From: Theocolax elegans
Lineage: Eukaryota > Arthropoda > Insecta > Hymenoptera > Cerocephalidae
Length of the DNA: 64,000 nucleotides
NCBI GenBank assembly: GCA_026168455.1
Contig: CM047430.1
Coordinates: 24,012,735 to 24,076,734, forward strand
Direction of reading: 5' to 3'
Shown here: positions 1-64,000 of the stretch, piece by piece
Layout: every line of letters begins with the position of its first letter
Position numbering within the stretch: the first letter of the stretch is position 1
The notes under the pieces: model-generated
What the model saw: only the letters and a program-made list of their open reading frames with translations
Databases searched by the model: none
Told to the model about the DNA's origin: nothing
Translations under genes and position numbers: made by a program

Positions 1-278
1 CAATGTACAAATGGCATAAGTTTGTAGTTGCCATATGCGCATTTCATAAAAAATTTTGTAAACGGTTCATTTTTAGTTTAAGCTTATTACACGGATTTAT
101 GTACTTCGGACATTTTTTCGTAAAACTAAAGACTTTTTTAAAATTAGATTAAAGTTAACCTTATTCTGCTTCAAATTAATTGCGTTTTCTTAGAAGTTGT
201 TTATTTTGGTTGTTATTATAAAGTAGAATCAAAATATTAACGATAACATTATTAAATATAATAGTTATATCAAATGAA
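1..278. other. AT-rich non-coding sequence
   Basis: No open reading frame, RNA gene or repeat could be supported here. It is the AT-rich left flank of the tandem duplication that starts at about 279. Confidence 0.4.
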
Positions 279-1642
279 ATATAAAGTATGGCCGTGTATA
301 CTTTTTATTGTAATTCCCATGGCATGCTTTTTCTTTTAATGTAATAGTAGCTTCTTATTAAATTATATGCGGTAATTTTATACTCATGTAGTAGTTTATT
401 ACGTGATTATTCCGAATTGTCTATTTTGTAGTAAAAGTCTGGAAAAATAAAAATATTGTCATGTAATTCCCCTGGCATGTGAAATTCCCCTGTCACTTTC
501 ATTATAAATAATCTTTTTAATTATGTTTTTTTAAAATTTTTATTTTTTAATTATGTTTTATGCTCAAAGTATGATAGAATCAAAATGGCACTTATTTTAA
601 GAATTGACCATATCATTCAAATTGTGTATCATTCAAATTTGCAACAAAATCTGCGACCCGAAAGGTGGAACCCCTATTTGTAAGTATTTACAATTTCCTA
701 CTAGGAAAATGTTACTTGTCCCATTAAAGCACTAATCGAAGAAGTTAAGGCGTTTAGAACACAAACAAAAATCGACTATGCGATAGATATGAATAGCACA
801 GATGACCAAAGGAAGACGGTCTGTGGTTTGGTTCCTCGTAAAATCACTCGTAAAACACTCAATTTTATTTCTAGGGCGGGTATTGATGAGATAAAAGTTC
901 ATAGCGTCATCAGTAGAATCATAACACTACATAGCATAGGTGTTATTTTGTTCGAACGAAATATAAAGTATGGCCGTGTATACTTTTTATTGTAATTCCC
1001 ATGGCATGCTTTTTCTTTTAATGTAATAGTAGCTTCTTATTAAATTATATGCGGTAATTTTATACTCATGTAGTAGTTTATTACGTGATTATTCCGAATT
1101 GTCTATTTTGTAGTAAAAGTCTGGAAAAATAAAAATATTGTCATGTAATTCCCCTGGCATGTGAAATTCCCCTGTCACTTTCATTATAAATAATCTTTTT
1201 AATTATGTTTTTTTAAAATTTTTATTTTTTAATTATGTTTTATGCTCAAAGTATGATAGAATCAAAATGGCACTTATTTTAAGAATTGACCATATCATTC
1301 AAATTGTGTATCATTCAAATTTGCAACAAAATCTGCGACCCGAAAGGTGGAACCCCTATTTGTAAGTATTTACAATTTCCTACTAGGAAAATGTTACTTG
1401 TCCCATTAAAGCACTAATCGAAGAAGTTAAGGCGTTTAGAACACAAACAAAAATCGACTATGCGATAGATATGAATAGCACAGATGACCAAAGGAAGACG
1501 GTCTGTGGTTTGGTTCCTCGTAAAATCACTCGTAAAACACTCAATTTTATTTCTAGGGCGGGTATTGATGAGATAAAAGTTCATAGCGTCATCAGTAGAA
1601 TCATAACACTACATAGCATAGGTGTTATTTTGTTCGAACGAA
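279..1642. repeat. direct tandem duplication, 2 x 682 bp
   Basis: Positions 279-960 and 961-1642 read as the same sequence at a constant offset of 682 bp; the blocks beginning ATAAAGTATGGCCGTG (281 and 963) and TTCGAACGAA (951 and 1633) fix the offset. Each copy carries the same short reading frame (789-995 in copy 1), which has no family resemblance I know and is probably chance. I noticed no difference between copies by eye. It could be a recent local duplication or an assembly duplication. Confidence 0.85.
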
Positions 1643-1831
1643 ATTAACGTAAATATGATCAATTTCAAACTAGTAATTCCTAGATGGAAACTGCATCGTT
1701 ATATGCGACAAGAATATATCATGACAATGAACACATTTAAGTGTATTTTTTCTAGCGTATAGTAAAATCAATGCTGCCCTTACCAGTTTTTGTAAGCCGT
1801 CATTTGAGGGGGGAGCATTGTGCATACACAG

Positions 1832-2240
1832 ACTCTTACAAGGGAAGTACATGACCTCCCGGAAACGGATTTCATCCTAACTTTGGTATGTCTTTTATAA
1901 TATAAAAATATGAAGAAAGCCAAGTTATCTCTTGCCAATGGCCACTTTTACGGAAGTTATTCGACATCCAATAATAATAGCAGTAAAAATTACTTCCAAT
2001 TCGATCGCTTATAGCTCGGAAACAAATAAAGATAAACAATCGAACCAAAAACCAGAAGAAAGTTGAGTTCAAGTAGATATGGTTTGAAAAAAAAGAAGCT
2101 CAAATTGCTTCATTTGAAGCAAAGTTATAAAGAAAATAAAAAATTGAAGATTATTAGGCCAAAAGAAACAATATATTTTTCATATTAAATTTTGGCCTAA
2201 TAATCTTCCATTTCTTTTAATTTTTATTTTTTTTTTATTT
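1832..2240 (+). mobile_element. partial palindromic (MITE-like) element, one full arm
   Basis: The block starting ACAAGGGAAGTACATGACCT closely matches the left arm of the complete palindrome at 32,683-33,357, including the later stretch around a CAAGTTAT..CTTGCCAATGGCCAC core. An inner hairpin at about 2130-2235 repeats the TTTGGCCTAATAATCTTC block in both orientations. The distal right arm is missing or unrecognisable, so this is a truncated copy. No coding sequence is seen. Confidence 0.65.
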
Positions 2241-3596
2241 CCATTATAATTTAAGTGATTTGCAATTGGGTAAATCTATGCTGCAAAATTAGCTTTATTT
2301 CATTCTTTATCCGTTTGTCATTTGTAGAAATAGTTCCTAATCATGACAAAACAAAGTGCAATTGGCTGCTACATTTAACTTTAAAATCTTATTTGTCTTT
2401 TTACGAAGTACTGAAGTAAAAGTTTATATGATTATGTTAGAAGGCATCGTTAAAAATGGGGCATGCGTGGCCACTTGAGTCGGTGAAGGACACGTCGTTG
2501 CGAACGTCGTTGTAAATGTCGCTGTGCTCGCATCTTGTATGCCAAGCAGATAAACACTTTATCCTAGTTTATAGCCTAGAAGTATTATGTGATTTTTAGT
2601 AACTGTATTCATTAGTTATATTTATATTTATTCTAAATTGAAGGCAAAATCATTAAAATTATTGTAAAATACTACGTTTGTTGCGGGTCTAAATTTTACG
2701 CGCTTTAAGTTGGATTCGAATCGTGCTCGCGAGTCGCTCGATTCACGTAAGGCGTCGATAATTTGCCGACGCTCGCTCTCGCAAAGCGCGGGCCCGGTTT
2801 AGCCCATTATTCAATATCTTAGACGTTCGCGGTGACATCGTCTCCTGTCCATTTTTTAATTGCGCTCATCTCACCTCTCCGTGCCTTTCGCTTGGTTGCT
2901 CATCAAATCGACTTATTCGGCATCTTATCCACGCTCCAGGAAGAAATCGAAGAACAGTTCACTCACTCGACCAGCTCATACACGCATCACCAGGTTTGCT
3001 CGGCTCTCCGCTCACCACGCGTTGTGGTTTCCACGCGTGGAGTAATCATACGTTTCGTTCATGTATTAATATATAATAATCGTTCAAGGCTCCTAACGAG
3101 TCTATCGCTATTAGCAGCAATTATGAATAAATAAGATGAAAGTAACTGCTCTGTTATGAATACGACCTTAACCTAACCTAATACGGCACTCTGAAAGAGA
3201 GATTTCTAAACAACGTTAATTTAAATGTCATAATTTATAATTAATATCAAAAAATTAATAAAAGTAATTTCTAAACTATGTTATTATGTATTTTATTTAA
3301 TGAAATTATTTAAAAATCGTTAAAAATAGTATTTAAATTGAAATATAAATTTTTAGTAGAATACGCATTCCCAACCTTCGTGCTATACATGCCCGCCCGG
3401 GACATATAGAGCTTTTTCAAGTGCTTCTAGAAATTTTGTTCTCATCATATCATTTTTTATAATTTTTATCTTCTATTTAGTATTTAAATAAAATCATATA
3501 TTAAAGTTAGTCGGATATCAACTGCCCAACTCTCAACTATTAGAGAAATTGAAAGCAAACCTTTAGCCACTTACTTATTAACTAATACCTACTATA
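2241..3596. other. intergenic, with a GC-rich island at 2680-3130
   Basis: Most of this stretch is AT-rich with nothing recognisable. The exception is a CpG-rich block at about 2680-3130, ending near an AATAAATAAG motif. The composition jump resembles a solo LTR or an old element fragment, but I could not find matching ends or a target duplication. Small reading frames here (2832-3134) show no family motif. Confidence 0.3.
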
Positions 3597-4019
3597 TTAC
3601 CCGTTGAAAATATCCGTATGGATTCAGTACTGATTCTATACTGAAATAAGTATAAAATCTATATGAAATCGCTACTGAATCAGAGCAAAGTCATTACTGA
3701 ATCAGTACAAACTTTTTTCCAAAACGCAGAAATGAATCCGTAATAATTCAGTATAAAATCAGTAATGAATCAATGTTAAATCAAAGCAGAAACAGTATCA
3801 AAATTGTACAGAATCAGTGCTGAATAAGGACAAAATCAGAGCAAAATCAGTGTCTAATAAATGCAAAATCAGTGCTTAATAAATACAAAATCAGTAATAA
3901 ATAAATATAAAATAAAACACATTAGTTAACACATAAGACTATCAACGCTCACTTTACTGTAAGTCAAGCGGAGTGCTATATGCCATGTTAAAATTTGTAG
4001 ATGTATTTTCTTTACCTTC

Positions 4020-5310
4020 TTTACTGAACCGGTTATTCTGGATACAAAGTATAAAATAGATAAGTTATTACGATCAAATAATAGCGTACAATATCATACT
4101 GTGTGTCCGACTTGTGATATTTATCTCCGTCAGTTTTATTCTAATGAGAGTATCGTTGAATGTAAAGAATGTCAATCAACTATTCCTGTGAAAGGAGTTA
4201 ATGTAAACTACTTTGTAATTCTTAATATAGAAAAAGACTTAAAAAGTATGATTGAAAAGCATGAGATATATTACCGCGAAGCAATGAATAATTTAGAACG
4301 AGATTCAACAGTATTTAACGATATATGTGATGATCAGTTTTTTACCCGAGCAAGGAAAAAAATCATTTGTAACCTGCACCTTCAACACTGAAGGTTGTCC
4401 AGTATTTAAGAGCGTAAAGTTTTCTATATGGCCAATTCAAATAGTTCTAAATGAGTTGACAATTGATGTACGATTAAACGAAACCATAACGTTTGCTTTA
4501 TGGTTCGGACAGAATAAGCCGAATATGAGTATTTTTCTACAAACCATTGTTAACAAAATTAACGAAATAAATACAAAAATACAAAAATTATGAATATCAA
4601 GCTTTATCCCATATGTTGTTGTGTTGATGCTATTGCACGCTCACCAATGCAAGGACATACACGATTTTATGGACATTACGATTGCAGTTGGTGTTACCAT
4701 CCTGGTGTTCAAGTTTAACATGCAAAAAGAAAAGTGATCAAATATCCTTTATTCGATACAGTGTCAAAAGATCGTACTGCTACATAAACTTTGGAGCTCA
4801 TGCGCACAAAATTAACAGTAGCTGAACTAGTATTTGGTATTAAAAAAATGTCAGCTTTAATACACCTCGACTGCTTCGATATTGTAAATGGATTCGTTCC
4901 TGACGTTATATGCATTGCGTTTTCTTAGGTATATGTAGACAATTTGCACATTATTGGTTTGACGAATCTGCTAAACCGTATTCATTGAAGAATAGAATAT
5001 CTTATATAGATAAAGTACTTGAAAACATGCAAGTTCCACAAATAATTACTCGTTTGTCTCGTCCGCTTAAAGATAGAAATTATTGGAATTCCAGAGAAAG
5101 GGAAACCTGGTTACTCTATTACAGTTTGCCTATTTTACAATGTTTTGCAAAATTTAAAATTTATGAACAACATTAGCAACTACTAGTGAAATCCATGTGT
5201 ATATTGATGAGCAAATTTTTTTCTATGAGTGAATTACAACTGACAGAAAATTTATTGAAAGATTTTATCAGAACAATTGTACAGCGAACGTGCTATGACT
5301 TTTAATGTGC
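4020..5310 (+). pseudogene. decayed Tnp2-type (CACTA) transposase
   Basis: Transposases of this family cut and paste CACTA/EnSpm elements. The reading is spread over frames at 4020-4391, 4327-4593, about 4590-4720, 4780-4910 and 4910-5176, continuing weakly to about 5310. Visible family features: an N-terminal zinc-like segment with CPTC and CKEC pairs; the stretch EGCPVFKSVKFSIWPIQ; ALWFGQNKPNM; the Cys-rich core CCCVDAIARSPMQGHTRF with WCYHPGV; GFVPDVMHC (4887 on); and the YWNSRERETWLLYYSLP block near 5085. Several frame changes and stops make it non-functional. It sits centrally between CACTA-like termini, which supports the assignment. The C-terminal part may reappear at 6829-7050, past the nested insertion. 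Confidence 0.7.
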
Positions 5311-5340
5311 ACCAGTATATAAACTTTAAAGCATATTCTA

Positions 5341-5425
5341 GCTGTTCTTAATAAAATAGCTCAGTTGGTAGAGAGCAATCCTCCGGAGTTAAAGATCGGA
5401 GCTTCTAATCTCCGAACGAGAAATT
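5341..5425 (+). repeat. tRNA-derived fragment (SINE head or tRNA relic)
   Basis: TAGCTCAGTTGGTAGAG is a good pol III A box. About 40 bases later a weak B-box-like segment (GAGCTTCTAATCTCC) is followed by a long T-rich run. The acceptor stem and B box are too degraded for a functional tRNA, so I call it a relic. Confidence 0.5.
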
Positions 5426-5529
5426 TTTTTTTAATTTTTTTTAATATATCATAAATTTGTCTACGTTCAGAAAAATATTATTAAACTATTCTAGGACATT
5501 TATTCAACTATTAGACAAAGCAGATTTTG

Positions 5530-5625
5530 TTGGTTGTTTCTCCAACGTTGCAGCGACTTTCATAACAACGTTGGAATGTTGCTAAGATAACGTTGCCACA
5601 ACGTTGTCACAACGTTGTGTACTAG
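5530..5625. repeat. cluster of AACGTTG repeats
   Basis: Several copies of the near-palindrome (C)AACGTTG occur within about 95 bp at irregular spacing, with GTTGCAACG-like variants. It lies inside the CACTA-like element. It may be a MITE end or a binding-site cluster; nothing in the surroundings decides. Confidence 0.5.
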
Positions 5626-5860
5626 TAGGGAAATGACACGTATAGAAAAATCTATTAAAATATTACAAAATAGGTATTTTGGAAAACCTTAAATAAATTC
5701 GTATGATAGAATGATTATAAATAATTGTGTATTTACTTCTTGTTAAAGATGTTTATTACGATCAAAAAATTGTTTTGCGTTCACAAGATGTGAAATGTTC
5801 ATTGAAATAATGGAATTTATTATTGTTGTATGTATCATGATCACTCTCCATGGTGTTAAT

Positions 5861-6828
5861 CTTGAAAAACTTATATACGATCTGACGGAGGCAAAGGAAA
5901 AAAATCTTAAAAAACACAGATTTTTTGTAGAAAAGCAACGTTTCGTTGGCGAGGTCTACCAACCTCTTCAGGCTATTTATTAGACACAAAAAAACTAAAT
6001 TACAATTGAGAACGCACACATGAAAAATATACTGACAATAAAAGATTTAATTTCGTACCTTTAATCGGATTATCGATGCGTCAAGTGAATACAAATAATA
6101 TATTAAATTATGTGTACAACGTCGTGTTTATATATGCAGCGAGTGAAAACACAGGAAACGTCAAACGGTTATCAATTAGGCATTTAAATTTCTAAGAACT
6201 GACAAATAAGTAGTATTTACAAATTTTATTGGATGATTTGAGACACGATTATGTGTATTAAAAATGAATATATAGATGTAGTTATTAATATGTTCAACTC
6301 TTATAATAATAATTTACAGTTCACTTTTGAACTAGCAAAAGACAAAAAAATCAATTTCCTTGACATAACTTTATTTGGAACTAATGGCCATATTATAACA
6401 GATTGGTATCAAAAACCGACAGCATCAGGCAGACTTATAAACTATTTCTCAAATCATCCAATAAAATTTGTAAATACTACTTATTTGCCAGTTCTTAGAA
6501 ATTTAAATGCCTAATTGACAACCGTTTGACGTTTCCTGTGTTTTCACTCGCTACATATATAAACACGACGTTGTACACATAATTTAATATATTATTTGTA
6601 TTCACTTGACGCATCGATAATCCGATTAAAGGTACGAAATTAAATCTTTTATTGTCAGTATATTTTTCATGTGTGCGTTCTCAATTGTAATTTAGTTTTT
6701 TTGTGTCTAATAAATAGCCTGAAGAGGTTGGCAGACCACGCCAACGAAACGTTGTTTTTCTACAAAAAATCTGTGTTTTTTAAGATTTTTTCCTTTGCCT
6801 CCGTCAGATCGTATATAAGTTTTTCAAG
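5861..6828 (+). mobile_element. Penelope-like retroelement fragment with inverted ~380 bp arms
   Basis: Left arm 5861-6242 is the inverted copy of right arm 6450-6828; both carry the same short peptide frame in opposite directions (minus 5762-6019, plus 6671-7048). The spacer and part of the right arm encode a Penelope-type RT fragment. Penelope-like elements are known to occur with inverted or tandem terminal repeats (pLTRs), which fits. It is nested inside the CACTA-like element. Most of the RT and the GIY-YIG endonuclease are absent. Confidence 0.65.
6251..6514 (+). pseudogene. Penelope-like reverse transcriptase fragment
   Basis: This 87-residue frame contains FTFELAKDKKINFLD, TDWYQKPTASGR and YFSNHP, the segment that follows the catalytic region in Penelope-like RTs. 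The YxDD catalytic box and everything upstream are missing, and the last third lies inside the inverted right arm. It is a 5'-truncated remnant. The family match is from motif recognition only. Confidence 0.65.
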
Positions 6829-7953
6829 AGAATTTATTATTGATAATAAAAATCATAAGGAATACACATTGTGTAATCTTATTTGTACTGAAAATGTATT
6901 CCAGAATTGCAGTAAAATAAAACAAATAATAAGAATTTATAATAAAGAAATATTAATTCGAATATGTGATATAGAATGCAATTCCGTTTGTATTGATGTA
7001 AATTTCACAAAATTTAGTTGCTCAGTTCCTAATAATTCTCACTATTAATATTATTCGTTATGAATAAACTTGTTTATTTCTACTTGAATTTAAATTAACA
7101 CTTTAGTATTTAAGGGAGTATTACTGCACATGTAATTTATAAAATATTTTTATTGTAAATATTTATGTAAAAAAATACTGTCTTCTTTCTGAAATAAATA
7201 ATTTTACTGTTAATAATTAATGTAAATTTCATAATACCATCCACTGTGTATTAGAGAATACTGCATTGTAGCTTATGTGCAGAGTACAGTTTCCACTAAT
7301 ACACCAACTTTGCTCCAATGGCTCGTCTTTGTACCAAAACTTTGACACTATTTATCTTAAAATAAATTTTTTTGTAATGCAGCAATGTAAATAGGCTTGA
7401 TTAAGATTGTAGATATTGTCTAACATTTTGTTGATATACATAAATTTATAATTATAAAAAAACGATTGTAATTTTTGTAACAATAAAACACCGATATATT
7501 TTTTATTTTCTTTATCTTGTAATTATTGAGGCATAATATACATCGTTCAGATTCATTATTATGATATCCAAGTAAACTTTATGTAAATACTTTATTTAAT
7601 AAATCCAATAATGCAATAATGAATAAAATTGAAGTTTATACTGATTATTTATTATTATTCATTATTAATTTTGCACGGTTTCAATACTGATTTTGTGCTG
7701 ATTTATTACTGATTTAGTGCGGATTCAGTACTCATTTTGTACGGATTCAATACTGATTCTACTCTGATTTAGTACTGTTTCATCACTGATTTTGTATAGA
7801 ATTATTATGCGGATTCATTTCTGCGTTTTGAAAAACGTTTGTTCTGATTCAGTAATGATTTTGCTCTGATTCATTGGTGATTTCATATTGAGTTTGAACT
7901 GATTTCAGTCTAGAATCAGTACTGAATCTGTACGGATATTTTCAACGGGGTTA

Positions 7954-8342
7954 CGATACGAGTGTGCGAAATAAGCGGTTCAAGCACTCATCTTTTTGCA
8001 ACTCGTTTCAGACACTCGTATTGTAATGTACTATTCTAGTAGATATTTGAAAATTTTGTTTGCAAAAAATATAATAAATATCTTTTATATGAATTAAAAA
8101 ATATGTTCGAATGTGAAACTTGCATTAATTTAATGTCAGACATATAATGAATGCTATGATAATTATTATAAAATTTCATTCAAATGAAATAAACTTCAAA
8201 GACTATAAAACCAGAAATATTAAACCAAAATTTTAAAATAAACATTTTACATTTTAATATCTAGTTCTGTCGTTTGGATGAAACATATAATATTGGAAAA
8301 CGTTATATAACTTACAGTTTTTACTGATCAAAAATAAACGTT
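7954..8342. other. AT-rich sequence without recognisable features
   Basis: Lies between the CACTA-like element and the SINE. No reading frame or repeat could be supported. Confidence 0.35.
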
Positions 8343-8370
8343 AAAAAAAAAAAATAAAAAAATAAACGTT

Positions 8371-8799
8371 TGAGCCGCGGTGGCTTATGGGTAGAGCTCC
8401 CGACTCTCACACCGAGGGTCGTGGGTTCGATCCCAGACGTGTACCAATGAAAATTTTTTCATGTGCATTTTTCGAACACCGCGACTCAGTGGCTCGGCGT
8501 GTCAGTATAATGTGACGCCAGTTCAGGTGCGCGTGCGTTTCGTGCATTTGTCAGTGCATGAGAGGCACGGACATCTGAACTATAGGGAACGTTAGGGACG
8601 CGAAGATGTAAAGAGGATCGCGGTGGTTCCATCGGGAGGACAGGAAACTGTAATTATTAGACTAATTACAGTGACCGATGATATCTTCCGATGGACACAA
8701 GCACCACTGTTTCAACTACATGTGCTTTGTTTACAGACACACCGTTCACCTCCGTCGCTGATTAGCCCTGGCAGCATAAATAGAGCGACGTTAAATAAC
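8371..8799 (+). mobile_element. tRNA-derived SINE, ~430 bp
   Basis: The 5' head has an A-box-like GTGGCTTATGGGTAGAG and a perfect B box GGTTCGATCCC (8424-8434), so transcription would be by pol III. A tRNA-unrelated body follows, ending in an A-rich tail. The insertion is bracketed by a long A-rich direct repeat ending AATAAACGTT (8343-8370 and about 8800-8830), interpreted as the target-site duplication. The reading frame at 8623-8859 lies in the SINE body and is not a gene. Confidence 0.75.
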
Positions 8800-8830
8800 A
8801 AAAAAAAAAAAAATAAAAAAAATAAACGTT

Positions 8831-9943
8831 CAGCATTATATGATTTTATGATGAGGTGAATATATGAACATTGTGAATTGAAACATATTTTTTAGTGTCT
8901 GTGGTCATGTTAAATGTCAAGTATTCTTAATAAAAGTAAAAAATAGTTTTTGACTGTATTTTTGCGATAGATAGAAGTAGAATGAGATACAAAGGAAATG
9001 ACAGAATGGAGGATCATTGGAACGTTAAGGAACGTTTGTGACAAACCGGAGGTAAATTATCCTCATCTGGAACATTGTTGAAGTCCGTCTTCTGAGCCAT
9101 TCACGTACAACATGTATCCATAATGGAGCAAGTGCAAGAAACAAATATTATCTAATCAATAATTTATTTATAGATACCAAAAATTTAATAACATTTTTTA
9201 TCATTATAACGGAATATGGCTTATTAACTTGCATATATTTTATTTTAAACAAGCGTTGTATTTCTCCTTTTTATATACAGTTTTGATCTAAATAAATACT
9301 AATCGACAATTATACACTATCTCTAACGCACATTAAGAAATATATTTTATTATCTTGTATTGTATAAAATAATGTACTAATTAACTTCGTTATTCATACT
9401 TCATTTGCAGGAATTAAGTCAATTATAGGATAACTTTAAAAGTTATGAATGTTTGTCTTCTTTAGATCACAGTAATTTGTCATATTTTAAATGTAGTTTA
9501 AGAACATTATACGAAAAAAACATATATTGTATACAAAAATTATTCGTGGCTGGCTAATATTAACTTTTAAATCTATTCAACAAAGTATAGTATTTTATAG
9601 AAAACCCAATGACAGCACAAGATAATTTAATAACACATATTTTCGAAAACTATGTATTATACCAGAATTAAATATCGAATTATCTAGTGCTTTTGGGTTC
9701 ATTTTTTGTAAAGTAAATTTTGTTAAATAGAGGTGAAAAATAACATATTTTGCTTAGTCTAAAGTAACATATAGATATGTCACTTCGTTAATTAACGTCT
9801 TAAAAGATGTAACGGTAAACGGACCGTGATAAGCAAAATAATACCGGCAGTATCGTTCCGTCCGCGGTGAGACCCCGAACTGTCCGACGGTTCATCCGGA
9901 GATAAGCGACAGAGACCGATAGGAGAAGCGGAGTCGAGAACAC

Positions 9944-9944
<1 letters not shown>
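8831..9944. other. intergenic, GC-richer near 9825-9944
   Basis: AT-rich sequence with no supportable gene. The last 120 bp before the (GA)n tract are clearly GC-richer (CCGTCCGCGG, CCGACGG); this would have been the host sequence next to the microsatellite before the LINE insertions. Confidence 0.3.

Positions 9945-9990
<46 letters not shown>
9945..9990. repeat. (GA)n microsatellite at LINE 3' end
   Basis: Uninterrupted GA run, read as (TC)n on the LINE sense strand, directly abutting the (ATTG)n tail of the minus-strand LINE. The 5' end of the same LINE abuts another (GA)n at 21,989. Confidence 0.95.
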
Positions 9991-9994
<4 letters not shown>

Positions 9995-10411
9995 ATTGAT
10001 TGATTGATTGAGACTTTATTCGGCCGTTTGGGGTAGAAACCCCATAGGCAGTACAGATAATACAGAGTATTTTACAGCATAGTTAATATAGGTTAAAATC
10101 TTAAAAGTAAATAACAAAAATAAACGCTTGATAACAACTTAAAATCATGGATCAAAATTATAACAGTATAACTAAAGCGCAAATTGTTAACAGGTAACAC
10201 AATAAAATAAAACAATATAATAATAAAATAAAATAATACCATAAAAAATTATATAATACAATAAGTTAAATAAAAGATCGAAGAACGCTCGAATTTCTCA
10301 TATGGAAGAACAAATTAATTAAATAAATAGATAAAAAGTACAGATAACGACGAATTAAAAAGTACATAAGTTACAATAAGACTAGAAGTTACAATAAGAT
10401 AAGAATAACAA

Positions 10412-13400
10412 CTACGGAGCCTCCTCGAGACTTGGGATGGGCCGTGGCGCGATGCCCTCGGTTGCGATCCGCATAGACCAGGCATTTTTGTCGAGCCCTA
10501 ACAGGTGGTTAAAAAGAATGGTTTTGAACTTTTCTATGAACATGGGGTTAAATGGAATGGAGGGAAGCTGATTGATGATACGGGTGGAGGTTATAATGAA
10601 TGACTTATTTAACGATTCAGTGCGTGGCGGAAGGTATGAGAGGGGTTTAGGTGGATGACGAGAGGAAGATCGAGGATTCTGATCGGGGGTGTTTAATTTA
10701 ATAAAGTGATTTGCTAAGTAGGTTGGTGTGTTATGGGAAATGATATTAAATGCTAGAGAGCCGATGAGAAGGGACCGTCTGGACTCGACAGAAAGCCATT
10801 TTAAGCCTAATCTATATGGAGTAACGTGATCACGCCTCGCTATATTACCCCAAACAAAGCTTACACACGCATTCAACAGTCTTTGAAGTTTAATATTTCT
10901 AGTCTGATCTACATCATGATAAACCGCACACGCATAGTCAAAATGCGGGAAAATAAGTGTTTCTACCAGATTTTTGCGGAGTTTAAGCGACATAGTTTTG
11001 CTATAATAACGCAGCGAGTGCAGTACTCCATGGACGCGCCTTGAAATTCCCATGACTTGCTTTGACCAGTCCAGGGTAGGGGTTATCATAACCCCAAGCG
11101 ATTTTACCACATTTTCGTACATCAAGTAGTCATTGTTTAATCTGACCCTCGGAGCAGTGTCCAGGTTGATACGCGCAAGATAAGCCTGACTGCCCAGGAT
11201 CATGACCTTCGTTTTTTCCACATTTAACTTAAGACCGTTATTAATCGCCCAATTCGCTATCGCATTCGCATCACAACTAATACGCTGAACTGCATTATCG
11301 ATATCTGATGGAAGAAACGAATGATAGACCTGGGCGTCATCGGCAAACAACATATAATTACAATATTTAAGGATCTTAGGCAGATCGTTGATAAAAATGG
11401 AAAAAAGAACGGGACCCAGGACACTACCCTGCGGCACTCCTGCATTTACCCCGAGCCAATCCGATGTCACACCACTTTCATCCACCACGGTCTGCATGCG
11501 GCCAACAAGATATCTATAGAACCAGTTCAGCACAACATCTGAGCATCCGATGTTACCTAATTTCTGAATGAGGAGATCATGCGGCACCGTGTCAAAGGCC
11601 TTGGAAAAGTCGAACAGGACCAAGATCGTTATCATCCTGGAATCAACAGCCCTTCTCACATCATCAAGTACACCTAGAAGAGCTGACTGAGTAGTATGTC
11701 CCTTTCGAAACCCCGCTTGCCTAGCAGTTAATAAACAATTACTCTCGAGATACTCAATCAGCTGATCATGTACTACTCTTTCCAAAATCTTCGAGAGCTC
11801 ACAGAGCTTGGCTATTGACTCCATCCTGCCCGACTTCGCCAATGGAAATAATAAGACCTTTTTCCAACAGTCCGGAAAGTAACCGGCGGATAACATATTA
11901 TTGAATAGGTCTGTTAAAGGTAGTGTGAGTTGCGGCTCTAGTAATTTAATCATTCCGGTCGTGATTCCGTCGATACCCGCGGACTTCGAGGAGGCTCTAA
12001 TGATGGCCCGCTGAACCTTTTTGGTTAACACGGTGTGGAATGAGAATGTGGGTGAAGAAGGTGATAGATGACATAAATTAGTTAAAATGGACGCGAATGA
12101 ATCTATGGAAAGTGGTGAAACATGACTAGAAATAGACGCATAGTGAATGTTTAATTGATGCATGGTGAAGTGCTGTAAGGGCGAAAGGCTCGTCCTGGAG
12201 CAGAGACCCATGTTCTTGAGGTGCTTCCAGGACTTAGAGGGTTCTTTTTCGCTACAAAGTTTCGACTCTAAAAAGCGAAATTTGCTGGAGATGAGCGAGT
12301 TCTTGACACGATTTCTTAACAATTTATATCTATTATAGTCCAAGACAGAACCCGAGTTACGAAAAAGTCTAAAAGCCATATTTCGAGCTTTGATATCTGC
12401 TCTGATATCGTGTGTAACCCAAGGTCTGTGCCTGACTCTGATGGTGTGTAATTGAAGCGGGGCAACAGCATTATAGGTGGCTAAAATCGTGTCGACTAGA
12501 TTAGTTAAGAAGGACGTAATGAGGTTAAAATTATGTTTAAAATTAAAATTAAAATTATGGTTATAGTTAGCGAAAGTCGTTGAAAATGTATGAGTAGTCT
12601 GGTCAGGCCAAGAGAGTGGAGGCTGGTTTGGGAAGGATAAGGAGGAAGGGTGTACGATTTGTGATAAACTGTTGTTGAATGAGGCGAATGTAGTGGCGAG
12701 ATAATGAAGGTCGATCCTCTCAAGGTTCCTGCTCCAGAATCGTTTAACACCACCCTGAGTGTTGGTTAACTTAAGGCTGATACTGATGGCATCATGCCCT
12801 GCAGCAAAAGGAGCACTAGATTTGTTATATATAAATTCAGGTACTGGTTCACGAACCATGAAAAGATCTAACCATGTGTGAGAAGATCCCCTGGACGTCA
12901 CCGCGTGATGTGTCGGTTCCGATGGTATGAGGAACAGTCCCAGAGCATCCATACTCCCCTTCAACATATCTGCCGCAGCACCAGTGGACTTCATATCGAT
13001 GTTAAAGTCGCCAGTGATGACAAAATGATTGTGCCCAGGGAGTAGATCTAAAAGAGTATCAAAAAATTTAAACGGATAGGCGGCTGAAGGCCTGCGATAA
13101 ACTACTGCCAGTATGAATATCTCTGTCCCGTTCATCAAACGTAAAATGAGAAACTCTGGAACATTCGTAAAAACAGAGTTGGAGTGAGCAATGACCTTGA
13201 CGGCGAAATGATCCCGAATGTAAGCCGCCACTCCACCTCCCTCCTTACCTACACGATCTAACCTGTGTAAATTATAACCCGGCAATTTAAAAATATCGGA
13301 GGGATCGTTTTTAGTAAGGAAGGTTTCCGTGATGGCAATAACGTCAAAGGAATCAGGATGAACTAATGCTTCGATAGATGAAAAGTGAGTTTTGAGACGA

Positions 13401-13468
13401 TTTATGTTGATATGTATAATGGAGAAGGAATTTTTGGAAGAGGAGTTCTTAGCCCGACCAGGCCTGTC
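10412..13468 (-). CDS. LINE copy A ORF2: endonuclease-reverse transcriptase
   Basis: The product nicks target DNA and copies its RNA by target-primed reverse transcription. Counting residues from the codon at 13,285, the EEP endonuclease shows RVGKEGGGVAAYI (11-23), the catalytic TGDFNID (91-97), SSHTWLD (134-140) and GHDAISI near 163. The RT shows FDFSKAFD (558-565), GVPQGSVLGP (616-625) and the catalytic FADD (647-650). Sixty-one codons upstream of 13,285 continue the same frame with conserved endonuclease residues (HININRLK, ITETFL) and no ATG, right back to the ORF1 stop at 13,471-13,469. The frame is open to its TGA/TAG end, but about four residues seem missing before IAKLCELSKILE compared with copy B. 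Expression probably requires readthrough or reinitiation at the ORF1 stop. Confidence 0.85.
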   Translation of the reverse strand, partial: DRPGRAKNSSSKNSFSIIHININRLKTHFSSIEALVHPDSFDVIAITETFLTKNDPSDIFKLPGYNLHRLDRVGKEGGGVAAYIRDHFAVKVIAHSNSVFTNVPEFLILRLMNGTEIFILAVVYRRPSAAYPFKFFDTLLDLLPGHNHFVITGDFNIDMKSTGAAADMLKGSMDALGLFLIPSEPTHHAVTSRGSSHTWLDLFMVREPVPEFIYNKSSAPFAAGHDAISISLKLTNTQGGVKRFWSRNLERIDLHYLATTFASFNNSLSQIVHPSSLSFPNQPPLSWPDQTTHTFSTTFANYNHNFNFNFKHNFNLITSFLTNLVDTILATYNAVAPLQLHTIRVRHRPWVTHDIRADIKARNMAFRLFRNSGSVLDYNRYKLLRNRVKNSLISSKFRFLESKLCSEKEPSKSWKHLKNMGLCSRTSLSPLQHFTMHQLNIHYASISSHVSPLSIDSFASILTNLCHLSPSSPTFSFHTVLTKKVQRAIIRASSKSAGIDGITTGMIKLLEPQLTLPLTDLFNNMLSAGYFPDCWKKVLLFPLAKSGRMESIAKLCELSKILERVVHDQLIEYLESNCLLTARQAGFRKGHTTQSALLGVLDDVRRAVDSRMITILVLFDFSKAFDTVPHDLLIQKLGNIGCSDVVLNWFYRYLVGRMQTVVDESGVTSDWLGVNAGVPQGSVLGPVLFSIFINDLPKILKYCNYMLFADDAQVYHSFLPSDIDNAVQRISCDANAIANWAINNGLKLNVEKTKVMILGSQAYLARINLDTAPRVRLNNDYLMYENVVKSLGVMITPTLDWSKQVMGISRRVHGVLHSLRYYSKTMSLKLRKNLVETLIFPHFDYACAVYHDVDQTRNIKLQRLLNACVSFVWGNIARRDHVTPYRLGLKWLSVESRRSLLIGSLAFNIISHNTPTYLANHFIKLNTPDQNPRSSSRHPPKPLSYLPPRTESLNKSFIITSTRIINQLPSIPFNPMFIEKFKTILFNHLLGLDKNAWSMRIATEGIAPRPIPSLEEAP

Positions 13469-14370
13469 TCAATTATTAGGAGATGAAAGAGGAAGGAGAT
13501 TACTAAGGTCGGCTTCCGAGGTTACGCAGGTCAGAGGGCCATCCTTCGTTTTACGCACATAAATATTGAGGTTTACAACTATAGGCCGCGCGTAGCCTAG
13601 TTCCCTGCTTTTGCGGATCGCCGCCTGCCATAGATCGAAAACGGGCTTTGGCCATAATGGCCGGATGAATAGACCGGAGTTGCCTCCCTGATCGAAAATA
13701 GTATGGGCTGTTTTGCCCTTGAGGAGAAACGCTCTTTCAACAACCGCATCTCTGGCCGCAGTCGACGATAGTTGATAGACCACTCCTCTAGAACGCGGAG
13801 CAGCAGAAGCACTCCCTTCGGTGGCAGCTCTGGACCTCGGAGACCACGACCGGACATCAATAATCTGCTTGGACAGCAGAGGCAAGTTTAAAACCGTCAA
13901 TATTTTCTCAATGATATCGATGTCCGGTGTCGCCATCTCGGGGGGTAATCCTGTTAAAAGTACCTCACAGGTATCCCTGAGGGCGTCTGCAGATGAGAGG
14001 TCGCGGGGTGCGGATATATCCCTACCATTCTTCGTTGACTCCAGAGTGACAACGCGGGATTCAAGTGTGTCGAACCGCTTTTCATGTTCTTGTAGATGTA
14101 TATCTGTGGTCATCTCGAGCCGATCGACGCGTGCATTGAGTGCTCTCAAATCCGCCCTCATCTCATCTAGCTTCCCCTCTATTCGATCGACTTTATCAAC
14201 CACCGTGCTGATATCTTTGTGAAAAGAGGTTTGTAGCTTACGCACGAAGACCTCCATCCACGGCGGCGGAGCACACGCCATTGAGTCGGTATCAAGAGCG
14301 ATGGTAGCGGGGGAATCGCTATTGGGCGTTGTGGGCTCGGCGCCGCGAGGTTGCTTGGCAACCTGCGACA
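13469..14370 (-). pseudogene. LINE copy A ORF1, C-terminal part
   Basis: ORF1 proteins of this group bind the element RNA and act as chaperones. This part holds a long coiled-coil (heptads through about residues 35-100: DRIEGKLDEM, DRLEMTTDIH), then an RRM-like domain starting CEVLLTGLPPEM and a basic C-terminal domain with FIRPLWPKPVFDLWQ and YARPIVVNLNIYVR. The N-terminal part lies 7 kb away at 21,348-21,669; the separation is the R1-like insertion, and codon phase matches on both sides of the 15 bp duplication. It ends in TGA (13,471-13,469), with ORF2 following in the same frame. The ATG at 14,371 is created by the junction and is not the original start. Confidence 0.8.
14356..14370. repeat. 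15 bp target-site duplication, 3' copy
   Basis: TGGCAACCTGCGACA here is repeated at 21,348-21,362. The pair brackets the R1-like element exactly, and R1-clade elements typically make duplications near 14 bp. Confidence 0.9.
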
Positions 14371-15133
14371 TGTATTCTATGACTGTTCTAGAGTCTTTCC
14401 ATAGGACAACATTGCACCGTCTAGCTGACAGTATTTAATTGCCCTGGTTTCTCCGTCATTCGACTTTCATAACCCCTCAGGATTAAGTAGTTTTGTTCTA
14501 AATAATCCCAAGCGCTTCGGATTCGATTCGGCATTCCGATAACTTTATAAGCCACGAAAGCCGTCGAGAGTCATTTATGGGATCGGTTTACCACGATCGG
14601 AGGCCACTTGAACAGTGTACCGAAACTCGTTACGATGGCCCACCGCCTTGCGACGGCTAGCCTAGAGTCGTAATTCTCGGTGAGAATGCGGCGGTGTTTA
14701 GCTCACCGCCCTCGTCCGCTTTCGAACATAAGCGGCATCCGGGTTAATCTCGCTTCACCCGTCAAGCCTGATTGCAACCACACACCCCGCAGAGTCCAAC
14801 CGAATACTGGGGACACGCTGGCGTTTCACTTTCGACTCAGAGGTACGCCAACGTGGGGCTCGGATCCCAGTCCCTGCGTACCAGAGTAAAGTCATCCTGG
14901 TCCAACTGTCGACCTGCCGAAGCAAATCTCCCTATTACTCCCCGGATCCCCGAGGAGGTTTTGCGGTAGGTGGCCTAACGTTCGAATGAATGCAGTTTGT
15001 AGGAGAAATTCCTTTGCATTCCGTGAAGCGTTAGATCCCTCTGTTTTCGTCTTTCAGATGAGGCCGTTCGATTCGAGGGTTCTAACTATTCCACGATGGG
15101 ATTCGACTGGCGTTCCCTGATTGAGGGAAGCCC
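14371..15133 (-). other. 3' UTR of the R1-like element
   Basis: GC-richer non-coding sequence between the ORF2 stop and the 15 bp duplication. It contains paired GGTGTTTAGCTCACC-like complementary segments near 14,690-14,720, suggesting RNA structure. Plus-strand reading frames here (14,680-14,969) are shadows. Confidence 0.5.
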
Positions 15134-16607
15134 TTAAGCACTCTGTACGGACTGGAGAGTCTGATGAGACAGTCTGACCAGCTTCACAGTACAGTGCTTC
15201 ATGCAAGATTGCCAGGGGAGTGGCCGTTTCCTCGAAACATCCACTCTTTGACTATCACACGTGTTAGGCGTCTTTGGAGTCTGGAGTCGGTCTCTGGAGT
15301 TGTCCTCAAGTATCAGCTTGGAAGGTTCTATGTACCTTTTGGCGAACTTGTTGAATGCCTGGTACAATTCCCGGCTACTCACTAGTAAACTCGGTTCGCA
15401 TGGCCACGTGTGACCATGTTGCCGGACCAAGTCCACCAGAGGTTTCCGGATCTCAACTACGCAGGGACAATCGAAGAGTATATGGCTAGAAGTTTGTTCC
15501 TCTCCATATTCACATCTCGAATCTTCGCTCAACCCGAAACGGTTCAAGTAAGACTTAAAAGATCCGTGTCCCGTTAAGAACTGCGATGTATAGTGGTTTG
15601 GCTTTAGCCATCCCTTTCGCATCCTGTCATCAACATTGCTGAAATACTTGTGTGTCTCTGAACCTTTGCCCGTGGAATCCCACCTTCTCTGCCATTGATC
15701 CATAATTTGCTTTCGAACTTTATCTTTCTCAATGGCAGTCGGGTTTTTCGAGTTTCCACTTCGGCTCCGTTCGACTGGTTCATCTGACGATTGGACAACT
15801 TCGCTACGCCTGATATGGTAATGAGCGACCCTCTCATCTAACAATAAGTCGATGGGAGGAGAGGCAGAGATCACCTGAAGTGCCTCATGGGAGACAGTGC
15901 TATAAGCTTTCGAAGTCCAGACTAGGGTCCTCCTCTGCAAGGTAGCAAGGATTCTCCTGCTGTGACTATTAGCCCTGTTCCACCATCCTGCCGCAGCGTA
16001 GGCGACAATTGGGATGAAGAGGCACTTATATATCAGACTGAGGGATTTTTCTTTCATCCCCCAATTCACGCCAGAGAGGAGATGTAGTCGACCGAGAAGG
16101 TCGAACCACTTTTTCTGCACGTTTTTAACATGCTGAGTGACTCCAAATCTAGGTTCGAACGTGACGCCCAGGTACTTCATTTCTTTAAGCATACAAATAT
16201 TTTGGCCTCCCAGTTTAACTATGGGAGGTTTGCTTGAGTTTAGGTTGCCTTTCAATAATATCATTCCCGACTTGGGGATTGATACTTCCAGTTTGTGTAA
16301 TTTGCACCAGTTCTCGACGATGTTAATCATGCGCTGTGCCTCCGTTTCAAGGTGACGCCGGCTTTTGCCTTCGACAATTGTTATAATGTCGTCGGCATAT
16401 GCTATCGAATTGAGGCCTGCGTCGTAAAACTCTTTGAGTAAGGTGTCATAATCTAAGTTCCATCCAAGAGGACCGAATATAGATCCCTGGGGGCAACCTT
16501 TAGTTACTTCCTTTCGTGCTTCGTCGTACGTAACTCTCATGCACACCGTTCGATCTTGGAAGTAACTTTGTATAAGGTTGTAGACATTCGTGGGGCATTG
16601 TCTGTCT
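15134..16607 (-). pseudogene. R1-like ORF2, RT C-terminal half and zinc-finger tail
   Basis: Continuation of the R1-like polyprotein after a one-base frameshift at about 16,608; codons upstream of the 16,546 methionine (NLIQSYFQDRTV) are in this frame. Residues 18-30 carry CPQGSIFGPLGWN and residues 49-54 the catalytic AYADDI. The thumb and connection follow, and near residue 355 the segment CEYGEEQTSSHILFDC is the CCHC-like motif found near the C terminus of R1-clade proteins. The final segment ends KLVRLSHQTLQSVQSA. Apart from the junction the frame is open, so a single indel separates it from an intact ORF2. Confidence 0.85.
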
Positions 16608-18641
16608 TTAAGCCTGTTTCAAAAGACCAGGCCACCACAAATTGTCAAAAGCCCCAGAGATGTCGAGCGGGAACGCTAAGACGTATTTGCACTGGCTTTC
16701 CTCTATTAATTGCGTCAGCCTTATTATCGCATCTTCCGTCGACTTTCCTGGTGTAAAACCATATTGGTCAGTCGACGTACTAATGTGTGTGCGCTCCGAT
16801 GTTTGTCCCAACTCCGAGTTCACAGGCTGTTTTAGTCGCTCTATAATGAGCCTTTCCAATGTTTTGCCCATTATGCTTAGTAAGCATATGGGCCTATATG
16901 ACTTTACAGCCTGCTCATCTTTGTCAGGAGCTTTAAGCAACGTAATTAGCATTCCCTCTTTCCATCTCTTTGGGAAGACACCATACTTGAGACAAGCATT
17001 GTATAATTTGTCAATTTCGTCTAGTAATGGAATTGCATTTTTAAGTACCTCCGCTTCAATTCTGTCAGTACCTGGACTCTTCCCGCTTTTGTTGGTTCGA
17101 ATTGCTTGAACTATTTCAAGCCGGGTGAACGGAGGTGCCTCACTCGAGATGTATTCTTCCAGGCAAGCCTGTCGGATCTCCTGGTGAGCATCTGTCTCTC
17201 CTGATTTGTCATCGTCCGGTACTAACTGCTGAAGCAGAGATTCGCACGTTTCCTTCCAGGTAGTAGTCGATCCGTTTATTCCTGTCACAGTATTGAGGGC
17301 TTTGGTGGTGCTCATCTTGCCCGATACAACTCGGTACGGAAGACTCCATACGTCTTTGTTGCCTTCGAGCGTGATATAGCTCCTCCAGCTCCTCTTTCTG
17401 GACTTACTTGTTTCAGACTTATATTCTCTCTTAGCTTTCCTTGCGAGGCTGAGCGTATTGCTTTGGAGCGTTTGCGATCTGGTCTCAGACGTCCCGCTTC
17501 TTTTCCTCTGGTAGAGCCATCTGCGTTCGAGTCTTTTGGTTCTACATTTGAGGTGTGTCAGCCGTGGATTCCACCATGGGGCGGATTTAGAAAATCGCCT
17601 CTTCATGGGGATCGCCTTCTTACAAGCATTAATGATTGATTCTTCGAGTTTGTCGGCGTATGCGTCGACATCCTCTTTGGAATCTATCTGCAAGTCCGAT
17701 AGGCGCGTCTTTTCGACTTTTAGAGCTTCTCTGAAGACTTCCCAGTCCGCTTTTCGGATATTGAAACGTGGTTCCATTATCTTTACTTGACGAGTCGGTT
17801 GTCTTTCAAAGTTTAATGTTATGGAAATAGGTCTATGATCACTCGTGCTCCAGTCCTCGACCTTCCAATCGGCTATGAGGTGGCTTAGGCTCCTGGTCAC
17901 GAGTGTTACGTCTATGAAGGTTTCCCCTCTTACGCTTACACACGTGGCCTGCTGCCCTTGCCGGTTCACAACCGTGAGGTCATGTTCGAGAATAAAGTCT
18001 TCAAGTAGTTGTCCTCTGCCATCTCTCGTTGGCGAGTCCCACCAAGTAGACTTAGCATTCGCGTCCATTGCTATAAGAACCTTTTGGTCTTTAAGCTCGG
18101 ATAGAATGCGTCTAATCTGCGTCAGATATATCCCTACGGGATCTCTGAATTGGCAGTATAAAGTGACCACATAGAAGTTGCCAAAGCGACCGCTCACCAT
18201 TAAGCATACGCAGTGGCTGGTACAGAGCTGGGAGATTCGTGTGTACGTGAGGGTACCAGAGCTATATAAAATAGCAGCTGAGGGTTTTTCCCCGGGTTTG
18301 GTCCCTACTATCATACCAATGCTTAGTCCAATCCCCGAGATACATCCTTTAAAGGAGTATGGTTCTTGAGCTAGAGCCAAATCTACTCCTGCTCTGACCA
18401 TGTGTTCGCGAGTTTCGTCTGTGACGTTTCTCGCACGAGCCATGTTTAGCTGGAAGATCTTAACTTTCAGGCCTCTGTTAGAGCTCGACTCTGTTTGAGG
18501 CCCGTCCGTACGAGTCCGACTCCTAGCTAAACTTATTCGATCGACAGGGTTTGTGTCCAAGCGTGCCGCCTTGGAGGGCCCTTTCGTCGATCCACCCTTT
18601 CGCTTTCGAAGACGCTGCCGTTCCTTATTGGAAGAGGGCAT
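16608..18641 (-). pseudogene. R1-like ORF2, endonuclease and RT N-terminal half
   Basis: This 677-residue frame starts with a basic leader (NKERQRLRKRKGG), then the endonuclease: FQLNMARAR (63-71), QEPYSFKG (92-99), the catalytic MDANAKSTWW (192-201), and SDHRPI (267-272). The RT begins near residue 480 and shows RPICLLS, YGFTPGKSTEDAI and DISGAFDNLWWPGLL just before the stop at 16,608. LDISGAFDNxWWP wording is typical of the R1 clade. The stop follows a one-base shift; the RT continues at once in the next frame. The first 620 bp or so are duplicated at 18,837-19,653. Confidence 0.85.
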
Positions 18642-19653
18642 CTCTGATGGTAAGCGCTTGTTAGCGAGCTTCTCAAGTGCAATTGTCTCCTAAATTAAAA
18701 AAACGTTTAAAAAGATTTCTTGATACCCCCACAGATATCGAAAATAGCGTGAAAATACGCGAGTGCCGGGTCCGTACGGCGGAGAGATTCTTCTTAACAC
18801 TAAACTTATCGTTTCCTACTATTGTACAATATTTACCTCTGCCACTCCGTGGCGAGTCCCACCAAGTAGACTTAGCATTCGCGTCCATTGCTATAAGAAC
18901 CTTTGGTCTTTAAGCTCGGATAGAATGCGTCTAATCTGCGTCAGATATATCCCTACGGGATCTCTGATTGGCAGTATAAAGTGACCACATAGAAGTTGCC
19001 AAAGCGACCGCTCACCATTAAGCATACGCAGTGGCTGGTACAGAGCTGGGAGATTCGTGTGTACGTGAGGGTACCAGAGCTATATAAAATAGCAGCTGAG
19101 GGTTTTTCCCCGGGTTTGGTCCCTACTATCATACCAATGCTTAGTCCAATCCCCGAGATACATCCTTTAAAGGAGTATGGTTCTTGAGCTAGAGCCAAAT
19201 CTACTCCTGCTCTGACCATGTGTTCGCGAGTTTCGTCTGTGACGTTTCTCGCACGAGCCATGTTTAGCTGGAAGATCTTAACTTTCAGGCCTCTGTTAGA
19301 GCTCGACTCTGTTTGAGGCCCGTCCGTACGAGTCCGACTCCTAGCTAAACTTATTCGATCGACAGGGTTTGTGTCCAAGCGTGCCGCCTTGGAGGGCCCT
19401 TTCGTCGATCCACCCTTTCGCTTTCGAAGACGCTGCCGTTCCTTATTGGAAGAGGGCATCTCTGATGGTAAGCGCTTGTTAGCGAGCTTCTCAAGTGCAA
19501 TTGTCTCCTAAATTAAAAAACGTTTAAAAAGATTTCTTGATACCCCCACAGATATCGAAAATAGCGTGAAAATACGCGAGTGCCGGGTCCGTACGGCGGA
19601 GAGATTCTTCTTAACACTAAACTTATCGTTTCCTACTATTGTACAATATTTAC
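18014..19653 (-). repeat. ~820 bp tandem duplication of R1-like 5' UTR and ORF2 start
   Basis: Unit A (18,014-18,836) and unit B (18,837-19,653) share CTCTGCC..GGCGAGTCCC at one end and CTACTATTGTACAATATTTAC at the other. Both carry the same ORF2 start codon and leader. Differences seen are mostly single-base homopolymer changes (for example CTTTTGG against CTTTGG, and a run of seven against six A). Confidence 0.85.
18953..19459 (-). pseudogene. duplicate ORF2 N-terminus of R1-like element
   Basis: Second copy of the first about 165 residues of ORF2, starting at the same leader as the main frame and including LNMARAR and QEPYSFKG. It breaks at a one-base indel near residue 164 where the tandem unit joins. 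It cannot make an endonuclease alone because the MDAN and SDHRP motifs fall after the shift. Confidence 0.8.
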
Positions 19654-21347
19654 AGCCTTATATATTATCTTACGTCTACTATCTATCTACACTTACATCT
19701 ACTCGTCTCTTTGAGACAGAATCTAGAATCTTGTTGCGTGCATTTCTTTTCATTACCCAATAGATATTATTTTTGAGTTTGATTGGATTATCCAGGGGGT
19801 TCAAATAGTGCACTGATGGATAATCATCTTGATTCATATTCCATCGTTTTATCATAGAATACTCTCCATAGAAATCTTTATATTTACACGGCATTAGGCC
19901 AATCTCGCTATCGCAACCGGGTTACGGCTGATTGCCGCTCCCCGGATCTCTATTATTTACAGGATCAATTGCATCTCGAGTTTATCTGCATTTGGCAGTT
20001 CTTTTATGTACAAGATTCAGGCTAGGTATGGTTGCCTGCCTTTAAGCGTCATAATCGGGTGTTTCTCTATGTGGTACTCTATTGGTAAGACTCGCCTTGG
20101 CAAACTGCTCAGGCTTTGGATCGCACTGGAATGGAATAGAGATTCTCCTTAGTTGGCGTTCGAGAATCTCCACAGGTCCACGTAGTATCCATTGACTTCC
20201 ATGCTTTCGAAATTTCCAAGTGCTAAACTGGTTCAGTTTGAGTTACCCTTACTTCTTGGTCTGTCTCCTCGCTATCCTTTTATGCTACTTTCGAAAAATC
20301 TCCTGAAATGGAAAAACCCACCCTTATGAGCTCATGTCCGAAGACCTGAGTTCTTAGTTATGGATAGTTCGGAGGCTGCCATAAGGGAGCTCAACTCTTA
20401 ACTGAGTGATTGAAAGGCTAACTTCTTCTCGAGGGCCTTCGGCGAACCTACTAACTCTTGCTTAATGAAATCGACCTGTATTTGGTTGTTCAACCCTACA
20501 TTGTGCTTCGGAGGTTCCTTGCTTTTGGGAGCTGCTATGACTCCGGCCGAGGCCCTTTACCCACAGTGGTGGACCCATCACTTGCTAGGCAATAGGCGAA
20601 AATTTATTATCTACCCGAGTAAACCCGAGTTACCTGGACCATTTTCAAGAAACAACTTTCTGCACAATGCTGGTTTCGCCCCTTTCGAGGCGTGTGGAAC
20701 GTATTCCTAAGCAATTTCCCCTCAGTTGATCTCCTGCTTTGGCTTGCCAGAGACTGAGTTGAGTCCTTAAGGTACGTTGAACTCCACAATGATTTTCGAA
20801 GGAATTTTTAGGCTGTTCCCACCCCGGTATACACCGAGCCGGAACAATATAAAAGAGTCCGGCCAAATGGGTTTTCGACTACACTCACTTTCAACAATAG
20901 TGTAGTCGGCATGATCGGGCTCGGAGCTTAACGCTCTTAATGCCTTCTCGTGCGAGTTTATGGTGCATCGAACCTACGTAAGGAAACGTCAGGAGAAATA
21001 CTTTTAAAAGCCTGGAAGGCTTCCCGTCATTCGATAGCGCACCTCTGTGAGACATCTCGGCGGTTGCGGTCTGGGGTAAGGTCTTCCATGACCACGGTTG
21101 CTCTGATGAATTGTATAGCCGCCAACAGCATATGTTCAATAACTAAACGTGTAGTGTATCAATCATATAGCATGTTGGGCAGTTGATTGCCAACACAGGC
21201 TCAGCGAAACAACACGACTTCGAGGCGCACTAGTGGCAATCCTCTTCCTCCACTGTCGCAGGAGGTAAAAATCGAACTCTCGGAATTGGGGGCCGAGTCA
21301 CTTACCCTCTCCCAACTCAGGAAATCTGAGAACAGGATTCCGCCAAG
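19654..21347 (-). other. 5' region of the R1-like element, no gag found
   Basis: About 1.7 kb between the duplicated ORF2 start and the 15 bp duplication. The reading frames are short and show no CCHC zinc knuckles or coiled coil, so ORF1 is either missing or too decayed to see. Confidence 0.45.
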
Positions 21348-21362
21348 TGGCAACCTGCGACA
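21348..21362. repeat. 15 bp target-site duplication, 5' copy
   Basis: TGGCAACCTGCGACA, identical to 14,356-14,370. It marks the 5' junction of the R1-like insertion. Confidence 0.9.
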
Positions 21363-21669
21363 ATGATGGCGACGGTGGCGAGGCAATACGTTTGGCGCCG
21401 GTGGGGAGCTGGATGGGCGTGTCGAAGAGCTCGATCGAGCAGATCGCGCCAGTCTGTCGCGGCAACCCAGGCGGTGGCGCCCTCACATCAGAGGGAGCCG
21501 CGACTAGCGATTTAGTTTTCGCCAAGAGACAGCAGCGGCGCTCAGAGGAGCCCAGCGCTGCCTCAAAGCAGTGTGCGTGCGTGATGTTATTACACAGGCC
21601 ACAAACCTCCGTGTAATCCTTTCTTGTCAATCGCCTGCCACACACAGAGCATCCGCGCGACGTTGCCAT
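21348..21669 (-). pseudogene. LINE copy A ORF1, N-terminal part with PHD-like finger
   Basis: The start is taken at the methionine of MATSRG (21,669) because the finger follows at once: CSVCGRRLTRK..CGLCNNITHAHC..RCC, a Cys4-His-Cys-type PHD/RING-like pattern also seen at the start of copy B ORF1. CR1-group ORF1 proteins are known to carry PHD-like fingers, presumably for nucleic-acid or chromatin contact. A Pro/Ser-rich linker (IASPPSPSLSQVA) leads to the 15 bp duplication, where the R1-like element interrupts it. Residues after that (TWRNPVLRF) come from the insert. Confidence 0.75.
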
Positions 21670-21985
21670 TTTCCGCAGCAAAATGACCGCTCCTGTAGAT
21701 CTCGTAGTGCGCAAAATTGACCGTGCGAAAGTTGGCGGGCCTGTAGACGCTGTACACTGCGGAGAGCCGCCTTTTCCTCGATGCGCACGGATAACCTCAA
21801 AAAGCCAGCAAACAAAAATGACCAAAAAACGGGATAACCGTCTGCAGCAAGACTCGATCAATTATATTAATTGACGCTGCAGCCGGTAAGCATCCCCTCA
21901 GCACTCGCTAAAAAATACTCGAGGCAACTTGGTGAGCAGGCGTGCAATGATAATCAGAGCAAGGTAATAAGCGGCTATGTACTCA

Positions 21986-21988
<3 letters not shown>

Positions 21989-22024
<36 letters not shown>
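21989..22024. repeat. (GA)n microsatellite between two LINEs
   Basis: GA run that touches the 5' end of LINE copy A on one side and the 3' tail of truncated LINE copy C on the other. Confidence 0.95.
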
Positions 22025-22028
<4 letters not shown>

Positions 22029-22533
22029 ATTGAATAGACTTTATTTATGCCTAGGATAATTTTATCCTTAAGGCAAGTAGCAAAAGTTACATAACAATAA
22101 AAATATTATAGAAAAACGCAACCATATACATAATCGCAAATGTTTATAACAATGTAAAATAAAAATAAAAGTACCGCAATATATCAGGTGTGTAATTAAT
22201 ATCCCGCATGAATTTAATCGCAATAAATCAGCAATACTACTACTAATACTAACACTAAAACTAAATACTAATACCAATATTAATATTAAAATTAAAATTT
22301 ATGCCCGCACGACTACCACAGATCACAGGCTAATGTGATACTCGATCAATTAGGTAGCTACGCAAACTAATCTTAAATTTGATACATTTGAGATCATTCG
22401 CAACTGTGGGGGCAGCGAGTCCCATAGGTTCATTGCTTGCAGAGTAAAAGATTTTTGGTACGTAGTGGTAAGTGCCACGGGACGTTCAAAATTAGACTGT
22501 CTAGCCCGCGCTGATCGACGCAACTCATGAAGT
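22025..22533 (-). mobile_element. LINE copy C, 5'-truncated
   Basis: On the minus strand it starts just after a (TC)n tract (22,534-22,552), encodes a LINE C-terminal segment (RQSNFERPVALTTTY, SFTLQAMNLWDSLPPQLR; frame ends at 22,350), has an AT-rich 3' UTR with AATAAAGTC, and ends in a TCAA-type tail next to (TC)n. The coding style (RTT-YQKSF-LWDSLP) is that of the RT tail in CR1/Jockey-like LINEs. It is distinct in sequence from copies A and B but shares tail and target. Confidence 0.7.

Positions 22534-22564
<31 letters not shown>
22534..22564. repeat. (GA)n then G-run at LINE C 5' junction
   Basis: GA dinucleotides followed by about a dozen G. It forms the 5' boundary of truncated LINE C. 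Confidence 0.85.
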
Positions 22565-23030
22565 AAGAGGAAACTCGAGAAAGCAGACGGAGATCCCCAA
22601 GAACATTTCGCATCACCAGCAGCATAAGTAAGTCCTGGCCAGTAAGTGCGTCTATATTTTTGCACTTAAAAAAACTATTCTTTCATTCAAAGAAACTATG
22701 AATTACATGGCGTAAAATTTTATTTTATTTGTACAAAATGTCGATTTCTAAATGGTTAAGAAATATTCCTTTACAACAACTAACTTTTTTTTGTAAAAGA
22801 AAAATATCCATTATCTTATATGACGTACATAATTCTTAATAGTTAGAGAATATGATTTGAAGAAAATATTCATTTTTAGAAAATTTGGAATTACAGGCAA
22901 AACTCTTATTTAATATTAATTATAATACAAATTAATTATTTTATTATTATTATTATTTTTTTATTATTTTAACGTCGATCTTTTTATGCTCCCAAATCGG
23001 TGCTAATCAGCTATTAATTATTGTATATTT

Positions 23031-23032
<2 letters not shown>
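22565..23032. other. AT-rich spacer with a SINE fragment
   Basis: No gene is seen. At about 22,935-23,002 the segment CTTTTTATGCTCCCAAATCG matches the 3' part of the complete SINE at 36,711-36,920, so a truncated minus-strand SINE lies here. Confidence 0.5.

Positions 23033-23090
<58 letters not shown>
23033..23090. repeat. (CT)n microsatellite at LINE copy B 5' end
   Basis: About 58 bp of CT repeats ending directly at AGGTGAGTTGG, the first bases of LINE copy B. Confidence 0.95.
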
Positions 23091-23091
<1 letters not shown>

Positions 23092-23644
23092 GGTGAGTTG
23101 GATTGACGTGTGTCACGTCGCTCCGTCTTTATTCCTTTACACCGGCGCTCACCTTTCTTCTTCGAGTTTGATTTCAGGAGAGCCGGACTCCCGCTGGCTC
23201 ACGCAACCCGAGCGCATATGGCAGGCTTCACTTTTTAGAGCCAGGGAGCCCGTTTTCTCCTTCAAAGTTTTGACACTATTTTTGTCGTCGCCACGGATGA
23301 CTCGGCCTTTTGGAGGGACCATAGACGTCAAGAGCAGCAAGGTTCGTTCGCCTCTTCATTCCTGGCCTCGGCTGCGATATTTGCGACGCCTGGTGTTCAT
23401 TTGCAAATCTGCCTTCTGCGCTGCGGTTGCGACATCTATCGCGCAGAGTTGGATTCGGCTGATACTTCTCCATCTACGAGTCGCCCCGCTTGCTGCTTGC
23501 GCTATTTGCGGCGAGGTTTGCTGGTCGGCTGCTTCGGGCCCCCTCTCTTGGCGTCTGTCGCCTGTCATCTGCGCAATCATGTTTATACGAAATGATCGTT
23601 GTTCTCGTTGATTGTCGGTTTTTGCGTGCGGTCTCGATACTCCT

Positions 23645-25003
23645 ATGTCAACTCCCGTGCAGAATTCCCTCTGCCCAGTGTGCCTCTGTCGCTTTACTCG
23701 AAATCTTCCTACTTTGACTTGCTCAGAGTGTCTTGCGACAGTGCATGTGAGGTGCGTGGGCGCGCGAGACGGCTCAACACGTTCTCAGTGTTGTTTGCGC
23801 GTGGATGGCCGGTCAAGGGCAGCACTTGCTGGATCGCAGCGCGATAGATCTCCCATCGACGCGTTACCTTTCGAGAGCGTAGACTCGTACGCACGGGCCT
23901 CGCCCCCCGCGCTCCCTCGTTCACAGAAGCGCCCCGCTCCGTCCACGTCGCCATCATTTAACCAGGCTGCTAAGCAGCCACGCGCTGAGGAGTCCGACCT
24001 CTCTCTCGCGCTCGCGCCCTCACTCGCCGTCAAAATGGGTGATGATGCACCGCGGTGGTTTACCGATTATACTAGGAAACTCGACGCGCGTTTTGAGAGT
24101 GTGGAGCAGCAAATTGGAGCAGCGTTCGGTGAACTTAATCGCAAGTACGGCTCGGTCCAGGCGGATGTTCGCGCTATTCGTTCCGACATCGACACTCTTG
24201 CGCACGCCACAGATCTAGTGAAGGCTGACATCCTGGCGGTCCGTGATGACGTGAAAGCCCTCGCTTCTTCAACCGATGAACGTTTTGCTATGGTCAATTC
24301 ACGATTCGACGCCTTAGTAAATCGCTCAGCTAGTGGCTCATCGGATTCGGGGCCTTCCGCGGCGCCTACGACTGGCGCGGGTTCGCACGGCGACGCTTGC
24401 GAAATTCTCATACTCGGGGTCCCGCAGTCGGTAACTCATCAGGACTATGATATTGTTAGAATGCTTCTCGAGGCGATTGGATTGAAATACATCATCAATC
24501 AAGTTATCGACCTGCGTCGTTGGGAGCCGCGTCGTCGCTCTCGATCTTCGCCGGCGCGGGTGCAGGCGAATCCGGCCGGATCCGGCGCGCAACCCGGAGC
24601 TTCGCAGGGCGCTGTGCCTCCGCTTTCACGCGGCCTTGTTTTTAGGGTGGCCTCATCGTCAATCCGCGATGCGATTACGGCGCAAAGCGGTCGGTTGGGA
24701 GCCCTTAACGCGCACTCGATCTTTGGTATGGGAGGCACTGCCAGCCTTTATATGTGACCTCTTTGGCCTAAAGATATACATGCGTTATGGTCGAGGGCCC
24801 TCCGTGAGTCCCTAAGTTTGCGCTACGCGCGACCGATAGTACGCGACATGAAAGTCTTTATCCGAGAGAAGAGAGACAGCCCTCTTATTTTAGCTGACTC
24901 GAGTACTGATTTTAATAGTTTTATTCCACTAGAGACACCAAGTCATGCCGACGAGGAACTTTCTACCCACGCCTCTACGTCCGCAATGTCCGTCTCAGCG
25001 TGA
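23645..25003 (+). pseudogene. LINE copy B ORF1 (PHD-like finger, coiled coil, RRM-like)
   Basis: RNA-binding ORF1 protein. The start is placed at the ATG of MSTPVQN (23,645). The finger CPVCLCRFTRN..CSECLATVHVRC..CC comes first, then a Ser/Pro/Ala-rich linker, a coiled-coil-prone segment (FGELNRKYGSVQADV, DDVKALASSTDERF), an RRM-like domain from CEILILGVPQSV, and the C-terminal domain with YARPIVRDMKVFIREK. One in-frame TGA at 24,755-24,757 stands where copy A has Arg in FIRPLW, as expected from CGA changing to TGA by CpG decay. The terminal stop TGA (25,001-25,003) is followed by CTA, and the same frame runs straight on into ORF2. Confidence 0.8.
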
Positions 25004-27257
25004 CTAGATACCAGTCCTAGCGTTAGTGTTAGTCGTAATGTTAATTTTAATGTTAATTCTAATCGCTTCAATAAGTATAAGTCTAATGTATCTGTCAATC
25101 GTAACCGTCCACTTAGTGTTTTTCACGTTAATATCAATCGTATCAAGCCACATTTTGCCGCGATCGAGGCCCTGGTTCTGCCGTTGCAGCACGACGTTAT
25201 CGTCCTCACCGAGACCTTTCTCATCCCTCTCGACGCATCAGATATAGTTAATTTACAATGTTATTCGTTCTTTAGGTTAGATCGCGTCGGGAGGGGGGGA
25301 GGCATCGGTGTTTACGTTCGCGATGACTTCAGGGTAAAAATTGTTGGCCATTCGGACCCTCTGTTTGACAATACGCCGGAGTTTTTATGTTTGGACATCT
25401 CGTATTCGCGTTTTAAGTTTCTGCTGTGTGCAGTTTATAGACGCCCCGGGGCTGCCCAATCTACTGCTTTTTTTGATTTATTGTCTGTCTTGTTGCCGTC
25501 ATACGAGCGCACAGTTATCACGGGAGATTTTAACTACAATTTTTCTAAGGTTTGCTCAGGCACTGAATACATGAGGTTGCGGATGGCGGAACTAAATCTC
25601 TCGTTGGTATCTTCGGACCCCACGCACCATGCCCACTGTTCGGGATATATCTCGCACACGTAGCTCGATTTATTCATCGTGAGCAGCAATCTTACGTCTT
25701 TCGATTACACGAAGTCAGATACTCCCTTTCTGGCGGATTCCGGGCATGACTCCATTCTGCTGCGTCTTAATTTGCAGAGGCCTAAGACTGGTCCGCGCCG
25801 CTTCGAGTCGCGGGGTTTGAGTGGAGTGGATCGGGCACTCATCGCACGTGAGGTTGAGTCCTTCTTTGCGAGCCTAACCTTCTTGTCACCTCACATCTTT
25901 GGCCCGGTAACTGATTCTCTGAAATGCACTCCTCAAGCGTGTGTGGAGGCGATGAGCGCGTGCTTCTCGGGCACCTTGGTGGGGGCTTACGATCGGGTCG
26001 CGCCTGTGATGTCCCTTACGGTCAATCCCCGGAGAAAGTCGTGGATTACGCCCCATGTGATGCGGCTTCTTAGGGAGAGGAGGCGTGCCTTTCGAACGGC
26101 AAGGCTTTCCGACGAAAATCGGGATTTTGGGCGATACAGGCGTTTGCGCAGTCTGGCCTCTAATGCTCTGGAATCGGCGAAATTTAGTTTCATAAATCGT
26201 GAATTGGAGGCCTCGCTTGATGCCCATTCGCGTTGGCGCGTCCTTCGGGGTTATGGTGTGACGGGTCGCGTACGAACATTTCCGTCCGCTCTCTTTAACC
26301 TGGACGAACTCAACGACCACTATTCGTCTGTTTCGCGTCGCGCCGCGTCGTTGTCGCAGCATGTGTTGACGGACGTTATTACCTTTGCGCCATTTGATGT
26401 GACGTCGCGCTTTGAATTTGCTCGGGTGACGGCTACACAGGTCGGGAGGGCCCTGGGACGGGCGACTTCGGGGGCGATGGGCATCGATGGCATCTCTGTT
26501 CAGATGCTTAAGCTTGCGGGCTCGGGCGTCCTTGGGAATCTCGCTGGCGTTTTCGACGCCTCGCTCAGAGCTGGCTATTTTCCTGCCTAGTGGAAAAGAG
26601 CCTTGCTTCGCCCCTTAGCCAAGACAAATGTTTGTAGCTCTATGTCGGACACGCGACCCATTGCCCAGCTGAGCGAGGTATCGAAGTTGCTAGAGAGGGT
26701 GGTACACGCCCAGCTTTCGTGTTATTTAGACCAGAACAACTTGATATCGTCGCGCCAAGCTGGTTTTCGTAGTGGGCATAGCACGCAGACGGTTATGCTT
26801 GGGATTCTTGAGGATGTGCGGTGGGGGATCGATCGACGCATGATCACAATATTGATTCTCTTTGATTTCTCTAAGGCGTTTGATACGGTTCCCCACGGCC
26901 CACTCCTCCGGAAATTGCGATCGCTAGGGTGTGGAGACGTGGTGGTCGAGTGGTTTTATCACTACCTGGAGGGTCGCAAGCAGGCGGTGGTGGATGACCG
27001 GGGTCGTCGTTCTGGGTGGTCGGCCGTGTACGCGGGTGTCCCCCTATCGGCCACCCCGCACTGAGGCCCTCGATGCCTCCTTTTTTATAACAGCCTTCAA
27101 ACTTCTTAACGATCTTCACGTCCCTCACTTCGACATGTCACACTTCGTATCATTCCAGTCCCGCCTTTTCGATCATCTATCTGAGGTCGACCGTCGGTCC
27201 TGGGCCAGTCGCGTTGTCGCGAAGGGCATTATTGAGCCGCCTGTCCCGTCATTGTAG
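25004..27257 (+). pseudogene. LINE copy B ORF2 endonuclease-RT, broken
   Basis: In frame with ORF1, with no ATG across the first 60 or more codons although endonuclease residues are conserved there (VFHVNINRIK, VLTETFLIP). Then come RVGRGGGIGVYVRDD, the catalytic TGDFNYNF, and SGYISHT. A TAG at 25,661-25,663 replaces a Trp seen in copy A, and another TAG lies at 26,588-26,590 after AGYFPA. The RT has FDFSKAFDTVPH (about 26,860) but at about 27,041-27,047 it jumps from the start of the GVPQGS box to the far C-terminal PPRTEALDASFF, removing the FADD box. The tail to 27,257 is in another frame. Confidence 0.8.
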
Positions 27258-27510
27258 GTGTTGCCTGGTCGGGGTCATGGCGTTGCTTCTCTTGTTATTG
27301 TTATTTTTATGTTCATGTTTCGACGAGTTTATCGTATGTTATGTTTGATACGCGTCAACTAGATGCTTTTATATTTTATATTTTACATTATTTTATCGTA
27401 CTTTGTACTACCATTTTGTATTATTTTGCTAACCATTTTTGTACCAACTCGTGCTACTTTGGGGGTTAACTCCCGTAGCCCAATAAAGTTTTTATCAAAT
27501 CAAATCAAAT

Positions 27511-27538
27511 ATCTCTCTCTCTCTCTCTCTTTCTCTCG
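27511..27538. repeat. (CT)n microsatellite at LINE copy B 3' end
   Basis: CT run directly after the CAAAT tail. With 23,033-23,090 it brackets LINE copy B. Confidence 0.9.
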
Positions 27539-30214
27539 TTACCTGCGAGGGATCCGTTAATATTATAATTTTCCAATCCTTCCGCATCTATCACAGGTGT
27601 AATAAAGCTACTCGTATTTACCCCACTATAGATAAAAATGACAACTAATTTGCATAAGTTATTATTATCCCAACTGGTATCTCGACTTTTCGTATTTGAG
27701 ACAATTACTGTCATATAACGTAATATGTCTATATAATGACCTATACGAAAGTCTCATATCTAATAAAGTCAACTATTGATTGGTCTAATAGATCACTATA
27801 TCAATCCCTAGTTAATATCACGAAATTCAAATATAAATTCAGCTCCCTACTATAACACGTGTATCAAATTATAATCCTCACGTGTTCCCCACTACTCGTG
27901 TTGCGAATTCCCTATACTCGATACGCAATCACCGTACCGATACAAGCACGGACCGCGTGCTCAGTGTGCGCGCGCTTGAATCTAGATTGATTCAAGATGG
28001 CGACAACTGAGCACGTGCTAGCACGTAAACAACGTGCCTCGCGTACGATTCCCCGTGTGCACGCGATCTCCACCATCGGTTACAGTACTCGGGTACTAAG
28101 GCATAGTGGTGCGCGAGCGGAGGTGTGCGCATACACCAGAAGATGGCCCCCCAGGTATCGTTCAGTGACTACATCACTATCTTTTCCTATAAGTTTTAGT
28201 AAATGAAAGAAACATTTTACTATAAATTCCTTGCAAGATCTCAGGAATTTGTAACTAGAATAGTTTTGTGTTTTGTACACTAAATTTAATTCGGTTTTAT
28301 TTAAATATCACTGTATGATTTCAAAAAAATACTCAGGAAAATATTATATCATACACTTACTATAAATTCCAATAATTTATAAAGAAGAAAACCGATAAAA
28401 ACTGATATCAACTTATTGTAAAATTCAATTATTTACGCATAAAATATAACAACGTAATTTTTTATAAATTAAATAAAAGAAAATATCTTTATACGAACCT
28501 GTTAAATTTGTAATTGAATTTTACAGTTAAAACCAATAACAATGTCAAAAAAGTGGTTTTAATTTCATTTGCAAATATACAATAGGATGCAATAAAAAAT
28601 ATGTTTATTGGTTGTGACGTAGTAATCTCAAACCCGGTAATTTAAAGTAATGATAATAATTATTAATATTAATTGTAACGGTTGGGCTGCGTTACCCTAT
28701 ACCGCGTACACAACTTATTTATATAGCGAAGATTTCCGGCAAGTGTCGCGAGCAACAAGTTCGCTGAGACGCATGATGTAAAAGATTCAGGCAACCCTCC
28801 TTGCCTCAACGCGATTTAGATTAAGTAATGAATTTGTCGGCGAGAGCGGATAGAACACAATAACAACGCGAATGTAAATTAAAACAAAATGAATATAATC
28901 ATTTATTTTACTTAATTTACAAGTGACTATCCAGGCCTAGTGCACGACAATATTTTATCGCGCGGGCGGAAGTCCCGAGAAGTGTGCTGGATCAAGATTC
29001 TCGTCTACGGCAGTCTGTATCCCCCAGAATCCTCTGTCCGGGTACCGGCGTACCCAAACACACTCCCGAGTATCTCACACACTTATACACTTGCGAGACG
29101 GGGGGGGGGGGGGGTCACGGTAGTAGAGAAAGCAATCACTTACCGGTCGACACCCCGTAGATGGCTCAGCTGATCTCTGTTCCGGCGGTCTCCTGGCCAA
29201 CGGAGACACTGTCGGCTGCAGTGGTGAAGAAAACGGCCCAAATGCCGCGGCGAGTGTATCTCGCGGCTCGCATTTACACTCGCGCACGGCCCCATCATTG
29301 CAATTCACACACTAAGTCACATCACTCGTACAAACTATCACACATGAGGGTGTTTCGGGTGCCGATATCCGGTACGCCTCATGCGTCGTTTATTCGGCCT
29401 CATTCGCGAAAACTTGCTGTCGCACCCGGGAAGTTCATCCGCCTCCATTGGCGGATCGGGACATACTGATTAGGCAATTGTCTAAATTTCCCGACAAAGG
29501 GGTAAGAGTGAGGTAATACATACACTCTCGCACTCTTATCCCTACGTATTGTCGCGCAAGTAATTATACACTCGAATCGAATTGCACAAGTGTCGTCGGT
29601 TGGTCTTGACATACCAAAAGTTCCGACACATGGTAAATTACAATATCATCCGATAAAATCAAGAAAGCATTTTTACTGGATTTTATTGGTTCTGTTCAAC
29701 AGTAAAGATAACCGAAATTCGATAATATATATACTATAAAAAGCGGGAATGTCAAAATACTCCATAATCCACATAATATTAAAATTTTATAGTTGAAATG
29801 TGACCCTTTATGCAAAAAACATCCTTATCCTGGCAAAATTATTCAGTACACATGCTTTTTTATTAAGCTAATGTGATAGCCTTGACACCAAGACAAAATT
29901 TAACACTTTTTTTGAATTTTTTAGATAATTACAAATTTAAAAGAGCACGCGTTTTAATGTACTTTAGAAAATTTCACTTTTTCAAATTGTTCTTAATATT
30001 ATAAATAATATACAACAATAGTAACATTATATTTATTCAATGTGTAAATATTTAAAGATGATTAACACGTACATACGGTCGTACATACGAAGATATAGCA
30101 ATCTAAAAATTGTTTAAATAGTTAATAATTATATTACCGAAAATAAATATTTATGATTAATAGTTGCTTGTCATGGTGTTAGGTACACATTGAACTAAAG
30201 AATAATTAAGATAA
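27539..30214. other. intergenic region with two CpG-rich blocks
   Basis: No gene could be established. CpG-rich blocks lie at about 27,900-28,160 and 28,670-29,640. The second begins TGTAACGGTTGGGCTGCG and has a 14-base G run at 29,101; it could be a solo LTR or an old element, but ends, primer site and target duplication could not be shown. Sequence from 28,200 to 28,660 and 29,640 to 30,214 is AT-rich and featureless. Confidence 0.35.
27997..28206 (+). CDS. possible short host first exon (uncertain)
   Basis: A 69-codon frame starts at AAGATGGCGACAAC, a good initiation context that also matches the AAGATGGCG core bound by Pho/YY1-type factors near insect start sites. The sequence around it is CpG-rich. 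A plausible splice donor (CCCCAG|GTATCG) occurs near 28,155, within the frame. The peptide (MATTEHVLARKQRASRTIP...) matches no family I know. It may equally be a chance frame in a GC-rich repeat. Confidence 0.2.
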   Translation: MATTEHVLARKQRASRTIPRVHAISTIGYSTRVLRHSGARAEVCAYTRRWPPRYRSVTTSLSFPISFSK

Positions 30215-31265
30215 TAATATTTCCCAAAATTCCCAAAAATTCCTTTAATTAGTGGAACATCCTAAAACACCTTAAAGACTGCCCAAAAGCCAAAAAAATT
30301 CCGTAATCAGTAAAAATATCCCGGAATTACCTAGAAAATTCTCGAAATTCCCAAAAAGTCCAATTTGAATAAGAAATTGTTCCAAATACCCTGGAAAACC
30401 ATAAACATTGTCAAATTTCCCAAGAAATTCTGTAATTAGTGAATGTATTCCGGAATAGCATAAAAATTTCCGAAATACCCAAGAAATCCCGTAATTAGTG
30501 TAGATATACCGGATTATCGTAAAAATTCCTTAAATTTCCAAAAAAAAATCCCATATTTAAAGCAAATATTTCGGAATAAAATAAAAAGTTTCGAAATTTC
30601 CAAGAAATCCCGTATTTAGTACAAATATCAGGGCAAACCATAATTATCCCCGAAATTCACAAACAAATAACATATTTAGTGCAAATATCTCGGAATACCA
30701 TCACACTCCCGACATTCCCAGTAAATCCAATAATTAGTGCAAAAATCTCGGATTACCTTAAGAATTCCGGATATATCCATGAATCATGAAATCATGAAAT
30801 TCCGCAATTAACGAAGATATCCCGGATTACCTAAAAAGTTCACGAAATTCTCAAAACTTTCCGTAATTAGTACCGATATATAGAAATAACATAAAAATTC
30901 CCGAAATTCTCAAAAAATAACATATTTAGTGCAAATATATACCAGTGTACCATAAAAATTTGCGTAATTTCCAAAACAGCATGTTTCGTGCAAATACCCT
31001 GGAAAACCATGAAAATTCCCTAAATTCCCAAAACATAGCATATTTGGTGTAAATATCCCGGAAAACCATAAGAATTTTCGAAATTCCCAAGAAATCCCGT
31101 AATTAGTGCGGACATCCCGGATGATCTTAAAAATTCCCGAAGTACCCAAGAAATATTGTAAATAAAGCAAATATCCCAGATTACCTTAAAAATACCCGAG
31201 ATTCCCATTAAATCCGGTAATTATTGCAAATATCCCGGAATACCAGAAAAATTCCAAAACTGTCT
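30215..31265. repeat. degenerate ~60 bp minisatellite, about 17 units
   Basis: Recurrent units of the form CCCGTAATTAGTGCAAATAT, then CCGGAATACCATAAAAATTC, then CCGAAATTCCCAAGAAAT, spaced about 58-62 bp. Units are diverged and a few are longer. Minus-strand reading frames across it (30,910-31,208) are repeat translations, not genes. Confidence 0.85.
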
Positions 31266-31673
31266 AATTCAGAAAATTTCTTAACAGCGGTAGCGGTGGC
31301 GGTGGCGTGGACAGTGACGAATTTTTTTTAATAATATAGATAGATTAAGTTTGTTCTTATTTTTTAAGCTAAATATTCATAACTGACTGCGGTTTCATGT
31401 GCTATGAAAATTTTTAATTTTCTAATTTCTTCGTAATATTATAAATAACATATAATGTTTTATATATAAAAAATATACAATTTTTCGTTAACTGCTTATA
31501 ACTTTCGTCAAACAGCCTATGATATTGAATTTTGCATTAATTATTTTTTATTGGTATACCAGAAAGTAGTTTACAAAGATGTAACGGAATTCGTGACCTG
31601 GTAAGTGGAACCTATCCTTATAAGAGTGAGAAATGACCGAAGGATGTCCTGAAAACATCCAGTTTCGAGTCGA
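31266..31673. other. AT-rich sequence, nothing recognised
   Basis: Begins with a short GGTAGCGGTGGCGGTGGCG run near 31,290, otherwise AT-rich with no supportable feature. Confidence 0.3.
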
Positions 31674-31830
31674 TTAACCTTTAGAGGACGGGATGGCCCC
31701 TATGAGAGCCATGCCCATGATCGACCCTTTACATGTGTTAGTTTTGAGATGTGAGACATCACAAAAACTCGATTTCTATAGAAAAGTGAGAGACAACAGT
31801 AAACCCAAATTCCCGTCCTCTAAAGGTTAA
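31674..31830. mobile_element. TTAA-target MITE (piggyBac-like)
   Basis: TTAA followed by CCTTTAGAGGACGGGA at 31,678 is mirrored by TCCCGTCCTCTAAAGG ending at 31,826 and TTAA at 31,827-31,830. TTAA duplication plus CCT termini fits a non-autonomous piggyBac-type element of 149 bp. A third end, CCCGTCCTCTAAAGG followed by TTAA, lies at 31,895-31,913. Confidence 0.75.
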
Positions 31831-31964
31831 AAGTGATCCGATGTTTTTAGACATTAATTTTATTGAAAAAGAAGCTTTTTTGAACCAGAAAATTCCCGTC
31901 CTCTAAAGGTTAAGACGCAAGCCAGATTTAAGCATCTAAACAAATTTGTTGGTTTTTGGACAAC

Positions 31965-32520
31965 AATATTTAATTGATATATTTCTAGTATTTTGGGATA
32001 TAAAAATATTTACAAAAGTCTGAATTTTAAGCCAGATTAGACCTTGAAATTCTCATTTATACTTCAGTACTTTACTTTTCTACCTATTTTACCCATTGTC
32101 ACACTCTATTTTCAGATTAGATCATCCGATTGACATGTATTGGGGCTCATTTTTAAGCCAATTAAATTACTTATTTGAGTGAAAAAGAATTTTATAAAAG
32201 TCAACACAAAAAAATTGATTTCAAAGGTATGTCAAAAATTTGAAAATTTTAATAATATTCAGCTATTTTGGATTCAATGTTTTTGTTAATTGATATTTTT
32301 TTAAATTCTGTTTCACTCAGACAATAAGTGTTTTAATGAACTTGAAAAGGAGACCTAACGCATCCCAATCCAATGATCTAATCAGAAGATAGAGTGCGAC
32401 AATTGGTAAAATAGGTAGTATAATAAAGTACTAAAGTAAAAATAAGAATTTCAAGGCCTAACCTTGCTTAAAATGCTACTTTTGTAAGTATTTCTATGTC
32501 ATAAAATACTATGGCTTGTC
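31965..32520. mobile_element. palindromic element with ~220 bp arms
   Basis: Sequence around 31,985-32,130 (AGTATTTTGGGATATAAAAA through CACTCTATTTTCAGATTAGA) recurs in inverted form at about 32,370-32,515 with moderate divergence. The centre is AT-rich and non-coding. Ends and target duplication were not resolved. Confidence 0.6.
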
Positions 32521-32682
32521 CGCTTAAAATTAAGGGGTCGGATGAAACAACATATGCCGACATACTTTGATAAGTTTGAGCTGCATTAAACCTCAAGTTG
32601 GTGGGCTAAAGAGTGTGCGTATCAGAATACTGGGACTGCAGTCTCTTCAGCCCAGTTAAATCAGCAGAGGTTTAGCTACTAA

Positions 32683-33357
32683 CAAGGGAAGTACATGACC
32701 TCCGGGAAACGGATTTTATCCTAACTTTGGTATATCTTCTGTAATGTAAAAATATGAAGAAAGTCAAGTTATTGTTTGCCAATGGCCACATTGACGAAAG
32801 TTTTTCGAAATTTAATAATAATTTCAATGAAAATTACTTCCAACTTAATCGTCTATAACTTCGAACCAAATAAAGATAAACAATCAAACCAAAAACCAGA
32901 GAAAATTTGAATTCAAGATATAATTTAAAAAAAAAAGAAGCTAAAATTGTTCCATTTGAAGTAAAGTTATGAAGAAAATAAGAAATTCAAGAATTTTGGG
33001 CTAAAAGAAACAATAAATTTTTTAGATTAAATTTTGGTTAAAATATCTTCAATTTCTTATTTTTATCATAACTTTGCTTCAAATAGAGCAATTTCAGCTT
33101 TTTTTTTTAAATTATATCTTGAATTCAACTTTCTTCTGGTTTTTGGTTCAATTGTTTATCTTTATTTGTTCCGGAATTATAAGTGATTAAGTTGAAAGTA
33201 TATTTTCATTGAAATTATTATTAGATGTCAAATAACTTACGTCAATGTGGCCATTGGTAAGCAATTACTTGGCTTTCTTCATATTTCTACATTACAAAAG
33301 ATATACCAAAGTTAGGATAAGATCCGTTTCCTGGAAATCATGTATTCCCCTTGTAAG
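32683..33357. mobile_element. palindromic MITE-like element with ~320 bp arms
   Basis: The left arm begins ACAAGGGAAGTACATGACCT and the right arm ends with the diverged inverse GTATTCCCCTTGT. Arms meet near 33,015-33,035 at TTAAATTTTGG-type sequence. It is the complete version of the element at 1832-2240. There is no coding capacity; it could fold as one long hairpin. Confidence 0.75.
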
Positions 33358-33561
33358 TCATAGGGCAATATGAAGAACATAAATGAAGCTACGATGCCGG
33401 AAATTGCAGTGGAGACAATATTTATACGATGATCGGTCATCAGTAGTACCTTCTGAGAATATAAAGCTTAGAGATCCAACGGAAGCATTTGGATGACCAT
33501 CATTCTGCTTTCCGCGACAATGCAAGAATGTTAGTACAAAATGGAAAGCTTAGGATTAACT

Positions 33562-36235
33562 AACAAGGAGAGTTACATCTCGGGGAACTGAATCTTTACC
33601 AAACTGTAGGATACGTTTAATGCTACAAAAATATAAAGAAAACCAGAGTTTTAGACTCTAACACTCTTTATTATGATAAATATAAGGAAATAACCAAAAA
33701 TTTCGCCAAAAAAACTATTGAATTTGGTCATTTATTACTTAAAAGCAAATAGAGATAGATACTCAAACTTAAGTTCAGAAGAAAGCTGAGATTGTCTAGA
33801 TTGGATTTAATATAAAAGGAGCTCATATATCTTGATTTGGACGAAAGTTATGAAAGAAAAACGAAGTTAACGATATTTTTTTTATTTAAGCAAATTGAAT
33901 CTTACATAGATTATTTTGCCTTATAATACTTGTGTAATGTGTATTTTTAACATTTTAATATTCAAATTACAGTTTTTAATAAACGTATAAGCGGTTTTAT
34001 CTACTTTCGTTGTAGGATTGTGAAACAATACAAAGGAAGCCATTGCTAGATATAATTTTTGTAATCGCAGTTCATTAATAAAATCTTTTCTTTAATGATC
34101 TAAGAGAGGGCATTGCCACAGAATGTGGTCTATTTGCTGCTGTTTATAGACGCATTCACATTTTGGATCGATGATAAATCCGATACGAGCAAGCGACCCC
34201 GTAAGCTGGTAGTGACCGGATCGGCATCTGTTTATCGTGGTGATAATTTCTCTTGGAATATTAAGTCCTGAGAACCAAGGTTTTTTGAGTTCATTGTAAA
34301 AATATTGAAAGTAAGCCTTTTTCTTTCTCAGAACTTATGTCCAATATAATTTTATTAGTATTTTCTACAGCTTTTCTTTTAATACTTTTACAGAAATCTG
34401 TAAACGTAGTTTTTAAGTATGTAGAAGCGAGTATCTAGCAGGCTTTTTTAGCCAAAATATTTACATTTTCGTGGCCCTCTATTCTAGAGTGCACTGAAAT
34501 CCAAACGACTGAAATTTTTCGGGTTTATGTAAGTTTGTGGAAATTAAAAATTTCTTTTTACTTTTAAGTATGTATGGGTTTAGTCTTATATTAATTTTAA
34601 TACTCATTATGGACTGCAATGCGCTCAAGGAATCCGAAAAGATAGTGTAGGTTTGGTCGGGATTTTCTAATTCTATTTCAATTGCGTTTAATATGGCTAT
34701 GCTTTCCGCTGTAAAAACGGATGTTTCGTTGTTCATACTGATTATACGTTATTTTTTAAGGCTTGGACATATACATGCGCTGGCAACTGATGTACCTGTT
34801 TTAGTCTTGCTACCATCGGTGAAGATCGCAATTGAGTTTTCTTTTTTTTATATAATCATTGATATTAATATTTGGGTTTTGAGAATCACGTAATGTTTTC
34901 CCTAATTTTTTATCAACCACAAATTCGTTTATCACAGTCGTATAATCGTGTATAAAAATGTCATAACTATTATTCTTGTGTATATTTTCTATCGCGTTAA
35001 CATTGAAATTTTTTATACATTCTATTAATATACTTTTATTATTATTAATAAGGGTGTTGTTCGCATTGAATATATCTTTCTCTCGTTATACTTCTGTTTA
35101 CAGGTAGCCCTGTGTTAGAAAGAATTTTTAATAAATAGTTATAGCACAAAAACTTTGTACGCTCTTGCAGATAAGGCAACTTAGATTCAGCAATTAAACT
35201 ATTGAGAGGTGTGCTGATTCTGAATCCTAATGAAAGTCTTATGACTAAATATTGAATTTTTGCAATTTTTTCAATTTGCAGTTTTTGATTGGGGAAATAG
35301 ATAACACTGCCATAATCTAAGCAGGAGCGTACATAACTCTTGTATAATATACGTAAAGTTTCTTTGATTCTTTCCATTAACGGTTTAATTTTTATAGCAA
35401 ATTCTTTAACCTGTATTACTTTATTCATTATACTTTCCACTTGTGATTCGTTACTCAAATAAACACATACTCTAGCACCTGATATTTTTTAAATAAACTT
35501 TATATTACTAGGACAAATTAATGTTTCAAGACCGTTTACATAGTTGTCTATGGTCAAGCCTTATAATGAGTCTAAAACTATGGCTTATTCTTTTTTAGGA
35601 TAACACTGAATAGCACTAGCATAATTTTTCTTAACTTTAGATTGTGGGTTACTGTGTAATTCTTTCACAACTAAGCCATTTGGGCCAGAGTTGTCTGTGT
35701 TCATTGCACTAAGCCTTAAGCTACAAGTGCAGCTCTCAGGCTTTTTATAGCACTTATTAGATGTATATATTCAAAATTGTTAACAAGTGAAACACTATTA
35801 GAACTTGAAACACGCGATTACGAGTTTGTTGACACTCTCGTACGATCAGAGGTAAACACGTCTGCTCGGTTCCGAGTCGGAAACCATACTTTTAACGATA
35901 TTTTGATAACTATTTAGAATTTAAAAAAATTACTGATTTTTTAGGCCAAATTGTCTTTTTTATCTTTATTTTTTCCATAACTTTCGACCAAATCAAAATA
36001 TTTAAGCTCTTTTTATATCAGATCCAAACTACTCGATCTTAACTTGCTTCTGAACGTAAGTTTGAGTATCTATCTGTATTTGTTTTTGAGTTACAAATGA
36101 TCAAATTCAAGGGCTTTTTTGGTGAAATTTTTTGTTATTTGCTTTTATCTATCGTAACAAAGAGTGTTAGATTCTAAAACTCTGACTTTCTTTATATTTT
36201 TATAGTAGTAAACAAAGTTACCTACGGAGAAAAAC
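33562..36235. mobile_element. long-TIR element, TIRs ~300 bp, with a decayed LINE inside
   Basis: Left repeat 33,562-33,870 (ACAAGGAGAGTTACATCTCG, then AACACTCTTTATTATGATAAA) is matched in inverse at about 35,935-36,235 (TATCGTAACAAAGAGTGTTAG). The arm layout resembles the smaller palindromes at 1.8 and 32.7 kb. The 2 kb interior contains a minus-strand LINE remnant rather than a transposase. Confidence 0.6.
34080..35470 (-). pseudogene. LINE remnant: RT tail, RNase H and CCHC-like end
   Basis: Minus-strand frames in order: 35,458-35,045, an RT thumb/connection segment (YKSYVRSCLDYGSVIYF, KIAKIQYLVIRLSLGF); 34,736-34,479, an RNase H segment (NNETSVFTAESIAILNAI, TIFSDSLSALQSI) with the E and D positions of the catalytic set; and about 34,200-34,090 a zinc-like end (DPKCECVYKQQQIDHILW). 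Non-LTR elements with RNase H after RT belong to the I/Jockey/R1 side of the LINE tree. The upstream endonuclease and the RT catalytic box are missing, and several stops and shifts intervene. Confidence 0.65.
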
Positions 36236-36700
36236 GAAAGCATACTGAAAATATTGTTTTACAGCATCAATAACTAAGTCCCATGTAGCACTACTAACTA
36301 TAAACACGCAAATAACATTTTTCTATTCAGGGTTATAATAACATTTTTTTGTTTATACAGTAAAATAATTACCGATTATTAAGATTTATTCTGTATAGCT
36401 AGCATTATTTCTAAATTAACACACAGATTTATTAAAAAATGTAAAATTACAGTGACCCAAAGAAGACAGGGAAAGAACTACATAACAATCTTCGTAGTTA
36501 CATGAGCTTGATATTATTACGCTTCGTATGTAATATATATGGAATATTTAATTACTAGAGTATACTTACAAGACCTGCTGAATCTTTGTGACTAAGTTGC
36601 ATCTCCCGTAGCATCTGATTTCGTTGCTCCATTATCAATGTTCTTTCATACGTATATGCAGAAATATCGGAGTCCATCTAAAAAACCAAATATTTGTATG
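36236..36700. other. AT-rich spacer, nothing recognised
   Basis: No supportable gene, RNA or repeat between the long-TIR element and the SINE. Confidence 0.3.
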
Positions 36701-36710
36701 TTTATATCAT

Positions 36711-36920
36711 TTTTTTTATTATTATTTAAATATCGCTCTTTTTATGCTCCCAAATCGGTACTAATTAGCAACGGAGGTCACACGATGTCTTTGTTAAGAA
36801 AGCACTTGTTGAAAATACATTCCCCAGTGGTGCTTATATCAATCGGTCGGGGCCGGGAATCGAACCTGGGACCTCCAGATTACGAGCCCGACGACCTAAC
36901 TGACCGAGCCTTCGCAGGCC
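36711..36920 (-). mobile_element. complete short tRNA-derived SINE, 210 bp
   Basis: On the minus strand, the head carries an A box (GGTCAGTTAGGTCGTCGG) and a perfect B box (GGTTCGATTCC). A body with CGATTTGGGAGCATAAAAAG follows, then an A-rich tail. A 10 bp direct repeat TTTATATCAT brackets it at 36,701-36,710 and 36,921-36,930. CGT lies at the position expected for the anticodon. A fragment of the same family occurs near 22,970. The frame at 36,638-36,934 is chance. Confidence 0.8.
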
Positions 36921-36930
36921 TTTATATCAT

Positions 36931-37103
36931 ATAATTTATTCTAAAAGGCAGTTACAAATTATATTTTGAAATTTTTTATTTTTATTAAAGCATAATATGC
37001 AAGAATTATTTCTTAAAATTTTCAGAACAATTATTTTTATTAAGGTGGATAAAATAATTGGTATTTTATTCAAGCATATTAAAACCTATCACGGGAATTA
37101 TTG
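36931..37103. other. AT-rich left flank of the LTR retroelement
   Basis: Host-like AT-rich sequence ending ...GGAATTATTG immediately before the LTR TGTC. The last 4-5 bases would be one half of the target duplication, but the other half is outside the window. Confidence 0.4.
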
Positions 37104-37865
37104 TGTCGCGTCATGATAGACGCAACGTACACACATGCGCCTACACATACACACACACATATGCACACACACATACGCACACACGTGCGCACGCATTTCA
37201 TACGTAAATTAGGACGTCCTCGTCAAAGACAGGAACCGCCTTGAAAAATTCTAGCCAATAACTTAATTAGGTCACGCATGACAAAGAATAAATTAATTAA
37301 GTAAATGTACAATATTTGATTGGTCAAGAGGAACCAAAACTCCACCCCAAACCCTTGATATAAATAGGGATGTCGCACCGGGGTATGTGCTCTTGCTCTT
37401 TAGTCTTTTCTCAAGTAAGGTAAACTCCTGTATCCAAAACTTAACGCGAAATAAAGCAAGAAATCGAAAGTCATTGTTCAGTATCTTTAAACCTTCAAAT
37501 ACTAGTCATTTTCCTATTCCCTTTAAAATCCCAATTAGTCTATACCGCATTTCTATTGTAAGGAAGTCTTTGCATCGAGGATCAACGAGAGCGAGAAAGA
37601 CAGCTGAGCAGTTGCAGCCACCGGTCAACCGTAGATCTCCCGCCCGATAAGGTTGGTTGTTTTCCTTTCCTCGCCTTCACTCATTGTTGCACCTCGGGCT
37701 TACCCATGCACGTAAATTTTGGAAGGGTTTATGACCTGTGCTATACCGAGGAGAATTGCCACCCATCCTTGACGATATACGCGTACTAAAACGGGGAACT
37801 TCTATTTTTAATTTAAATTCAGTCCATTTAATTTTTCTACGTTACGTCTACCCTAGGACGTAACA
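37104..37865 (+). repeat. 5' LTR
   Basis: Starts TGTCGCGTCATGATAGACG and ends CGTAACA, the usual TG...CA ends. It contains an interrupted CA microsatellite (37,130-37,195), a TATA box TATAAATA (37,359-37,366) and a polyadenylation signal AATAAAG near 37,449, giving a plausible U3-R-U5 order. The same start recurs at 63,815. Confidence 0.9.
37359..37366 (+). promoter_or_regulatory. LTR TATA box
   Basis: TATAAATA followed by GGGATGTCGCACC; transcription would start about 25-30 bp downstream, near 37,390. Confidence 0.7.
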
Positions 37866-37867
37866 GG

Positions 37868-37880
37868 TGGGGGCTCGTCC
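37868..37880 (+). other. primer binding site, tRNA-Pro type
   Basis: TGGGGGCTCGTCC, two bases after the LTR end, is complementary to the 3' end of tRNA-Pro. It is the same class of primer site used by several vertebrate gammaretroviruses. Confidence 0.75.
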
Positions 37881-39529
37881 TAAAAATTAAAGAAGGATTA
37901 GAGCAATTGTCTTCCTTATTAGCACAGATCATGGGTACCAATGAAAAAGAGAATTCTCGAAATAAAGACGCGGCTTCAATTTTGCTTAAGCAGGCGCTTA
38001 AAATAAATCCAGATTTTTGTGTTGAAAATCCGGACAAATCTTTAGCTAGTTTGTTAAAATTTTTTAAAGATAGGCATGATAGCGGGATACATTTGTCAGA
38101 TGAAGCGGTAGGCCTCGATGAAAATATACCTATAATAATTGACTTGTTAAAGGAATTCGTAGACAAAAAAGATATAATAGAATTTTGCGAAGATAAGTAT
38201 CTAATTGAAGCTTTAGGCGATTTTATAGAAAAAAGAGTAAATCCAAAATTAATAATCGATTATATTATCGGAAACTTAATAGCAAAAACAAAAGTAGAAG
38301 TAAATGGGATAGGTTTTAAACCCGAACTAACAGACGATAACACAACCTATTTTTCGGCAGAAAATGCAACAATTAAAAATGCAAAAACATCAGAACAACC
38401 AATGAAACCTGAAATTGTTAAACGAGATAATAATGTCAGATTTACTACAAGCACACCAATTTTACCAAATAACTGTAATAATATTAATTTAGTATCGGAG
38501 AGATTGCCAAGAGTAAATTCGTATTTAACAAACTCAACCTTAGGACAAGTGAGGACCCTTTCTATAAAAGACGCACTTGAATTAATACCAAAATATAATG
38601 GGGTAAATATTCCATTGAGTCAATTTGTTGACGGATGTAGGGAAGCTTGCAACATAATACATGACCAATATGAACCGGACCTTGCGAAATTAATTAAAAT
38701 GAGATTATATGGAGAAGCATTGAAGAGTGCAGCAAAAAAAAGTTTTGAATCGATTAAAGATATTGCAAATTTTTTTTATAGTATTTTTGGGTCTGCGAAA
38801 TCTTATCATCAATTACACGGTGAATTAGCTAATGTAAAACAGAAAAGGGAAGAAAGTGTCGTAGTTTTTTCAAATAGGGTTAGATCCATCGGTCAAGAAA
38901 TCACTGAAGCAGCTCGAAGAGAAAAAAGATTAACTAATAATTTCAATCGATCTTTAGAAAATGATTTAGTAAAATTTTTTATTCGCGGTTTACATTGGGT
39001 AATAAAAGCACGAATGGGGCAAGCGTGTAAATTGGATGAAGCTACTGCAGAAGCTATAGAAATCGGAAGAGATTTTGCATGCTATGAAGTAGAAGAGTTA
39101 AATGAAACAATTAAAGTCATAACAGAAAATAAAAATCCTATACAAAGAGTCCATTTTACCGAGACAAAATATACCGATAAATGCCAACTTTGCGGGAGAC
39201 AGGGCCACCTGGCACCGAAATGCTGGCATTTAGAAAAAATGAGACAACCCCAAGCCAGGGAAAGACGGCCTACGAATGACTGGGCGGAGTCTCGAGAGTC
39301 ACGCAGACCGCAACAATGGCCAGGTGAAAAACGGACTAATGAATTTAAGCAGCAAGAAAATCAATATGTTCGTCGCCAAAATGCAACCTTCCCAAAACAA
39401 AATTATACAAATACAGAAAGGATATGCCGATACTGCAAAAAAGAGGGCCATATTATAGAAGAATGTAGAAAACGGGAATTTAATAATCGAAATCGAGAGA
39501 ACCGATCGGAAAAAGATCCCAAACGAAAT

Positions 39530-39905
39530 CAAAATCAAATTCCAATTCAAAATCGAAATCTAAATCAAAATGCAAGTTTAAATGAAATTCAATATCAAAT
39601 TCTAAATCAAAATTCAAATTCAAAAGAAATTCAAAATCAAATTCTAAATCAAAATTCAAATTCAAATGAAAGTCAAAATCAAATTCTAAATTAAAATTCA
39701 AATTCAAATGAAAGTCAAAATCAAATTCTAAATCAAAATTCAAATTCAAATGAAATTCAAAATCAAATTCTAAATCAAAATGCAAATTCAAATGAAATTC
39801 AAAATCAAAATCATAATTCAAGTTCAAATGGAATTCAAAATCAAATTCTAAATCAAAATTCAAGTTCAAATGAAATTCAAAATCAAATTCAAAATCTAAA
39901 ATCGA
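39530..39905 (+). repeat. in-frame 42 bp tandem repeat in gag (Asn/Gln-rich)
   Basis: About nine diverged units containing AATTCAAATTCAAATGAAAT and TCAAAATCAAATTCTAAATC. The period of 42 is a multiple of three, so units encode 14-residue N/Q/S/L-rich blocks, prion-like in composition. The minus-strand 155-codon frame over it is a shadow. Confidence 0.85.
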
Positions 39906-40631
39906 GTTCAAAGGTAACTCAATATCGAAGTCTAAATGAAATTCCAAGCCTAAATCAAGTCTTACTTACGAAAGCAGTATGTAAGCCTAATGTATGTAAA
40001 TTAATCGAACAAGAAAACAAAGAGACAAGTCAAGAAATTAAAATCATTAAGAAATTAGAAACAAATACCAAATCGAACCCAGTAATAAGGGAGAACGATG
40101 AAGAATACTTTAATCATGAAATTAATAAAGAAAGATTGCAAAAGCACTCCTCAAATAAAAAAAATAATCTCTTAAATGAACTCGAAAGTGATGAGGCAAC
40201 TAATAACTCAAGCGCGCACCCAAATCCAAGAAACGAGAACGAAATAAGTAATGAAAAATATTCTAATTTTGAGATAAAGAGAAAAGATATGGTAGGTCTC
40301 GATAATAATACAGAAAATAAAAAGGCATTAGCACAAAATGAAAATGTAAACGCAAACGAATTCAATGAAGAAAGGTTGTTAATTTCGACACGCATGTTAC
40401 AAAAAATTCTAGAGGAAGGTTTAATGAATAATGGAATTCTGTGGAATAATAACCAAGACATGGAAATGTTAATAAGTAATCTACTAATGGAAATAAAGTA
40501 TCATGACATCTCAACAAATAACTCAAAGGAATTAAGAGAAAATCTAAATAAATTAGGAAATTATGTAAAACTACATGCCTTTGGGGGAGAATCTCATAAA
40601 AATGTTATTAAAGATACATTGGAGGGTTTAC

Positions 40632-40635
40632 TTAA
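40632..40635. repeat. TTAA target-site duplication, left
   Basis: TTAA immediately before the transposon end GGGGTCAAGCC; its partner is at 43,452-43,455. Confidence 0.85.
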
Positions 40636-43451
40636 GGGGTCAAGCCTGGGTTAAATGTTTTCAATAAATAAATAATTATTATTAGAATAATTTTTTTTTT
40701 TTAATTCTACTCACATATTAATTTTTTTTACATAATATATATGTATTATACATTATATTTATCAATATAAAAAATGTTTATAATGCATTTTTAATCCTAG
40801 TTATTAAACTCATAATGATATTAAAAAATTGATTAATTTTTGCAGTTGCCGTAGGATATTGAAGCATTGAATGCATCTTTTAATGTCTAATAAGGCTTAA
40901 AATGTTCATGGAATATATGTTTACAGACTTATGTTTTTCCTTTTCTGAAAACAAATTAATAACAATGTATTAAATATAAAAGTTGATAATAACAAAAAAA
41001 ATAGTGAATGTTATGTACGTATACGTACATAACATTCACCTAAAACTTATCTTTTTGAAAATTGGGCAACATAAGTCCGTAGAAATATATATTTTAAAAG
41101 TTTCCCCAAAATTTCAAAGTGATTCATCAACCTGGCTCTGAAATATCCTGCGGCAAGTAAGCTAAAATCATTAAAAAACCATTAATGAGATAAATGCATT
41201 TAAAGTTTCACTTATTAGATTTAAAGTTTTACTTATTTTATAATTCTAATACCATATTCTTCAGGTATCGTACAATTTGTATGTGTAATCTTAATACTAT
41301 GTATATTTAATAGGTTTATAGTGACTTTTTTCTGGTTTTATTAATATAATACTCAGTATATTTTTTTAATATACATGTATTATCTAAAATAACAGAAAGT
41401 CAACTTCAAGAATCAGTTTCTTTATAAAAAGAGGAATAAAATTTTTTAAAACTAAAAGAATACTTAGCTATTATTGAATATTAATACATGATTATTTTAT
41501 ATATAGTTTATGACTATTTTATATAATAATATTTATACTATGATTATTATATTATATTATATGATTATAATTTTTATTATAAGCATTAAATTTAATTAGA
41601 AGTATGTAAAGAATGCAGTAAAAACAAATACTGTTTGACAGTTGTGTACAATATCTCTTTCTCTCTCTCTCACATGACAAGTCTTCCATAAAATTATTGA
41701 TTTTTCGGATAGCCTTGTCACGTGATAGAGAAAGAGAGAGGCATATATAGTGTTACAGCTGCTAATGGAAGTGTACACCAGCCACACGTTTGTAGTTCAG
41801 TTTTAAGCATTATAATATCAAGTAGAATTATATATTATATATATTATATTATATAATATCTAAATAAAATAAGTAAAAAAAACTAGTGGTTTATAAAACT
41901 GCATGAACAAATTATATCAGATAAGTATTTGCATAACCTTAAATTTATATTTTGTTTATGTCAAGAAATTGATTCTTTGTTTCTCCATTTCAGCATAACC
42001 AATGTGTCAACACTTAGATATACAATATTTGCAGAATACAGATAAAATTATAGTAGTGTTTTGTTATGCTCAGTGTATTTGTGCTTAGTGCGATATTATG
42101 TGGTTGAAGTTATTTTATGTGTACTTATTTGTGAAAGTGTTTTAAACCTCCAATATAATTAGTATATTTCATGCCGTAAAGTACCACTCTCTATATTCTT
42201 TTGTTTCTTCTTCTGGTCGCAATTCACATGCTCTGCAAAAATATTGCTTTGGAGGAACGTCAATTACTTTTTCATTCTCATGCAGTATCAACACCTTGAA
42301 GAGAATTGAATCCTCGCTTCCTCCAAGAACCATCACCTGATACACTTATATGGCAATTCTGACTTGTTGAATCATATACTTGCTCGACAGTTGCTTTCAT
42401 AGACTGTTTACCAACTTCTTTACAAACATTTTTTATCTCTGTATTAATAATGTCATAATTACTGTGAGAAACTCGACTCGTCAAATCCATATTTCCACAA
42501 AAAGTAACTAAACCAGCATGCCCATGACCAAGAGTTCTCATTGTGTACACTAACGTCTATTTATTTCATGAGCGTTACTTTTTTTCCAACTTTTCTACTT
42601 GAATCAATAACAAATACCTTAAAACAGTTTGTACATGTTATTGTTATTTTACTTCATAAAACCTCTCACATCAACTTCAGAAAATTTAACTGTACCATGA
42701 CAATTCTGACAAACTAAAAATTCTTCTAATGTTGGGAAAAGTAGTGATATATCAATAATTCTATTTTCTGTGCTACTTTCTTCAATGGTATCAGTTTTTA
42801 ACTTTTTACTTGATCTGGATCAATGTTGATGGAAGTGCATCGTAGTTGGTTCTTACTGATGTTGATAATTTTTTTATGAGCAGATGTACCAGGTATTCTG
42901 TTACTTGAGTCTGGCATTTTTTTTACTGCTCTTTTTTTGTATAAATTTATAATTAATTTCTTAAAACTAATAAAATTTAAAGTTAAAAATATACTTTTAA
43001 TTTAAAATCCACTGAGTATTTACTAAAATAATGTAAATACTTTATCAATGCAGACAATATTTACTTCAAATAGAACTGTACGTATTTGTGCAGTATATAA
43101 AAGTAAAAGGAATCATTTATTTATTAACTATTAAATTTGAATCGTATGGTAAAGTAGATTTCTACTTTACCAAACTCTACGCTTGATAGTTGCTTCGTTT
43201 AATATACTTGTATGTAAACGTCGAAAACCTCGCAATTATTATTTTAGTTAAATTAAAATAAATGTCTTTTTTTGCAAAAATAATTTTAGAGAAATAATGT
43301 CTATTGATGCTTACTTTATTTCAATTATAACTTGCGAAAAAATTTTTTGTTTTTTTTCAAATTTTGGGATAATGTTTTATGTAAGAAATACTTTAAAAAA
43401 AGTTAATAAAAAAAAATCGATTTTTTGAGCAGTTAACCCAGGCTTGACCCC
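40636..43451. mobile_element. TTAA-target DNA transposon nested in gag-pol
   Basis: A 2816 bp insertion with 19 bp perfect inverted ends: GGGGTCAAGCCTGGGTTAA at 40,636-40,654 and its complement at 43,433-43,451. It is flanked by TTAA. The interior is very AT-rich and carries a decayed minus-strand transposase. The TTAA target and a DGSW..KRGF-type transposase suggest a Kolobok- or arthropod Mutator-like family; I cannot choose between them by eye. Insertion plus duplication totals 2820 bp, a multiple of three. Confidence 0.8.
42175..42917 (-). pseudogene. decayed transposase (DGSW..KRGF family)
   Basis: It starts at the minus-strand ATG at 42,917 (MPDSSNRIPGTS). Next come SLLFPTLEEFLVCQNCHGTV, a Cys-pair segment near 42,720, then the frame 42,550-42,278 with RTLGHGHAGLVTFCGNMD and SVSGDGSWRKRGFNSL, and a continuation to about 42,180 with a KQYFCRACELR segment. 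The D of DGSW is the likely first catalytic Asp of a DDE transposase. Several frame changes are present and the C-terminal half is absent from the element. Sited inside TTAA-flanked inverted ends, it is presumably the element's own enzyme. Confidence 0.65.
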
Positions 43452-43455
43452 TTAA
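43452..43455. repeat. TTAA target-site duplication, right
   Basis: TTAA just after the right inverted end at 43,451. Confidence 0.85.
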
Positions 43456-44488
43456 ATTAAGAATTAATTTAAAAGGAAAAGGCGGAAAGAAACTAAAAGG
43501 TAGTCATAAAGTTTATCGCTTAGCATGTGTCATACCAAAAGGGAGAGCGGAAAAGGTAAAATCATTACTACGACTTGACCATTTGGCTGCTGATGAAAGA
43601 GAAGAAATAGAAAAATTAATTGAGAAATATACCGACATCTTTTACCTTCCGAGTGAAAAATTAACAGCAACGCATATTTTAAAACTAACAATTCCAACAA
43701 CGGATGATGTACCAATAACTTCAAAACAATACCGATTACCTCCGGTACATAAAGAAGAAATAGCAAGACAAGTGCAAGACTTATTAAAAGACGGCATTAT
43801 CGAACCATCTACCTCATCGTACTCAAGCCCTTGTTTTCTAGTTCCTAAGAAAGAGGACATACAAGGACGCAAGCAATACAGAATGGTGATCGACTATCGC
43901 AAATTAAATGCGAAAACTTTAGACGACCAATTTCCGCTACCGAATATAACTGAAATAATAGACCAATTGGGCGGATCAAAAAAATTCTCAACTTTTGATC
44001 TTAAGGCTTCGTATCATCAAATAGAAATTGACAAACGAGACCGTCACAAAACCGCGTTTATTACAAACGGAGATTTGTACCATTTTAACCGAGGAAGCTT
44101 TGGACTACGAACAATGCCGGCTAAATTCTCAAGAGCACTTTCAACTGCACTCGCTGGACTTATCAATAAAGAACTTTGCTTTATTGATGATATTATATGT
44201 TATTCGGAGACTCTACAAGAGCATATTAAAAGATTAGAGAATTTATTTATTAGATTGCGAAAAGCGGTTTTAAAATTACAACCAGAGAAATGTGAATTTT
44301 TTAAAAAAACAGTTACATATTTAGGTCATGTTATTAGTGCAGAAGGAATTAAACCAGATTCGCGGAAAACTGAAGCTGTACAAAAATTACCACGCCCTCA
44401 AAATGCTAAAAATATCAAGCAATTTTTGGGTTTAGCGGGCTACTATAGAAGATTTATTTATCAATTTTCAAAAATTGCAAACTTTTAA
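43456..44488 (+). pseudogene. pol: pol: reverse transcriptase
   Basis: Copies the element RNA into DNA. Counting from the codon at 43,583: RMVIDYRKLN (100-109), FSTFDLKASYHQI (135-147), FNRGSFGLRTMPAKF (168-182) and the catalytic FIDDII (200-205), where Tyr of the usual YIDD is Phe; then YLGHVIS and FLGLAGYYRRFI near the end. The wording is Gypsy/Ty3-type. Upstream codons from 43,456 are in the same frame as gag across the DNA-transposon insertion. A one-base loss at about 44,483 stops the frame; RNase H continues in the next one. Confidence 0.85.
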
Positions 44489-45747
44489 CGGATTTATTAA
44501 AAAAGGACGTTCAATTTAAATGGTCAGAAGAAACAGAAAAGGCATTTGAGACATTACGCATTAGTTTATGCGAAAAACCAGTATTAATTTTTCCAAATTT
44601 CGAAATTACTTTCAATCTAACGACCGACGCTTCGGGATATGCAATTGCTGGAGTCTTAAGTCAAGGTGAGATAGGGAAAGATCAACCCGTTGCATACGTC
44701 TCTCGAGTTCTTTCGGATGTTAAAAAACGTTGGGACACGTTTAACAAAGAAGGACTAGCAATAATATTTTGCATTAAGCATTTCCGACCGTATTTATTTG
44801 GACGAAAATTTTATCTTATAACAGATCATAAACCACTGGTATGGTTACAAACGCACAAGGACCCGAACTCACGAGTTACGCGATGGCGTCTTATGCTCGC
44901 GGAGTACGATTTCGAAATTAAATACAGACCGGATCGTTTAAATGTAGCAGACGCACTGTCTAGAAACCCCATAGACAAGGTCCTAGTTATTACGAGAAGC
45001 AAGGCAATAGCGGCAGGTGATGAGCCCGAGTCTAGCCTAGTTGAACCACCGCGGGGTATGACCACGAGAGCGAAGGCGGGTCGCCAGGTAGGCCAGCGAT
45101 ATTTAGACGCGATAGAGGCTCTACGCCCGCAAAGGGGAAGAAAAAACGAGAGGCGAGCGAACGAACAATCACCGGACCGTGGAGAAGGAACGCACGACGA
45201 TACGGAGGTGGAAACTTTCGAGCCGGAACCCCTCGTTCACTCGGAAAATGTGCGATTACGCTTACACAAAGATCTTGACCATGTTAATGAATCATTACTT
45301 GAAAACGATCCGCAATTCAGTCCTGATCAAATAAACGAAGAGACGTCGATCTATGAAGAACAATTTAATCAAATTAACGATAAACAAGTAATTATAACAT
45401 GCAGAGAAAAATTATTTATGCGTAAGGACAATTATATGTATTTTGTTACTACAACAGGAGAACCATGCGACGATGGGGCTTCGCAATTAAAACTACAGAA
45501 TAAATTACCAAGATTCAAGGAAATGCAGGTTGGAATACCGGTTTTGATAAATGTAAATACAAAAATTCATATAGCATTACCGATACGAACAGAATCGTTA
45601 ATCGGGCTAAGTGGAATTGATAATAACCTAAATTTATTATGCGAAAATCTATATTTAACTTTAGATACAATACAGATAAAATCAATAAGTATAGCGAAAA
45701 CCGATAGAATTGAAAATTTAGAGTGGGAATTAGTTTTAGAAAACTAA
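44489..45747 (+). pseudogene. pol: pol: RNase H and linker to integrase
   Basis: The segment from 44,489 carries the Gypsy RNase H: LTTDASGYAIAGVLSQ (first Asp), NKEGLAIIFCIKHFRPYL (Glu), ITDHKPLVWL (Asp) and RPDRLNVADALSR. It is followed by a long charged linker of about 230 residues (45,000-45,740) without recognised domains. A one-base shift near 45,740 separates it from integrase, whose frame overlaps the end. Confidence 0.8.
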
Positions 45748-46663
45748 AAGGAGTTTTTAGTCAAAGCACGGTAAAATTAATTGTTTGTTTAGGTCTAATA
45801 CGATATCCGACACTAGACGATCGAATTCCGATTATAGAAGAAGCTCACTGTTTGGCTATAGGAGGACATAGAGGCGTCACAAAAACCTATAACCGTATTA
45901 AACAAAATTATAACTGGGAGAATTTAAAGATAGAGGTACAAGATTTTATAAGAAAATGTTTGAATTGCCAATTAAAGAAATTGGTTAGGGTTAAAACTAG
46001 AGCTCCAATGGTCATTACAAACGCTATGGACCGAATAAGTATGGATATTGTTGGTCCCTTATGTAAAACCAAGCGGGGAAACGAGTACATTTTAACCTTC
46101 CGAAACTTATTAACTAAATTCGCATTAGCTGAGCCTTTGGCACGAATTTCGGCCATGGATGTAGCGAATGGTTTAATAAGAAAAGTCATATGCATATTTG
46201 GCGTACCTCGAATAATCCTTACGGATCAAGGTACGAATTTCATGAGTAAATTAATGAAAAGAATAGCAAAAATATTTAGAATTAAACAAACTAAAACCAC
46301 GGCGTTCCACCCACAATCAAATGGTGGACTTGAAAGATCGCACTCAAGTCTCATTGAATACTTGAAATTTTTTGTACATAGTAATCGAACAGATTGGGAC
46401 GATTATCTGGATTTGGCTACCTTTAATTTTAACACGGGAATTAGTGAGTCTACATGGCATACGCCGTTTGAACTCGTGTTCGGCCGACTGGCACGCACAC
46501 CCTCGAACGCACCGGTCGAAACAGAAGACCTGGCGCCTACATACGATGGTTATCTTGAAGATTTAGTCAAGCGCCTAAACAGTCTAACAAAACATAGCCC
46601 AACAAAACCTTTAAAGGCAAAACTTCGAGCCAAGAAATACTACGATCGTAAGGTAACGTTTTA
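45748..46663 (+). pseudogene. pol: pol: integrase, first copy
   Basis: Integrates the cDNA. The N-terminal HHCC zinc domain is visible (EEAHCLAIGGHRG, CLNCQ). The DDE core has RISMDIVGP (first Asp), ILTDQGTNF (second Asp) and NGGLERSHSSL (Glu). A one-base deletion (ACGTTTTAAC where copy 2 has AACGTTTTAAC) ends the frame at 46,664, before the GPY/F domain. From about 46,015 this sequence is repeated tandemly downstream. Confidence 0.85.
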
Positions 46664-47786
46664 ACACTACAAATCGGTGATTACGTATGGCTGCAAAAGG
46701 GGCCAAAACCTAAGAAATTTGACGATCAATACTCGGGTCCATTTTTAGTTCTAGACGTTTCCGACAATGGGAATGTAAAAATTCAAATAAATGGAAATAA
46801 AAATAAATAGTGCACATAAATCGCTTACGCAAATCGCATATTGAAACTGAATAAGCTTGTTGGTATTTAAATTTAAGAGCATGACGAATGTAAATAAACA
46901 TACAAACGCTATGGACCGAATAAGTATGGATATTGTTGGTCCCTTATGTAAAACCAAGCGGGGAAACGAGTACATTTTAACCTTCCGAAACTTATTAACT
47001 AAATTCGCATTAGCTGAGCCTTTGGCACGAATTTCGGCCATGGATGTAGCGAATGGTTTAATAAGAAAAGTCATATGCATATTTGGCGTACCTCGAATAA
47101 TCCTTACGGATCAAGGTACGAATTTCATGAGTAAATTAATGAAAAGAATAGCAAAAATATTTAGAATTAAACAAACTAAAACCACGGCGTTCCACCCACA
47201 ATCAAATGGTGGACTTGAAAGATCGCACTCAAGTCTCATTGAATACTTGAAATTTTTTGTACATAGTAATCGAACAGATTGGGACGATTATCTGGATTTG
47301 GCTACCTTTAATTTTAACACGGGAATTAGTGAGTCTACATGGCATACGCCGTTTGAACTCGTGTTCGGCCGACTGGCACGCACACCCTCGAACGCACCGG
47401 TCGAAACAGAAGACCTGGCGCCTACATACGATGGTTATCTTGAAGATTTAGTCAAGCGCCTAAACAGTCTACAAAACATAGCCCAACAAAACCTTTTAAA
47501 GGCAAAACTTCGAGCCAAGAAATACTACGATCGTAAGGTAAACGTTTTAACACTACAAATCGGTGATTACGTATGGCTGCAAAAGGGGCCAAAACCTAAG
47601 AAATTTGACGATCAATACTCGGGTCCATTTTTAGTTCTAGACGTTTCCGACAATGGGAATGTAAAAATTCAAATAAATGGAAATAAAAATAAAATAGTGC
47701 ACATAAATCGCTTACGCAAATCGCATATTGAAACTGAATAAGCTTGTTGGTATTTAAATTTAAGAGCATGACGAATGTAAATAAAA
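46015..47786 (+). repeat. ~885 bp tandem duplication in integrase
   Basis: Units 46,015-46,899 and 46,900-47,786 share ACGCTATGGACCGAATAAG at the start and AGCATGACGAATGTAAATAAA at the end. The differences noticed are single-base homopolymer indels. Confidence 0.9.
46908..47741 (+). pseudogene. pol: pol: integrase core and C-terminus, second copy
   Basis: This copy lacks the HHCC domain because the duplication starts inside the gene, but it has the complete DDE core and reads through without shifts to the GPY/F-type C-terminus (YSGPFLVLDVSDNG, IVHINRLRKSH) and a TAA at 47,739-47,741. The first codons of the frame (46,857 on) come from the 3' flank of copy 1. It shows what the natural end of pol looks like. 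Confidence 0.85.
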
Positions 47787-47975
47787 AAATAAGCCATGTA
47801 TATAGCAAAACTCTAACAATGATATGTATTTTCACAAATGCAAAAATGCTAAGCAATCAATAAAGAATCAGTCAATAGATTCTGATAATTTAAAAAAAAA
47901 ACGGAAAGATAAAACTAAGCATTTTTGCAAGGGTTCTATAAATAAATAAAAAAAAAGAACGCTTTCATGAACTTA

Positions 47976-47985
47976 TTTAATGTTG
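47976..47985 (+). promoter_or_regulatory. probable splice acceptor before env-1
   Basis: TTAATGTTGCAG directly precedes the ATG at 47,986. Envelope genes of errantiviruses are expressed from spliced subgenomic RNA, so an acceptor here is expected. Confidence 0.5.
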
Positions 47986-50079
47986 CAGATGAGTTGTAAA
48001 ACACTATTGGCCATCATTTATCTTACAACTATTATACCAAGGAAAATCTATATTAACGCAATCATAGGGTACGACTGTTCGCAGCACGTCTCAAATTTAA
48101 CAACATTTTCGTTAATTCACGTAGGAGAATGCGACATACCTGAACCGGTAGTAAATACAACAAAAATTTATGTACGACTATTGCAATTAAATGATTTTTC
48201 AAGCACTCATGTAAAGCTTTGTAAAGTAGAAATAAAAAGATCGGTAACATACTGCGGCGCGTTTTCGCATAGAAAAGATAAAAACAGAGGGGAGGTTCGG
48301 TTTATTGACGAAATTTCTAGGGAAGAATGTAATAGAATGCATGTACGAGACGAAGTAATAAGTAACTTAAAACTGAACGGATCGATTGTCCACCCAATGA
48401 CGTTTGTTGGGAAGGTAGATCAAGCAGGAGATTGTAGTAACGCAGGAATGTACGCGGATCCATATGGTATTTTTGACGATGCTATAGTCGCGGGCTATGT
48501 TACCATTACTTTAAGGGATTACTATGCACCGGTAAACTTAAATGCTAACGAGGTTATTTTACGATCCGGTACGCGCTGTAAGTTTAATCAAGATGATTGT
48601 ATTGACGTAGAAGCAGGGTACACCTTTTGGGATAGGTTACCAGCACAGGCATGCGAACGCAGTAAATACGCAGAATTATACGCGGGTTATGTTAATAAAG
48701 TTGTAGAACAAGGCAATGAGCAACATCCGGTATATGTAATGGAATCGAGCGAGATAACCTTTGCTTTCACGACTTTAGGACAAATTCCGGTGTGTTCTTA
48801 TGAATTAATTAGAACAGAGCACCCAAAATTATTTTACTAGAAGGACCTATAACAGAAACCTTTCAAGCCGTAAGAAATCCGTCAATATAAAATCTCGACA
48901 TTTTTGCATACGTAAACTCTAAATTCGTTAACGTAGAAAAACATATTAAAGGACAATTAAAAACATTATATCGCAATTTAATTTTGCAAAAATGCGAATT
49001 GGAAAGAAGAGTTATATCAAATGCATTAAGCATTGCAGCAATAGCACCTGAAGTTTTTGCATATCAAATCATGAAAAAAAGTGGTTACATGGGCTTGGTA
49101 GCCGGAGAAGTTGTGCACTTAATGAAGTGCGTACAAATTGACGTTCAACGAAGAAAAACTACAAAATGTTACCAAGAGTTACCAGTAACCAAAGACGGCA
49201 AAGATTATTTTTTGACGCCAAGGACACATATTTTAAAACAATATGGGACCGAAGCTGCCTGCAGTGTTCTGATTCCTCCTATGTTCTTACTAGGGGAAGA
49301 TTGGTTTACTATTTTACCAAGAGGAACAACTAAGGGAGTAAAACCAGACATTTTAAAACCAACTATTAAAAATAACTGGAATTACACAGAGCCAACCGAA
49401 CTTGCAAAAAGCGGAATTTACACCCAAGCGGAGATCCAAGCACTAAGACAACACCTTATGTTTCCCGTAGAAAGGCCAGCCATGTTGAACACAATTGCAT
49501 TAGGAATGACCGGGAAAAAGGTAGATAAAAACGGTATGTCTATTGCCCGATTATTCGATGAAGAAGTGTTGACAGAATTAGCCAATAACACTTGGATGAA
49601 AATTTGGGGGCAATTATGTACTTTCGGATCATTTAGCGCAGCTATTATAGGCATTTTTATGATAGGGCGTTTAATAAAATTTTTAGTTGATACCATTTTA
49701 CATGGTTATGCTTTGTATAGTTTATATGGGTGGTCACTTCATATTATAGGAGCCATTTGGAATTCAGTCACTCAATTATTACTGCACGTCACAAGGGATA
49801 AACCAACGCGTGACGCAAGGAAAAAGAGGGAAGAACAAGCTACGTCTTCGGAAGTAGCGGCCACTTGAGCGGAACATTTTTCGGACTCGCACGTACCTTT
49901 CGCCCCGCCTGAACCTAGCACCTACACGACACAACCCACTGTGGTAAGAGTCAATGAGTCAGGAGGGGGTAAAATAGTAAGTTGCGGAGCTCAAAATAAT
50001 CTATATCCGCAAATATTTATAGAATCGGATATATCTTCTCTACCGCCACGCAGAAAACGCAAATTCGAAAACGTGTAAA
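47986..50079 (+). pseudogene. env: env-1: chuvirus-like glycoprotein
   Basis: Predicted surface glycoprotein for membrane fusion. The start is the ATG at 47,986, with a hydrophobic signal segment (TLLAIIYLTTII). The ectodomain is Cys-rich with the recognisable segments VGECDIPEP, VTYCGAFSH, ISREECNRMH, DPYGIFDDAIVAGYV, AGYTFWDRLP and LIRTEHPKL. These match my knowledge of glycoproteins of chuviruses (order Jingchuvirales), versions of which are known as captured env genes in insect LTR elements. A hydrophobic anchor lies near 49,625-49,700. Breaks: a one-base shift near 48,830, TAA at 48,888-48,890, and TGA at 49,866-49,868. After the last stop the same frame runs to 50,079 as a polar tail ending in a basic cluster. 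Confidence 0.7.
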
Positions 50080-50150
50080 TTTTGCTATTTCAACTGCAGG
50101 TTTATTAAACAAAAAAAAAGGTGTCATTTATAAAATAAAAAAATTGTAAA

Positions 50151-50546
50151 ATGGAAAAAAAAATATATACATTAGCAGAAGTACAAAGATATAATGTTAT
50201 GAGCGCTTTGATTAATTTGAGAATTCAAATTACATGGGCATCGCAAAAACGAAACGAAAGCACTTTCCAATTCGGCGCACGAATGGAAAGAATGTTACAT
50301 AATTATAAAGCATTGGGAGAAATAGCACAAGAAGAATGTAGGGAAATAACCGATTCATGCCTACAACGCGAAAATCTAGCAATCAGGGCATTTTTAAAGG
50401 GGCTTCGACCGGAAGTCAAAATATACATTTGTAAACCGGAAATCTACACAAATCTGGACCATGCAATTCGTCATGCGCGCAACATTCAATATCATTTAGA
50501 TGACTTGAGAATGTTTAGAAAACGATGTTCGATTATTCTACAGTAA
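50151..50546 (+). CDS. second, divergent Gag-domain ORF
   Basis: An open 131-codon frame between the two envelope genes. It contains the Gypsy Gag capsid pattern: SQKRNESTFQFGARMERML (about 38-56), ENLAIRAFLKGLRPEVKIY and LDHAIRHARNIQYH. The same pattern is seen in the main gag (KREESVVVFSNRV, FFIRGLHWVIK), but sequence identity is low, so it is not a recent copy. There is no zinc knuckle and no N-terminal capsid half. It could be a Gag-like accessory (capsid modulator) or a relic of another element. ATG context AAAATGG. Confidence 0.65.
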   Translation: MEKKIYTLAEVQRYNVMSALINLRIQITWASQKRNESTFQFGARMERMLHNYKALGEIAQEECREITDSCLQRENLAIRAFLKGLRPEVKIYICKPEIYTNLDHAIRHARNIQYHLDDLRMFRKRCSIILQ

Positions 50547-50817
50547 TTAATTTAAATACATAAAATAAATAATCGATTTTTTTTTATCCATACAGAATTG
50601 AATGGACGATGGTGTAGATCGATGGGAAAATCGAAACCTTTCATGCTACAGGCCAATTCTGCCGCATCCAGTTATTTTCTACGCAAGATTATAGTAACCT
50701 TTTGCGATAAATATTAATGAAATATTATTAGCAAATCTGTCTAAGTACTTTAGGGACAAAGACTCAATTAATCTTAGGACTAAAAATTAATATTACGTAA
50801 AAAAAAGGGAATGTAAT

Positions 50818-50899
50818 ATATATATATATAGTTCATTATTTATTTACTTGCTACTGTTTGTGGTTTGCCGATCGATATAAAGTTTTAATTAAGAATTAA

Positions 50900-50936
<37 letters not shown>
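50818..50936. repeat. two (AT)n microsatellites
   Basis: TA repeats at about 50,816-50,830 and a longer one at about 50,901-50,936, in the AT-rich gap between ORFs. Confidence 0.85.
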
Positions 50937-50940
<4 letters not shown>

Positions 50941-51007
50941 ATACCTATATTTAAACAGTATAGGAATATTCTATAAGTTTCAATAGTATACTATATTAAT
51001 AAAAAAA

Positions 51008-51496
51008 ATGTCAGTTTTAGTAAGAAATTGGGAGCGACTTTGCTATTTTTGCCATAATACATACCTGTGCCATTATTGTTATACGACAAAATTATCACAC
51101 ATAGAAAAAATTCGGTTTTCATTAAGTGCTACACGAACGATACGCGAATTAATTTGTACTTTTACTGATCTAAAATGTTTTTGTTGCGGACTCCCAATTC
51201 CTTTCAAAAGTTGTCTTATCGAGCAAGAAGTTAAATGCAATGGATATGTACTAACGCGCGTAAATGGCGGACTATACGAATGTATAAAATTGCAATTACA
51301 ACCTCGAGAACAACGTAAATGGAATTTCTTGACTCCAGCGCGAGTAAATAAACAAAATAGTATTCTATTCGAAGAGAGCACGAAAGTATTATGTAAACGA
51401 AGCACTAAAGGAATCGAACAACATACAGAAACCAGTAGAGCAGAATCAACAAATCCAAAGATTCAAGAGATAAAAAAGAAAAATAAAGCTGAATGA
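51008..51496 (+). CDS. unknown Cys-rich ORF (putative zinc-binding accessory)
   Basis: An open 162-codon frame, ATG at 51,008. The N-terminal 85 residues hold paired cysteines: CYFC (12-15), CHYC (21-24), KCFCC near 57-61, a lone Cys after PFKS, and KCNG near 76. The C-terminal 60 residues are polar and Lys-rich (EIKKKNKAE). There is no signal peptide or membrane segment, so it is probably intracellular. I recognise no family. Its position between a Gag-domain ORF and the F-type env, and its intactness among broken neighbours, suggest a functional accessory gene; a transactivator or RNA-binding role is only a guess. Confidence 0.55.
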   Translation: MSVLVRNWERLCYFCHNTYLCHYCYTTKLSHIEKIRFSLSATRTIRELICTFTDLKCFCCGLPIPFKSCLIEQEVKCNGYVLTRVNGGLYECIKLQLQPREQRKWNFLTPARVNKQNSILFEESTKVLCKRSTKGIEQHTETSRAESTNPKIQEIKKKNKAE

Positions 51497-51704
51497 AAGA
51501 AATTATGCGTATACCGATGACATTAGGCGCATATGGAAATAAATCTCAGAGAAACATAAAAATATGTGTAATTAACATAATACGATAAATTGGAACGCAT
51601 AGGAAAAATATGTTAAAAAAAAAAATTTATATACAAACGCACATAAATAAAGGAACAATATATTGGACATAATAAGGTTTTTTTATTATTATGTTACAGA
51701 CAAA

Positions 51705-53472
51705 ATGGAGAAGATTATGTGCGCATTTTTCATCGTGATTCACGTTGTGATTGCGACGACTCAAAATAAGGCAATTGTAACAGAGCGAAATAACCCCGGC
51801 ATCATTTTTAATCGATTGCAAGAAATAGACTTTATTAAACAAGAATGGTGTATAATAACTACAATTGACACGCAGAAAGTTTTCGGAATCCAAGAAAATT
51901 TTACAAAAATAATATAAGATATTGTACAATCCGACACGTATACAAGGCTAAAGGACGCGGTAACGATAAGCAGAATTTGTTTATTACAAGAAAAAATGCG
52001 CGAGTTCTCTAGAATAAGAGACGCTTATATCACTTCAGCGACTTCATATTCGTCAGGGGACGAAGTTTTAGGTAAGGGGGGAGGGGGGGGGGGGAAGAAA
52101 ACGCATTTACAAAAAATTCATCACTAGATATAGTATCAATTATTACGCAAATGAGACATCACTTTCGAGAAGCAATGTTAGGAAAAGGTACAGCAAAGGC
52201 ATACATAGATAATGAAATCATGCAAACTTTAGAAAAAATGTCTGTAGAAATGAAGCAACTGGAAGCGATATTACAAATACTACAAGGAGAAAAAGGAGTA
52301 ATAGATATTGACAAATCAAGAGTTGAGGAAACAATCAATCTAGCATTACAAAATTTGGATAGTTACTTGGATATAGCCAACACGATAACAAGTTTATTGT
52401 CAACAACAAAGTTTTCCGGCGCTACAAGAAATTTAAGAATTATTTTAAAAATGATAGAAAAAGTATCCGAAACCAAGAGTCCGGTAAAAATTGAACAAAT
52501 AAATGCGGCGATAATTGCCGAGTTCGTTCCAAGAGAATTAACAATTTATAAAGATCACATAATTATGCAAATAATAATGCCAATGGCAGAAAAGGAAACG
52601 CACACTTTGTACAAAATGCTTCCAGTGCCAGTTTTCCAACAAGGGGATTTAATCCATAATGCAGCGTACATTCAACCCAGGGACGATTTTATAGCCTCTC
52701 TTCCCAATGGGGAAAAACACACCTTTTTAAGTACAACGCAGCTGTCGAGATGCATTAAATTACAAAGGAATTATATATGCGTAAGGGAAAACCCTGTGCA
52801 TCTCCAACGAGAGTGTGAAAGCAAATTATTACTGGAACAAGACTATGCAACTTTTAGTTCATGTAGAATTAATTTTATGAAAGGCAAGAACTTATACATC
52901 ATTAAAACTGCTCATCCAAGACACTATGTTTACTCAGTCGCAAAGCCTACCTCGTAAATGTATTTTGTCCAGGATCCGAGGAGACATACACTTTTCAACA
53001 AGCAGGAACGATTTCCCTCTCAGCGGGCTGCCACTTTAAGGTTCACGATAACATCTACTACGCTTCAGAGCTGCTGGTGAGAGAAAAGGACACGTACTAT
53101 TTACTACCATTGCAGTTGATCGGAGCAGGAAAAAACCTTCCGAGCGATTTAAAACCGGATAAAACTATTAATGTTAAAATTGAAAATCAAATAACTGATG
53201 CTTACTTACATGGAATGGTTATTATACTAATGCTTTTTGCCGGATGCTTAATACTATGTTGATATATTTTCCAAAAATGTATTAGGAAATCAAGAAAAGA
53301 CAAAGTAGAGTACGTCCCAATGCGACCAGTTGATCCGACAATACAATGGAATTTCTTACCTCGAGAGCACGTATATGCAACTCCGAGAACACCACCCAAG
53401 ACGTATGAACCAGAACCACCTCCGAACACGCCAGTTTTATCCGAGAAAACTGAACCAAGTAACAATGTTTAA
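51705..53472 (+). pseudogene. env: env-2: baculovirus F / errantivirus-type envelope
   Basis: Predicted class I-like fusion glycoprotein. The start is the ATG at 51,705, a few bases after an acceptor-like TGTTACAG (51,690-51,697); a signal peptide (MCAFFIVIHVVIATT) follows. The middle region has helical heptads (QTLEKMSVEMKQLEAILQIL) and then the family pattern YKMLPVPVFQQGD, LSRCIKLQRNYICV, CESKLLL. The anchor is GMVIILMLFAGCLILC at 53,210-53,259, followed by a basic then Pro-rich cytoplasmic tail to 53,472. Breaks: TAA at 51,915-51,917, a frameshift at the G run 52,077-52,093, a one-base shift near 52,950, and TGA at 53,260-53,262 just after the anchor. It is unrelated to env-1. Confidence 0.65.
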
Positions 53473-53754
53473 GGCATTTAAAAATGACTTATAATTAACA
53501 ATTACTTATTATAATAAAAATATATAATGTAAACAGTATGCTCGCTTATCATTTAAATATAAATATTTGTTTATAAATAAATTATAATAACTTTCGAACT
53601 TGCGCAATAAGTAAATATATGTATATGAATAGGATATAGATTATAAAAAAAAACCCTTGATTTTATCTATTTCTTTTTATCCAATCCAGGGCTTTCCCTG
53701 AATCATAATTAAGTCACGGGGGTGGAGAAAACATAAAATCCAACAGTACCAGCC
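53473..53754 (+). other. non-coding region upstream of internal TATA box
   Basis: About 280 bp, AT-rich at first, then richer (CCAGGGCTTTCCCTG palindrome-like at 53,687, GTCACGGGGGTGGAG at 53,713). It could hold the control elements of the following gene. Confidence 0.4.
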
Positions 53755-53762
53755 TATAAATA
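53755..53762 (+). promoter_or_regulatory. internal TATA box
   Basis: TATAAATA followed by GGGA, the same 12-base string as the LTR TATA box, at about 83 bp before the ATG of the last gene. Start sites near 53,785-53,790 would give a leader of about 50 bases. It may be a second promoter inside the retroelement. Confidence 0.45.
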
Positions 53763-53837
53763 GGGAGGTTTCACGCTTGACAATCTATTCTTACTTGTAG
53801 CAACAACACGGCCACACGTCAACCCTCACACACCAAG

Positions 53838-54129
53838 ATGAGCAACGACAACTGGGATATGGAAATAGAACTCGATCCGTCAGTGGGATGGATGACGGAA
53901 CGACGTGCTTTAAGAAGAACAACAGTCCTTGAGAGACGGTCAAGTACGCCGAACAACTCGTGCCCGGATAGGAATAGCCGGACACCACTACCCAGCATAC
54001 ACTGCTGATGAAAGAATAGCCAGCCAATGGTGGAATACGCAACATGTACAAGAGAGGATCTGCAATGACTTGGATCCAAATACAGTACGGTACCACAGGC
54101 AGAAGTACCGTAGTTGTCTGGAAAAGGTA
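53838..54129 (+). pseudogene. 3' Cys-rich gene, 5' part
   Basis: The ATG at 53,838 starts a polar, acidic leader (NDNWDMEIELDPSVGWMTE). A one-base shift around 53,930 moves the reading to a frame continuing through RTTRARIGIAGHHYPAY and NTQHVQERICND to the foldback insertion at 54,120-54,129, where the reading is cut. The remainder is at 63,099-63,425. I recognise no family. The peptide after 54,130 (SNRTGPV) belongs to the insertion. Confidence 0.5.
54120..54129. repeat. 10 bp target-site duplication, left
   Basis: GGAAAAGGTA, repeated at 63,089-63,098. Length fits Mutator-like (9-11 bp) better than hAT or P (8 bp). Confidence 0.75.
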
Positions 54130-54204
54130 AAAGTGTCTAACCGGACAGGACCCGTGTAACATTCCGTGTAAAAAACTCTAAAAAAGTAGAAAATGAACAC
54201 TTTT

Positions 54205-55110
54205 TTCGTAGGATTCCGTAAGACTTCCGTTATCTTCCGTAGAAGATCATCTTTCCGTAAGAATCCGTAAGACATCCGTTATCTTCCGTAGTAAATATCC
54301 TTCCAGTAAGAATCCGTAAACTTTCCGTAAGAATCGGTAGACCTTCCGTGGACTTCCGTAGATGTCCGTAGGCCTTCCGTAAGACTCCGTCGGCCTTCCG
54401 CAAGAATCCGTAGGCGTTCCGTGAGATTCCGTAGACCTTCCGTGGGGCTTCCGTTGATGTCCGTGGGGCTTCCTTAAGATTCCGTGGGCCTTTCGTAATA
54501 AACAGTAAGCTTTCCGTAAGATTCCGTAGACTTAGTGTGAGATTCCGTAGGCATCACGTGAGATTCCGTAGCCCTTCCGTAGACTTCCGTAGATATCCGT
54601 GGAGCTTCCGTAGATGACCGTATGCATTCCGTAAGAATCCGTAAGCTTTCCGTAAGACCCCGTATGCCTTCCGTGAGACTCCAAGAGCCTCCCGTAAGAA
54701 ACCGTAAGCTTTCCGTAAGAATCCGTAAGCTTTCCGTAAGACCCCGTATTCCTTCCGTGAGACTCCGTGAGCCTCCCGTAAGAAACCGTAAGCTTTCCGT
54801 AAGAATCCGTAGTACTTCCGTGGACTTCCGTAGATGTCCGTATGCCTTCCGGTGAGGCTTCCGTAAGAATCCGCGGGCCTTCCGTAAGAATCCGTAGGCG
54901 TTCCGTGAGATTCCGTAGACCTTCCGTGGGGCTTCCGTAGATGTCCGTGGGGCTTCCTTAAGATTCCGTGGGCCTCCCGTAAGAATCCGTAAGCTTTCCG
55001 TAAGAACCCGTAGGCCTTCCGTGATATTCCGTAGATGTCCGTATGCCTTCCGGTGAGGCTTCCGTAAGATTCCGTGGGTCTTCCGTAAGAAACCGTAAGC
55101 TTTCCGTAAT
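54205..55110 (-). repeat. ACGGA satellite array, left
   Basis: The core TCCGT (ACGGA on the minus strand) recurs every 10 or 11 bp, for example CTTTCCGTAAGAATCCGTAA. Apparent long reading frames on both strands (54,474-55,121; 54,622-54,855) are repeat translations. Confidence 0.9.
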
Positions 55111-55559
55111 CTCCTGGTCACCTTTTTTAAACAGTTAGACCGCTTCGATTTTCGTCATATCAGGTAAAAAAAGTAGATATTGACTGACATGAGGAAAGTT
55201 TCGGTGGTCTGATCGCATAAATCATAGCATTTTATTATTTATCAAGGCTACGCTTGCTTATTAGTCTATTTAAAGGGCAGAGCTCGTATTCTAAGAATTT
55301 GGTGATATATTTTGGCATGAGGGATAGCATCTTAACGGCTATTCATATTGCTTTAAAAAAATAAAAATTTAAATAATCGGAGTTGTTTACATGGGTGGCT
55401 CTGATGTATATCTCACGGTCTTTTTCGGAACACGTCGCTCCGGGCTCTCCGCCAAAGATTGTTTTGGAGGGATCCGTATGAGGGATGGACGTTTGGACCA
55501 GCGGCTGGTTTGATTTAAGGTAATGTATTTTGGATTTAATTCTCGCAGCCGCTTGCCTT

Positions 55560-56050
55560 CCTTCGATATACCAACATATCTTATTATAGAATTCGGGCCC
55601 GTGGAATGGTTAGATTTGAGGCTTTCGACTTCGATTTATTCTTCGCGGCCGCGCGTCTTCCTTTTATGTGTAGGCGTTATTTTATATAGACTTTGGGTCC
55701 GTGGGGTAGTTGGATTTGAGCGTTTATGTTTTAGATGTATTCGTCTCTGCCGCACGCCTTCGTTTTAATTGCAGTCGTATTTTTATATACACTTCGGGCT
55801 TGTGGGGTAGTTTTATTTAATGTTATATGTTTTGGATTTATTCCTTGCGGCTGCTCGCCTTCCTCCGATGTACCGGCGTTTATTTTATATAGACCCCGGG
55901 CCCGTGGGATAGTTGAATTTATGGATTTTGGTTTTGGATTTGTGCATCGTTATTTGTCATTATTCAAATTTTTTCCTTTTTAATCTCTTTTCATCTACGA
56001 TTATTTGCAAACATAATTTGATACGCAGTCTTGGGGTGCGTGGGGTAATT
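55560..56050 (+). repeat. ~105 bp tandem repeats, inner TIR
   Basis: Five diverged units marked by GGGYCCGTGGGGTAGTTGRA-type blocks near 55,586, 55,686, 55,796, 55,897 and 56,032; the outer ones belong to the left TIR and reappear inverted at 60,500-60,850. Confidence 0.75.
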
Positions 56051-57484
56051 GAGTTAATGTATTTTTGTTTAATATTTTATTTCGATACTGTTTGCGAGTG
56101 ATGATTTGAGGTGTTCGAACGGCGCGCGCTAGGATGGGACACTGGCTGACTCACTTCAGAGGGTATCGCCGCTCGCCGCTCGCTGTTATTGTTGTGCTCT
56201 TTGAAGTATGCAGTTGAGTGTCCCTCAGCGTTAGGAGAAAAAGATTTCACACTTGCTTCCTTCGGCAAACTTCAGATCGCGCTCACGGAGAAGAGAGAAA
56301 ACGACTAGTTTCAGGCCGAGCAAACTTGTGCAGAGAGAAAAGTAGGTTTGTTCGTTTATTCTGTCGTCTGCTGCTGCTTGTTTTTCGAATTTTCAAATGA
56401 CAGTTATGTTATATTTATATGTGTATTTATTTCATAATTCTGTAACACGCCATTTTGACGATATAGAAATACCGTATTGTGACAGTTAAAAGCGACGATG
56501 AATTCCTAGAAATTGCCTATTTGCAATCGGTAAAATCGACAGCAAATTCTGGGATTTAACAAGGATGATTTTATTTTTCAATAAATTATGTTTCGATATA
56601 GGCAAAAACTTAAAATTTCAAATATCCAAGACGTACTGACAATATTTATTAGCAAAAAATAAAGCCTAGCAATCTTTAACCCCGATGCTCACGCTCCCTC
56701 GGTTGAATTTAAAGTGTTGCTACTACAGTTAATAATGCAAATACATTTTCTATATTAAAGTAATTTGACAATCACAATATGAGAAAAAAATTTTTGTTTA
56801 CTGCCCAATCACCAATTTCAGTTTTCATATTTCTTATAATATATAAAAAAATGTGTTAAGTACAAAACGTGAATTTAAATTTGATCGCGGTTTTATCGAT
56901 ATTGTGTGCATAACATTCCGTAGTTCGAAAGAACTGTTAATTATGTCTTCAACTTTTAATTATCAACAATTAAGTACACGGTTTTATTTAACGCTGATAG
57001 TTTGTGCATGAAGCAGCTTATAGATTATACAGTGTACAAGTGTATTGGTGTGAGTTAGACATGCCACTTAACTCATCCAAAAGATATACTTTTGTCATAT
57101 CTAACCCATCAAAATTTAATCTTCCACAGTACTCAAACATAATAAAATAGCCGGCATAATTAAAATAGGCCGACCCTATAAAATCTCACGTGAGAACTCA
57201 TGAACAGTACTTCGAGGAGCTCCTCCAAGTGACGGATTTCTCCTCGAAGTGCCCAATATGTTAAAAATTTCTCCTCAAAGTGCCTGATATATATATATAA
57301 ACACCAGTATCGGTACTTATGGTGACACTTCGTGTTATCTTGGTGTTTTGAGGTTATAAAACATATGCAACGACTCAGATATAAGGGGGAGAATATTAAT
57401 TGACAGAATAATGCATAAAAAACCAATAACCCAAATATCCAATAACCCAAATACCTAAATACCCCTCACCGGTAAAAAAGCACA
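56051..57484. other. foldback element centre, no gene recognised
   Basis: A CpG-richer part at 56,100-56,350, otherwise AT-rich. Reading frames are short and without family motifs. Three related CTCCTCGAAGTG-type blocks lie at 57,205-57,285. Confidence 0.4.
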
Positions 57485-57598
57485 CTTTGACCTTATAATA
57501 TTAATGAAGGATTGAAGTTATAACCTCATTCGCGGAGGCCTCCGGCACTTCGAATGAGGTTATAACTTCAATCCTTCATTAATATTATAACGTCAAAG
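57485..57598. repeat. near-perfect hairpin, 47 bp arms
   Basis: The arm 57,493-57,532 is perfectly complementary to 57,551-57,590; one mismatch extends it to 57,485 and 57,598. The 18-base loop contains the palindrome GGAGGCCTCC. Confidence 0.9.
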
Positions 57599-59329
57599 CG
57601 GGGCTCACAAAGATAATTTTCCGATTTTTTGTGTGTCGGCATAAGTACGAATACATGGTTGAATTTTCGGTGGAATTATGCTGACGTCGGCATAATTACC
57701 CCAAAGTAAGCACAATTCCCATTTCCCGTAAGAATTTGTCGGCATAAGTACCGATTGATCAATTTATATATATATATATATATAAATTTCGGGGTTTATG
57801 GAGTCAGAGGTATATTTTAATTTTATGTGGATATATAAGTAAAAGACTATATTTTATTAATATATGTACAATATTTTTCATATATATCCGTAAGAACTCG
57901 AATTATTTAACTTTTTATAAAAATGTTGAGAGTAGTGGTTTATGGACCCAGGAAAAAATTCAACATTTAAACAAAATATCAAAAGGCGTGACAGCGACTG
58001 ACGCAAATATAAAGAGGCGCGTGAGCCATATATACAGCTAACTAGCCCCTTGGATTTTTACTTTTGTAATTGTTGAATTATTACGTTATGTATTATGTAT
58101 TATGTAAGGGAGATGCAAAATATAGAAGCTATGCTTTCGAGCCTGTGAGAAAACGCTCAACATTGTAAAAAGACTGATGTAAAAATGTCTGGACTAAATC
58201 ATTTTAAATCAGAGGCCTAAAATATGTATTGTAGCAACACTTGCATCCGGTATGCAATTAGAAATAAAGTTTTACGTAAAACCAGATCTATTAATTATAA
58301 AACAATCAAGGAACCTAATGCACTGGCGAGTAGATGCAATTAGACCTTGGATAAATGTATCCCTCGAAGTGAGAAGGATGTATATAACTGATCAGAGTCA
58401 TCCACTGTATTTGCGTACTTTTATTATAGATCGGTAGAAGAATAAATAACTTTGTAGAAATGATGTTAACTTATCAAAGATCTAACAGCGAATCATTGAT
58501 ATATTTTGCATTATATCTTATTTCATAATTAGTTTGTAACACTTATATCTAATAGAAATATGTTTTCGACGAAATTGTTCTAAAATATGCCATAAATGGG
58601 CGGAAGCCAAGACAAAAATGGGCCAAGATGTTCAAAAAATTTAATATCTTTACGAAACCAATTTTTCACACAATCTAGGCCAACCTTTCTCGCACTACCT
58701 ATCCCTGCTTACACTGAACAATCTTATTATTTTTTCGTAACTGCAGTATTGTTCATGTCGATAGTATTTTATTTTAAAAACGTTTGTAAACTCATGTGCG
58801 ATGAGTTAGTTTAGCTCTCGAACAGACTGAACGTGATAAATAGATATTTTTTTCTCTGCTTGACATTCTTCCCTTGCGAGGTGATTGCGATTTTCTAGCG
58901 AGACGTTGTCCGCTACAGTTGTTCGCTACAGCCTCGCCCGAAAGCACGTAAGAAGATTTTTCTTCTCGTGCACTCAAAGCACGTAGTTAAAAATTGTACG
59001 AACTTAATGTTAAGTAAATTAATTAAAGCAAAGGTGAACTAATTAAAAATTACTCATTAGACTATTATTAAAGTGAATGGCTGAAAGCCATAATATAACT
59101 AATTAAAACAAAGACTCAAAGAACAAGTATTGAACAGTGATAAGCAGCCTAAAGCAGTGTTTCGACTTCATCGAAAATTCACTGTCACGATTTAAAGAAG
59201 GAACTATTAATCTGCAAGTAAAGAGAGGGACATGGTTTAATTGTTAGAAACTGATTTGCACGTTTACAAGATCAATTATCTAAGTTTCGCAAAAACACAC
59301 CGTCACCGAGAAATTAAATTAAAATTTGA
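57599..59329. other. foldback element centre, AT-rich
   Basis: Contains a TA microsatellite at about 57,765-57,785 and repeated GTCGGCATAA blocks at 57,635-57,750. No gene is supported; frames such as 58,252-58,437 and 58,596-58,814 have no family motif. Confidence 0.35.
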
Positions 59330-59760
59330 CTTCCACGAAGGTTCACGGCCCCCTTTAAAAAAGGCTAGAGTTGCCCACGGGAAGAGACGGCCAGGATTTA
59401 AAGTTATTAAATTTTATTTTACACGGAATTGCACGCTTTAAATAAAAAACTTATTTTTCACGGAAAGTCACGGCCACCAGTAGAAGAATGAAACTTAACT
59501 GTTCACGGAAATGCCCGGCCACCATTTGAGAAATAGCAAATTCATTCCTTACACGGAAAAGCACGGCCACCTAATGAGCGAAGGAAACTTCATTCCTTAT
59601 GCCTTGCACATATAATTAAATCTTCACGGAAAGTCACGGCCACCATTAAAAGATGGAAATCCTGTTCTTCACGGAAAGATATGGCCAAGTTTTTTAACGA
59701 TAGTAAAGCTTTCACGGATCGACACGGTAAACGAAACAAGAATCCGAATCTCACGGAATT
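59330..59760 (+). repeat. ~55-60 bp minisatellite with TTCACGGAAAGTCACGGCCACC core
   Basis: Seven or so diverged units with CACGGAAAG then CACGGCCACC, separated by A-rich spacers. The CACGGA word is the same as in the TIR satellites. Confidence 0.75.
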
Positions 59761-60154
59761 GTTTGGTTGTGTTAGAATAAGCGGACTATTGCGTTTTGTA
59801 GTCGTACGCTTTTTGGGACGGAAAAATTGACGGAAAGTTACGTCTTGATTTACGGCGATTTCTTTGTTGTTCGTCTATGCGAACGCACGTCTTTTCACGG
59901 TCCTAGTATGCTTTTACAAAAGCCTCCACAAAAAACTTATTAATTTCGAATTAATTGGTTTTCACGGAAAATTCACGGTATTTTTTAGTTTTTTTACACG
60001 GGAGGAGTCCGTATAGACACTTTCATTTTTTTTCTCCTGAATTGATAAAGATGAGAAAGAACTTAATCCAAAAGCCTCCGATAATTCTATTTCTTTATCA
60101 TTTCGCCAGGATAATTCAATTAATTTCAATAAATCTAGTCTACCCTTTCCAATT

Positions 60155-60478
60155 GCAACGCTGCTTAAACTTCCCAAATAATAAGAAACCAATTTCTGAG
60201 TATGGGAAATCACTTTTTTAGTGTTATAACACCCCAGATAAGCTCAAAAATCAAGGTTTTAAAGCATTTCAGACATATTTACGATTTTTAAAAATTTCTC
60301 ACGTGAGATCTCTCGTGAGAAAATTTTCCGATCGCAAATATTTCTAAAAATCGAATAAACATGTCTGAAACGCTTTAAAACCTTGATATTTGAGCTTATC
60401 TGGGGGGTTGTATCACTAAAAACAGTAACTACCCATACTCAGAAATTGGTTATTATTTGGGAAGTTTAAGCAGCGTTA
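60155..60478. repeat. palindrome with ~145 bp arms at inner edge of right TIR
   Basis: AACGCTGCTTAAACTTCCCA (about 60,150) returns inverted near 60,475, and AGATAAGCTCAAAAATCAAG near 60,236 returns near 60,405. The centre is CTCACGTGAGATCTCTCGTG at about 60,299. It is probably a separate hairpin MITE. Confidence 0.8.
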
Positions 60479-60480
60479 CA

Positions 60481-63088
60481 ATAAACGCCGGTACATCGGA
60501 GGAAGGCGAGCAGCCGCAAGGAATAAATCCAATACATATAACATATTAAATAAAACTACCCCACAAGCCCAAAGTGTATATATATAAAAATACGACTGCA
60601 ATTAAAACGAAGGCGTGTGACCGAGACGAATACATCTGAAACATAAACGCTCAAATCCAACTACCCCACGGACCCAAAGTCTATATAAAAATACGCCTGC
60701 ACATAAAAGGAAGGCGCGCGGCCGCGAAGAATAAATCGAAGTCAAAAGCCTCAAATCCAACCATCCCAAGGTCCCGAATTCTATAATAAGATATGTCGGC
60801 ATATCATATTATAGGAAGGAAGGCAAGCGGCTGCGAGAACTAAATCCAAAATACATAACCTTAAATCGAACTACCCGCCGGTCCAACCGTCCATCCCTCA
60901 TACGGATCCCTTCAAAACAATCTTTGGCGGAGAGCCCGGAGCGACGTGTTCCGAAAAAGACCGTGAGATATACTTCAGAGCCACCCATGTAAAGAACCCC
61001 GATTATTTAAATTTTTATTTTTTTTAAAGAAATATGAATAGCCGTTAAGATACTATCCCTCACGCCGAAATATATCACCAAATTCTTAGAATACGACCTC
61101 TGCCCTTTAAATAGACTGATAATCAAGCTACGCTTGCTTATCAGCCTAATAAAATGCTATGCTTTATGCGATAAGACCACCGAAACTTTCCTCATGTCAG
61201 TCAATATCCACTTTTTTACCTGATATGACGAAAATCGAAGCGGTCTAACTGCTTAAAAAGGGTGATCAGGAGATTACGGAAAGCTTACGGTTTCTTACGG
61301 AAGACCCACGGAATCTTACGGAAACCTCACCGGAAGGCATACGGACATCTACGGAAGCCCCACGAAAGGTCTACGGAATCTCACGGAAAGCCTACGGGTT
61401 CTTACGGAAAGCTAACGGATTCTTACGGAAGACCCACGGAATCTTACGGAAGCCTCATCGGAAGGTATCCGGATATCTACGGAAGTCCACGGAAGGTCTA
61501 CGGATTCTTACGGAAGGCTCACGAAGTCTTACTGAAGGCATACGGTCATCTACGGAAGCTCCACGGATATCTACGGAAGTCTACGGAAGGTCTACGGAAT
61601 CTCATTGAATCTTACGGAAGCCTCACCGTAAGGCATACGGAGATCTGCGGAAGACCCACGGAAGGTCTACGGAGATCTGCGGAAGACCCACGGAAGGTCT
61701 ACGGAATCTCACGGAAGGCCTGCGGGGTCTTACGGAAACCTTACGGATTCTTGCGGAAGGCATACGGTCATCTACGGAAGCTCCACGGATATCTACGGAA
61801 GTCTACGGAAGGGCTACGGAATCTCACGTGATGCCTACGGAATCTCACACTAAGTCTACGGAATCTTACGGAAAGCTTCCTGTTTATTACGAAAGGCCCA
61901 CGGAATCTTAAGGAAGCCCCACGGACATCTACGGAAGCCCCACGGAAGGTCTTCGGAATCTCACGGAACGCCTACGGATTCTTACGGAAGGCCCGTGGAT
62001 TCTTACGGAAGCCTCACCGGAAGGCATACGGACATCTGCGGAAATCCACGGAAGTACTACGGATTCTTACGGAAAGCTTACGGTTTCTTACGGGAGGCTC
62101 ACGGAGTCTCACGGAAGGCATACGGGGTCTTACGGAAAGCTTACGGATTCTTACGGAAAGCTTACGGTTTCTTACGGGAGGCTCACGGAGTCTCACGGAA
62201 GGCATACGGACATCTACGGAAGATCCACGTGAAGGAGCACGGAATATCACGGAAGGCCTACGGGTTCTTACGGAAAGCTTACGGATTCTTACGGGAGGCC
62301 CACGGAGTCTAACGAAAGGCATACGGAGATCTGCAGAAGACCCACGGAAGGTCTACGGAATCTCACGAAAGGCCTGCGGAGTCTTACGGAAAGCTTACGG
62401 ATTCTTACGGAAAGCTTACGGATTCCTACGGAAGGCATACGGTCATCTACGGAAGCTCCACGGATATCTACGGAAGTCTACGGAAGGGCTACGGAATCTC
62501 ACGGGATGCCTACGGAATCTCACACTAAGTCTACGGAATCTTACGGAAAGCTTACTGTTTATTACGAAAGGCCCACGGAATCTTAAGGAAGCCCCACGGA
62601 AGATCTACGGAATCTCACGGAAGGTCTACGGAATCTTACGGAAAGCTTACGGTTTAGTACGCAAGACCCACGGAATCTTACGGACGGCATACGGACATCT
62701 ACGGAAGCACCACGGACATCTTCGGAAGTCCAAGTAAGTACTACGGATTCTTACGAAAAGCTTACAGTTTCTTACAGAAGGCCCACGGAGTCTCACGGAG
62801 GGCCTACGGACATCTACGGAAGCCCCACGGACATCTACGGAAGTCCACGGAAGGTCTACGGAATCTCATGGAAGTTCTACCGAGTCTTACGGAAAGCTTA
62901 CGGATTCTTACGGGAAGGGTATTTACTACGGAGGATAACGGATGTCTTACGGATTGCTACGGAAAGATGATCTTCTACGGAAGATAACGGAAGTCTTACG
63001 GAATCCTACGGAAAAAGTGTTCATTTTCTACTTTTTTCGAGTTTTTTACACGGAATGTTACACGGGACCTGTCCGGTTAGACACTTTC
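60481..63088 (-). repeat. right terminal inverted repeat of the foldback element
   Basis: Inverse of 54,130-55,888, from ACGCCGGTACATCGGAGGAA (60,485) to the terminal GGTTAGACACTTTC (63,075-63,088). Longer than the left TIR because of extra satellite units. Confidence 0.8.
61265..63020 (+). repeat. ACGGA satellite array, right
   Basis: About 1.75 kb of ACGGA-containing units alternating 11 and 10 bp, e.g. CTTACGGAAAG then CTTACGGATT. Higher-order blocks repeat within it (the segment at about 61,760-61,930 recurs near 62,430-62,600). Frames 61,262-61,831 and 61,995-62,322 are repeat translations. Confidence 0.9.
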
Positions 63089-63098
63089 GGAAAAGGTA
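63089..63098. repeat. 10 bp target-site duplication, right
   Basis: GGAAAAGGTA, partner of 54,120-54,129. Confidence 0.75.
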
Positions 63099-63425
63099 AT
63101 GGACGGATTACTGGAGCCAGGAGTAACAAACCATTAGGACAGCGATCTAAACCTAGAGGGATTATCCCTCTTGGATTACGGCAGCACGGAAGAAGTCGAA
63201 CGACCGGCTCGTTGCGTGGAATGCGGTTTGAGGGTGAAGAACACGCGGCATTATTGCCCGCAATGCGAATTCATTGGCCGATTCGACATCCCCAGATACC
63301 AAGGATTGAATTGTTGGTGCATCTGGGAATACGGAGACTTATCACTCCACGTCTGCGACTCATGCAAGGAGGAAGTATACGACCTCCTCAGAAGACAAAG
63401 AAGGATAGCTGGACAAGAGTATTAA
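63099..63425 (+). pseudogene. 3' Cys-rich gene, zinc-binding C-terminal part
   Basis: Continuation of the gene begun at 53,838; the codon phase across the 10 bp duplication agrees with the last frame of the 5' part. One TAG (63,135-63,137) interrupts it; beyond this it is open to the TAA at 63,423-63,425. The segment CVECGLRVKNTRHYCPQCEF is a Cys2-His-Cys2 zinc-binding pattern, followed by CWC and CDSC pairs. It resembles small zinc-ribbon accessory proteins in general but no family I can name. It ends about 380 bp before the polypurine tract, so it is the last gene of the retroelement. Confidence 0.6.
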
Positions 63426-63803
63426 CAAATGTATGATTTTTTCCTTTCTTTTAGCTTTTCCTTTATCATGTTTATTCTCATTTCTCTCCTTTTTCCTCTT
63501 TTAGATTTACTAGTATAAATGCACAAAATGAAAGAAAAATAAAAAAAAATATATTCATATGCATATATGTATTTATAAACAAAATATAATAATATATATA
63601 TATATACCAATTTATGTATCGATAATTGTAATATCTAGTTTTTAAGAAAAAAAAAAAAATAAATAAATAATAAACAAACAAATAAACAAAAAAAAACAAC
63701 AGTAAAAAAAAACAACAAACAACAAAAAAAAACAAACAACCACCAAAATAACAAAACAAGACAACAAATGTGTGGATGTTTACGCCTGGCGTTAAACTTC
63801 TCT
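63426..63803 (+). other. A-rich 3' untranslated region of the retroelement
   Basis: AT microsatellite at 63,593-63,605, then about 130 bp of A-rich AAACAAACAA-type sequence. Minus-strand frames (63,422-63,907) are low-complexity shadows. Confidence 0.6.
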
Positions 63804-63814
63804 AAGGGGAGAGG
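63804..63814 (+). other. polypurine tract
   Basis: AAGGGGAGAGG directly abuts the 3' LTR start; this is the expected plus-strand primer for reverse transcription. Confidence 0.85.
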
Positions 63815-64000
63815 TGTCGCGTCATGATAGACGCAACGTACACACATGCGCCTACACATACACACACACATATGCACACACACATACGCACACACGTGCG
63901 CACACATTTCATACGTAAATTAGGATGTCCTCGTCAAAGACAGGAACCGCCTTGAAAAATTCTAGCCAATAACTTAATTAGGTCACGCATGACAAAGAAT
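63815..64000 (+). repeat. 3' LTR, first 186 bp
   Basis: Matches 37,104-37,289 with two substitutions seen (GCACGCATTT against GCACACATTT, and GGACGTCC against GGATGTCC). The rest lies past the window end. Confidence 0.95.

What the first reader, a model, noticed from the sequence alone, without database searches (positions are those of the whole stretch)
37104..64000. A giant LTR retroelement carrying two unrelated envelope genes and extra small genes
Paired LTRs, primer site and polypurine tract bound a single-orientation set of genes: gag-pol, a chuvirus-like glycoprotein, a Gag-domain ORF, a Cys-rich ORF, an F-type envelope, and a second Cys-rich gene. Gypsy-class elements normally carry one env and few accessories. 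Two fusion proteins of different ancestry plus accessory ORFs would make this a complex, retrovirus-like system, conceivably with broadened cell tropism or one glycoprotein supporting the other. The unity of the element is inferred; two elements merged by recombination are possible.
Basis: partly seen in the sequence, partly recalled or inferred. Interest (0 to 1): 0.92.

Follow-up and report, generated by a model that had tools for sequence, protein, structure and literature searches.

The report
Insect retroelement with two envelope genes
A repeated virus-like jumping element in an insect genome carries two unrelated virus-type surface proteins and three small extra genes, and several of these genes, both surface proteins among them, show signs of having been kept working while the element spread.

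Summary
Confirmed: one Ty3/Gypsy-type LTR retroelement carries gag-pro-pol, a chuvirus-type class III glycoprotein (env-1), a 131-aa ORF, a Cys-rich ORF, a baculovirus-F-type envelope (env-2) and a zinc-ribbon gene between one LTR pair. The window copy is flanked by the 4-bp duplication ATTG; 9 of 10 other LTR-paired copies have perfect, different 4-bp duplications. The block lies before the 3' LTR in 10 of 10 such copies, two with partial deletions. In the window plus 15 copies, substitutions shared by two or more are depleted of amino-acid changes in env-1 (p=0.001), env-2 (p=0.008) and the Cys-rich ORF (p=0.009), while private ones look neutral overall. So both envelopes were probably under selection together.

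Corrected: the element is not 27 kb. Two nested DNA transposons and a tandem duplication add 12.7 kb; about 15 kb remains, and the window copy is dead. The Gag kinship of the 131-aa ORF stays unproven. Env-2 lacks a furin-type RX[KR]R site and the F fusion-peptide consensus, so env-1 is the likelier fusogen and env-2 a retained F-like helper, as in Group I baculoviruses, where GP64 and F-like proteins coexist. That division of labour is inferred.

The parts
37100..37103 (.). Left copy of the 4-bp target-site duplication (ATTG); right copy lies just beyond the window, after 64576
37104..37865 (+). 5' LTR, 762 bp, TGT...ACA, with TATA-like and AATAAA motifs
37868..37880 (+). Primer-binding site TGGGGGCTCGTCC (tRNA-Pro-like; the tRNA assignment is recalled)
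   Evidence: sequence
37907..39516 (+). gag (capsid part by position, CCHC knuckle just under Pfam's cut-off); in this copy a deletion at about 39516 removes the protease region that follows in another copy
39526..39941 (+). Asn/Gln-rich tandem array (42-nt unit) between protease and RT; its length differs between the window and two other copies
40636..43451 (.). Nested DNA transposon, TTAA duplication, with a relic Mutator-type transposase; absent from the 2 other copies read across this place
43455..44488 (+). Reverse transcriptase
44449..45747 (+). RNase H and connector
45714..47741 (+). Integrase (H2C2, rve; C-terminal domain below cut-off) with an 885-nt tandem duplication (46016-46898 and 46901-47785, 0 mismatches, 4 gaps), possibly an assembly artefact
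47980..50078 (+). env-1: chuvirus-type class III fusion glycoprotein, broken in this copy; uninterrupted (650 codons or more) in 2 of 15 other stretches
50151..50546 (+). 131-aa ORF, possibly a divergent Gag capsid C-terminal domain (weak)
51008..51496 (+). Cys-rich 162-aa ORF, no Pfam family, under purifying selection
51705..53472 (+). env-2: baculovirus-F-type envelope, broken in this copy; uninterrupted (540 codons or more) in 6 of 15 other stretches; no RX[KR]R in env-2 segments of any of 15
53838..54119 (+). 5' part of the zinc-ribbon gene (a 220-aa ORF at this place in other copies)
54120..54130 (.). Left 11-bp target duplication GGAAAAGGTAA of the large nested transposon (right copy 63089-63099)
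54131..63088 (.). Nested 8.96-kb TIR DNA transposon with tandem-repeat-rich termini; absent from 10 of 10 other LTR-paired copies
63100..63425 (+). 3' part of the zinc-ribbon gene
63804..63814 (+). Polypurine tract AAGGGGAGAGG
63815..64000 (+). 3' LTR, first 186 bp; continues to 64576 outside the window

Best explanation
This is a proviral copy of a multicopy Ty3/Gypsy-type, errantivirus-like element of about 15 kb in an insect, probably a hymenopteran. It encodes two envelopes of different ancestry. Shown: one LTR pair, one integration event, a repeated gene order, and a deficit of amino-acid changes among shared substitutions in env-1, env-2 and the Cys-rich ORF. Inferred: the element makes enveloped particles that can enter new cells. 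Env-1, a class III chuvirus-type glycoprotein, does the membrane fusion. Env-2, an F-type protein without a furin-type RX[KR]R site or the fusion-peptide consensus, is a retained auxiliary surface protein, as the F-like protein sits beside class III GP64 in Group I baculoviruses. The small Cys-rich and zinc-ribbon proteins would be regulators. The window copy itself is dead and has been invaded by two DNA transposons.
For: Unity: ATTG on both sides of the window copy and perfect, different 4-bp duplications in 9 of 10 other pairs; the gene block before the 3' LTR in 10 of 10; no second LTR-like direct repeat pair inside; an A-rich strand bias of +0.12 to +0.27 in the gene pieces against -0.06 and +0.02 in the nested transposons and +0.01 in two flanks (weak support, since single 500-nt flank windows vary with SD 0.14). 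A search by env-2 gave 175 candidates, the best 40 scored, and env-1 stands at the expected place before 7 of 10 env-2 copies picked by env-2 score, one of them with only 135 nt. Selection: shared N/S against private N/S is 2/8 vs 94/33 for env-1, 4/8 vs 69/25 for env-2 and 5/9 vs 31/10 for the Cys-rich ORF. Env-1 class: Pfam Monjiviricetes_fusion 9.3e-217; Foldseek's best matches are chu-related virus glycoproteins (8.8e-20) and herpesvirus gB (2.0e-05). Env-2: Baculo_F 9.4e-11, 0 of 15 copies with RX[KR]R, best match to the F fusion-peptide consensus 2 of 6. Group I baculovirus parallel: passages of PMC4864199 and PMC4741009.
Against: No expression, particle or entry data exist here. Shared substitutions are few (46 in all) and p values are uncorrected. 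The env-1 signal comes from its N-terminal half (0/6 vs 33/20, p=0.005); the C-terminal half alone gives 2/2 vs 61/13 (p=0.17), and private changes of the N-terminal half are themselves low in N (one-sided p=0.021). In env-2 the middle piece gives p=0.018, the first p=0.07 and the last has no shared change. One of 15 stretches holds no env-1, another has lost most of it, and 3 of 10 env-2-selected copies have no env-1 at the probed 600 bases, so some copies may lack env-1. A minimal RxxR occurs in env-2 at residue 238 of the copy examined, so cleavage is not excluded. The division of labour between the envelopes rests on analogy.
Confidence: 0.6

Rival explanations
1. Two elements were joined by recombination or nested insertion at this locus only, so the two envelopes never worked in one element.
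For: A Gag-like small ORF after env-1 could mark the start of a second, pol-less element (weak similarity). Env-2 carried slightly more breaks than the rest of this copy (my count 4 of 9 in 1.78 of 9.9 kb, p=0.06).
Against: The same order lies before the 3' LTR in 10 of 10 other LTR-paired copies, with different target-site duplications in 9. No inner LTR pair.
Confidence: 0.03
2. Both envelopes are full fusogens used for different cells or receptors, giving the element a wider cell range.
For: Both genes show purifying selection and uninterrupted copies of each exist. A passage of PMC4741009 cites work in which GP64 and F use distinct or similar receptors.
Against: Env-2 has no RX[KR]R in any of 15 copies and no match to the F fusion-peptide consensus.
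Confidence: 0.2
3. Only env-1 matters; env-2 and the small ORFs are passengers carried along with the 3' half.
For: The 131-aa ORF shows no selection signal (3/2 vs 27/11, p=0.48); the zinc-ribbon gene is borderline (p=0.075).
Against: Env-2 shared changes are 4 N to 8 S against 69 to 25 private ones (p=0.008), Cys-rich ORF p=0.009, scored in the same way as env-1.
Confidence: 0.15

Closest known systems
Errantiviruses / insect endogenous retroviruses (Ty3/Gypsy with F-type env; PMC12992720 passages)
   Same: gag-pro-pol order, TG...CA LTRs, 4-bp duplications, F-type envelope downstream of pol
   Different: A second, class III envelope between pol and the F-type gene, three extra small genes, about 15 kb, env-2 without an RX[KR]R site
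Anakin, BEL/Pao elements with chuvirus glycoprotein in mosquitoes (PMC7642597 passages)
   Same: Chuvirus-type class III envelope inside an LTR element
   Different: Ty3-like reverse transcriptase here, and a second, F-type envelope plus accessory genes
Endogenous Jingchuvirales glycoproteins of ants and other Hymenoptera (PMC6540820 and PMC10084718 passages)
   Same: Same glycoprotein family; the top named hits of env-1 are ants at 47-50% identity
   Different: PMC10084718 reported Gypsy fragments beside them but no clear capture by Gypsy; here the gene lies inside LTR boundaries with target duplications
Group I alphabaculoviruses: class III GP64 plus F-like protein without furin site (PMC4864199, PMC4741009 passages)
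   Same: A class III fusogen together with an F homologue that lacks a furin-type site
   Different: DNA viruses; only an analogy of working, not kinship
Envelope-carrying gypsy elements with type III glycoproteins (PMC13172572 passages; Chary and Hayashi 2025 not held)
   Same: Figure legends seen there say that gypsy elements in mosquitoes have type III fusion glycoproteins
   Different: The passages seen mention no element with both envelope types

Membership tests
Ty3/Gypsy LTR retroelement (Metaviridae) | Order gag, protease, RT, RNase H, integrase | tested here: met
   RT, RH, IN in order in the window; protease RVP 6.1e-05, above cut-off, after gag in another copy; deleted in the window copy
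Ty3/Gypsy LTR retroelement (Metaviridae) | Ty3-type reverse transcriptase | tested here: met
   Ty3 Gag-Pol structure 3e-49; the top match, 3.6e-50, is titled only reverse transcriptase/ribonuclease H (Ty3 by recall); MLV-type RT 1.9e-14 or weaker. By nearest structure only; no tree was built
Ty3/Gypsy LTR retroelement (Metaviridae) | LTRs TG...CA with 4-6 bp target duplication, PBS and PPT | tested here: met
Errantivirus (insect ERV) | F-type envelope gene downstream of pol | tested here: met
   Baculo_F 9.4e-11 for an uninterrupted copy, above the curated cut-off
Errantivirus (insect ERV) | Furin cleavage site and fusion peptide in the F-type envelope | tested here: not met
   0 of 15 copies with RX[KR]R; consensus match 2 of 6, reached by 500 of 500 shuffles (one copy); one minimal RxxR at residue 238
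Errantivirus (insect ERV) | RT inside the errantivirus clade | not tested
   No reference set was at hand
Anakin (BEL/Pao with chuvirus env) | BEL/Pao pol | tested here: inconclusive
   RT is nearest to Ty3 among solved structures, but no BEL/Pao reference was compared; the Pfam scans of pol listed no BEL/Pao-specific family (which families are specific is recalled)
Jingchuvirales class III glycoprotein | Monjiviricetes fusion glycoprotein family and class III fold | tested here: met
Retroviral Gag capsid C-terminal domain (131-aa ORF) | Detectable sequence or fold similarity to Gag | tested here: inconclusive
   Local score 50, 3 of 500 shuffles; BLASTP nothing; no Pfam hit, no homologue, model pLDDT 41
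Complex retrovirus-like system | Accessory genes that are expressed and regulate the cycle | not testable with these tools
   Only selection on the Cys-rich ORF was shown

The most novel reading that the evidence does not exclude
An insect endogenous retrovirus lineage that spread with two co-selected envelopes: a captured class III fusogen that took over entry, beside an older F-type protein kept in a new, non-fusion role, together with its own zinc-binding regulators and possibly a free capsid-domain protein acting like the Ty1 p22 copy-number factor. It would be a snapshot of envelope replacement in a retroelement, repeating what happened in Group I baculoviruses.
Probability: 0.4. Interest if true: 0.88.

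Novelty: new variant of a known kind. Interest (0 to 1): 0.76.

Why it matters
LTR retroelements with an envelope are usually described with one (recalled), and the listings and passages seen here report none with two (searches; the most relevant recent survey, Chary and Hayashi 2025, is not held, so this is not proof of absence from print). Two unrelated envelopes, both with a selection signal, in one family make the steps of envelope capture and replacement directly testable. The family also gives a clear case of a Jingchuvirales glycoprotein inside Gypsy-type LTRs, which a 2023 survey (PMC10084718) did not find.

Tried and rejected
Rejected: a two-element merger at this locus; the 27-kb size. 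Left in doubt: the integrase duplication, since the window holds three head-to-tail 99% duplications (270-1651, 18013-19653, 46016-47785), a pattern that may come from assembly; whether other copies carry it was not tested. Led nowhere: scans of viral contigs for env-1, env-2 and RT, and of genome contigs for env-1; protein searches for env-2 (397 candidates) and the 131-aa ORF (7 candidates) with no hit; PDB sequence searches for env-2, the Cys-rich ORF and env-1 without a relevant match; a single-sequence model of the 131-aa ORF. A slippery-site scan at the gag/protease overlap found AAAAAAC only outside the usual register. My first intactness counts by motif undercounted and were replaced; a first version of the N/S script stopped with an error after six gene pieces, and one search replaced it with the same counts for those six. 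Host: env-1 hits that bear an organism name are all Hymenoptera, but the window sits on a long branch outside the well-supported groups of the tree, so the species stays open.
Full report
What is there. The window lies at C6:24012735-24076734 of a 658-Mb genome. At 37104 a 762-bp LTR begins (TGT...ACA), followed by a PBS-like TGGGGGCTCGTCC; the match to tRNA-Pro is recalled, not tested. At 63804-63814 stands a polypurine tract and at 63815 the 3' LTR, which ends at 64576 outside the window. The LTRs differ at 16 of 762 bases. ATTG flanks both ends.

What is not native. A TTAA-flanked transposon with relic Mutator-type transposase sits between gag and RT (40636-43451). An 8.96-kb transposon with long tandem-repeat-rich inverted ends and an 11-bp duplication splits the last gene (54131-63088); it is absent from 10 of 10 other LTR-paired copies, where the two gene parts adjoin. 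An 885-nt tandem duplication lies in integrase. Without these 12.7 kb the span is 14.8 kb, or 14.0 kb from LTR start to LTR start. Of the 10 other LTR pairs used, 6 stand 14.3-15.2 kb apart and 4 stand 15.9-21.1 kb apart. Two other copies have no transposon between gag and RT; a third shows a retroviral protease after gag, in the -1 frame, which the window copy has lost by deletion near 39516.

One element or two. The LTR search gave 515 candidates, of which the best 40 were scored, at 96-100%. I read about 7.2 kb before the 3' LTR of 10 LTR-paired copies. All 10 hold the block env-1, 131-aa ORF, Cys-rich ORF, env-2, zinc-ribbon gene; the first four match at 92.8-99.0% in their main pieces and the 5' part of the zinc-ribbon gene at 83.5-86.8%. 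One copy has lost most of env-1 and part of env-2, one the first third of env-2, and one has a duplicated env-1/ORF segment with the stretch ending inside env-1. Nine of the 10 have perfect, different 4-bp duplications; in the tenth the LTR taken as 5' is preceded by a polypurine tract, as in a tandem array. Of 17 further LTRs whose upstream side was read, 5 carry the block wholly or in part (one without env-1 in the stretch) and 12 have none of it there, being 5' or solo LTRs. A search by env-2 gave 175 candidates; the best 40 were scored, at 99-100%. Of the ten best-scoring places not yet read, env-1 stood at the expected 600 bases in 7, one with only 135 nt, and 3 showed none of the pieces tested. 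The A-rich strand bias is +0.12 to +0.27 in the gene pieces, +0.05 in the LTR and in one spacer, and about zero in the nested transposons. One element family with two envelopes is thus shown.

Are both envelopes used. In the window plus 15 copies (10 to 15 per gene piece), substitutions in a single copy have about the N:S ratio expected without selection (234 N, 85 S, p=0.27), whereas those shared by two or more are 15 N to 31 S (p=1.1e-07 against the private ones). By gene: env-1 2/8 vs 94/33 (p=0.001), env-2 4/8 vs 69/25 (p=0.008), Cys-rich 5/9 vs 31/10 (p=0.009), zinc-ribbon 1/4 vs 13/6 (p=0.075), 131-aa ORF 3/2 vs 27/11 (p=0.48). Against this: p values are uncorrected and shared sites few; the env-1 signal sits in its N-terminal half (0/6), whose private changes are also low in N (33/20, one-sided p=0.021), while the C-terminal half gives 2/2 vs 61/13 (p=0.17). 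Uninterrupted frames exist for env-1 in 2 and for env-2 in 6 of the 15 stretches.

How it likely works. Env-2 segments lack RX[KR]R in all 15 copies; one copy examined has a minimal RxxR at residue 238 and does not match the F fusion-peptide consensus. Passages of PMC4864199 say that F-like proteins of Group I baculoviruses lack the furin site and lost fusion while GP64 fuses, and PMC4741009 that the F remnant probably plays a role in pathogenicity. By analogy I take env-1 as the fusogen and env-2 as an auxiliary protein; this step is inferred. The 131-aa ORF resembles the capsid C-terminal part of the element's Gag only weakly; if real, a Ty1 p22-like role is conceivable (abstracts listed).

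Literature seen. Search listings. Passages: PMC7642597, PMC6540820, PMC13172572, PMC12992720, PMC11599104, PMC9963324, PMC4741009, PMC4864199, PMC6085415; PMC10084718 passages and its discussion section; PMC12440569 outline and the first two of five parts. PMC10084718 found no clear capture of these glycoproteins by Gypsy. PMC13172572 notes type III glycoproteins in mosquito gypsy elements. Chary and Hayashi 2025 could not be read, so novelty of the two-envelope arrangement is judged without it.

Noticed in passing
window 270-1651, 18013-19653, 46016-47785: Three head-to-tail duplications of 700-890 bp at 99% identity, one differing only by gaps; possible assembly artefacts.
   Followed up: partly
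window 54131-63088: 8.96-kb DNA transposon with kilobase-long inverted ends rich in 21-nt tandem repeats and an 11-bp target duplication; Mutator-like or foldback character is my inference.
   Followed up: partly
window 39526-39941 and loci L057, L058: Asn/Gln-rich tandem array inside the pol frame between protease and RT whose length differs between copies.
   Followed up: partly
window 10412-19459 (-) and 23093-27257 (+): Relics of non-LTR retrotransposons with endonuclease and reverse transcriptase domains.
   Followed up: no
window 30214-31255: 59-bp tandem array and, at 31986-33358, long imperfect palindromes.
   Followed up: no
G000 C4 near 52398946: An LTR preceded by a polypurine tract at the 5' side of another copy, suggesting a tandem LTR-internal-LTR-internal-LTR array.
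   Followed up: no
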